The notes under the pieces were generated by a model that searched no databases, had not been told where the DNA came from, and saw only the letters and a program-made list of their open reading frames with translations. Below are positions 1-37,176 of a stretch of DNA of 37,176 bases, in pieces; position 1 is the stretch's first letter, and each line of letters begins with the position of its first letter. Location: the NCBI RefSeq assembly GCF_900187365.1, contig NZ_FYDG01000019.1, positions 1 through 37,176 of the forward strand. The letters run 5' to 3'. A program made the position numbers and the translations under genes. Source of the stretch: Rhodoblastus acidophilus (lineage in GTDB: Bacteria > Pseudomonadota > Alphaproteobacteria > Rhizobiales > Beijerinckiaceae).

Positions 1-95
1 CACGGCGTCGGCGAACACGTCGGGATCCGCGTCGATCGGACAGAGCACGGTCGCGGGATTGTCGATCTTGGCTTTGAGGGCGGGCGAAAAGTCGA
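1..95. repeat. Terminal direct repeat, left copy
   Basis: These 95 bases are identical to the last 95 bases of the window (37082-37176). Both copies lie inside the same glycosyltransferase reading frame. An exact repeat confined to the two ends is what a de Bruijn assembler leaves on a circular molecule, so this is best read as one sequence present twice rather than a biological terminal repeat. Confidence 0.95.
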
Positions 96-1017
96 ATTCG
101 TCCGCACGCTCGGGATGGGTCGACACCAGCGGAATGGCCAGTTGGCTGACGGCCTGAAAACTGCCGCGCCGGGCGCTGACGCCATCGGTGAACGGCAGCA
201 GGATCACGTCGGCGGCGGACAGCGTCGCCATCAGCTCGCCCTCGTCGTCGATCCGCCCCCGGAAATCGAGCCAGTCCGCCACGCCGAGCTGGCCCGCCAG
301 ATCGAAGAAGGCCTGGCGGTCCCCGGGCTTGTCCCAGAGAAAATCGCCGCACACCAGCAGCCGCGCCGTGACGCCGCGTTTGTGCAGGGCCGCGACGACG
401 CGCAACAGCAGATCCGGCCGCTTGCTGGCGTAGAGCACGCCGAAAAAGCCGATGACGATCTCCGCTTGCGCCGCGCCGTCGCCGCGCGTTTTGGCGCGCT
501 CTTGCGCGACGCGGTCCGGGTCGATGCCGACGGGCATGATGTTCGGCCCGATCGGGATGACCGGCGCTGCCTGTTTCTTCGCGGCTCCGACCAGCGGCGA
601 GGTCAAAAACGCCTCGCGCTGCTGGCGCGAGACGAAGATAAAACCGTTCGACGCCAGCAGATCCGGGATCATCGACAGATAGCGCAGCGGATTGAGCGAG
701 GTCCATTCATGCAGGGTGAGGACGATGCGCCCCTTGCGCGTCGCCAGCCGCGCCGCCATCAGCGCCCATCCCGGCGTGAGGCGATTGCCCCAGCCCTCTA
801 TCGGCAGCTGAAAATGCACGATCCGATCTTCGCGTAAAACCTTGACGATCGCGCCGACGAAAGCGAGGGGGCGCTCGGGTTCGATGGTTTCAACCGTGGC
901 GAAGCCCGGCCTGCTGGCGTTGATCGCGTCGCGGAGCCGGTGCGCATAGTCCATCACCGCGCAGGTGACGGGCCGGGCCGAGCCAAAAATCACGACGGAG
1001 GGCGAGGGAGCGTGCAT
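1..1017 (-). CDS. Glycosyltransferase, N-terminal 339 codons (continues at right edge)
   Basis: The ATG is at 1017-1015 and the frame is open to base 1. Joined to 36947-37081 it gives a complete 383-aa protein ending in FSA. The sequence has a GT-B look: an N-terminal acceptor domain (start MHAPSPSVVIFGSARPV), a linker near IVIGFFGVLYASKRPDLLL, and a donor-domain segment DGVSARRGSF like that of GT4-family enzymes. It probably adds a sugar from a nucleotide donor to a lipid-linked glycan on the cytoplasmic face. It lies 67 bp downstream of the Wzy-like gene and its stop overlaps the flippase start by 4 bp, so it belongs to the polysaccharide operon. The donor and linkage cannot be read. No signal peptide or membrane segment is seen. 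Confidence 0.85.
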   Translation of the reverse strand, partial: MHAPSPSVVIFGSARPVTCAVMDYAHRLRDAINASRPGFATVETIEPERPLAFVGAIVKVLREDRIVHFQLPIEGWGNRLTPGWALMAARLATRKGRIVLTLHEWTSLNPLRYLSMIPDLLASNGFIFVSRQQREAFLTSPLVGAAKKQAAPVIPIGPNIMPVGIDPDRVAQERAKTRGDGAAQAEIVIGFFGVLYASKRPDLLLRVVAALHKRGVTARLLVCGDFLWDKPGDRQAFFDLAGQLGVADWLDFRGRIDDEGELMATLSAADVILLPFTDGVSARRGSFQAVSQLAIPLVSTHPERADEFDFSPALKAKIDNPATVLCPIDADPDVFADAV

Positions 1018-1084
1018 GGGCGGGGTCCCGCGACGAGGGCGATTGGGCGCCGTTACGAGCGCTCCAGCGATTTAGCAGCGCCGC

Positions 1085-2371
1085 CTAAATGATCTGTGCA
1101 CGCGGCTCAGCCGTGGTCGTCCCGGCAAGGGGTGGGGCGCCGCCCGTGGCGAGCCAGCGCGCCCGCGCCGCCTCAAGCCCCCAGACGGCCCCGACCGACA
1201 GATAGAACATGCGCCAGTGGTCGATGTCGATCTGTAAGGCCTGGAGGAAATAGACGAACGCCGCCGGAAACAGCACCTGCGCTTGTCGCTGGTAGGGATG
1301 GGAGCGTCCGCACAGCCGGAAACCGACGAAGCCGGTGGCCAGCGCCAGCGCGATGAAGCTGAAGCCCCCCAGCCATCCGTTGGAGGCGAAGGAATTGATA
1401 TAGGAATTATGCGGCTCAAGGCTGAAGGTGAGGCGGAAGCGCAGCGGCCCAAAACCGTTCGGCCGGTCCAGCAGCATCGGAATGGAGCGGACTTGCCGGC
1501 CGAAGCGGCCGTCCGGGCCTTCGTCGTAATCGTGGCCGAGGGACACGCGCTCGGAGAAGGAGGTGCGCATGCTGTCGACGGACAGCGCGCCGCCAACGCC
1601 CACCGCCACCATCATGAGCACGGCGGCCGCGCCGGTGACGATGCGCCTACGCATCCGTCTGGTGTCTGCGGTCACGATCAGGAAGCCGACCATCATCGCC
1701 AGAGCGAAGGCCGTGGCGCCCCAGGACCCGCGCGAGAAGGACAGGAACAGGCCCGCCGCGACGAGGCCGAGGCTTGGCAGCTCAATCCACCAATGTTTCA
1801 TCCGGCCCAGCAACAGCCGTTGCGTGAGCGCGAGGAAACCAATGATCATATAGGAGCCGAGCACGTTCGGATCCTTGAAGAACGCTGTGGCGCGCTCGGC
1901 GCTTTGCAGTTCCTCCAGGCCAAAATTGGCGACCCAGGACAGGATGGCGGCGGCGCCGGCGATGACGCAGCTGACGATATAGGCGCTGAAAAGCAGCTGG
2001 AGACGTCGGGTCGTCCGCTGATACAGGAAGAACGCAAAAAACAGACAGGTAATTGAAAGATAAAGCGTATTGTACATGTAGAGCGACGGATCCGGCTCGT
2101 TCCAATAGGGGATGAGCCCGATGAAGCCGCCCAGCGTCCAAGCCGACAGCAAAATGACCAGCGGCAAGACGGTCCGGTGGATTGAAAATCCGCGCCACGC
2201 CCAGACCCCGATTGTGACGAGGATCAGCAGATCGTAGGGCGCGGGTTCGATGAACACCACGGAGCCGCTGGCGACGGTCAGCCAGAACAGACTTTCCTCC
2301 AGCCGGGGGAAAGAAAACCGTCGTCCCGGCGCAGGTCGCGGCGCGCTGACGAGAGTCTCAGTCATTGTCAT
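1085..2371 (-). CDS. O-antigen polymerase/ligase (Wzy/WaaL-like) membrane protein
   Basis: This 428-aa protein has about ten hydrophobic segments, for example near SGSVVFIEPAPYDLLILVTI and LFFAFFLYQR. It has a large loop before the last membrane spans containing EPHNSYIN (His321) followed by NGWLGG, the pattern of the O-antigen ligase/polymerase family Wzy_C. It would act at the periplasmic face, joining flipped lipid-linked repeat units or transferring chains. The start MTMTE at 2371 overlaps the TGA of the upstream glycosyltransferase as ATGA, which implies translational coupling. A far-upstream start in the same frame (to 3268) only runs antiphase through the neighbouring gene and is discarded. 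Polymerase and ligase cannot be told apart from sequence alone; a flippase in the same operon favours polymerase. Confidence 0.85.
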   Translation of the reverse strand: MTMTETLVSAPRPAPGRRFSFPRLEESLFWLTVASGSVVFIEPAPYDLLILVTIGVWAWRGFSIHRTVLPLVILLSAWTLGGFIGLIPYWNEPDPSLYMYNTLYLSITCLFFAFFLYQRTTRRLQLLFSAYIVSCVIAGAAAILSWVANFGLEELQSAERATAFFKDPNVLGSYMIIGFLALTQRLLLGRMKHWWIELPSLGLVAAGLFLSFSRGSWGATAFALAMMVGFLIVTADTRRMRRRIVTGAAAVLMMVAVGVGGALSVDSMRTSFSERVSLGHDYDEGPDGRFGRQVRSIPMLLDRPNGFGPLRFRLTFSLEPHNSYINSFASNGWLGGFSFIALALATGFVGFRLCGRSHPYQRQAQVLFPAAFVYFLQALQIDIDHWRMFYLSVGAVWGLEAARARWLATGGAPPLAGTTTAEPRAQII

Positions 2372-3540
2372 TGCGCGCGCAAACTGTTCTGGATCGCTTG
2401 CGGTTCGCGCCGCGCCAGCGCGCGCGCATATCCGTCCATGATCGAATCGACCATGGAGGCGATCTGAAAATTGTCTTTGACATATTGCGTCAGCGCCGCA
2501 CACGCGTCCTGCTGCGCCGTCTCGTTCTCTTGCAGGGCGGCGACCATGGCGGCGGCCAGGGCCGCCGGGTCGCCCGGCGGGATCAGCTTGTCGCGGTAGG
2601 GGCCGAAAATCTCCTCCACGCCGCCCACGGCGGCGGCGATGAGGGGCCGGCCGCAAGCGATCGCCTCGAGGAACATATAGGGCAGGGATTCGACGCGGCT
2701 GGGCGCGACGACAATGCGGCCGGCCGCCAGGGCTTTTTGCGCGGGCTGCGGATCGCGCATCGTGATGTGACGGGACAAGCCGGATTGTTCGACCAGCGCC
2801 GCGAGGGCTTCGCGGTCTGGTCCCGAGCCGATAATGACCAGCCGCGGCGCGAACTGACCGCCGGCGTGGATTTTGGCGAGGGCCTCGATCAAAATGTCGA
2901 CGCCCTTGCGCGCCGCCAATTCGCCGACATAGACGAATTCGGCCGCGTCGGGCGGCGGCGTCACCTTGACGAAATCCCCGGCGCAGACGCCGTTGCGGGC
3001 CACATTCACCAGCGCCGCGCCCGGTCCGATCTCGCTGGCGTATTTTCGCGCCATATAATCGCTCTCGAACTGCAGAAGATCGGTTTGGCGTCCGAGCAGG
3101 CGCTCGGCCAGCATGTAGGCGCGATGGCCGGCGACCTGATGGAAGCTGCCGCCATGCGGCGTATAGACGCGCGCCGGGCGCTTGGGCAGCGGCAAAAAGC
3201 CGGTCAACCGCGCGTAAAGGCCGCCCTTTGCGCCATGCGCATGGACGATGTCCGGCCGCAGCCGCCAAATGCGCGCGTAAGTGCGCGCCAGCACCGAGAG
3301 ATCGCCGAGATGCGGCTCGCGATGCATGGGGAAGCGCACGACGCCCAGCTTCATGCGCGGCGCGATCGCCGCCAGCTGTTGCTCGGCGCGTTCGCCGCCG
3401 GCGAGGGAATCGACGATCAGCCCGACCTCGTGGCCGCGAGACGCCTGTTCGCCAGCCAAATCCATCACATGCCGAAACAGGCCGCCGACCGGCGCTCTGA
3501 AGACATGAAGAATTCGCAGGCTTTTTTCGTTGGAACGCAT
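2368..3540 (-). CDS. GT4-family glycosyltransferase
   Basis: This 390-aa GT-B enzyme starts MRSNEKSLRILHVF. The N-terminal domain has the glycine-rich AP.GGLFRHV motif, and the C-terminal donor domain has YVGELAARKGVDILIEA and VAPSRVESLPYMFLEAIACG, containing the EX7E pair of retaining GT4 enzymes. It probably transfers a sugar to a lipid-linked repeat unit in the cytoplasm. I chose the ATG at 3540 because GGGAG lies six bases upstream; ATGs at 3561 and 3570 are possible but have poorer ribosome sites. It is the first gene of a minus-strand operon continuing into the Wzy-like gene (4-bp overlap), a second glycosyltransferase and a Wzx-like flippase. Confidence 0.9.
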   Translation of the reverse strand: MRSNEKSLRILHVFRAPVGGLFRHVMDLAGEQASRGHEVGLIVDSLAGGERAEQQLAAIAPRMKLGVVRFPMHREPHLGDLSVLARTYARIWRLRPDIVHAHGAKGGLYARLTGFLPLPKRPARVYTPHGGSFHQVAGHRAYMLAERLLGRQTDLLQFESDYMARKYASEIGPGAALVNVARNGVCAGDFVKVTPPPDAAEFVYVGELAARKGVDILIEALAKIHAGGQFAPRLVIIGSGPDREALAALVEQSGLSRHITMRDPQPAQKALAAGRIVVAPSRVESLPYMFLEAIACGRPLIAAAVGGVEEIFGPYRDKLIPPGDPAALAAAMVAALQENETAQQDACAALTQYVKDNFQIASMVDSIMDGYARALARREPQAIQNSLRAQ

Positions 3541-3831
3541 CGTGACTCCCGGTCCCCTCATGATGATCATGATAATTTGCCGGAGTTAATGAACGCTGGG
3601 CTTTGGACTGAGCGGCGGGGAGACGGCGGCGTAAAAATCGACGGCGTTTCGGTCATATCCTGAGATCATAACGCCCAGAAGTTTGCGCCGCGCTTCTCTA
3701 TGAGAGCAGCGTTTTCGCCTGCCGAACTTCAGCAAAACTCTGTGTTGATCGCCGTTTCAATTTTCCGGGGCGTGGGGCGTGGCCGCCAATTGCGTCAGCT
3801 GGACGCAAGGAGAGCGGCGTCAGGACGCGGT
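3541..3831. other. Intergenic region upstream of the polysaccharide operon
   Basis: This gap separates the minus-strand polysaccharide operon from the divergent repeated module. It must hold the operon promoter, but I cannot assign a convincing -35/-10 pair. The 8-bp palindrome ATGATCAT lies just upstream of the GT4 start. The short open frames here lack ribosome sites and protein-like composition. Nothing else is recognisable. Confidence 0.5.
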
Positions 3832-3917
3832 AAGTTGCGGCAACGTGGAAAACCGTTAGGATTCCTGTTCGGCTCGCTGATTTGCTGTTGAGTCGCGAAC
3901 TAAAGGACAGACCCTAG

Positions 3918-4039
3918 AAACACAAAACCCGCCTTGGAAGGCGGGCCGGTGTCCCGGCGAACCGGGGAAAACTCTCGTTGTGGTGACTTGAGTTTCCCCA
4001 AAATCGAGATCGAAGTCAAGCGGAAGCATCGTTTCCGCT
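3918..4039 (+). promoter_or_regulatory. Structured 5' leader of winged-helix gene, copy 1
   Basis: Four potential stems lie in a row. Stem 1 is a perfect 8-bp inverted repeat at 3928-3945 (CCCGCCTT/AAGGCGGG). Stem 2 is CCGGT/ACCGG at 3946-3965. Stem 3 is GGGGAAAACTC/GAGTTTCCCC at 3964-3999 with one bulge. Stem 4 is AGCGGAA/TTCCGCT at 4019-4039, followed nine bases later by a run of six T. Stems 2 and 3 share bases, so they exclude each other. The 54 bases 3918-3971 are identical in the second copy. A switch-like attenuator or antisense-controlled leader for copy-number control is inferred. Confidence 0.6.
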
Positions 4040-4099
4040 GATGAGATTTTTTGCGCCGGATTTCGGCCCTTTCCGAGCGGGCGACCGAACGGAGAGACG

Positions 4100-4882
4100 A
4101 TGCAACACGCACACACCGCCGCAGCCGTTTTGGCCGCGCTGAGCGGCGCAAAATCCTTGTCTGTTTTGGACGGGATCGCCCGGACGATCTGGACCGACTG
4201 GGCCAGCGGACAACTGACCGACGACCAGGCGGGAACGCTGGCCGAAATGCTGGAGCGCCGGAAAAACGAGGTGCGCGGCGCCGACACGGTCGCCGCGCGC
4301 GCGCCAAATGTGAGCGCCGCCGCCAGGGCGCAGGGGCGGCCGAGCCATTTCCCGCCGAAGCGCAAACAGCCAGCATCGCCCAACCGGCGGGCGTCGATCG
4401 AGCGGCGGCGGCGGCTGGCCTGCTCCGGCCCGATGCCGCCAACCCTGGCCTGCCTGTTCACAACCGGCGAACTCGCGGTGTTGCGCATCGTCGCCGACGA
4501 GGTGCGTGACCACCGGCAATGCCGCCTCACCCTGGGCGAGATTTCCGCGCGCGCCGGCGTCGGGATCACCACCGCGCGCAACGCCCTGCGCTATGCGGCG
4601 CGCGAGGGGCTTGTGACCATTGAGGAGCGCCGGCGCGACAAGCGGCCGAACCTGTCCAATGTGGTGCGGATTGTTTCAAGGGAGTGGATGGTCTGGATCG
4701 CGCGCGGCCGCAAGCAGACTGCGCGCGTGTTTTCCTCCGGGGGAGGAGGGTGCAAAAAAGCGGAGTCCACGGATATTGCTTCTTCCAGAAGCTCATGTGG
4801 AGAACGCGCAAAACGCGTTCAACTCTCCAAAAAGATCGCCCGAAAACCGTCAGAACAAAAGTTGCGCACACAATCCCAATAG
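4100..4882 (+). CDS. Winged-helix DNA-binding protein, candidate plasmid replication initiator (copy 1)
   Basis: This 260-aa basic protein starts at an ATG preceded by GGAGAG. Residues 143-200 form a winged helix-turn-helix (LTLGEISARAGVGITTARNA, then a wing rich in Arg/Lys). A very basic linker with RRASIERRRR lies before it, and the C-terminal 50 residues are polar and variable. It is about 85 percent identical by eye to the protein at 27922-28701, and residues 50-205 are almost unchanged. No recognisable Rep protein (RepC, RepA_N or rolling-circle type) is present elsewhere, and these genes sit next to partition genes in the second copy. A replication initiator is therefore the best guess by elimination. 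A plasmid-borne transcription regulator is the alternative. Confidence 0.6.
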   Translation: MQHAHTAAAVLAALSGAKSLSVLDGIARTIWTDWASGQLTDDQAGTLAEMLERRKNEVRGADTVAARAPNVSAAARAQGRPSHFPPKRKQPASPNRRASIERRRRLACSGPMPPTLACLFTTGELAVLRIVADEVRDHRQCRLTLGEISARAGVGITTARNALRYAAREGLVTIEERRRDKRPNLSNVVRIVSREWMVWIARGRKQTARVFSSGGGGCKKAESTDIASSRSSCGERAKRVQLSKKIARKPSEQKLRTQSQ

Positions 4883-5194
4883 ACGCGGCTTCGCCGCGAA
4901 AAGCTTTACGATAAGAAAGGCGGAAACCGTTCGCGCCAGCAGACGGTGCGAAAAAACGCGCCTGTCCAAAAAACGGCGCCAGAGAGGGCGCCTGCAGATC
5001 GTCCGCGCCAAGCTCCTCATTCGTCATGCGGGAGTAAGCATAATGCAAATCTTTTCCTAGCGTCGTGTGTCTGTATTGATCTGCCTCAAGGAAGAGGCGT
5101 TCCGTTTTGATCCGTTCTTGGTCTTCGCCGTTGAGCATCTCAGACGTTCGCGCGACGTTTTGGCGACCTGACCAGGATGATCAATGGGGGCGAT
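4883..5194. other. Intergenic region with post-stop hairpin
   Basis: Directly after the winged-helix stop lies a CGCGGC-TTC-GCCGCG hairpin (4884-4898), also found after copy 2 at 28704-28716. It has no T-run, so it is a weak terminator or mRNA-stability element. The rest is probably the promoter region of the prenyltransferase gene. The open frames crossing here on the minus strand are antiphase to the winged-helix gene and are not credible. Confidence 0.5.
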
Positions 5195-6652
5195 ATGAAG
5201 ATTGCAACAGAAGCCGCCGTTCCGGCGCCCGCCTGCGCGCCGCTGGTGGTCGATCTGGACGGCACGCTCATCACGAGCGATCTTCTGGTGGAATCCGCCT
5301 TCGCTCATCTCGGACAAAACCCGCTGCGCGCCGGCGGATTGCTGGCGGCGCTGTTTCGCGGCAAGGCGGCGCTCAAGGCGCGGATCGCGGTGGAAACCGG
5401 GATCGACGCCGCGCATCTGCCTTATGATCCCGCGGTGATCGAGCTGATCGAAAAGGCCCGCGCCACCGGGCGCCCGGTCTATCTCGCCTCGGCCAGCAAC
5501 GCGCGTTACGTCGGCGCGGTGGCGGAACATCTCGGCCTGTTTCAGGGCTGGTTCGCCTCGACCGCAAGCGAGAACCTGTCGTCGGCGGCCAAGGCGGAAC
5601 GTCTGGTCCAGGCGTTTGGCGAAGGCGGGTTCGATTATGTCGGCAATGATTCCGCTGATTTGAAGGTCTGGGCCAAGGCGCGCCGGCGGATCGCCGTTCA
5701 TCCGTCCCGCGCCGTCGAAAGGAAGTTGCTCGGGCTCGATCCCGCCGCCGTCGTGCTGCGGCGTGACGCGTCCCATTTGCGCAACTGGGTCAAGCTGTTG
5801 CGGGTCCATCAATGGGCCAAGAACGCGCTGGTCTTCGTGCCGATGGTCACCGCGCAACGCTGGGATCTCGTCTCGTTCGGCCACGCTCTGGCGGCGTTCG
5901 TCGCCTTCTCCCTCGCCGCCTCGGGCATTTACCTCATCAACGATCTCGTCGACCTCGACGCCGACCGCAAGCACCTCTCGAAGAAGCGCCGTCCGCTCGC
6001 TTCAGGCGCGATCCCGGTGCTTGACGCGATGATCGTCGCGCCCATTCTGGTCACGCTGGCCGTTCTCGGGAGTTTGGCGCTCAATCCCTGGTTCACCGCC
6101 GTTCTGCTCGGCTATATCTCGCTCACCACCGCTTACACCTTCGTCCTGAAGCGCAAGATGATGATCGACGTGGTCGCGCTGGCCATGCTCTACACGCTGC
6201 GGGTGATCGGCGGCGGGGCGGCGATCGCCGTGCCCATTTCGGAATGGCTGCTGGCGTTTTCGATGTTCATCTTCGTGGCGCTGGCCCTGGTCAAACGCTA
6301 TACGGAGCTGGCCGGGCGCCTGGACGCCGACCTGCCCGATCCGCCCAATCGCAATTATCGCAAGATCGACCTCGACATTGTCGCGGCGCTGGCGGCGGCT
6401 TCGGGCTTCAACGCGCTGACCGTGTTCACGCTCTACATTTCGTCGAACGCCGTGTTGAACCTTTACCCCCATCCCCAGGCGCTCTGGTTGATTTGCCCGA
6501 TCCTTATGTATTGGATCGGGCGCATCCTCATGCTGGCGCACCGACGGATGCTGAACGACGATCCCATCGTCTTCGCGCTCACCGATCGAAACAGCCTGGC
6601 GGCCTTCGGCTTCATCGGGTTGATCTTGATCGTGGCGGCGAAAAGCTTTTGA
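5195..6652 (+). CDS. HAD-UbiA fusion prenyltransferase (decaprenyl-phosphate phosphoribosyltransferase-like)
   Basis: This 485-aa protein fuses an N-terminal HAD phosphatase domain (DLDGTL at residues 20-25, later YVGNDSADLKVW) to a polytopic UbiA domain from about residue 190. The UbiA signature NDLVDLDAD is at 249-257. Such fusions transfer phosphoribosyl from PRPP to polyprenyl phosphate in the membrane (Rv3806c-like activity); the HAD domain could then remove the 5-phosphate. The start at 5195 has GGGGG four bases upstream; an ATG at 5177 is less well placed. The next gene, 24 bp downstream, is a large membrane protein that could use the lipid-linked pentose. No DprE1/DprE2 epimerase pair is present. 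Family assignment is firm; the exact substrate is inferred. Confidence 0.85.
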   Translation: MKIATEAAVPAPACAPLVVDLDGTLITSDLLVESAFAHLGQNPLRAGGLLAALFRGKAALKARIAVETGIDAAHLPYDPAVIELIEKARATGRPVYLASASNARYVGAVAEHLGLFQGWFASTASENLSSAAKAERLVQAFGEGGFDYVGNDSADLKVWAKARRRIAVHPSRAVERKLLGLDPAAVVLRRDASHLRNWVKLLRVHQWAKNALVFVPMVTAQRWDLVSFGHALAAFVAFSLAASGIYLINDLVDLDADRKHLSKKRRPLASGAIPVLDAMIVAPILVTLAVLGSLALNPWFTAVLLGYISLTTAYTFVLKRKMMIDVVALAMLYTLRVIGGGAAIAVPISEWLLAFSMFIFVALALVKRYTELAGRLDADLPDPPNRNYRKIDLDIVAALAAASGFNALTVFTLYISSNAVLNLYPHPQALWLICPILMYWIGRILMLAHRRMLNDDPIVFALTDRNSLAAFGFIGLILIVAAKSF

Positions 6653-6676
6653 ATGCCTGTCTAAGCGCGGTTAAAA

Positions 6677-8410
6677 ATGACGAATATTTCTTGTTGTTCA
6701 GATAAGGATCATTCCGGCAATCCCTTTGCCAGCGCCGGCTTCTGGGGCGCGGCTGTTTTTGGCGCGCTGCTGTCGCTGGTCGTCACAGGATATGCGTTTC
6801 CGACCAGCAATAACCTGTTCCATCTGCCCATTGTCGAGCGGCTCTACGATCGGCCGGAGTTCGCCGGAGACGCGTTTATCCAGTCGCTGCGCTATTTTTC
6901 ATCCGGCCTCTGGATGATCCTGGCCGGATCCGCCCAATGGATCGCGCCGGAAAAAGCGTTTTTCGCCTTGTTTTGTCTCAGCCGGCTGCTGAGTTTTGTC
7001 GGCTTTCTCGCCTGCGCCGATTATTTTGGCGTTCGGGACATCAGGCAGCGTCTTCTGTTCTCCGGTGTGATCGCCGTGACGCCGCTGCTGCAGGACTGTT
7101 CCTTCGCCGGCGGCGGCGGCCTTTTTATCAACTATTTCACCCATAGCGAAATCTGCAATGGCCTGTTCCTGCTGGCGGTCTGGGCGGCGCTGCGCGGACG
7201 CTTCACCCTGATGCTGGCGCTGGTCGGCGTCACCTTCTTTGTGAACGCGTTTTTCGGCGTCTGGCTGGGCTTTGTCGCCGCCTGCGTGATGGGATACGAG
7301 TTTTTCGCCGGCCGGCTCGGACTGCGTCAAATGTTGGCGTCCGCTGGCGTCGGTTTGCTGGTGATCGTGGCGTGCGCCGCGCCCGTCATCTTGAATGTCG
7401 TGTCGAACCCGGACTTCGGGAAACCCGTTGATTTCAATTTCGTGGAATTTCTCAAAAGCTATTACCCCTATCACTTCCTGATAAATACAATAGATTTCAA
7501 GCAGATCGTCGTTCTGGCGGGCGTGTTGGCCATCTGTGTTTTGTCCCTGCTCTGGTTGCGGGATCCCGATCGGCGAATGACGGCGCCGCTGGCCGCCTGC
7601 GTCCTGCTTTATGGAATTGGCGTCGGTCTTCCCTGGGCGACGCACGCGCCGGCGGCGCTCAATCTTCATCTGTTGCGCAGCGGGACGTTGATTCATCTGC
7701 TGGCGGCCTTGTTGCTGTCGGTCGTGATCGTTCGCTGGTGGTTTGGCCCGGACAACAGGCAGGCGCTGGCGGCGGCGGGACTGATGGCGGCGATGGCGGC
7801 CTCGCTGCTGGTGGATATGACGGCCTCGCGCGCGCTCGCGGACATGGTCCTTCTGGCTGTCCTCGCCGTCAAAGGGGGCGCCGTGTCGCCGCCGCGAAAA
7901 ATCGCGGCGCGGTTGGCCCCGCATCGGCGCGCCCTGGCGCTTGGCGCCCTGTCCCTGGCGGTTCTGCTGTCGGCGGTCGCCGTCCATCTCAGAGAGAAGG
8001 CGATGGCTGCGGAGCAAGCCTGGCGGTCCGAATGGGCGCGGGTCGCCAACTGGGCGGGCCGCGAAACCAAGCCGGGCGCTATTTTCATGCCGCCGCTCAT
8101 GGCTGCGAGCGACCCCAAATCCATTCGCCAGGATCCCGCGCCTTATTTCACCAACACCGCCTTCGAGACCCTTTCGCACCGCTCGATCTGGGTCGACTGG
8201 AAACGCGGCGCCGCCGTGCTGTGGCGTCCGTCGTATTATGAGACCTGGAATGCGAGAATGGCCGAGGCGGGGGGGCTGAAAACGCTGGCGCAGGAATATG
8301 GTTACGCCCGCGCGCACGGCATTTCCTATCTCATCGCAACGCCCGCGGCCTATTGCGAGGGCAAGAGCGTCTTTCGCACGGAACGCCTTTGCGTCGTCCA
8401 GGTCGACTGA
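6677..8410 (+). CDS. Polytopic membrane protein, possible GT-C-type sugar transferase
   Basis: This 577-aa protein has roughly ten to twelve hydrophobic segments up to about residue 440, then a soluble C-terminal domain of about 130 residues (beginning near EQAWRSEWARVANWAGRE, with SIWVDWKRG and a final RLCVVQVD). The layout, many spans plus a periplasmic tail, resembles GT-C glycosyltransferases and the DUF6798-type membrane proteins, but I cannot point to a confirmed catalytic motif. It follows the UbiA gene by 24 bp in the same direction, so a lipid-phosphate pentose donor is a reasonable substrate hypothesis. No strong ribosome site precedes the chosen ATG. Function remains unassigned. 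Confidence 0.75.
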   Translation: MTNISCCSDKDHSGNPFASAGFWGAAVFGALLSLVVTGYAFPTSNNLFHLPIVERLYDRPEFAGDAFIQSLRYFSSGLWMILAGSAQWIAPEKAFFALFCLSRLLSFVGFLACADYFGVRDIRQRLLFSGVIAVTPLLQDCSFAGGGGLFINYFTHSEICNGLFLLAVWAALRGRFTLMLALVGVTFFVNAFFGVWLGFVAACVMGYEFFAGRLGLRQMLASAGVGLLVIVACAAPVILNVVSNPDFGKPVDFNFVEFLKSYYPYHFLINTIDFKQIVVLAGVLAICVLSLLWLRDPDRRMTAPLAACVLLYGIGVGLPWATHAPAALNLHLLRSGTLIHLLAALLLSVVIVRWWFGPDNRQALAAAGLMAAMAASLLVDMTASRALADMVLLAVLAVKGGAVSPPRKIAARLAPHRRALALGALSLAVLLSAVAVHLREKAMAAEQAWRSEWARVANWAGRETKPGAIFMPPLMAASDPKSIRQDPAPYFTNTAFETLSHRSIWVDWKRGAAVLWRPSYYETWNARMAEAGGLKTLAQEYGYARAHGISYLIATPAAYCEGKSVFRTERLCVVQVD

Positions 8411-8549
8411 CAGATCGTCGCGACGAAATGGATGTCCATGGCCTACGCTGCGTGGCTGTGGGCGTCGGCCTGACCGTGGTCGCCGGCGTGGCGCCGATCC
8501 TCATCGGCGCGCCAGCGTTTGAGACGGGCCGGCGAGCGACGCCGGCGCG

Positions 8550-10028
8550 TCAAAGCCAGGACGCTTCGCCGTGAGCCGGCGCGGCCGGCAAGCCGATCAG
8601 GAAAATCGAAGATCCGTCCTGGAACGTGAAAAATTCCTGCGTGGCCGAAGCGGCGTTGGACACGGTCAGATGTGAATCGAAAATGATGATTTCGCTTGCA
8701 AGCCGTGTGATCTGAAAATCCGGATGCAGCGCGGTGAAGTGCAGGATGGCCTGGTTCACATCGGTCAGGGTCGCCGTCGCCGGAACTGCGGGTTTTGGCG
8801 CTTGCGTTGCGTCCGCCGGGGCGTGCGCGCTTTCCGGCGCGGCGGGGGGCGGCGGCGGCGATGTCGGGGGCGCCGCCTCGGATGTGACCACGACGCTGGT
8901 CGCGGGCGAGGGCGCCGACGTCACCAGTTGTTGCTCGTCGGCCGACAAAGTGGTGACGAGATGGGATTGCGCCGAGGCGCCCAGGAGAGAGGCGATTTCC
9001 TGATTGGCGGAGGAAGCCGGCGTTGACGAAGCATTGGCGCTCGACACATCGCTCGCCGGCGCGACCGGTTCGCCGGCCAGGGGCGCCGGCGTCGTCACGA
9101 CGGAGGAATGGGGATTGAGCGTCGAAGCCGTCGCGGCGCTGGAATTGTGGCTCAAGGCCATCGTCTCGGCATTGACCGGGCCATCGGCGTCGAGCTTCAC
9201 CGGCGACATCAGCCGCAGGTTCGATGAATGCGCGGACGCCGCATGCAGCGAAGCCTGGAACGGGTTTTGCGCGCCGGCTTCCGTCCAGGCGTCGGCGCTC
9301 GCCGTCGACAGCGCGAGCGTATGATGCGGCGCGCTTGACGCGCTCTCCAGATCGACAGTCTCGATTCCGCTCAGGCCGATATGGGCGTCGCCGCCGAGGG
9401 CGGCGCCCGACGCCGCGCCGAGCCAGGGCGCATCGAAGCTTGTTTCGGCGAGGGCCGGCTGGGCCCATGTCACGGCCGCGGCGATGGCCGTCAGGACCGC
9501 TGTCGCCTCCCGTCCATTGAGGATGGTGGCGCCGCCGTCCCGCGCGTCCGCCGGCGCGGGGGCCGCAGCGGAGGGGGGCGCGACCTTGGCGACTTTCGCC
9601 TCGGCGGCGACGGCGTCGGTCTGTCCCAACTTGAAAAAGCAGGTTGTGACCAGGGCGACCAGCAGCGCCGCCGGATGGATGGACAATCTCGCGCCGTCTT
9701 TCGGCCGGGCGATGACGATCGGGTGGCGCTCGATCAGGCTTTCGATCAGGGGGCGGAAGTCGTTTCCGCGCACGCACTCGTCGAAAGCCGGGCTGGCGAC
9801 GACATATTCCCCGTCGATGCGCGCGAAATGAACGATGATCTCTTCGTTATCCGCGCGGCAGAACACGAACCATGGATCGCCCTCGTCGGACAGGCCGCGA
9901 TCCGTCACGACCGACATGCCGCCGCGGATCATCGACGCTTCGACGCGGTAGAATTCGGCCAGCTCCTGGTTGTTCCAGTCTCGCGGTCGGGGCGCAGGTC
10001 TGAAAAAAGGAACGACCGTGAAGCTCAT
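8550..10028 (-). CDS. Unknown single-pass membrane protein paired with XRE regulator
   Basis: I do not recognise this 492-aa protein. Residues 1-110 look globular (NQELAEFYRVEASMIRGG, FVFCRADNEEIIVHFARIDG). A single hydrophobic segment spans about 113-133. Residues 140-425 are a long low-complexity stretch rich in Ala, Ser, Thr and Pro, including a poly-Pro run. The last 65 residues return to an ordered, beta-rich look (ALHPDFQITRLASEIIIFDS, FTFQDGSSIFLIGL). Its ATG overlaps the stop of the XRE gene as ATGA, so the two are coupled. They are divergent from the secretion operon. A cytoplasmic sensing domain with a periplasmic stalk and tip, controlling or assisting the exporter, is inference only. 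Confidence 0.7.
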   Translation of the reverse strand: MSFTVVPFFRPAPRPRDWNNQELAEFYRVEASMIRGGMSVVTDRGLSDEGDPWFVFCRADNEEIIVHFARIDGEYVVASPAFDECVRGNDFRPLIESLIERHPIVIARPKDGARLSIHPAALLVALVTTCFFKLGQTDAVAAEAKVAKVAPPSAAAPAPADARDGGATILNGREATAVLTAIAAAVTWAQPALAETSFDAPWLGAASGAALGGDAHIGLSGIETVDLESASSAPHHTLALSTASADAWTEAGAQNPFQASLHAASAHSSNLRLMSPVKLDADGPVNAETMALSHNSSAATASTLNPHSSVVTTPAPLAGEPVAPASDVSSANASSTPASSANQEIASLLGASAQSHLVTTLSADEQQLVTSAPSPATSVVVTSEAAPPTSPPPPPAAPESAHAPADATQAPKPAVPATATLTDVNQAILHFTALHPDFQITRLASEIIIFDSHLTVSNAASATQEFFTFQDGSSIFLIGLPAAPAHGEASWL

Positions 10029-10348
10029 CGGGCGGCGCGCTCTTGGTCCGATCCCTCGGCGAAGACGATTTCGTAGGTCACGGGGTCATAAAACGGCAAC
10101 AGCGTGAGAACGAAATCACGCGCCGTCATTTGAAGAGCCTCGGCCCAGATGCGGTATTTGTCAGGCGGAATTCGGCCACGTCCCGTCTCGAGCTGAGAGA
10201 TGAACGTGTAATATTCCGTGCCGACCATTTCTGCAAGCTGACGTTGTGAAAGGCCGCACGCCTCGCGGCGCTCCTTCAGCCATCGCCCGGCTTCGCGGCG
10301 CAACTCATACGTGTCGGATGCGCTTCGTTTCTGAGGGTTGGTGTACAT
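10025..10348 (-). CDS. XRE-family helix-turn-helix regulator
   Basis: This 107-aa protein carries a Cro/CI-type HTH at about residues 23-75 (LKERREACGLSQRQLAEMVG, then FISQLETGRGRIPP). The C-terminal tail FYDPVTYEIVFAEG is unlike that of simple repressors. AGGAAA lies four bases upstream of the ATG. It is cotranscribed with the downstream unknown membrane protein (4-bp overlap) and sits back to back with the type I secretion operon across a 224-bp gap carrying repeated dyads. It probably regulates its own operon, the exporter, or both. The HTH call is firm; the target is inferred. Confidence 0.85.
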   Translation of the reverse strand: MYTNPQKRSASDTYELRREAGRWLKERREACGLSQRQLAEMVGTEYYTFISQLETGRGRIPPDKYRIWAEALQMTARDFVLTLLPFYDPVTYEIVFAEGSDQERAAR

Positions 10349-10572
10349 GGCTTTTCCTATTTAGCAAAAACCATACCATAAGATTTCAGCAGGATGCAAG
10401 CGATTCGCTGAAAAAGCAAAGCACAATCTATGCTTGTGTTAAAATTGCTTTATGATAAGCCTCGCCATGGTGTGAACACACTCGCATAGGTTGTGCGTCA
10501 TTTGGCCAGGATTGGGAACGCCCTCGCTCCGAAAGAGGCTTTTTTGTCGCAAATTTACGGAATGGCTCGCCA
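10349..10572. promoter_or_regulatory. Divergent promoter region with inverted repeats between XRE gene and secretion operon
   Basis: This AT-rich gap contains several dyads. TTTCAGC at 10384-10390 is mirrored by GCTGAAA at 10407-10413. The 12-mer CACAATCTATGC at 10422-10433 is mirrored, with one mismatch, by GCATAGGTTGTG at 10484-10495. GTGTG-AA-CACAC lies at 10470-10481. Repeated half-sites spaced 50 bp apart are what an XRE repressor operator array would look like. No clear -35/-10 pair could be fixed. Confidence 0.55.
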
Positions 10573-12324
10573 ATGAAGGTCCTCCCCCGTTTTCAGAACC
10601 AGGACGTTTTGCTGGCCGGCGCCCGGGCTACGGCGCCCATTTTCATCGCCGCGATCATTTTTAGCTTTTTCATCAATCTGCTGATGTTCGTCAGCCCGCT
10701 CTACATGCTGCAAATCTACGATCGCGTGATCACCAGCCGCAGCGAGCCGACCCTGATCGCGCTCACGGTCCTCGCGGCGGTCCTCATCTGCGTTTACGCC
10801 ATCCTGGAAATGCTGCGTTCGCGCCTCCTGGTGCGCGCCGGTCTGCTGTTCGACGAGAAAATGGCGGCGCCGCTGTTCAACGCCGTGCACCGGGGCAACC
10901 TGCGCGAGCCCGGCGCCAATCACGTGCAAGGCCTGCGCGATCTCGACACGCTGCGGGAGTTCCTGACGGGCCCCGGCCTGATCGCCCTGTGCGACGCGCC
11001 CTGGTTTCCGATTTTCGTCTTCGCCTCCTTCCTGCTGCATCCCCTGTTCGGCTATCTCGCCCTCGCCGGCAGCGCGATCACGCTCAGCCTGACGTTCCTC
11101 AACGAGAAAGTCACCAAGGCGCAGATCAACTCCGCCGGCCGCGCCTCGATGATGGCCAGCCAAAGCGCCCAGTCGATGTTCCGCAACGCCGAGGTCCTGC
11201 AGGCCATGGGCATGCGGGAGGCGGTCAAGAAGATCTGGACCGGGCATCACGACACGACCCTGGCGCTGCAGGCCTCGGCCAGCGACCGCGCCGGCCTGAT
11301 CGTCGCCGCCACCAAATTCTTCCGCATGTTCCTGCAGACCGCCATTCTGGGAACGGGCGCCTATCTGGTCATTCAGAGGGATCTGTCCGCGGGCGGCATG
11401 ATCGCCGGCTCCATTCTCATCGGCCGCGCCCTGGCGCCGATCGAAATGGCCGTGGGCAGTTGGAAGGGCTTCATCGCGGCGCGCAGCGCCCTCGAACGCA
11501 TCCGTCATTTGTTCTCGGTCGCCGGCGCGGAGCCGGCCAACATGTCGCTGCCGCGCCCGGCGGGCGCGCTTCAGATCGTCAATCTGATCGCCGGCGCCCC
11601 AGGGCAAAACGGCTTCATCATCAAGGATCTGAGCTTCAATCTTTCCGCCGGCGAAATCATCGGCGTGGTCGGCCCGAGCGCCGCCGGCAAATCCAGCCTG
11701 GCGCGCTTGCTCGTCGGGGTGTGGCCCGTCGCGCGCGGCGCCGTGCGGCTCGACGGCTCCGATCTGTCGCATTGGAATCCGGAAGAACTCGGGCGCTATA
11801 TCGGCTATCTGCCGCAGGACGTGGAGCTGTTCGCCGGGACCATCGCGCAGAACATCGCCCGCTTCCAGGACATTGACACCGAACAGGTGATTTTCGCCGC
11901 CCAGCTCGCGGGCTGCCACGAACTGATCCAGCACCTGCCCAAAGGCTACAACACGCAGATCGGCGAAGGCGGGCAGGCCCTGTCGGGCGGCCAGCGCCAG
12001 CGCATCGGCCTGGCGCGCGCCCTTTACGGCCGGCCGAGCCTTGTCGTTCTCGACGAGCCCAACGCCAATCTCGACGCCGCCGGCGAAGAAGCGCTGCTCG
12101 CCGCCGTCCAACGCCTGCGCGCGATGAAAACGACGGTCGTGATCGTCACGCACAAGATCAACATTCTCACGGCGGTCGACAAGATCCTGGTCATGGCGGA
12201 CGGCGCCGCCCAGGCCTTCGGCGCCCGCGACGCCGTGCTGCAAAGCCTGATGGGACCGCGCGTCGTGGCGACCACGCCCGCGCCGGCGGTCCAGGCGCCT
12301 CAAGCCGCGACACAGGGCCGATGA
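10573..12324 (+). CDS. Type I secretion ABC transporter, permease/ATPase (PrtD/RsaD family)
   Basis: This 583-aa half-transporter has an N-terminal membrane domain (about residues 20-300) and an ATPase domain with all motifs intact: Walker A GPSAAGKS at 367-374, signature LSGGQRQ from 470, Walker B LVVLDEP at 490-496 and switch His527. There is no N-terminal C39 peptidase or CLD domain, as expected for the PrtD/RsaD group, which exports RTX and S-layer proteins with an uncleaved C-terminal signal. It energises export across both membranes with the adaptor and channel encoded next. Its stop overlaps the HlyD start by 4 bp. The only obvious substrate on this molecule is the 1085-aa protein at 31976-35233. 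Confidence 0.95.
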   Translation: MKVLPRFQNQDVLLAGARATAPIFIAAIIFSFFINLLMFVSPLYMLQIYDRVITSRSEPTLIALTVLAAVLICVYAILEMLRSRLLVRAGLLFDEKMAAPLFNAVHRGNLREPGANHVQGLRDLDTLREFLTGPGLIALCDAPWFPIFVFASFLLHPLFGYLALAGSAITLSLTFLNEKVTKAQINSAGRASMMASQSAQSMFRNAEVLQAMGMREAVKKIWTGHHDTTLALQASASDRAGLIVAATKFFRMFLQTAILGTGAYLVIQRDLSAGGMIAGSILIGRALAPIEMAVGSWKGFIAARSALERIRHLFSVAGAEPANMSLPRPAGALQIVNLIAGAPGQNGFIIKDLSFNLSAGEIIGVVGPSAAGKSSLARLLVGVWPVARGAVRLDGSDLSHWNPEELGRYIGYLPQDVELFAGTIAQNIARFQDIDTEQVIFAAQLAGCHELIQHLPKGYNTQIGEGGQALSGGQRQRIGLARALYGRPSLVVLDEPNANLDAAGEEALLAAVQRLRAMKTTVVIVTHKINILTAVDKILVMADGAAQAFGARDAVLQSLMGPRVVATTPAPAVQAPQAATQGR

Positions 12325-13721
12325 CCATGACCGCGAAAAAGCTGCTCGAAACCGTATCGTCCTGGGTGGAGCTTGGCCGGGAGATCGTCAACGCGAAGAC
12401 CAGCGCGGCGCCCGAGAAGGACGGCAAGTCGCTGACGGATTGGCGGCCGATCGCTTTCGCCGGCTATACGGTGATCGGGATGACGTTCGGCGTCGCCGGG
12501 GTATGGGCGGCGGTCGCCAAGCTCGACAAGGCGGTGATGGCCAGCGGCTTCGTCGAAACGGAGATGAACCGCAAGACGATCCAGCATTTCGAAGGCGGCA
12601 TCATCCGCGAAATCCTCGTCAAGGAAGGCGAGCACGTCGCCCAGGGACAGCCGCTGTTCCGCCTGCAAAGGATCCAGGCCGAGGCTTCGCGCGACACGGT
12701 CGTCAGCCAGCTCAATTCCGCGCTCGCGCTCGAAGCCCGTCTGCTCGCCGAGCGGGAGCAGAAAGAGTCGATCGTCTGGCCGGCGGAGCTCGCCAGCCAG
12801 AAGGACGATCCGAATCTGCCGCGCATCATGGCGGACCAGGCGCACCAGTTCTCCGAACGGCGCGCCTCGCTGGGCGGCCAGATCGACATTCTGGAGAAGC
12901 GCGTCGAGCAATTGGGCAAGCAGATCCAGGGCATCGCCATCGAGAAGGATTCGACGCAGAAGCAGGTCGCCTACATCAATCAGGAATTGGTCAATCTGCG
13001 CGAACTCGCGACCAAAAAGCTCGTGCCGCTGACCCGCGTGTTCTCGATGGAGCGCGAGAGAACGCGCCTGGAAGGCGTGATCGGCCAGTCGGACGCCGAC
13101 ACGGCCAAAGCGGAAAGCACGATCGGCGAAACGAAGCTGCAAATCCAGCAGGCGCGCCAGAAGTTTCAGGAAGAGGTCGCGAGCAACCTGCTCGACACGC
13201 GCCAGAAAGTCTCGGAACTGCAAGAACGCAAACGCGTGGCGCAGGATGTGCTCACCCGCGTCGACATCGCCACCCCGCGCTCCGGCACGGTGCAGAACCT
13301 GAAGGTTTTCACCATCGGCCAGGTCATCCGTTCGGGCGAACCGCTGCTGGATATCGTGCCCGACGACGAGCCGCTGATTGTCAGCGCGCAATTCTCGCCG
13401 ACCGATATCGATATCGTTTACGCCGGCATGCAGGCGGAAATCCGCTTCCCGGCGTTCCACGCGCGCTCCATTCCCGTGATGATGGGCGAGCTGCGGTCGC
13501 TTTCGCATGATCGCCTGATGGATGAGATGACGCGCCAATATTATTTCCGCGGCGTGATCGCTCTCAACCGCGCCGACATTCCCGAAGACTATCGCGCCAG
13601 ATTGCGCTCGGGCATGCCCGCCGAAGTGGTTGTCGCCGCCGGCGAGAGGACCGTCCTGAGCTACATCGTATCGCCCCTGACCGGTTCGTTGAGAAAAGCT
13701 CTGCGCGAGCCAAACGACTGA
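12321..13721 (+). CDS. HlyD-family type I secretion periplasmic adaptor (membrane fusion protein)
   Basis: This 466-aa protein has a short cytoplasmic tail, one membrane anchor at about residues 45-70 (AFAGYTVIGMTFGVAGVWAA), a biotinyl-lipoyl-like segment (IQHFEGGIIREILVKEGEHV), long coiled-coil helices (about 120-310) and a second lipoyl half with TPRSGTVQNLKVFTIGQVI. It bridges the inner-membrane ABC protein and the outer-membrane channel. The ATG overlaps the ATPase stop as ATGA. A second in-frame ATG two codons later is also possible. The TolC-like gene follows after 29 bp. Length and layout are typical of PrtE/RsaE proteins. Confidence 0.95.
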   Translation: MTMTAKKLLETVSSWVELGREIVNAKTSAAPEKDGKSLTDWRPIAFAGYTVIGMTFGVAGVWAAVAKLDKAVMASGFVETEMNRKTIQHFEGGIIREILVKEGEHVAQGQPLFRLQRIQAEASRDTVVSQLNSALALEARLLAEREQKESIVWPAELASQKDDPNLPRIMADQAHQFSERRASLGGQIDILEKRVEQLGKQIQGIAIEKDSTQKQVAYINQELVNLRELATKKLVPLTRVFSMERERTRLEGVIGQSDADTAKAESTIGETKLQIQQARQKFQEEVASNLLDTRQKVSELQERKRVAQDVLTRVDIATPRSGTVQNLKVFTIGQVIRSGEPLLDIVPDDEPLIVSAQFSPTDIDIVYAGMQAEIRFPAFHARSIPVMMGELRSLSHDRLMDEMTRQYYFRGVIALNRADIPEDYRARLRSGMPAEVVVAAGERTVLSYIVSPLTGSLRKALREPND

Positions 13722-13750
13722 TATTTTTAAGAAGTTTCGGGGTAGCGTCG

Positions 13751-15127
13751 ATGCGTGGCCGTAAGATCTCCTTGTCCTCTTTCGCCATTTGCCTCAGCGC
13801 GATGCTGCACGGCGCGCCCGTGTGCGCCGATAGTTTGTCCGACGCGCTCGCCCGCGCCTATGTCTCCAATCCGCAACTCAGGGCGCAGCGCGCGGATACG
13901 CGGGCGACGGACGAGACCTTGCCGCAGGCGCTGGCGGGCTACCGGCCCAATGCGCTGGTCGCCGTCGATGGCGGGCTTCTGCGCGAGAATTACGCCGTAC
14001 CGGGGCCGAGAGGCCAGAAGGTCAATTTGTCCTCGCACCCCGGCGGCGGCTACGTTCAGCTTTCGCAAAACGTGTTCAACGGGTTCCGGACGCAAAATCA
14101 GGTTCAGCTCGCGCAATCCCAGATCCTGTCTTCACGGGAATCCCTGAGATATACCGAACTGAGCGTGCTCGCGAACGCCGTCGCCGCTTATATGAACACC
14201 TTGCGCGACACGGCGATCTACCGGCTGCGGAGCAACAACGTTCGGGTTCTCGAACAGCAGGTCGAGGACACCAAGACGCGCCTCCGGTGCGGCGAGGTGA
14301 CGCTCACCGATCTCGCGCAAGCGGAGGCGGCCCTGTCACAAGGCCGCGTCGATCAGACGGGCGCCCTCACCAATTTGAAAAGCAGCATCGCCAGTTACGT
14401 CCAGGTCATTGGCGACGAGCCAAAATCCCTGACGCCGGCGAAAACGCCGGCGGATCTCCTGCCGAAAACGCTCGATCTCGCTTATCAGTTGGCGGACGAG
14501 GATCATCCGCTTGTTCTTTCGGCGCGGCATAATGTCGATGTCGCGCATCAAGCCGTAAAAGTCTCCGAAGGACAATTGCTGCCCTCCGTCGACGTGAGCG
14601 CCAGAAGCGGTCCCCGCTACAATTACGCCAGCGTCGAAAAGCAAAAATATTACGACACGACGATTTCCGCCCAAATTTCCATCCCGCTGTACGATAGCGG
14701 GACCACCTATTCGGAAATCCGCCAGGCCAAGGAAAAATTGGGCCAGGCGGAAGCCGTCTCTGATCAATATCGCTATCAGGTCCACGCCTCGGTGGCGACG
14801 TCCTTCGCGGCCTGGGAAAATTCTCAGAAAATCATCGTCGACGCCGGACGGGAAGTGCAGCAATCCGAACGGGCGCTGGCCGGAATTCGCGAAGAAGCGC
14901 GATTGGGTCAGCGCACGACATTCGACGTGCTCTATGCGGAGCAGTCCCTGCTCAATGCGCGCATCACCTATGTCTCGGCGCAACACGACCGGACCATCGC
15001 CGCTTTCTCGCTGATCGCCTCGACCGGACGCCTGTCCGCGGAAACGCTTGGCCTCAATGTGCCGCTGTACAATGCCGCCGACCACTATGATCGGGTGAAG
15101 GACAAGTGGTTCGGCACAAATCCATGA
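13751..15127 (+). CDS. TolC-family outer-membrane channel for type I secretion
   Basis: This 458-aa protein starts with a signal peptide (ISLSSFAICLSAMLHGAPVCA, cleavage probably after CADS or just before it). It then shows the TolC repeat pattern: SLSDALARAYVSNPQLRAQ at the mature N-terminus, the strand-helix GGGYVQLSQNVFNGFRTQNQ, and the related second half with SAQISIPLYDSGTTYSEIRQ. These are the two repeats that form the trimeric beta-barrel and helical tunnel. It completes a three-gene exporter with the ABC and HlyD genes. Having its own channel means the system need not borrow the chromosomal TolC. Confidence 0.95.
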   Translation: MRGRKISLSSFAICLSAMLHGAPVCADSLSDALARAYVSNPQLRAQRADTRATDETLPQALAGYRPNALVAVDGGLLRENYAVPGPRGQKVNLSSHPGGGYVQLSQNVFNGFRTQNQVQLAQSQILSSRESLRYTELSVLANAVAAYMNTLRDTAIYRLRSNNVRVLEQQVEDTKTRLRCGEVTLTDLAQAEAALSQGRVDQTGALTNLKSSIASYVQVIGDEPKSLTPAKTPADLLPKTLDLAYQLADEDHPLVLSARHNVDVAHQAVKVSEGQLLPSVDVSARSGPRYNYASVEKQKYYDTTISAQISIPLYDSGTTYSEIRQAKEKLGQAEAVSDQYRYQVHASVATSFAAWENSQKIIVDAGREVQQSERALAGIREEARLGQRTTFDVLYAEQSLLNARITYVSAQHDRTIAAFSLIASTGRLSAETLGLNVPLYNAADHYDRVKDKWFGTNP

Positions 15128-15327
15128 GGGCGGCTTGAGCGTGTTGTTGTCCGAACGGGGACGAACAAGCCGTCGCCCATTCTGTGGCGAGGCTCGAAGA
15201 TGGGTTTGTTTCCGCTCTTTAGTTTGGAGATATTCTTGTGATACAGTCGTAATTCGCCGAGGCTGTCTTCGACGCCGGCTCAAACCATGATGCGCCTGGC
15301 GCTATACAACCGTGAAGTTGAATTTAA
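15128..15327. other. Spacer between secretion operon and acyltransferase
   Basis: This 200-bp stretch lies between the TolC gene and the AT-rich acyltransferase gene. Base composition drops towards its right side. I see no convincing terminator hairpin with a T-run and no clear promoter; the last 30 bases (TATACAACCGTGAAGTTGAA) may contain a start site. Confidence 0.35.
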
Positions 15328-16536
15328 ATGAGACTCTATTCATTTGATTTTTTTCGCGGCGTCGCAATCCTTGGGGTTATCTTTCACCATTATATGGCCG
15401 GCCCCTTAAGTCAATTTATTTATTCTAAAACCCCTGACCATGAATTCATATTCAACCCTGTCGTCAACAGCGGTTGGCTGGGGGTGACGGCGCTTTTTGT
15501 CATCAGCGGCGCCGTTCTTTATAACGCAAAAATCATAGAGTCCGCGAAGTCGCTGTTTTCTTACTACAAACATCGCGCCATTCGCCTTTTGCCGCTTTAT
15601 TTTATTGTTATTTTGACTTCGTTTTTATTGAACAACGATGATGTGCAGACCTTGGCCAAAAATATGTTCTGGCTCTTGTTCGGACTGCACGATTTGCGCC
15701 CCTCCCTGTGGATCCCGGACATGCTCTGGGTGTGCTGGTCGCTCGGCGTCGAGATCTTGTTTTCCATATTGTTGCCCGCCGTCATCTGGATGATGACGCG
15801 CCTGAATTTTGTCAGGACAATTCTGATATTTATCGCGTTCTGTTGGATTTACAGATTAGTCGCCGACCATATGTGGTTCGTGTTGAATCCGAATTATAAA
15901 AACCCGCTTATCAATCCTTTCATGGACAATATCGTCGGGAGAATCGATGATTTCATGATCGGCATGTATGCCGGCGCGATGATCCGCAAGAGGGAGGATT
16001 TTGATAAAAAAATATTTATATCTGCGATATTTATATTAATTATTTCAATATATGGCTGGGGCCTTGTGATTGAATCACACCGAAACTTATGGATTTCCGC
16101 TTTGGTTTCGACGCTGCATCTGACCATGGCGGGTTCGATCGCAGTGTTTCTGGTCGTCGCGGCGCGATCGAGCATCTTCAACAAACCAATCGCATCGCCA
16201 TTGGTTTTTATGGGAACGATTTGTTATTCGGCTTATTTCATGCACGCGTTGTTGATGCGCTATTTTCAGACGTTCAACACAGAGATCCAGTGGTCGTTGC
16301 ATCAGTCCATGTCGCGGGTGGCGATGACGTCGCTGACCGCTTTGGGGGTGACAATATTGGTTTCGACGATCACCTTTGTTTATATCGAAACGATGGGCAT
16401 CAAGCATGTTCCGGCATGGGCGGCGACATTTCGTCAGCGGGTTCGGCAGGGCCTGCAGGCCGCAACAGCCTGGCGGCCGCCCCTGAGTTGGCTCGCAAGT
16501 GGACGCCTCCGGCGAATCCGGCTTGGTTCACGCTAG
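15328..16536 (+). CDS. Acyltransferase family 3 membrane protein (polysaccharide O-acyltransferase)
   Basis: This 402-aa protein with about ten membrane spans starts directly with the family motif FDFFRGVAILGVIFHHY; the His pair there is the expected catalytic region. Later segments include the conserved SWSLGVEI-like VCWSLGVEILFS. AT3 enzymes acetylate or otherwise acylate sugars of O-antigens and capsules at the membrane. The gene is strikingly AT-rich compared with its neighbours (long A/T runs around 15990-16060) and uses many TTT, ATT and AAA codons, which suggests recent acquisition from another source. Its TAG stop shares CTAG with the stop of the convergent glycosyltransferase. The last 40 residues are Arg-rich and may be translated into formerly non-coding DNA. 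Confidence 0.88.
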   Translation: MRLYSFDFFRGVAILGVIFHHYMAGPLSQFIYSKTPDHEFIFNPVVNSGWLGVTALFVISGAVLYNAKIIESAKSLFSYYKHRAIRLLPLYFIVILTSFLLNNDDVQTLAKNMFWLLFGLHDLRPSLWIPDMLWVCWSLGVEILFSILLPAVIWMMTRLNFVRTILIFIAFCWIYRLVADHMWFVLNPNYKNPLINPFMDNIVGRIDDFMIGMYAGAMIRKREDFDKKIFISAIFILIISIYGWGLVIESHRNLWISALVSTLHLTMAGSIAVFLVVAARSSIFNKPIASPLVFMGTICYSAYFMHALLMRYFQTFNTEIQWSLHQSMSRVAMTSLTALGVTILVSTITFVYIETMGIKHVPAWAATFRQRVRQGLQAATAWRPPLSWLASGRLRRIRLGSR

Positions 16537-17567
16537 ATGCAGCGCACGGTGACCATTTCCTCGCGGCCGGCGGTTTCGTAAGCGCCAAACCCTTGCAACA
16601 ACTCGGATAAAGATGCGGGTTTCCCGCCGCATGGTCCCGTCAAAACAATGCGATCTGGCATGAGGTCTTGCAGCGGCGCGACCGCCAGCTTCGGCAAGCG
16701 GACGACGCTTCCAAAATGCCACAACCTGAACGCCAAGACGCCGGCCTGAAGTCCGGTGACGCCAAGAGACTCCGCCAGAGCTTCAATCGCGTTCGGGACG
16801 ATGGCGTTGAGGTCGAGTTTTATAAAATCGTCCGCGATTTTCCGAGAAAGTTTCGGGTTTCTGGCTGCAACCGCGCGTGTGGGCGCTGGGGCATGATCGA
16901 AGACGCGTTCGATCAGGACTGGCTTGAAGAAGCGAATCCAACGGACCCAAAGGGCTTCATCCGCGCAATGCAGAGCTTCCGCCGCTTGCGGGTAGCCGCC
17001 GAGCAGGTTGAAAACATCCTTGCGGGCGAGAATGCCGCCGTGCGGAAACGGACAGCCGCCCTCGCAGAAGCAACGCAAGATCGCGGACCAACCGTCAGGC
17101 CTGATAGGATCGACCGGCGGATCCCCGTTTTCAAACACCAATGTCATCCCGGTTCCGAGAATTGACAAATCCGGATCCGCTGCAAAACGCGCCAATTGCG
17201 GGCCGATTTTGCCAGGAAGCCAGATGTCATCATCGTCGAGGCGGGCGATCAGGTCGTAGCGCGCTTCCGCAAGCCCCCGGTTGAGCGCCTGGACCAGCCC
17301 ATTGCGTCGATATTGGCGCAGGCAGCGAATGTTCGCCTTAACGCCAAGCGGCGCCTCCGCCAGGAGGTCCGCGATCGGTTTGGGACTGCCGTCGTCTATG
17401 ATGACGATCTCGTAGTCGCCGTCGAATTTCTGTTCGGCCACCGATAGGATCGCGGCGCGAAGCTGTTCAACGCGCCTGGGAGCGTCGAGCGGGATGTAGG
17501 ACGGCATCAGCACGCTGAAGCGGCGGGCGTCACACGTCGCGAGCAATTGCGGGTCTCCCAAGGTCAT
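16533..17567 (-). CDS. GT2-family glycosyltransferase
   Basis: This 344-aa GT-A enzyme opens with FSVLMPSYIP, followed by EIVIIDDGSPKPIADLL, NGLVQALNRGLAEARYDLIA and the metal-binding RLDDDDIWLPGK. It transfers a sugar from a nucleotide donor with inversion, in the cytoplasm. I chose the ATG at 17567 because it forms an ATGA overlap with the upstream stop and has GGGAG seven bases before it. An ATG at 17585 would add six residues. It is the second gene of a two-gene minus-strand operon with the double-GT2 protein. The C-terminal 100 residues are not recognisable. Confidence 0.88.
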   Translation of the reverse strand: MTLGDPQLLATCDARRFSVLMPSYIPLDAPRRVEQLRAAILSVAEQKFDGDYEIVIIDDGSPKPIADLLAEAPLGVKANIRCLRQYRRNGLVQALNRGLAEARYDLIARLDDDDIWLPGKIGPQLARFAADPDLSILGTGMTLVFENGDPPVDPIRPDGWSAILRCFCEGGCPFPHGGILARKDVFNLLGGYPQAAEALHCADEALWVRWIRFFKPVLIERVFDHAPAPTRAVAARNPKLSRKIADDFIKLDLNAIVPNAIEALAESLGVTGLQAGVLAFRLWHFGSVVRLPKLAVAPLQDLMPDRIVLTGPCGGKPASLSELLQGFGAYETAGREEMVTVRCI

Positions 17568-19795
17568 GCCGTCGCTCCCAGCCATTCCGCTTCAAACAGG
17601 GCGCGTGCGGAGAGGATCCGTTCGGTCGACCGGTCATCGAGCGGAGGGCGGCGGTCGAAATTGAAGGCGAGCAGCGATTCATAAAAACTCGGCAGCCCCA
17701 AGTCTTTCGCGGCTTTCCGGCCATTGTCGCAACAGATCTGGTGGCAGGTTTCGAACAGATCGGGGAATTTCTTTTGCTCTGTGTTGCCGTCGGAAAAGAT
17801 CCGAAACTCGGAGAGCGTTTCGAACAGCGGCGCGAACCGGAGTCCCTTGCGCAGCAGGGCGATCAAAAAATCCCAATCTTCAAGATATTCCATGTTTTCG
17901 GCGAAGCGAACGTCCGAGCGCAGCAACGCTTCCGTCCGCAACGCGAAACAGCTGTTTGTGATGAAATTGCTGGCGACGAGACAGGCTGCGGGGAAAAGCT
18001 CCGGTCCCATCTCATGTTCGCGCCAGGGCTCACGACGGTTCGCCTGCGAATAGACCAGATCGGCGCGGGCGAATTGCAGGGCGTCGGCGAGGCGTCGCGC
18101 GAAATTCGGATAGTAGATGTCATCGTCGTCCAGGAACGACACGAAGTCGAACCGATCCGCGTGGGCGCGGATATAATCCAGGCCGACATTGCACGGATAG
18201 CCGCGCAGGCGTCCGGGTTCGCCCGCGTGCAGCACGACGGCTTTCGAACCGAGCCGGGCGCAGAGGTCACGGACCTTTGCATAGGTCGCGCCGTCGCCAT
18301 GCGCGACAACGATGGGCGTGACCGGAAATTGCTGCTGTTCGATCGACGCCAGGGTTTCCGCGAACAGATCCGGACGGCTCCCTTGGGAACGGACGATGGT
18401 CGCGCCGGTTCTGATGGGTCTGGCGCGGTCGATGTCGAGAACAGGCGGCGTCTTGGCGCGATCAACGTCGGCGCGGTTGGGCAGCATCCCGGTCAAATGC
18501 TGCGTCACCACGTTTTGCCAGGCGGTTTTATGCGCGCGGCGCCTCTCCCTGCTCCAGCGATAGCCATGGAGATACTCTGGGATGAGAAGAATATTCTCGT
18601 CCTTGGCGATGCGCAGAGCAAATTCATGGTCATAGGAGAGATCAAATCTCTCGTCGAAAAAGCCTTTGTCGGTGAAGAGATCGCGGCGAATGGCGTTCAG
18701 ATGTCCGGCGATCATGCCGGCGCGGTGGATTTGGTTCGCGGACGCCTCATGCCTGCGATAGCGCAGAACGCCATTGTCTTCATCCATGTCGACGGCGCCC
18801 GCCGAGATGAAACGGCAGCGATCGAACGTCTTGATGTAATGTGTGAGAATAGTCAGCGCGTCGGGCAGGATCAAATCCTGGATGTCGATCGGCAGGATCC
18901 AGTCATGCCGAGCGGCTTTGAGCGCCATGTTGAGACCGGCGCTGACGCCTGTCTTTTGTTTGACGCCAATAATTCGCGTCCATTGCGCGATGGAGGCCGG
19001 CGCAAGCGCCATAAGCTCCGCATCGGAGGTGGACGGGTCGTTGTTGAGAATGATCCATTCCACTTTGTCGTCCGACCAGTCTTGAGCGACTTGGGCGATC
19101 GAGCGGGCCAGTTGCGCGAAACACGCCTTCGCCTGGAAAAATGAAACAAAAGAGAAGCTTGGATTTGGGGCGGATTTCCGAAACTCTGGTTGCGCGACCG
19201 CGCCCAGGGTGCGGTCGATCATTTCAAGATTGCACAGTCTGTAACTGATCCAATCGTCTGAAAGCATTGGATATTTTTTTGCAATGTGCGCAGAGTCTCG
19301 CTCGTATTTGAGCCGCGCCTGCGGCGCCAGTCCGACCGGCAGCGGCTCCTGAATGAAGCGACAGGACGCCGCGAGAGGTTGGGCGCCATACCACCCCGCG
19401 TTAAACAGGCCTTTCGCCTCCTTCGCTTGCAGAAAAGCGCTGGCGTATGCGACCTCGTTCTCGGCGGGCGGGCGGATCTGTTCGCGGGGCCGCGCGATTT
19501 CGGCGGCGGCGATGCGCCCCATGCGGTCGACGCGGCGGCGAACGGAACGCAGCAGTCTGACGACCGGCCAAGCGCCAGAGGCTCGCAATCTGTTGTAAAG
19601 GTCGACGATTTCGTCGAATGCGGCGCCATGTCTGTCCCGGTCCTGGCCGAGGCGGGCCGCGTCTTGCGCCAGGGCGCTGAGTCTCCCGGCCAATTCCTCG
19701 CGTTCCTTCATCAGGGAGTCGCGTTCGGCCGCAAGCGCGTTCCTTTCGCTTTGCAGGCGCGCGAGCTCGAATGAACTTGGCAAAGATGATTCCAT
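17564..19795 (-). CDS. Tandem double GT2-family glycosyltransferase with N-terminal coiled coil
   Basis: This 743-aa protein has a coiled-coil start (about residues 8-55, with SERNALAAERDSLMKEREEL) and a basic linker. A first GT-A domain lies at about 210-430 (WIILNNDPSTSDAELMA, GVSAGLNMALKAARHDWILP) and a second at about 470-690 (TIVRSQGSRPDLFAETLASI, FVSFLDDDDIYYPNFARRLA). The second has a canonical acidic metal-binding cluster; the first has PIDIQDLILP instead, a variant DxxD. Two-domain GT2 proteins often alternate two sugars during chain extension, as in KfoC-type synthases. The coiled coil suggests oligomerisation or partner binding. It is followed by a coupled GT2 gene. Substrates are unknown. 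Confidence 0.88.
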   Translation of the reverse strand: MESSLPSSFELARLQSERNALAAERDSLMKEREELAGRLSALAQDAARLGQDRDRHGAAFDEIVDLYNRLRASGAWPVVRLLRSVRRRVDRMGRIAAAEIARPREQIRPPAENEVAYASAFLQAKEAKGLFNAGWYGAQPLAASCRFIQEPLPVGLAPQARLKYERDSAHIAKKYPMLSDDWISYRLCNLEMIDRTLGAVAQPEFRKSAPNPSFSFVSFFQAKACFAQLARSIAQVAQDWSDDKVEWIILNNDPSTSDAELMALAPASIAQWTRIIGVKQKTGVSAGLNMALKAARHDWILPIDIQDLILPDALTILTHYIKTFDRCRFISAGAVDMDEDNGVLRYRRHEASANQIHRAGMIAGHLNAIRRDLFTDKGFFDERFDLSYDHEFALRIAKDENILLIPEYLHGYRWSRERRRAHKTAWQNVVTQHLTGMLPNRADVDRAKTPPVLDIDRARPIRTGATIVRSQGSRPDLFAETLASIEQQQFPVTPIVVAHGDGATYAKVRDLCARLGSKAVVLHAGEPGRLRGYPCNVGLDYIRAHADRFDFVSFLDDDDIYYPNFARRLADALQFARADLVYSQANRREPWREHEMGPELFPAACLVASNFITNSCFALRTEALLRSDVRFAENMEYLEDWDFLIALLRKGLRFAPLFETLSEFRIFSDGNTEQKKFPDLFETCHQICCDNGRKAAKDLGLPSFYESLLAFNFDRRPPLDDRSTERILSARALFEAEWLGATA

Positions 19796-20141
19796 GAAAG
19801 CGACGTCCAGCCCTTGCTTCTGAATAGTTTTGCGATTTTGCGCTGAAAATCTTCGTGCGTCACGCGCGCCGGCTCCGTTAAGCCAACGCCGCCAGTTGGC
19901 GCGGACGAGGACGCGATGGTAAGTCAGGCGGATTGGGGGAGCTGTTTTCCTTTCACCGCAACCGGCAAGTCAATCCATGAGCGAATCCCGACATCATTAT
20001 AATGTCCAAAAACATTGAAGCGTGTGGAAGCAGAGAAAACATGAATCGGCGTTACGATAAGGCTATAGACCGCTGAAATGGAATCTGTGATTTGTCGGGA
20101 GTTGGCGCGGGTGTTTTATTGCGGACTGGGAGATTGACGCT
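19796..20141. other. Divergent intergenic region between two glycan operons
   Basis: This 346-bp gap lies between the minus-strand double-GT2 gene and the plus-strand GT2-WbsX gene, so it must contain promoters for both. GACAT/ATGTC arms at 19990-20006 enclose a perfect TATAAT (19998-20003) that reads as a -10 element on either strand, but no good -35 partner is visible. A CGCCA-GT-TGGCG dyad lies near 19890. No ORF here is credible. Confidence 0.45.
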
Positions 20142-22667
20142 ATGGGGGAACGAGGGCGCGGCGATCTCGCAGAAACAGGCGGACAGGTTTCACCGGAGAC
20201 TCCCAAGCTGGCGGCGCTGGCCTGGGCTTTGTCGCAAAATGTTGTCTTCGATTGGAAATATCCACGCAAATTGCGCGGCGTGAAAAAGCTTCTGTCGCTG
20301 TTGAGCGGCAAGCGCCGCGCCAGGATGCGGCGCGAACGACGTCAATATGCGATTTTGAAACGCTCGGCGTTGTTTTCGCCGCAATGGTATCTGGCGACCT
20401 ATGACTTGGATGGCCGGAATTGGGATCCGATCCTCCACTATATCCGCCACGGCTGGCGAATGGACTATCAACCGGGGCCGCTGTTCGACGGCGCGCGCTA
20501 TCGCGCCGTCAATCGCTGCGACGAGAACCCGCTTTGGCATTTCCTGGTGTTCGGCGCCTTCGCCGGCCGTTTCGAGGGGACGCCGTTCGAGCCTTTGTTC
20601 CTGACCTCGCCGCCGGCCGAAGCTCCGGCCGTCCAGGACAGCGCGCCTTCGCCCGAGGCTGCGCTCTGGAGCGGCTATGACCTTGTCTCCGGCTATGCTC
20701 ATGAGGAGAGCGGGCGCAGCCCCGCCTTGCACGATCTCGCCTTTTGCCAGGCGATCGCGGACGACGATCTCATTGGCGCCATTGCGGCGCTCGATTTCTC
20801 GTCGCCTGAATCTTCCGCTCGGGCGCCGCGCGTTTCGATCGTCATTCCCTGTTTGAATCACCAGCGGCTGACGGCGGAATGTCTCGCCTCGATCCATCGG
20901 GCGGCCTCCGTCGATCTCGAGATCATTGTGGTCGACAATGGTTCGACCGATCCGCTCTATGCGGCGCTGGCGAGCCGACCTGGGCTAAAAGCGCTCCGGT
21001 TGGAAACGAACCAGGGCTATGGCCCGGCTTGCAACAAGGGCGCCGCGCTGGCGAGCGGCGAGTTCCTGTTCTTTCTCAACAATGACACGCAGATTGCGCC
21101 GGGGTGCCTTGAGGCGCTGCTTGAGGTTTTTCGCGAGGGGGGCGACGCCGTCGGCCTCGCCGGCCCCAAACTGGTGTCGTTCGACGGGCGCCTTCAGGAG
21201 GCCGGATGCCTGCTGAATCCCGACGGCACGGGCGCGCTGATCGGTTTCGGCGGCGATCCCGCCGCGCCGCGGTTCAACTATGCCCGGCCGTGCGATCATA
21301 TTTCCGGGGCCGCCGTTCTGATGCGGCGGGCGCTGTTCGAGCAGCTCGGCGGCTTCGATCCGATCTTCGCGCCGGCCTATTGCGAGGATGCGGATCTGAG
21401 CCTGAAGATTCGCGCGCTCAAAAAACTGTTGATCTATGCGCCCGGCGCCGTCGTCGCCCATCATCTCAGCGCGACATCCAACAGCCAGGCCGGCAGTCAG
21501 GCCAATCTTTCAAAACGGCAGCGCATCGCGCGCAATCGCAACATTTTCGTCAAGCGCTGGGCCGGGCGCCTCGCCAACAACGACTTGCGCACCATTGCGC
21601 TTTACTTGCCGCAATATCATCCGGTGCCGGAAAACGATCTGTGGTGGGGCAAAGGTTTTACCGAATGGATGAATGTCACGAAGGCGCAGCCCAATTACGC
21701 CGGCCATAACCAGCCGCGCTATCCCGCCGATCTCGGCTATTACGACCTGCGCTTGACGGAAACCATGGTCGAGCAGGCCAAGCTTGCGGCGCGCTATGGG
21801 ATCACGGGGTTTTGCTTTTATTATTACTGGTTCGGCGGCAAGCGCATGCTGGAGGCGCCGCTTGAGCAAATGCTCAAGACGGGAAAGCCGGACTTTCCGT
21901 TCTGTCTCTGCTGGGCCAACGAGAACTGGACGCGCCGGTGGGACGGCCGGGACCAGGACGTTCTGCTGCGCCAGGACTATTCCCGCGCGCATAATCAGGC
22001 GTTCATCGAAGACGTCAGCCGGTATTTCCGGTCAAAAACCTATATTCGCGTCAATGGCCGCCCGCTGCTGCTGATCTATCGGATTCAGGATCTGCCCGAC
22101 CCGAAAGAATTGACGTCGCAGTGGCGCGACCATTGCCGGGAAATCGGGATTGGCGAAATCTGCATCGCCATGGTCGAAAGTTTTGATTTCGTGAGGACGC
22201 CGCAGCCGCCCGCCGATTATGGCTGCGATCTCGCGGTCGAATTCCCCGCCCATTTCGAGGGGCCGAAACGTGCTGTCGCGCCCACCAATCCGCAATGGAC
22301 CGGCGAAATGCGCGATTATCGCGATCTCGCCAAGGCGTTCATGCAGCGCGAGGAGCCGGGATTCAAGCGTTTGCGGTCGGTGCTGGTCGGTTGGGACAAT
22401 ACGCCGCGTCGTCAGGACGGCAGCGTGGTCCTCGAACACGCCACGCCCGGCGCCTTTCAGGCCTGGCTCGAATGGTCGTATCGGCGGACGCTCGAACAGA
22501 ATTATGGCGACGAGCGGATCGTCTTCATCAACGCCTGGAACGAGTGGTGCGAAGGCAGCTATCTCGAACCCGACCGCCACTTTGGCCACAGCTACCTCCA
22601 GGCGGTCCGGAACGCCTTGGAATCGACCAGAGCCGGAGGACATGCGTTTGTCGAAATCGCGGACTGA
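20142..22667 (+). CDS. GT2 glycosyltransferase fused to WbsX (GH99-like) domain
   Basis: This 841-aa multidomain protein has three parts. Residues 60-180 resemble the non-catalytic region often found in front of rhamnan synthesis enzymes (ALFSPQWYLATYDLDGRNWDP). Residues 230-455 are a GT2 domain (RVSIVIPCLNHQRLTAECLA, IIVVDNGSTD, FLFFLNNDTQIAPG, GGFDPIFAPAYCEDADLSLK). Residues 482-830 are a WbsX domain (ALYLPQYHPVPENDLWWGKG, CWANENWTRRWDG, NAWNEWCEGSYLEPD). WbsX domains resemble GH99 glycosidases and occur in O-antigen and rhamnan clusters; whether they transfer or hydrolyse is unsettled. GGGAG lies ten bases before the start. The next GT4 gene overlaps it by 26 bp. Confidence 0.9.
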   Translation: MGERGRGDLAETGGQVSPETPKLAALAWALSQNVVFDWKYPRKLRGVKKLLSLLSGKRRARMRRERRQYAILKRSALFSPQWYLATYDLDGRNWDPILHYIRHGWRMDYQPGPLFDGARYRAVNRCDENPLWHFLVFGAFAGRFEGTPFEPLFLTSPPAEAPAVQDSAPSPEAALWSGYDLVSGYAHEESGRSPALHDLAFCQAIADDDLIGAIAALDFSSPESSARAPRVSIVIPCLNHQRLTAECLASIHRAASVDLEIIVVDNGSTDPLYAALASRPGLKALRLETNQGYGPACNKGAALASGEFLFFLNNDTQIAPGCLEALLEVFREGGDAVGLAGPKLVSFDGRLQEAGCLLNPDGTGALIGFGGDPAAPRFNYARPCDHISGAAVLMRRALFEQLGGFDPIFAPAYCEDADLSLKIRALKKLLIYAPGAVVAHHLSATSNSQAGSQANLSKRQRIARNRNIFVKRWAGRLANNDLRTIALYLPQYHPVPENDLWWGKGFTEWMNVTKAQPNYAGHNQPRYPADLGYYDLRLTETMVEQAKLAARYGITGFCFYYYWFGGKRMLEAPLEQMLKTGKPDFPFCLCWANENWTRRWDGRDQDVLLRQDYSRAHNQAFIEDVSRYFRSKTYIRVNGRPLLLIYRIQDLPDPKELTSQWRDHCREIGIGEICIAMVESFDFVRTPQPPADYGCDLAVEFPAHFEGPKRAVAPTNPQWTGEMRDYRDLAKAFMQREEPGFKRLRSVLVGWDNTPRRQDGSVVLEHATPGAFQAWLEWSYRRTLEQNYGDERIVFINAWNEWCEGSYLEPDRHFGHSYLQAVRNALESTRAGGHAFVEIAD

Positions 22668-23820
22668 GAACGGGGGGGATCGCGATCTCCGCGTGCGCGT
22701 CGTCGGTCACCCCTTCGCGCCGATCGGCATGGGCGAGCATATCCGCTCGGTGTGGCGCGCGTTGCGCGAGGCCGGAATCGATGCGCAGATCGTCGATGTC
22801 CACGAGATGCAGCGAGATCCCGATCCCCGGCTGGTGGACGAACTGGCGCCGTATATCGCCAAAAATCTCGGCGATGGCGTCAACATCTTTTGCGTCAACG
22901 GCGACGAGGTCGAGCCGACGCTTCGCCTGCTCGGCCCCCGCCATGCGATGGCGCCGGGCAGCCGCAATGTCATCTATCCCGCCTGGGAGCTTGAGCTTTA
23001 TCCGGAGTCATGGGCGCGGCAGTTGATGCGCTTCGATGAAATCTGGGCGGCTTCGGAATTCACGCGGAACGCGATCGCCGCGGCGGTGACGACGCCGGTC
23101 GCACATATGCCGCTGGCTTGCGAAGGGCGCCGCCGCGCGCTGCGTTCGCGCCGGCATTTCGGGATTGGCGAGAGCGCCTACGTCTTCCTGTTCGCCTTTG
23201 ACTTCCTGTCCTATCTCGAGCGCAAGAACCCGTTCGCGGCGATCGAAGCCTTCCTGCTTCTGTTGCAAAGCCGGCCTTATGCGGATGTGCGCCTCGTCAT
23301 CAAGACCAACAATTCCGAACATCGGCCGGACATGAAGGCGCGGTTCGACGCGGCGATCGCGCCCTTGCGCGACCGGGTCCAGGTGATCGACGGCACGTTG
23401 CGCGAGCCCGACATGATGGCGCTGCTGTGGCTGTGCGACGCGTTCCTGTCGTTGCACCGGTCCGAGGGCTTCGGTTTCGGGCTGGCCGAAGCGATGGCGT
23501 TGGGCAAGCCGGTGATCGCCACCGCCTATTCCGGCAATATGGATTTTTGCACCGACGAAACGGCGTTTTTGGTCCCCTATGACATGGTCGCCGTTCACGA
23601 GGGCGAGTATCCGTTCTGGGAGGGGCAGCAGTGGGCCGCCCCCGACGTCGCCGTCGCGGCGCAATGGATGGCGCAACTGGTCGACGATCCCGCCTCGGGT
23701 CGAGCCAGGGGCGACAAGGCGCGCGAGCGCCTGCTGGCGGACTTCAGCTATCTGGCGGTCGGGCAGGCTTATGCCGAGCGTCTGAGCCATCTATCGGTCG
23801 AGGGACAGCCTGCATCCTGA
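22642..23820 (+). CDS. GT4-family glycosyltransferase
   Basis: This 392-aa protein carries the sequence VRVVGHPFAPIGMGEHIRSV, typical of glycosyltransferases that accompany WbsX proteins, then VFLFAFDFLSYLERKNPFAA and a donor-site block LHRSEGFGFGLAEAMALGKP with the EX7E pair. The chosen ATG lies inside the end of the upstream gene and has GGAGG very close to it (two bases away). A GTG at 22693, right before RVVGHPF, is an alternative that would remove 17 residues. It forms an operon with the GT2-WbsX gene, and the two probably act on successive linkages of one glycan. Confidence 0.88.
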   Translation: MRLSKSRTENGGDRDLRVRVVGHPFAPIGMGEHIRSVWRALREAGIDAQIVDVHEMQRDPDPRLVDELAPYIAKNLGDGVNIFCVNGDEVEPTLRLLGPRHAMAPGSRNVIYPAWELELYPESWARQLMRFDEIWAASEFTRNAIAAAVTTPVAHMPLACEGRRRALRSRRHFGIGESAYVFLFAFDFLSYLERKNPFAAIEAFLLLLQSRPYADVRLVIKTNNSEHRPDMKARFDAAIAPLRDRVQVIDGTLREPDMMALLWLCDAFLSLHRSEGFGFGLAEAMALGKPVIATAYSGNMDFCTDETAFLVPYDMVAVHEGEYPFWEGQQWAAPDVAVAAQWMAQLVDDPASGRARGDKARERLLADFSYLAVGQAYAERLSHLSVEGQPAS

Positions 23821-23856
23821 CAGGGTTGCGCTGTCTGCGAAGCATCAAGCTTACAA

Positions 23857-23950
23857 AAAGCTAGCTGCTAGCTATTAATGAGCTGCTAGCAATTTATTAT
23901 AAAATGGCTGTCATTTTATCAGCTTGTTGCAGGCAAGCAGCTAGCCATTG
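23857..23950. repeat. par1 upstream iterons (GCTAGC-type) and operator dyad
   Basis: Copies of a GCTGCTAGC-like element lie at 23859-23872 (AGCTAGCTGCTAGC), 23881-23890 (AGCTGCTAGC) and inverted at 23937-23945 (GCAGCTAGC). Between them is a perfect 8-bp inverted repeat, ATAAAATG/CATTTTAT, at 23899-23919. The 14-mer recurs exactly at 24974-24987 on the far side of the par genes. The array directly precedes parA1, so it is a likely centromere and/or autorepression operator. Confidence 0.75.
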
Positions 23951-23958
23951 GAGAGGCC

Positions 23959-24633
23959 ATGCCCGTCATCAGCTTTGTGTCGTCGAAGGGCGGCGTTGGA
24001 AAAACGACGAGCGCCGTTGTTCTGGCGGGCGAATTGGTTGCGTCCGGGCGCAGCGTCATCATGATCGACGCCGACCCCAATCACCCCCTGGTCTCCTGGG
24101 CGGGGCTGCAGCCCTTGCCGGCGGAATTGTCCGTCGTCGCCGACCAGTCCGCCGAGACCATCATCGACACCATCGAAGACGCCCGCGCCAAGGCCGATTT
24201 CGTGATTGTGGATCTCGAGGGCACCGCGACCGACCGCATCGGTTTTGCGATCGCCCGGTCGGATCTGGTCCTGGTTCCGTTGCAGGCGTCGGTGCTCGAT
24301 GCGACGGAGGCGGTCAAGTCGATCAAGCTGATCCGGCAAATGAGCCGCGTCGCCGGGCGCGAGATTCCCTATCGGCTGTTTTTCTCCCGCATCGCCGCGG
24401 TGATCCGGGAGCGGACCGCCAAGGACATTGAGCAGCAATTCGCCGCCAACGGCGCCGCCGTCCTCGGGGCGGGGATCGTCGACCGGGCGGCTTTCCGGGC
24501 GATTTTCAGCCTTGGCGGAACCCTGCGCGCGATCGAAGCCAAGGACGTCGGCGGCCTGCAGGCCGCCAGGGACAACGCCCTCGCGTTCGCGCAAGGCGTC
24601 ATCGAAACCTTGAAAAAGAAGGCGGCGGCATGA
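23959..24633 (+). CDS. parA: ParA-family partition ATPase (system 1)
   Basis: This 224-aa small ParA (type Ib; no N-terminal HTH) has a deviant Walker A KGGVGKTT at residues 10-17, MIDADPNHPLVSW in the region that is normally DxDPQ, and VIVDLEGTATDR in the switch region. It binds DNA non-specifically in the ATP state and moves plasmid copies apart through its partner. GGAGAGG precedes the ATG. Its stop overlaps the partner gene by 4 bp. Repeats upstream and downstream of the pair are the probable centromere. The sequence differs clearly from the second ParA at 25960, so this is not a duplicate. Confidence 0.93.
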   Translation: MPVISFVSSKGGVGKTTSAVVLAGELVASGRSVIMIDADPNHPLVSWAGLQPLPAELSVVADQSAETIIDTIEDARAKADFVIVDLEGTATDRIGFAIARSDLVLVPLQASVLDATEAVKSIKLIRQMSRVAGREIPYRLFFSRIAAVIRERTAKDIEQQFAANGAAVLGAGIVDRAAFRAIFSLGGTLRAIEAKDVGGLQAARDNALAFAQGVIETLKKKAAA

Positions 24634-24950
24634 TGGGGGATCGCGCGCAACTCAATTTCGATGACGACGACCTGTCGAGCCCTCCGCCGCCGAGCGTTCC
24701 CGTCGAAAAAATCCTTGAGGTCACCCGCAAGGCGGGTTTTCACGAAACGCCGAAATCGGCGCCCTCCGGGGAGGACCGGCCGCGCCGGACCCGGCTTAAG
24801 ACGGGACGGGTCAAGCAATTCGCCACAAGGCTGCATCCCGACACCGTCGACGCGTTCCACGATTATGCCGACGCTCACAGGATCACCGTCGCTGAGACGT
24901 TGGAACGAGCGCTTGCTGCCCTGTTGGTTAAAGAAAAAGCTAGCAGGTAG
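24630..24950 (+). CDS. Small partition partner protein (system 1)
   Basis: This 106-aa protein is translationally coupled to parA1 (ATGA overlap). The N-terminal 60 residues are acidic then basic and look disordered. The C-terminal part VKQFATRLHPDTVDAFHDYA followed by RITVAETLERALAALL fits a ribbon-helix-helix DNA-binding fold. In type Ib partition loci the gene after parA encodes a small centromere-binding protein of this kind. It would bind the GCTAGC-type repeats flanking the operon and probably repress its promoter. The role rests on position and fold; there is no sequence match to classical ParB. Confidence 0.75.
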   Translation: MMGDRAQLNFDDDDLSSPPPPSVPVEKILEVTRKAGFHETPKSAPSGEDRPRRTRLKTGRVKQFATRLHPDTVDAFHDYADAHRITVAETLERALAALLVKEKASR

Positions 24951-24990
24951 CAATTTGCTCGCAGCTAACATTTAGCTAGCTGCTAGCATT
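24937..24990. repeat. par1 downstream iterons (GCTAGC-type)
   Basis: The end of the partner gene and the bases after it contain GCTAGCAGGTAGC (24939-24951), GCAGCTAAC (24961-24969) and AGCTAGCTGCTAGC (24974-24987). The last is an exact copy of the 14-mer upstream of parA1. The first element overlaps the last codons and stop of the partner gene. Repeats on both sides of the operon suggest a two-part centromere. Confidence 0.72.
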
Positions 24991-25103
24991 ATTCGCTCTG
25001 CGTGCTTCGGTCGTGTCCCTGGGCGTGGTGTAATTGAGGTCAGCTCAAGGTTTGTGATTTTTTGTACGCTACTTTGGACAAAGCGTGAACTTCGTTGCTT
25101 TGA

Positions 25104-25358
25104 TCAACATGCGGGACCGGGTTCGGGGTTGAGCGCCGCATAGAGTGCGGTCTTTCCGATCTTGAGGCGCAGCGCCGCTTCGCGCACTGTCAGCCCTTTC
25201 GCCAAAAGCGACTTCGCACGCTCCAGCTTGTCCGGGGTCACCAAGGGTTTGCGGCCGCCGCGCATTCCACGCGCGGCGGCGGCTGCGAGACCGGGGCGCG
25301 TGCGTTCGCGGATAAGATCGCGTTCGAACTGGCCGAGGGGTACGCATCCGGCCGGCAC
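25104..25358 (-). pseudogene. Serine resolvase remnant, C-terminal fragment
   Basis: About 84 codons match the C-terminal third of Tn3-type resolvases: QFERDLIRERTRPGLAAAAA, then GGRKPLVTPDKLERAKSLLA and the HTH LTVREAALRLKIGKTALYAA. The catalytic domain with the active serine and the Arg cluster is missing; upstream the sequence switches to an IS66 remnant. The GTG at the start is only the first in-frame start codon, not a real start. This is debris of a lost transposon or an older resolvase gene. Confidence 0.8.
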
Positions 25359-25391
25359 CGCAGGTAGCCTCGGATTTGACCGTTTCAGCGA

Positions 25392-25770
25392 TTACGCGGC
25401 GGCTGTTGCAGCGATCTGGCCGGCCTTCCAATTCCAGGGCAGCAGTTCGTCGATCTGCTTGGCTGGATGATCCGGCGGGCGCGCCAGGACATCGGCGAGC
25501 CACGCCTGAGGGTCGACATCGTTGAACTTGCAGGTCTCAATGAGCGTAAAGACGGCGGCGGCCCTGCATCCTCCGGCGTCCGAACCTGCGAAGATCCAAT
25601 TCCGACGCCCGACGGCTATGCCCCTCAGGGCGCGTTCGGCGGCGTTATTGGTGAGGCAGATGCGGCCGTCGTCAAGGAAAGGGTGAACTCGACCCATCGC
25701 GACAGGCCGTAATTGATGTCCTTGGTAAGATCAGTCTTGGCCGAGAGTTTCGCGCGCTGTTCGGTCATCC
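25392..25770 (-). mobile_element. IS66-family transposase (TnpC) remnant, C-terminal and frameshifted
   Basis: The frame ending at 25392 encodes the IS66 TnpC C-terminus: FLDDGRICLTNNAAERALRG, GRRNWIFAGSDAGG, FTLIETCKFNDVDPQAWLAD and ELLPWNWK. Upstream, in another frame, SAKTDLTKDINYGLSRWVEF is the preceding part of the same protein, so a small indel near 25675-25690 breaks the gene. Everything before it (about 400 residues), TnpA and TnpB, and the element ends are absent. It is inactive. Confidence 0.85.
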
Positions 25771-25772
25771 GG

Positions 25773-25865
25773 CGCCGCGACGCAGGCGAGACGGTGCGCG
25801 AGATCGCGCGCAGCTACAATGTGAGCCACAGCACGATTTCGAGGCTTCAGGCGTGCGGCAGGTGA
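25773..25865 (+). pseudogene. Second resolvase remnant, C-terminal HTH only
   Basis: Thirty codons read RRDAGETVREIARSYNVS followed by HSTISRL and end at TGA 25863-25865. This is the C-terminal helix-turn-helix of a serine resolvase on the plus strand. It abuts the IS66 remnant and has no catalytic domain. It is not the same frame or copy as the fragment at 25104-25358, so at least two resolvase genes have decayed here. Confidence 0.72.
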
Positions 25866-25890
25866 GGAACGCGCACAGGGCGACAGTTCA

Positions 25891-25948
25891 CCCATTGTTA
25901 ATGGTGTGCAACTAGACCATTATACGCTGATAAAATGATACCATTACA
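25891..25948. repeat. par2 upstream repeats (TGATACCATTACA type)
   Basis: Just before parA2 lie CCATT-GTT-AATGG (25892-25904), ACCATTATA (near 25917) and TGATACCATTACA (25936-25948). The 13-mer recurs exactly at 27538-27550, after brnA, and a CCATT-GT-AATGG dyad recurs at 27567-27578. These fit a centromere/operator for the second partition system. They are unrelated in sequence to the GCTAGC repeats of par1. Confidence 0.72.
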
Positions 25949-25959
25949 AGGGTGTGTCC

Positions 25960-26610
25960 ATGCAGGTGATTGCTTTCGTGACACAAAAGGGAGGTAGCGG
26001 CAAAAGCACAACCGCTGCTTCCATAGCCGTGGCCGCTTTTCAGCAGGGTCGCCGGGTGTTCATGCTCGAATTGGATCGCCAAGGTACTTTGAGCGACTGG
26101 ATTGAAAGCCGGGAAGCTGAGGAAGGCCCAGACTGCGAGCGGATCGACGCCACGGCCCTTGAAACGGCCCTTGCGACCCTGAAAGGGGCAAATTACGACC
26201 TCGTCGTAATCGACACCCCCGGCATTGATAGCCCAGGGGTCAATGCCGCCATGCGATCCGCGAATTTATGTCTAATTCCGTGTCGCCCGACGGCGACCGA
26301 TCTACGCGGCTGCTTGCCGACTGTGCAAAGCTTAATCCGGCTTGAAAAGCCGTTCGCTTTCGTTCTGACGCAATGCCCGCCTCGATCCAATCGAGTTGAA
26401 GAAACGCGGGCTGGACTTGCCGCATTGGGGCTGATTGCTGAACCTCCCATCGTCAGCCGAGCAGATCATCAAGACGCCATGGCCGCAGGCATGGGCGTAA
26501 CCGAATTTAACGAGGCGGGAGCTGCTGCTAACGAAATCAAGCAGCTTTGGATCTGGATTGAAAACAAGCTTGAGCCGAAGGGAAAGCGAAATGTCGTCAA
26601 AGCCGCGTAG
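25960..26610 (+). CDS. parA: ParA-family partition ATPase (system 2)
   Basis: This 216-aa small ParA has Walker A KGGSGKST at residues 10-17, LELDRQGTLSDWIESREAE where the family has D.QG, and LVVIDTPGIDSPGVNAAMR in the switch II region. It starts at ATG 25960 with AGGG seven to eight bases before it; a GTG two codons upstream is also in frame. It is closest in style to the ParA type common on alphaproteobacterial plasmids and differs throughout from the first ParA. Its end overlaps the partner gene by 20 bp. Flanking ACCATTA-type repeats and the following BrnT/BrnA pair make this a compact stability module. Confidence 0.93.
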   Translation: MQVIAFVTQKGGSGKSTTAASIAVAAFQQGRRVFMLELDRQGTLSDWIESREAEEGPDCERIDATALETALATLKGANYDLVVIDTPGIDSPGVNAAMRSANLCLIPCRPTATDLRGCLPTVQSLIRLEKPFAFVLTQCPPRSNRVEETRAGLAALGLIAEPPIVSRADHQDAMAAGMGVTEFNEAGAAANEIKQLWIWIENKLEPKGKRNVVKAA

Positions 26611-26893
26611 AACTGTCTTATCCGGCATTGTGACGCCGCTCACCCGCGAGGCCTCGCATAGTGAGCCAGTCGTCCCTGCTATCGAGCAGGACGAACCCGC
26701 CCGTCGTCGCAGCGCGACTAAGGAGTCCACCAAACAGCAGACGCTTTATCTTCCGCCTGCGGTTCATGAGCAATTGCGTGAACTGGCGTTTTCGGAACGC
26801 GTGAAAATGCATGCGCTGATCATGGAAGGCTTGGACTCCGTGTTTCGAGCGCGCGGCCTGAAATCGATTGCCGACCTTACCAGGACAAGCTGA
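26591..26893 (+). CDS. Small partition partner protein (system 2), ribbon-helix-helix-like
   Basis: This 100-aa protein starts inside the end of parA2. Residues 1-45 are polar and probably disordered. Residues 47-90 (KQQTLYLPPAVHEQLRELAF, then MHALIMEGLDSVFRARG) look like a ribbon-helix-helix: a short strand followed by two helices. It probably binds the TGATACCATTA-type repeats and regulates the operon. It shares no obvious sequence with the partner of system 1 beyond the general layout. The ATG at 26591 has AAAGCG-type spacing but no strong Shine-Dalgarno, consistent with coupling to parA2. Confidence 0.72.
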   Translation: MSSKPRRTVLSGIVTPLTREASHSEPVVPAIEQDEPARRRSATKESTKQQTLYLPPAVHEQLRELAFSERVKMHALIMEGLDSVFRARGLKSIADLTRTS

Positions 26894-26899
26894 TACAGT

Positions 26900-26961
26900 T
26901 ATGATGGTATCATGGTATGGTGGCATCGTGGTAAAATGAGCTTCCTTGATATGTATATACA
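26900..26961. repeat. par2 middle repeats and brnT promoter palindrome
   Basis: Between the partition partner and brnT there are tandem GGTATSATGG-like units: ATGGTATCA at 26904-26912, then CATGGTATGGTGGCATCG. These are inverted relatives of the TGATACCAT repeats that flank the module. A perfect palindrome TGTATATACA lies at 26952-26961, 17 bases before brnT. That position suits autoregulation by BrnA or a -10 region. Confidence 0.6.
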
Positions 26962-26978
26962 AAATGTGTACGCTCTAA

Positions 26979-27245
26979 ATGTTCGAATGGGATGAAGCCA
27001 AGCGGCAGACGAACCTGGCGAAGCACAAGCTCGACTTTGTGGACGCGGTTTTGATGTTTGACGGAAGGGCGAGCGTAACTGCCCCTTCTAATTATCCCGT
27101 TGAGGCGCGGTTTGTGACAACCGCCATGATCCATGGGAAGTTCTATTCCCTCGTGTGGACATGGCGCGATCAAAGCCGTCGGATCATTTCGTTCAGGAGG
27201 GCGCGCGATGGCGAAGAAAGATCATATCGAGAGGCACACGGCTGA
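26979..27245 (+). CDS. brnT: BrnT-family toxin
   Basis: This 88-aa protein opens with the family hallmark FEWDEAKRQTNLAKHKLDFV and ends with YSLVWTWRDQSRRIISFRRA and ERSYREA, matching the usual FEWDpaKa..NL.KHgv.F start and the RIISaRrA...E...Y end of BrnT ribonucleases. BrnT is a RelE-like RNase that inhibits translation when free. The antitoxin gene overlaps its end by 38 bases, so the two are made together. Position inside the par2 repeat bracket suggests a role in plasmid retention. Confidence 0.92.
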   Translation: MFEWDEAKRQTNLAKHKLDFVDAVLMFDGRASVTAPSNYPVEARFVTTAMIHGKFYSLVWTWRDQSRRIISFRRARDGEERSYREAHG

Positions 27246-27540
27246 TGAACTGCGCGCCAAGCAGGCGCGCGGCGAGAGTCAAAGCGATTGGGCGCGTGCC
27301 GCAGCAATGAGCGCAGACGAGGTTGAAAGCGTTATTGCCGAGGATAACGACGAGGCCGGTATGATTGTTGACTGGGCGCAAGCATCAGTCGAATTGCCGC
27401 AGCCAAAGGCGGTTCTCAACATGCGGGTTGACCGCGAGGTTATGGACTTCTTTCGCAGTCAGGGCCGGGGCTATCAGACGAAAATCAACGCGGTATTGCG
27501 TTCCTACGTCGAGCAGATGCGGCACCACGACAAACGTTGA
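27208..27540 (+). CDS. brnA: BrnA-family antitoxin
   Basis: This 110-aa protein starts at ATG 27208, which has CAGGAGG seven bases upstream. The N-terminal half (HTADELRAKQARGESQSDWA) binds toxin in this family. The C-terminal part VLNMRVDREVMDFFRSQGRG followed by YQTKINAVLRSYVEQ is the ribbon-helix-helix DNA-binding end. It would neutralise BrnT and repress the brnTA promoter. The stop codon TGA is also the first three bases of the 13-bp par2 repeat, which extends directly downstream. Confidence 0.92.
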   Translation: MAKKDHIERHTADELRAKQARGESQSDWARAAAMSADEVESVIAEDNDEAGMIVDWAQASVELPQPKAVLNMRVDREVMDFFRSQGRGYQTKINAVLRSYVEQMRHHDKR

Positions 27541-27602
27541 TACCATTACAGTGGTATCAGTGTGCGCCATTGTAATGGTCTAATTGCATTATGGTAATAT
27601 GG
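27538..27602. repeat. par2 downstream repeats (TGATACCATTACA type)
   Basis: TGATACCATTACA at 27538-27550 is an exact copy of the 13-mer before parA2. It forms an inverted repeat with TGGTATCA at 27552-27559 (8-bp arms, six-base spacer). CCATT-GT-AATGG follows at 27567-27578 and ATGGTAATATGG at 27591-27602. The order mirrors the upstream cluster. The array overlaps the brnA stop, so the repeats bracket parA2, its partner and brnTA as one unit. Confidence 0.72.
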
Positions 27603-27737
27603 CGGCACCGTGCCGTTTATTGCGTTGTTTATGGCCGGGCGAACAGCGCCAAGTTGCGGCAGCGGCCAAAACAGCTAGGATTCCGCTTCGACTCGCTGAT
27701 TTGCGGTTGAGTCGACAACCAAAGGACAGACCCTAGA

Positions 27738-27860
27738 AAACACAAAACCCGCCTTGGAAGGCGGGCCGGTGTCCCGGCGAACCGGGGAAAATCTCAAGTT
27801 GTGGTGACCTGAGTTTCCCCAAAATCTAGATTGAAGTCAAGCGGAAGCATCGTTTCCGCT
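27738..27860 (+). promoter_or_regulatory. Structured 5' leader of winged-helix gene, copy 2
   Basis: The stems seen in copy 1 are kept: CCCGCCTT/AAGGCGGG at 27748-27765; CCGGT/ACCGG just after it; GGGGAAA plus CTCA pairing with TGAG plus TTTCCCC across 27784-27820; and AGCGGAA/TTCCGCT at 27840-27860, again followed by T6. In the third stem the arms differ from copy 1 by small changes that keep pairing, as expected for a selected RNA structure. Confidence 0.6.
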
Positions 27861-27921
27861 GATGAGATTTTTTGCGCCGGATTTCGGCCCTTTCCGAGCG
27901 GGCAACCCGAACGGAGAGACG

Positions 27922-28701
27922 ATGACACGCGCACATGCCGCCGCAGTCCATTTGGCTGCGATCAGCGGCACAAAATCCCTATCCATGCTCGACGGAGCCG
28001 CTCGCACCATTTGGAGCGATTGGGCCGAGGGGAAGCTGACCGACGACCAGGCGGCGACGCTGGCCGAGATGCTGGAGCGCCGGAAGAAAGAGGTGCGCGG
28101 CGCCGACACGGTCGCCGCGCGCGCGCCAAATGTGAGCGCCGCGGCGAAGGCGCAGGGCCGGCCGAGCTATTTTCCGCCCAAGCGCAAGACGCCGGTTTCA
28201 CAAAACCGGCGGGCGTCGATCGAGCGGCGGCGGCGGCTGGCCTGTTCCGGCCCGATGCCGCCGGCCCTGGCCTGCCTGTTCACAACCGGTGAACTCGCGG
28301 TGCTGCGGATCGTCGCCGACGAGGTGCGCGACCGTAAGCAATGCCGCCTCACCCTGGGCGAGATTTCCGCGCGCGCCGGCGTCGGGATCACGACCGCGCG
28401 CAACGCGCTGCGCTATGCGGCGCGCGAAGGTCTTGTGACCATTGAGGAGCGCCGGCGCGACAAGCGGCCGAACCTGTCCAATGTGGTGCGGATCGTTTCA
28501 AGGGAGTGGATGGTTTGGATCGCGCGCGGACGAAAGCAGACGGCGCGGTCGGCGTCAGCCGGGGGAGGGTGCAAAAAAGTAGAGTCCACGGATATTGCTT
28601 CTTCCAGAAGCCTATGTGGAGAACGTGTGAAACGCGTTCCACACTCTGAAATGCGCACCTCAAAATCACAGGAAATCGGATTGCGCACCCGACCCCAATA
28701 G
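27922..28701 (+). CDS. Winged-helix DNA-binding protein, candidate plasmid replication initiator (copy 2)
   Basis: This 259-aa paralogue of the protein at 4100-4882 starts at the equivalent ATG after GGAGAG. The frame is open 20 codons further upstream, but that region is the conserved leader, not coding. The winged helix (LTLGEISARAGVGITTARNA) and the basic RRASIERRRR linker are identical to copy 1. The N-terminal 50 and C-terminal 50 residues differ, which could alter origin recognition or prevent cross-talk. Its place 380 bp after the par2-brnTA module and next to a resolvase supports a replication or plasmid-control role, by context only. Confidence 0.62.
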   Translation: MTRAHAAAVHLAAISGTKSLSMLDGAARTIWSDWAEGKLTDDQAATLAEMLERRKKEVRGADTVAARAPNVSAAAKAQGRPSYFPPKRKTPVSQNRRASIERRRRLACSGPMPPALACLFTTGELAVLRIVADEVRDRKQCRLTLGEISARAGVGITTARNALRYAAREGLVTIEERRRDKRPNLSNVVRIVSREWMVWIARGRKQTARSASAGGGCKKVESTDIASSRSLCGERVKRVPHSEMRTSKSQEIGLRTRPQ

Positions 28702-28795
28702 GCGCGGCTTCGCCGCACAAGGCTTTCCGATAAGAAAGGGTGGAAACCGTTCGAACTCACGAAGGGAACGAAGAAGCACGTCTTTTTTCAACAGT

Positions 28796-29377
28796 CTAAA
28801 ACCTTTCAGGCTTTTTGACCGCCCGCTCTTTCGAGATGAGACGGGAGATGGTTGAGCGGTGAATCTTGAAGATGCGGGCCATTTCGGCGGCGGATTTTCG
28901 GCCTGATCTGACGGCGTCCAGGATTTCCCGGCATTGTTCGGCGGTGAGTTTCGGCTTTCGACCGGGAACCCGGCCCTTTTCGCGCGCTTCATGCAGTCCG
29001 GCGCGGGTGCGTTCGCGGATCATTTCGCGTTCGAATTCGGCAAACGCGCCGAGCATGTGCATCATCATCCGGCCAGCGGGACCAGACGTGTCGATCGCTT
29101 CAGTCAGAGAGAGGAATTTGCCGCCGGCGGCCTCGATGCGCTCGAGGATGACGATCAGGTCTTTGAGCGAGCGCGACAGGCGATCGAGCTTCCACACCAC
29201 CAGCGTGTCCCCGGCGCGAAATTGGTCGAGCAGTCGATGCAGCTCGGGCCGGTCCCACCGCCCGCCCGAGGCGGCTTCCTCGAACAATTTTTCGCATCCC
29301 GCCTGTTTGAGGGCGCGGATTTGCGCGGCGGTTTCCTGGGTCTCGGTTTTGGAAATGCGGGCGTAGCCGAGCAGCAT
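28796..29377 (-). CDS. Serine recombinase/resolvase (Tn3-resolvase/invertase type)
   Basis: This 193-aa protein starts MLLGYARISKTETQETAAQI, with catalytic Ser9. WKLDRLSRSLKDLIVILERI supplies the conserved Arg cluster, AFAEFEREMIRERTRAGLHE is the long E-helix, and SAAEMARIFKIHRSTISRLI is the C-terminal HTH. It is full length for the family. I chose the ATG at 29377; the frame is open much further upstream, but that part has no family similarity. It probably resolves plasmid multimers or cointegrates at the dyad 15 bp upstream of its start. Confidence 0.92.
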   Translation of the reverse strand: MLLGYARISKTETQETAAQIRALKQAGCEKLFEEAASGGRWDRPELHRLLDQFRAGDTLVVWKLDRLSRSLKDLIVILERIEAAGGKFLSLTEAIDTSGPAGRMMMHMLGAFAEFEREMIRERTRAGLHEAREKGRVPGRKPKLTAEQCREILDAVRSGRKSAAEMARIFKIHRSTISRLISKERAVKKPERF

Positions 29378-29392
29378 GTGTGTTGCGTCTTC

Positions 29393-29420
29393 TGTTGCCA
29401 AATGCGATAAATTGGCAACA
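29393..29420. promoter_or_regulatory. 28-bp dyad upstream of resolvase, candidate res subsite/operator
   Basis: Perfect 9-bp arms, TGTTGCCAA and TTGGCAACA, are separated by ten bases, 28 bp in all. This is the size of a resolvase-binding subsite, and it ends 15 bp from the resolvase start codon, so binding would also repress the gene. No second clear subsite was found next to it by eye. Confidence 0.7.
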
Positions 29421-29587
29421 GGATTGCGCAAATGCAAGCCCTTGATGGGACAGGCGGGGCGAGGGAACGGCGCATTGTTGCGAAAACGACCGTTTATGCA
29501 GCGGGACCGCGCTGGAAACCCGCATCGGCTTCCGCGAAGATGCGCAAAATGTCTGTTCGCGGCGCAAGCCAACATGCGGGACCAAGC

Positions 29588-30256
29588 GTGAGCGATCTCT
29601 ATGTCCTTCTGGGCGTTCAGCCCGACGCCAATCTCGCGGCGATCCGGCGCGCGTTTCGGAAAAAGGTGAGAAGTTGTCACCCCGACGGCGGGGGATCCGC
29701 CGAAGCGTTCCATGAACTCAAGACCGCCTATGACGTCCTGTCGGATCCGCTGCGCCGTCGCCGCTATGACGAAACCGGAGAAATAGGCGATCAAGCCTCG
29801 GGCGACCCGCGCCAGGCCAAGACGATCGAGATCCTGTCGGTCGCTTTTGATCAGGCCTTGCTCAAACTCAATGCGTCCGGCGCATGGCGGCCGTCCGATA
29901 TCCTGCCGGCGACGGCAAGAATTTTGGCGTCGTCCCGATCCGATGCGGCGCGCCATCGACAGAGCTTTGAAGCAGCCCTTGAGCAGGCGAAGTCGTTCAA
30001 GGAGCGTTTTCGCAACGCCTCAGGTGAAAATCTGATGGAGATCGTCGTCGCGCGCCGGATCTCCGCATGTCTTCAGAAAATCGATTTGCTGGATGAGCAT
30101 ATCGAAATCATGGATGACGCTCTTAGGATCTTGATGTCCACGGATGTCACGCCGCAATTGCAAATTGGCGGCGAAACCGCGCCCCAAGACGCGCAAGCCG
30201 GACAGGCGAATATTTCGCCTCTGCTGGATATCAGTTCCTTGATCAAGTTCAGATGA
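29588..30256 (+). CDS. J-domain (DnaJ-like) protein
   Basis: This protein of about 222 aa begins with a J-domain: DLYVLLGVQPDANLAAIRRA, the HPD tripeptide in SCHPDGGG, then AYDVLSDPLRRRRYDETGE. The J-domain occupies residues 1-65. The rest (about 155 residues) is helical and has no recognised domain, no zinc-finger and no G/F region, so it is a class C J-protein that would stimulate a host DnaK for a specific client. The GTG at 29588 with GGGA six bases before it puts the J-domain at the N-terminus, as usual. ATGs at 29432 and 29540 are in frame. It is convergent with the methyltransferase gene. The client is unknown. Confidence 0.82.
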   Translation: MSDLYVLLGVQPDANLAAIRRAFRKKVRSCHPDGGGSAEAFHELKTAYDVLSDPLRRRRYDETGEIGDQASGDPRQAKTIEILSVAFDQALLKLNASGAWRPSDILPATARILASSRSDAARHRQSFEAALEQAKSFKERFRNASGENLMEIVVARRISACLQKIDLLDEHIEIMDDALRILMSTDVTPQLQIGGETAPQDAQAGQANISPLLDISSLIKFR

Positions 30257-30265
30257 ACCGCGTGC

Positions 30266-30296
30266 AAAACCCTGCCCCTCCGCGAGAAGGGCAGGG
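30266..30296 (-). terminator. Rho-independent terminator after methyltransferase gene
   Basis: CCCTGCCC at 30270-30277 pairs perfectly with GGGCAGGG at 30289-30296. Read on the minus strand the stem is followed by TTTTG, so it terminates the methyltransferase transcript. It may also help stop the convergent J-domain gene. Confidence 0.75.
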
Positions 30297-30306
30297 CGCA
30301 AGCGTT

Positions 30307-31836
30307 TCAGGCGATCTGCAGCGCTTTCAAAATCGGCAGGTTCTTGTCGGCGAAGGTCTGCGCCTGCGCGCTGAGTTCGGCGAGATTCTCCTCGGCGGTT
30401 TCCAGGGCCTTGCCGTCCTTGACCAGTTTCTGGCCTTGCGCGCCAAGAATCTGCCAGGCGTGCTTCGCCCATTCGGCAGGCTGCTTCCTGTGCTGGGAGG
30501 CGCTCAACAGGAACAATTGCTGGAAGCGGTTGACCGCAAAGCCGCCGCCGGCGACCGGGCTGGCCAGGAAGCCGATGTCGTTGCCGCCCCGGGCCTTGTT
30601 GCAGAGATGGGCGTTGAGCCGGTCGGTCTGCTTCCTGACCTTGCCGATCACCGACTCGTCCTGCGCCAGCGCCAGATGGCCGGAGCTGGCCAGCACCATG
30701 GCGGCCTGTGTGACCTGCGCCAGACCGACGCCTTTGACCCCCTGTTCGATCTGGCCGAGGGTTCTGATCTTGTGGTCGGCCATCAGGTCGAGGATCGGGG
30801 CGTAAATGGCTTCGCTCATGTTGGCTTCGCCCACGGCGCCCTTGACCTTCAGCGAGACATCCGCGCGCGGGCTGGCCAGGACGACTCTTTGGGCGCGCAG
30901 CGCCTCGGCCTGCTCGAGGGCGTTGAGCCGCCGCGCCCCCTTCACCCAATAGTCGCGGCGGAACTGCTGGTTGACCATGAAGTCGCGCGTGGTCTCGCGG
31001 AACATGGCGTCGGGGATCTCCTTAAGGAAGGCCTGTTGCTCGGCCGTGAGGTTCACCGCGTCGATATGGTCGAGATAGTGCGCGGAGCCGGCATACTGAA
31101 CCTTGGCGCCTTCCAGCCATTTGGCCATGGTGGCGAAGTGCATGGGATGCCAGTCGCGATTGAAATATTCGTGCGCCAGATAATGCCTGTTGTGCGCCTT
31201 CAACTGCTTCAGCCGCTCGCCCACCTGCGGGTTGGCGCGACTGAACAGGGGGTTGGAGGCCAGCAGCTTTTCGGCGAAATCGATGGCGCCGTCGATGCGG
31301 CTGACAATGCCCCGGCCTTCCGACCCCAGCACGTCCGCATGTTCGGTCATCAGATGGCGCATCGGCGCGAAGGCGGCCCAACCCGGCAGCGTGTTGTAGC
31401 TGATGTAGAGCACGCCCCCCACTTTGAGCTTCTTGCGGACGAAATCGACGATGACCTGGCGGTTTTCGTCGCTGATCCAGCTCCAGATGCCGTGCAGGCA
31501 GATGTAGTCGAAGTCGGGCAGATCGGGGCGGTTGGCGAAATCGGCGAAAGCGTCGTCATACAGCGCGGCCCCTGACCCCGAGGCGGCGGCGAGCTCCTGG
31601 GCGAAGCCGGCCTGGCTGGGGTTGAAATCGGCGCCATGCCATCGCGCCGGTCCGGCGGCGGCGTGAATGTTGGCGGAAAGGCCCTGGCCGAAGCCGAGTT
31701 CGCAGGCGGCGCCGATTTGCGGACAGACCAGCCCCTGGTTGAGAAGCGCAAGCTGCGCCTGCACCGGGTTCAGTTCGGCGTAATAGCCATAGGTATAGCC
31801 GATGTCGGCCACGTAACCGGCGGTCCAGTCGCTCAT
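30307..31836 (-). CDS. SAM-dependent methyltransferase with methyltransferase regulatory domain
   Basis: This 509-aa protein has a class I methyltransferase fold: ACELGFGQGLSAN at 44-56 is the SAM-binding glycine motif, LPDFDYICLHGIWSWISDEN and VGGVLYISYNTLPGW follow. After it comes the regulatory domain (about 215-300, with NRHYLAHEYFNRDWHPMHFA and FRETTRDFMVNQQFRRDYWV) and a long C-terminal part. Proteins of this type are found beside surface-protein and glycan genes and may methylate a sugar or the surface protein. It lies downstream of the S-layer-like gene on the same strand but behind a strong terminator, so it is probably transcribed separately. The substrate is unknown. Confidence 0.88.
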   Translation of the reverse strand: MSDWTAGYVADIGYTYGYYAELNPVQAQLALLNQGLVCPQIGAACELGFGQGLSANIHAAAGPARWHGADFNPSQAGFAQELAAASGSGAALYDDAFADFANRPDLPDFDYICLHGIWSWISDENRQVIVDFVRKKLKVGGVLYISYNTLPGWAAFAPMRHLMTEHADVLGSEGRGIVSRIDGAIDFAEKLLASNPLFSRANPQVGERLKQLKAHNRHYLAHEYFNRDWHPMHFATMAKWLEGAKVQYAGSAHYLDHIDAVNLTAEQQAFLKEIPDAMFRETTRDFMVNQQFRRDYWVKGARRLNALEQAEALRAQRVVLASPRADVSLKVKGAVGEANMSEAIYAPILDLMADHKIRTLGQIEQGVKGVGLAQVTQAAMVLASSGHLALAQDESVIGKVRKQTDRLNAHLCNKARGGNDIGFLASPVAGGGFAVNRFQQLFLLSASQHRKQPAEWAKHAWQILGAQGQKLVKDGKALETAEENLAELSAQAQTFADKNLPILKALQIA

Positions 31837-31900
31837 TGGTCGTCCTCCTGTTTGGCTCTTGTCCGCACGCGCCTTTTGTCCGACGCCTCACCCTTGAAAT

Positions 31901-31931
31901 CAAAAATCCCGCCCCTTTTGAGGGGCGGGAT
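31901..31931 (-). terminator. Strong Rho-independent terminator after S-layer-like gene
   Basis: ATCCCGCCCC (31906-31915) and GGGGCGGGAT (31922-31931) form a perfect 10-bp stem. On the minus strand it is followed by TTTTTG. This is the strongest terminator in the window and ends the S-layer-like transcript 45 bp after the stop codon. Confidence 0.88.
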
Positions 31932-31950
31932 CGAAGTTTACGGGATCTTC

Positions 31951-31970
31951 GAAGAGGATTTCTCCTCTTC
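31951..31970 (-). other. 3' hairpin directly after the S-layer-like stop codon
   Basis: GAAGAGGA and TCCTCTTC form a perfect 8-bp stem with a 4-base loop, five bases past the TAA. With the terminator behind it there are two stems in tandem, which could protect the 3' end of an abundant mRNA. Confidence 0.6.
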
Positions 31971-31975
31971 TTTGG

Positions 31976-34900
31976 TTAGACCAGCGTGAGGGCGCCGGAG
32001 GTAGTGGCCGTCGCGACGAAGGTCGCCGTGCTCAGATCCACCAGACCCGTCAGCTTGACGACCGAGTCGCCGGCGTTCTGGAAGGTCGTAGCCGCGGAGT
32101 TGTCTTCCACGACATAAGTGTTGCCGTTGTATTGGAACCAACCCAACTTGGCGTTGGTGGAGCCGTCGCCAACCGTCGCCGCATCCAGGTAATCCTGGAA
32201 GACAGCCGTATCGGCGAGGGCAACCTTGGCGGATGTCCAGGCCGTCGTGCCGGAGATCTGGCCTGCATCGGTAAATACGATCTGCAGGCTGGCGTGGGCG
32301 TCGGTGATCGTGCTGTAGCTGTTGCCGTTAGCCGTCACACCCGCAAAGGTCACAACGTCCGCGCCGGTTCCGGTGGTGATGGTGTTGACGCCACTCAGTG
32401 TTGCGCTGCCCAAAGTCACGGTGTCCACGCCGGCACCGCCGGTATAGACGTTGTTGCCGATGGTCGCCGTGAAGGTGTTGGCGCCATCGCCCAGGCTGAC
32501 GGTGTTGTTGCCCGTGGTCACCGTCACCGAGTCAGTGCCGGTCGCGGTGCTGTCGATGGCGTAGTTGCCAGTGTCGCCGGTCACCGTGTTGTTGGTGGCG
32601 CCGCCGCCAAGGTGGATGATGTCCGCCTTGCCGTTGGTCGCGGTGATGACGTCGGAGCCCGTGCCGCCGGTGTAGGTCACAGCGCCGCCAGTGGCCGCAC
32701 TGAAGTCCACAGTATTGGTTCCGGTGGCGCTGCCCTTGATCGCCGCCGCCGCCGCCAGGGCGCCGGAGGTGAAGGTGAACCCGCCGAGGCTGATGCCGCT
32801 GGCGTCCAGGCTGGTCAGGGCCGTGTCGGTCGCGGTCAAGGTCAGGCCGGCGTTGCCGGCGACCGTGATGGCCTTTGCGCTGTTGCCCAGAACCGTCAGA
32901 GTGTCATTGAAGCCGCCGGTGGGCGTCGTCTGCGTGTCGGCCGTGGTGATGTTCAGGGTTTCGACGCCGGCGGCGGTGAGACCCGTGGTGGCAAAGGCGA
33001 CGCCAGCGTTAGACCCGTCGGTCAGGGTGACGTTGAGCACGTCGCTGGAACCGGTGGCGGTGGCCAGGTTGGCGGTGTAGGCGGTGCCGGCGCCGGTCAG
33101 CACCAACGTGCCATTCGCCGCATAGTTGTTGAGCGTCAACCCGTTGCCGCCAGAAGCCGACACATAGTTGAGGTTGCCCAGAGCCGCCAGATCAATCGTC
33201 TGGTTCGTCGCGCCAGTCAGGGTCAGGTGCTCAAAACCGGTCACCACGGCGGCAAAGGCGGCGGAGCCGGAGGCGGTCGCCGCATTGGCGCCAGTCATCT
33301 GCAGCGTGTCGGTGCCATTGCCGGCAGAGATCGCAGCCGTCGGCAATGTGCCGTTGGTGAGGATCAGAGTGTCGTCGCCATCGCCGAGGGTCACGGCTTT
33401 GGTCGCGGCGGTGTTGGACAAGGTCACCTTGTCGGCGCCCGAACCGCCTTCATAGGTCGCCTTGCTGATGTCGACGGTCACAGTCATCGCGCCAGAGGTG
33501 GCGGAGGCGTTCACGTCCGTCACCGTGGAGCCGGAAAGGTCGGCGGTCAGGCCGGCGGAACCGGAGACGGCCACGGTCTTCAGGGCGCTCAGGCCAGCCG
33601 TGGAGGTCAGCGTCAGGCCCTTGGTTCCCGCCACCGTCAGGGCCGTCACGGCGCCTTCGGTGATGTTGGCCAGGGTCGAGTTGGCGCCGGTCGTGGTGAC
33701 GTTCAACGTCGTGTAGACGTCGGCGTCATCCAGGGTGCCGCCGGTCAGGCCGTTGACCGTCAGACCGAGGGTCTTGTTGGTCGGCGTGGTCAGACCGCTG
33801 TTGTCGATGATGATGTTGCCGGAGCCGTTGGCCACGCTCAGGGTGGTCAGGGCGGTGTCGGCGATGCTCAGCGCGGTGTAGCCGCTGACGGAGGCGGCGG
33901 CGATCGTGCCGGCCGTGGTGGTGGAGCCGGCGTTGACGTCGTTGATGGCGACGGTGCTTTCGGCGACGCCCGCCACAGTGCCGGAGGCGGTCGCCGGCGC
34001 GGCGTTGTTCACGATGACGGCGGTGGTGTTGGCCGTGCCGGTCACGGTCACGGCGCCCATGGTCGTGGTCGTGTTGACCGCGTTGCCATTGGCCTGGGTG
34101 ATGGTGACGGTGGCGCCGCCGTGGACGTCGATCGCGCCCATGGTGACGTTGCCGGTCGACGTGTTCGAGATCGTCACCGCGCCGGTCGGCGCCGTGGTCG
34201 TGCCAACCGTAATCGTGCCGGTGGTCGCGCCGGTCGCGGCGATATTGACGGAGGTTCCGCCGTCAACGGTGATGGCGCCGGCCGCCAGCGCCGTGTCCAC
34301 GGCCTTCAGAGCAGTCTTGCTGCCCAGCGACAGGGTTTCGCCGCCAACGGAAACCACGTTCTCGGTGGTCAGGCCGGTCCAAGCCGAGGTGTCGGCGGCC
34401 ACGGTGCTCGAGCTGGTCAGGTTGGCGGTCTGGATGTTCTTGACGGTGGTGCTGGCCGTCAGAGAGATGCCCGCCGTTTGCGAGGCATTGAGGGTGTTGA
34501 CGCCGGCGCCGCCGTCGATCGAGTCCAGGGGGGTCAAAGTGGCCACGCCGCCCGCGCCCTTGGTGGCGTCGAAGAGATCGTTGCCGTTGCCGCCGGTGAA
34601 GGCCGAGCCGCTGTCAATGCCGGTGGTGAGCGTGAAGGTCTGCGCCACCTGGGTGTTGAGCGTGAACAGCGTGCCGCCCGACGGAGGCGTGCCGGCGCCG
34701 AGCAGGCTCTGGTAAGCCGAAATGCCGGAGGAGACGCCATTGGCGAATTCAGTGGAGTTCACGCAGAGCGCAAGGGCGTTGGCCACGCTCATGCCGGAGC
34801 CGACCCAGTTGGCCACTTCCCCAGCCGTCGGAGCGCGGTTCAGGAAGTTGTTGTAGAATTGGGTGATCACCGCGGTGTTGATCGTGGCGGAGCCGTCAAC

Positions 34901-35233
34901 GCCGAAAATAGCTTGGAATTCAGTGCCATAGGCGAACTGGCTCACCATCCAGCTGAACGAATTCGGGTTGTGCGCGAGATGGTCGACCCACACGTTCAGG
35001 CCGTCGGTGTCTGGCAAGCGGCCGAAGGCGGCCTGATAAAGACGGATGATCGGGTTGGTGATGTTCTGAACGAAGGGTTCGGACTCGAGCGCGGTGTAGA
35101 CCTGAGCCATGGTCAACGTGCCGTTGTTCAGGCCGGCGTTGTAGACCGCGAGGCTGGCCGCATCCAGCGTGGCGTTCGCTTGGCCAGAGATCGCCGACCA
35201 GGCGGCGTTCAGGTTCGGTGTGTAATCAGCCAT
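31976..35233 (-). CDS. S-layer-like/RTX-type secreted protein with DUF4214 domain
   Basis: This 1085-aa protein has no signal peptide. Residues 61-165 form a DUF4214 region (IIRLYQAAFGRLPDTDGLNV, FLNRAPTAGEVANWVGSG). From about 200 on it is a repetitive beta-rich sequence heavy in Thr, Ala, Gly, Val and Asn, with degenerate RTX-like turns (GGNGNDLF at 214-221, DSIDGGAGVNTLNA, later GGTGSDVITATNGKADIIHL). The C-terminus, FQYNGNTYVVED...VVKLTGLVDLSTATF ending in LTLV, resembles the uncleaved signals of RsaA-type S-layer proteins. It has a single Cys (157). It should be exported by the type I system at 10.6-15.1 kb and cover the cell. GAGG lies upstream of the ATG. It is the largest gene here and probably highly expressed. 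Confidence 0.87.
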   Translation of the reverse strand: MADYTPNLNAAWSAISGQANATLDAASLAVYNAGLNNGTLTMAQVYTALESEPFVQNITNPIIRLYQAAFGRLPDTDGLNVWVDHLAHNPNSFSWMVSQFAYGTEFQAIFGVDGSATINTAVITQFYNNFLNRAPTAGEVANWVGSGMSVANALALCVNSTEFANGVSSGISAYQSLLGAGTPPSGGTLFTLNTQVAQTFTLTTGIDSGSAFTGGNGNDLFDATKGAGGVATLTPLDSIDGGAGVNTLNASQTAGISLTASTTVKNIQTANLTSSSTVAADTSAWTGLTTENVVSVGGETLSLGSKTALKAVDTALAAGAITVDGGTSVNIAATGATTGTITVGTTTAPTGAVTISNTSTGNVTMGAIDVHGGATVTITQANGNAVNTTTTMGAVTVTGTANTTAVIVNNAAPATASGTVAGVAESTVAINDVNAGSTTTAGTIAAASVSGYTALSIADTALTTLSVANGSGNIIIDNSGLTTPTNKTLGLTVNGLTGGTLDDADVYTTLNVTTTGANSTLANITEGAVTALTVAGTKGLTLTSTAGLSALKTVAVSGSAGLTADLSGSTVTDVNASATSGAMTVTVDISKATYEGGSGADKVTLSNTAATKAVTLGDGDDTLILTNGTLPTAAISAGNGTDTLQMTGANAATASGSAAFAAVVTGFEHLTLTGATNQTIDLAALGNLNYVSASGGNGLTLNNYAANGTLVLTGAGTAYTANLATATGSSDVLNVTLTDGSNAGVAFATTGLTAAGVETLNITTADTQTTPTGGFNDTLTVLGNSAKAITVAGNAGLTLTATDTALTSLDASGISLGGFTFTSGALAAAAAIKGSATGTNTVDFSAATGGAVTYTGGTGSDVITATNGKADIIHLGGGATNNTVTGDTGNYAIDSTATGTDSVTVTTGNNTVSLGDGANTFTATIGNNVYTGGAGVDTVTLGSATLSGVNTITTGTGADVVTFAGVTANGNSYSTITDAHASLQIVFTDAGQISGTTAWTSAKVALADTAVFQDYLDAATVGDGSTNAKLGWFQYNGNTYVVEDNSAATTFQNAGDSVVKLTGLVDLSTATFVATATTSGALTLV

Positions 35234-35681
35234 AGGGCAACCTCAAATTCGTGATGGGTCGTTGGGCGCAGAGCTCCCGAATCAACCGGAACAATCGGCG
35301 AGAGCGCAACCATAGCGTGTGTACAGGAAATCATATACTCAGCCAAGCGCTTTTTGGCTTTCCTAAGGCGGTAAGGCCGTCCGAACCCCCTCGGCCGGGG
35401 CGCCTTCTCCCTGCGGAAATATCTTCATAAGATATTGTTTTATAATCATTAGTTCTCGGGGGTGTCGCGTCGGCTTCTCAGGCGGCGCGCGCGGGGCGCG
35501 GCGATGGACTCCGTATTTCCCGGCCCCGATTCAGGGCGATGTGACACAAATGTGTTCAGATCGCGCGCGCCCTCAATACACGCATGACGTGCGTAAATCA
35601 GCGGCGGCCAGAAGGGTTGAAATCGTTCGATTTATCGCGCGCAAGGCGCCGCGCGGCGCCGGGGTTTCCGGCCGTCGTCGC
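35234..35681. promoter_or_regulatory. Upstream region of the S-layer-like gene
   Basis: This 448-bp gap follows the flippase and must carry the S-layer-like promoter and a long 5' leader. A perfect inverted repeat AATATCTT-CAT-AAGATATT at 35418-35436, next to an AT-rich block, is the main candidate operator or promoter element. A GC-only palindrome GGCGCCGC/GCGGCGCC near 35646 lies just past the flippase stop but lacks a T-run. An ACGCA/TGCGT dyad sits near 35580. No ORF here is convincing, and no -35/-10 pair could be set. Confidence 0.5.
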
Positions 35682-36950
35682 TCAGCCGGCGTAGAAGAAA
35701 ATTCTCTGCTCGCGGTCTTCATGGATGTGGCGCCAGCGCCAGATGAAAATGTAGACCGCGGCCAGAATGGAGGCCCAGCCCACGCCGGGCAGGCCGACCA
35801 GCGGGACCAGCACGGCGTTGCCGCCGACCGCCGGGATCAGGAACAACAGATTGCCCAGCCAGATCGCGCGGTCCTGATTGCGGGCGTACAGCACGAAATT
35901 GAGCATTTCCGAATTCAGGCGAATCCAGACGCCCAGCAGCATTAGCCAAAGCGTCGTGGCGCTGTCCATGATCAGGGGCCGCCCGGTATAAGAGCCCAGG
36001 ATCGGAACCGCGATGGCGAACAGCAGCGCCATGCCGCCGCCGATCACCGCCATTTGCTGGATCGCCTGCCGCGCCTCACGCCGGAACATGTCCGTTTCGC
36101 CTTCTCTGTGCAGGGCGATCAGGCGCGGATAGGCGAAGGCCAGCACGCTGCTTTGCATCAGATTGCCCAGCGCGTTGGCGAAGGAAAAGAAGAAGGTGAG
36201 AACGCCGACGTCGTCGAGCGTGAGAAAGCGTTCAACCAGGAAGCGGTCGACGAACAAGCCGGCCGTGGCGCCTATGCCGCCCAGCCAGATCGGCCAGCAT
36301 TTCTTGAGACCGCGCCGGATCCAGCCCCAATCCACGGGCCTGCGCAAGGCCTCGCCCCACGGCATCGCCCGCCACAGCACGAGATTCAGCGCGACGGCCA
36401 GCGTCGCGCCAATCAACCACGCCGACAGCACGACCTCCGCCGTGCGCAGGGAGGGATAGAGCCAGCCGAGCAGCACGACGGGAAACACGAACGCCGCCCG
36501 AATGAAGAAGATGACATTGGCCAGGAGCTGCTGGTTCATGGAATTGGCGTTGTCATACAACGCGCTGGCGTAGCCCTCCACGATCGTCAGCAGCACCGTG
36601 ATCATGACGAGTTGGGGCGATATCGTAATCGTGTGGGTGATGACGCCGAGGATCGCCAATAAAATCAGCACGCCGTAATTGATCGAATACAGCAGCGCCT
36701 GATCGCGCATCTTGTGAAGCGCGGTCAGCGGCGTCGCGCCGACAACGTCTCGCGTCACAATATAGTCAAAACCCTGGCCCAGCACGGCGCGCAGCACCGT
36801 GACCACCCCGAACGCCAGCCCATAGACGCCCATATCGGCCAGCGACAAATATTTGCCCATGTAAAGCGTGAGCAAAAGTTTCGCGCCCAGCGGCAACAGA
36901 CGCAAAAGCGTATTGGCCAGACGCGTCTTGGAGCTGGGACTCATCGTCAT
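35682..36950 (-). CDS. Wzx-like polysaccharide flippase
   Basis: This 422-aa protein has about twelve to fourteen membrane spans (MGKYLSLADMGVYGLAFGVV, VIFFIRAAFVFPVVLLGWLY, WPIWLGGIGATAGLFVDRFL), characteristic of the polysaccharide transporter/MVF-like flippases. It would turn lipid-linked repeat units from the cytoplasmic to the periplasmic face for the Wzy-like polymerase encoded upstream in the same operon. ATG 36950 overlaps the stop of the glycosyltransferase as ATGA; a second ATG at 36944 is possible. It is the last gene of the operon and precedes the S-layer-like gene on the same strand. Confidence 0.88.
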   Translation of the reverse strand: MTMSPSSKTRLANTLLRLLPLGAKLLLTLYMGKYLSLADMGVYGLAFGVVTVLRAVLGQGFDYIVTRDVVGATPLTALHKMRDQALLYSINYGVLILLAILGVITHTITISPQLVMITVLLTIVEGYASALYDNANSMNQQLLANVIFFIRAAFVFPVVLLGWLYPSLRTAEVVLSAWLIGATLAVALNLVLWRAMPWGEALRRPVDWGWIRRGLKKCWPIWLGGIGATAGLFVDRFLVERFLTLDDVGVLTFFFSFANALGNLMQSSVLAFAYPRLIALHREGETDMFRREARQAIQQMAVIGGGMALLFAIAVPILGSYTGRPLIMDSATTLWLMLLGVWIRLNSEMLNFVLYARNQDRAIWLGNLLFLIPAVGGNAVLVPLVGLPGVGWASILAAVYIFIWRWRHIHEDREQRIFFYAG

Positions 36951-37176
36951 GCGCTGAATCGATCCGCAGCGTTCCCGCCGCCCAGCGTGTCATAGAAGGC
37001 GAGATGCGCCCGCGCCGCCTCGGCCCAGGATTGGGCGAGGGAAACGCCGATCGCGTCTGCGCGGCGGGCGAAGGCGGCGCGCACGGCGTCGGCGAACACG
37101 TCGGGATCCGCGTCGATCGGACAGAGCACGGTCGCGGGATTGTCGATCTTGGCTTTGAGGGCGGGCGAAAAGTCGA
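36947..37176 (-). CDS. Glycosyltransferase, C-terminal part (continues from left edge)
   Basis: This frame enters from the right edge and stops at TGA 36949-36947 after FYDTLGGGNAADRFSA. Its first codons inside the terminal repeat (LCPIDADPDVFADAV) are the same as the last codons of the frame at 1-1017, in the same phase, so the two are one gene of 383 codons plus a stop on the circle. The C-terminal helix is typical of GT-B enzymes, in which the last helix returns to the N-terminal domain. The stop overlaps the flippase start by 4 bp. Confidence 0.88.
   Translation of the reverse strand, partial: DFSPALKAKIDNPATVLCPIDADPDVFADAVRAAFARRADAIGVSLAQSWAEAARAHLAFYDTLGGGNAADRFSA
37082..37176. repeat. 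Terminal direct repeat, right copy
   Basis: Identical to bases 1-95. Removing one copy closes a circle of 37,081 bp and restores one unbroken glycosyltransferase gene. Confidence 0.95.

Follow-up and report, generated by a model that had tools for sequence, protein, structure and literature searches.

For phages and predators, surface (S-) layers are both receptors and barriers; in Gram-negative bacteria they are usually regarded as fixed chromosomal traits. In Caulobacter, a type I exporter and glycan genes are found on the same replicon as rsaA. An S-layer/megaplasmid rearrangement is known from Geobacillus; it was not named among the literature matches listed (ten of 30). The roles of RsaA domains in Caulobacter crescentus are described in the available part of PMC12175726. 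According to the available part of PMC11784438, known outer-membrane protein-lysine methyltransferases (OM PKMTs) act on cell-surface proteins, the known substrate of KmtA (OM PKMT A) of Acinetobacter sp. Tol 5 being an adhesin, a trimeric autotransporter; the substrates in bacteria without trimeric autotransporters are left open there by the authors. Rhamnose-operon biofilm plasmids of roseobacters are also known (PMC10090131, available part).

The DNA analysed here (the window, 37,176 bp) is a single whole contig of a 4.71-Mb draft assembly of 74 contigs. We estimate at roughly 55% the probability that it is a maintained surface-coat plasmid, on which an exported RsaA-type lattice would be methylated and carried on a polysaccharide altered by plasmid genes. 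As in the RsaA system, the lattice, C-terminal region and fold are homologous, the helical anchor is probably RsaA-like, and type I exporter and glycan genes share the replicon with the S-layer gene; the window differs in its plasmid location, its DUF4214 anchor, the adjoining lysine-methylase homologue and an exporter that is not adjacent.

The contig ends are identical over 95 bp and match no other contig of the draft. Closing the contig at these ends yields a circle of 37,081 bp, on which an uninterrupted 383-aa glycosyltransferase, GT1 (Pfam glycosyltransferase group 1), spans the junction. The closure is supported by gene order, because joining GT1 gives the series Wzx, GT1, Wzy, GT2, which is contiguous and in the same order in another genome of the genus (G005). 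Two ParA genes (23959..24633 and 25954..26610, plus strand) were recognised, the first being followed by a gene for a small protein (24630..24950, plus strand) that has no Pfam match and is, by position, a probable partition partner. The maintenance genes also include a BrnT toxin (26979..27245, plus strand) and a serine resolvase (28796..29380, minus strand); the BrnA antitoxin gene (27133..27540, plus strand) probably has its real start downstream. Two copies of a possible replication protein, for which we coin the name RepX, are encoded at 4100..4882 and 27862..28701 (plus strand); they are 85% identical over 247 aa, and plasmids of Methylocystis and Methylosinus carry matches to the gene at 72-73% identity. 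The presence of two RepX modules suggests a composite replicon. An IS66 remnant lies at 25395-25697. Judged from the ends, the restored GT1 and the ParA, BrnT-BrnA, resolvase and RepX genes, the window is a small circular plasmid, as was originally predicted.

The 1085-aa protein encoded at 31976..35233 (minus strand) was identified by homology and predicted structure as an RsaA-type S-layer protein. A phmmer comparison with RsaA (1.2e-67) covered residues 196-821 (lattice) and 903-1076 (C-terminus) of a layout consisting of a helical DUF4214 anchor domain (residues ~1-195), a beta-rich lattice region (~200-1085) and a conserved C-terminal region. When a model of the full protein, based on a hand-picked alignment of ten sequences with row L117 left out, was compared with the PDB using Foldseek, the top six matches were all RsaA (1e-30 to 1e-25), while the next match scored 0.19; the best RsaA match had a TM of 0.57 by target and an rmsd of 12.9, probably due to domain shifts. 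A model of the N-terminal anchor (pLDDT 85), based on seven hand-picked sequences after exclusion of the badly aligned L131 and one L144 row, best matched 6t72, the RsaA N-terminal domain bound to LPS, with a probability of 1.00 but with an E-value of only 0.01 and a TM of only 0.48. The RsaA-like S-layer protein named in the original prediction is therefore upheld by sequence and by predicted structure, with an anchor domain that is probably RsaA-like. The protein contains four GGxGxD-like glycine/aspartate motifs of the calcium type, and its 16 lysines are all located at residues 225-1060.

The nearest relatives of the lattice region and of the neighbouring methylase are found in Beta- and Gammaproteobacteria and those of the anchor domain in Alphaproteobacteria; we therefore read the S-layer protein as a chimera. 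None of ten same-genus genomes had an S-layer match, a miss that is weak evidence because few candidates were scored per genome (seven at most, and two at most in a second S-layer search). In a tblastn search of plasmids with the whole protein, no match among those listed covered more than ~20%; the matched places, among the matches listed (40 of 53 records), fell in the DUF4214 half, for which the low-complexity filter is perhaps responsible. With the C-terminal 94 aa as query, one plasmid was matched, that of Ruegeria TM1040. A terminator-like hairpin (31905..31932, minus strand; 12-bp stem and T-rich tail, a consensus match only) is located between the S-layer and methyltransferase genes. 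Terminator-like sites in the S-layer region were below expectation (three versus 5.1 expected from shuffles), and a sigma-70 promoter scan of this region found nothing.

The gene at 30307..31836 (minus strand) codes for a homologue of protein-lysine methyltransferases of the PKMT/KmtA kind (PF10119), a probable S-layer modifier; what had been predicted as a methyltransferase is thus present and can be described more precisely. Homology to Rickettsia PKMT1/2 was 1e-15, and Asp70 and His115 align with the AdoMet-binding pair described in the available part of PMC11784438. The neighbour here is an S-layer protein, as opposed to the trimeric autotransporter or OmpB of the systems described in that part of the source. 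To survey neighbours, the best 80 of at least 572 confirmed methylase loci were used, the top query row being the window's own methylase; "genes" were our own ORF picks, present at -1 in 75 and at +1 in 75 of the 80 loci, with full flanks in 42. An ORF was called surface-like when it was 500 aa or longer and A, G, T, S, N, D and V made up 68% or more of it, a threshold chosen after a first look at the neighbours. Among these best 80 loci, a surface-like ORF was directly upstream of the methylase at 16 of 75 loci, compared with 14 such ORFs among the 713 genes elsewhere in the loci (Fisher p 5e-10, a value that is too small since the loci are not phylogenetically independent). Immediately upstream of the methylase, as in the window, is an RsaA-like gene at L069, L092, L106 and L127, in G333 and on the Ruegeria plasmid. 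The S-layer protein, being the neighbour, is the likely substrate, and the methylase probably modifies it. Lysine bias was considered as a sign of methylation and rejected: the K:R ratio of adjacent surface proteins (432:99) is nearly the same in non-adjacent ones (353:126), so the bias does not discriminate. In the literature covered, outside which most subscription papers fall, neither S-layer lysine methylation nor a natural plasmid-borne RsaA-type S-layer was found.

The dedicated exporter of the original prediction is represented by a type I secretion permease/ATPase, PrtD (10573..12324, TIGR01842), a HlyD-type periplasmic adaptor (12321..13721, TIGR01843) and a TolC-family outer-membrane channel (13751..15127, TIGR01844), all on the plus strand and above NCBIfam cut-offs, and relatives of this exporter adjoin RsaA-type or other surface proteins elsewhere. 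On the minus strand are an HTH regulator (10025..10348), conserved beside PrtD/HlyD in related modules, and, beside it, a 492-aa protein of unassigned function (8550..10028) whose N-terminal ~130 aa are conserved. Rhabdaerophilum, G025, Duganella and the Ruegeria plasmid all have the genes for surface protein, methylase and exporter next to one another. A search of related plasmids recovered much of the predicted set: exporter, methylase and exported cargo recur on other alphaproteobacterial plasmids, with RsaA-like cargo on one only (Ruegeria TM1040), and glycosyltransferase genes occur with the exporter on four of seven related plasmid stretches by annotation, being not so annotated on the other three. 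The 131-kb conjugative plasmid NC_008042 of Ruegeria sp. TM1040 shares with the window PrtD (49%), HlyD (37%), the methylase (61%), an RsaA-like protein of 1081 aa, the HTH gene with its unknown partner and glycosyltransferases, but is larger, is typed conjugative and carries a cargo that is only distantly alike. The 53.7-kb Rhodospirillum rubrum plasmid NC_007641 shares the methylase (47%), PrtD (53%), HlyD (45%), HTH (52%) and glycosyltransferases, but has RTX-like rather than RsaA-like cargo and annotated replication genes of other types. A literature search for phenotypes of the R. rubrum plasmid gave nothing relevant among the matches listed.

Polysaccharide genes occupy much of the remainder. 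On the minus strand are those for a Wzx-like flippase (35682..36950), GT1 (3' part 36947..37176, 5' part 1..1017, crossing the contig ends), a Wzy-like polymerase/ligase (Wzy_C, 1085..2371) and GT2 (2368..3570, Pfam glycosyltransferase group 1/family 4). Of the predicted Wzx/Wzy pair, Wzy is above the Pfam cut-off, while the Wzx match is weak (20.8 versus a cut-off of 28.2 bits). The six glycosyltransferases, the UbiA enzyme and the O-acyltransferase are all accounted for: Pfam also recognised GT3 (16533..17585, minus strand) and GT4 (17564..19795, minus strand) as family 2, GT5 (20142..22667, plus strand) as family 2 with a WbsX domain and GT6 (22219..23820, plus strand; true start probably near 22664) as group 1, and the plus strand further encodes a HAD-UbiA prenyltransferase (5177..6652, NF006088) and an acyltransferase (15328..16536, PF01757, GC 48%). 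A 577-aa protein beside UbiA (6677..8410, plus strand), hydrophobic by inspection and with a DUF6798 match just below cut-off, has no obvious coat role, nor do a DnaJ-domain protein and the HTH and 492-aa gene pair; apart from these, the statement that most genes fit a coat holds for the gene set. Like the roseobacter biofilm plasmids, the window is an alphaproteobacterial plasmid with surface-polysaccharide genes; it differs from what the available part of PMC10090131 describes in its RsaA-type cargo, in replication genes unmatched to theirs and in that no rhamnose (rml) operon was recognised among the plasmid ORFs scanned.

Among the same ORFs we recognised neither an initiating sugar transferase nor Wza/Wzc nor any nucleotide-sugar gene, and a complete Wzx/Wzy pathway (initiating transferase, Wza and Wzc alongside Wzx/Wzy) is not found on the plasmid. 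Homologues of the initiating transferase (WbaP), Wza and Wzc are on host contig C36, which stops shortly after its glycosyltransferase, and the plasmid Wzy is the sole Wzy match in the source assembly. By gene content, the plasmid sugar-polymer genes still depend on the host chromosome. The idea of one mobile coat survives insofar as the coat gene set lies on one plasmid; Wza, Wzc and WbaP are absent from it, and neither a relaxase nor type IV secretion genes were recognised among the plasmid ORFs scanned (those larger than very small ORFs).

We infer the following course of events. The 1085-aa protein would be methylated by the neighbouring KmtA-type enzyme on lysines of its lattice region, and then exported in one step, via its C-terminal signal, through the plasmid PrtD-HlyD-TolC. 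Outside the cell, it would bind calcium and assemble into an RsaA-type lattice, held on the outer membrane by binding of the N-terminal DUF4214/RsaA-like domain to surface polysaccharide. The plasmid Wzx/Wzy and glycosyltransferases, with the host initiating transferase and Wza/Wzc, may alter this polysaccharide; that the plasmid glycan is the S-layer anchor is the least certain part. Speaking against this explanation are the 12-17 kb that separate exporter and S-layer gene on the circle and three further PrtD-type exporters above cut-off in the source genome.

In C58, an 8,086-bp contig of the draft, the two ends are likewise identical over 95 bp, and therefore the overlap alone is no proof of a circle; this contig carries pyruvate kinase, and none of the five ORFs scanned on it is a plasmid gene. 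In addition, the Wzx-GT1-Wzy-GT2 block (81-85% at the aa level) sits in a chromosome-type context in G005, next to topA, OTCase, pyruvate kinase and cyclophilin genes. That the window is a chromosomal piece with ends matching by assembly accident is nevertheless very improbable, given that these ends match nowhere else in the assembly, that joining them restores a known gene order, that ParA, toxin-antitoxin, resolvase and plasmid-type RepX genes are present, and that contig C28 of the source assembly, which carries the genes flanking the G005 block, continues past the site with the block absent. Somewhat short of an even chance is the reading that the replicon carries two unrelated cargoes, an S-layer/methylase/exporter module and a host-genus EPS cluster, with no joint function. 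All ten same-genus genomes examined had a Wzy match and none an S-layer match, and the whole G005 block stands beside chromosome-type genes without an S-layer; both results go against the original view of glycan and S-layer genes as one unit. The homologous Wzy/GT genes of G007 are grouped with Wza/Wzc/WbaP-type genes on a 4.13-Mb contig, and the Beta/Gammaproteobacterial affinities of lattice and methylase and the two RepX modules point the same way, whereas the glycosyltransferases that accompany the exporter on four of the seven plasmid stretches argue for a link.

The protein might also be an RTX protein of the secreted, matrix (biofilm) or adhesin type that has an RsaA fold and forms no closed crystalline layer, making the window a roseobacter-like biofilm plasmid. 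The homologous modules on the R. rubrum and Rhizobium rhizoryzae plasmids have cargo closest to RTX proteases/toxins, not RsaA (with an additional weak RsaA match, 5e-8, for the latter), biofilm plasmids with polysaccharide genes are already known (PMC10090131, available part) and an adhesin is the known KmtA substrate (PMC11784438, available part). We consider this unlikely, as RsaA homology spans lattice and C-terminus, no other fold rose above background and the anchor domain too is probably RsaA-like, at the E-value and TM given above. Equally doubtful is action of the methyltransferase on the glycan or on another outer-membrane protein instead of the S-layer protein: its homology is to protein-lysine methylases, and RsaA-like genes adjoin it upstream at the loci named above. 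Even so, at 63 of the best 80 loci the methylase is not directly adjoined by a surface-like ORF within the stretch examined, so the family must have other substrates too, and several outer-membrane proteins are targets of Rickettsia PKMTs (PMC11784438, available part).

Returning to the surface-coat plasmid, we tentatively suggest, with less confidence than we give the two-cargo alternative, a transferable cassette in which a lattice of Beta/Gammaproteobacterial origin, accompanied by its own lysine methylase, was joined to an anchor from Alphaproteobacteria that binds glycan and suits the new host; by plasmid, cells would thus swap in a crystalline, lysine-methylated coat. Such a cross-class chimera would be a concrete model for an S-layer adapting to a new host's glycan. 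Compared with known surface and biofilm plasmids, the testable new point is a possible lysine-methylated S-layer. Gene adjacency makes RsaA-type and other exported surface proteins direct candidate substrates for KmtA-type methylases; if true, S-layers would be the third substrate class of the family, after OmpB and AtaA. With layer, exporter and modifying enzyme on a plasmid, a cell could gain or lose its coat with that plasmid, and the coat would become a gain-or-loss trait, which two plasmids, that of the window and that of Ruegeria TM1040, make testable.

The 1085-aa S-layer protein of the window (31976–35233, minus strand) matches RsaA by sequence at 1.2e-67, over residues 196–821 and 903–1076. 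A full-length AlphaFold model derived from an alignment of ten sequences was mostly confident over residues 200–1085 (overall mean pLDDT 74.6, pTM 0.60), and in a Foldseek search with it the first six PDB hits were all RsaA (E 1e-30 to 1e-25), followed by RTX proteases from E 0.19. Residues 1–195, poorly modelled there, lie within a segment (residues 1–210) that, modelled alone, yielded a good and nearly all-helical model (pLDDT 85); its best PDB hit was 6t72, the RsaA N-terminal domain with bound LPS (probability 1.00, E 0.01, TM 0.48), with none below E 0.001. From the sequence and model matches we therefore conclude that the lattice part is RsaA-like. The anchor part is, less surely, predicted to be so as well. 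The original prediction of an RsaA-like S-layer protein is thus strongly supported, also by the structural comparison it proposed. A search of 100 relatives gave five matching genomes at E 0.001, the source genome at the plasmid copy only and four others in the DUF4214 region only; in a class-wide draw, 3 of 384 other genomes matched at 1e-12. No match was found in ten same-genus genomes, but absence from relatives is not proven because few candidates were scored per genome.

The methylase gene, METHYLTRANSFERASE (30307–31836, minus strand), is located 139 bp downstream of the S-layer gene. The original prediction had listed it among the coat genes as a methyltransferase. PDB relatives of its product were confined to protein lysine methyltransferases 1 and 2 of Rickettsia (1e-15), and judged by sequence it does not look like an obvious glycan enzyme. 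Asp70 and His115, invariant across 12 aligned sequences, align with the AdoMet-binding Asp and His of PKMT1 (PMC11784438). The same source shows that a relative, KmtA, methylates more than 130 lysines of AtaA, an adhesin of Acinetobacter, and states that these enzymes may target other outer-membrane proteins where a species lacks such adhesins.

A scan of named genomes confirmed at least 572 relatives of the methylase, of which the best 80 were kept. Among these 80, a large A/G/T/S/N/D/V-rich ORF was found directly upstream of the methylase at 16 of 75 loci, on the methylase strand in every case (16/16), directly downstream at 1 of 75, and in 14 of 713 cases at positions −8 to −2 and +2 to +8; at 63 of 80 loci neither side carried such an ORF within the stretch examined. 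In the same best 80 of 572, an ORF scoring at least 100 bits to the window S-layer protein was present at 13 loci and PrtD at that score at 15, while PrtD or a surface-like ORF occurred at 33 (including 21 of the 42 loci whose flanks were complete). The gene directly upstream of the methylase is RsaA-like in another genome (G333) and at four further loci (L069, L092, L106 and L127). The S-layer protein is a likely substrate of the KmtA-type methylase. All 16 of its lysines fall within residues 225 to 1060, and its three arginines before 134. Lysine bias was rejected as a sign of methylation, because surface proteins away from the methylase share it (432:99 in adjacent versus 353:126 in non-adjacent surface proteins; 9942:20084 in other locus proteins).

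Lattice and anchor appear to differ in origin. Compared window by window, the lattice region shares 44–70% identity with proteins from two MAGs, one of Burkholderiales (L069) and one of Methylomonas (L092), whereas the first 195 residues are only 26–27% identical to them, near chance (scores of 37 against −0.9, SD 11.9, and 13.5 against −3.4, SD 12.2, for shuffled sequences). The two MAG anchors are alike (212 against 14.2, SD 11.8). The window anchor aligns instead with its counterpart in Rhabdaerophilum, an alphaproteobacterium (194.5 against −4.1, SD 13.9), and also with DUF4214 proteins in same-family genomes. A quick methylase tree without bootstrap grouped the window enzyme with Betaproteobacteria (78% identity to its nearest row), the smallest starred set holding 17 rows (the window, 10 Beta, 4 Gamma, 1 Delta and 1 Alpha; SH-aLRT 96), although class labels were mixed throughout, and some row names may be wrong because several rows are MAG contigs. 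The simplest reading would be that a lattice and methylase pair was acquired from another class and fused with a local anchor.

The window corresponds to contig C37 in a draft genome of 4.71 Mb. Its two ends have an identical 95-base sequence in common, which matches no other contig of the assembly, and we therefore conclude that joining them gives a circle of 37,081 bp, in which a 383-aa glycosyltransferase reads across the junction. Independent support for this joining comes from a same-genus genome (G005), where Wzx, the end-spanning glycosyltransferase, Wzy and the glycosyltransferase after it form an unbroken block (81–85% amino-acid identity). Some caution comes from another contig of the assembly, C58 (L194; 8,086 bp), which also has a 95-bp end overlap and encodes pyruvate kinase, a metallophosphatase and a DUF4142 protein, with no plasmid gene among five ORFs scanned. 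A homologue of this pyruvate kinase adjoins the four-gene block in G005. Plasmid-type genes of the window comprise two ParA, BrnT/BrnA and a serine resolvase. RepX, our name for a possible replication protein, is present in two copies, 85% identical to each other, with gene matches (72–73% identical) on plasmids of Methylocystis iwaonis and of Methylosinus sp. C49; no replication initiator was identified in the window by family match. The RepX regions (3827–4920 and 27646–28739) are ca. 1.1-kb copies, 72–93% identical in pieces, which suggests that the window may be a composite of two plasmids. An IS66 transposase 3' remnant is located at 25395–25697, and a DnaJ-domain protein is encoded at 29432–30256, between the resolvase and the methylase.

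PrtD, HlyD and TolC (10573–15127, plus strand) all scored above curated cut-offs. Homologues of the HTH protein, the 492-aa protein, PrtD, HlyD and the methylase occur together in a 4.6-Mb contig of a same-family genome (G025) and in Rhabdaerophilum, and the set is likewise found on one plasmid each from Ruegeria TM1040, R. rubrum and Rhizobium rhizoryzae. The exporter, the HTH protein and the 492-aa protein have homologues on pAU20e of Aureimonas and pMNOD02 of Methylobacterium nodulans, and the exporter and the HTH protein also in Rhizobium sp. SSA_523; the stretches from these three contained no methylase match. Methylase matches with at least 80% coverage were found in 22 of 72,556 plasmid records. 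We therefore conclude that plasmids which combine an exporter with a surface protein, a methylase and glycan genes are already in sequence records. The cargo varies: the Ruegeria exported protein is RsaA-like (8e-29, RsaA being its only hits), that of Aureimonas mixed (RTX 1e-14, RsaA 1e-10), that of R. rubrum RTX-protease-like, and that of R. rhizoryzae RTX-toxin-like, also matching RsaA weakly (5e-8). RsaA-type cargo is thus the uncommon variant among such plasmids. The Ruegeria record is typed conjugative. Among the window ORFs scanned, neither a relaxase nor a type IV secretion gene was recognised. A 54-kb R. rhizoryzae plasmid (L200) encodes, at 1007–2551, a methylase 58% identical to that of the window; its record is phage-plasmid-like, with capsid, portal and tail genes, ParA and BrnT/BrnA. 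The HTH and 492-aa pair (8550–10348; the 492-aa protein has a conserved N-terminal ca. 130 aa) accompanies PrtD/HlyD on five plasmids (Ruegeria, R. rubrum, Aureimonas, R. rhizoryzae and M. nodulans), in Rhabdaerophilum and in G025, and perhaps controls export or coat expression.

Wzy matches (59–83% identical, two with an internal stop) were present in all ten same-genus genomes searched, and S-layer matches in none of these ten. In one of them (G007), Wzy is accompanied, in a 4.13-Mb contig, by Wzc-like, Wza-like and initiating-transferase genes; the four-gene block of G005 is surrounded by genes for topA, OTCase, pyruvate kinase and cyclophilin. In the source genome, the topA region (contig C28) continues past the corresponding place without the block, and the only Wzy match is the plasmid copy. 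The block occurs in chromosome-type and plasmid contexts and may have moved in either direction between them. Contig C36 of the source genome carries DNA homologues of Wza, Wzc and the initiating transferase, so the plasmid by itself probably cannot make the polymer; a second Wzy may lie in an assembly gap, since C36 ends shortly after a glycosyltransferase. The acyltransferase gene (15328–16536) has a GC content of 48%, versus 59–66% in the other modules computed, and is perhaps a late arrival.

The original prediction was right about gene content, S-layer, exporter, glycan and maintenance genes all being recognised. Its idea of one plasmid carrying one swappable coat is well founded for the S-layer, methylase and exporter, but not for the link to the plasmid glycan; a joint coat function of the whole plasmid is thus attractive and in part unsupported. 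RsaA, type I export, KmtA-type methylases and alphaproteobacterial biofilm plasmids (PMC10090131) were already known. Within the scope of our searches, the new elements are a small plasmid bearing an RsaA-type layer, a lattice/anchor chimera, and an S-layer as the likely substrate of a KmtA-type methylase.
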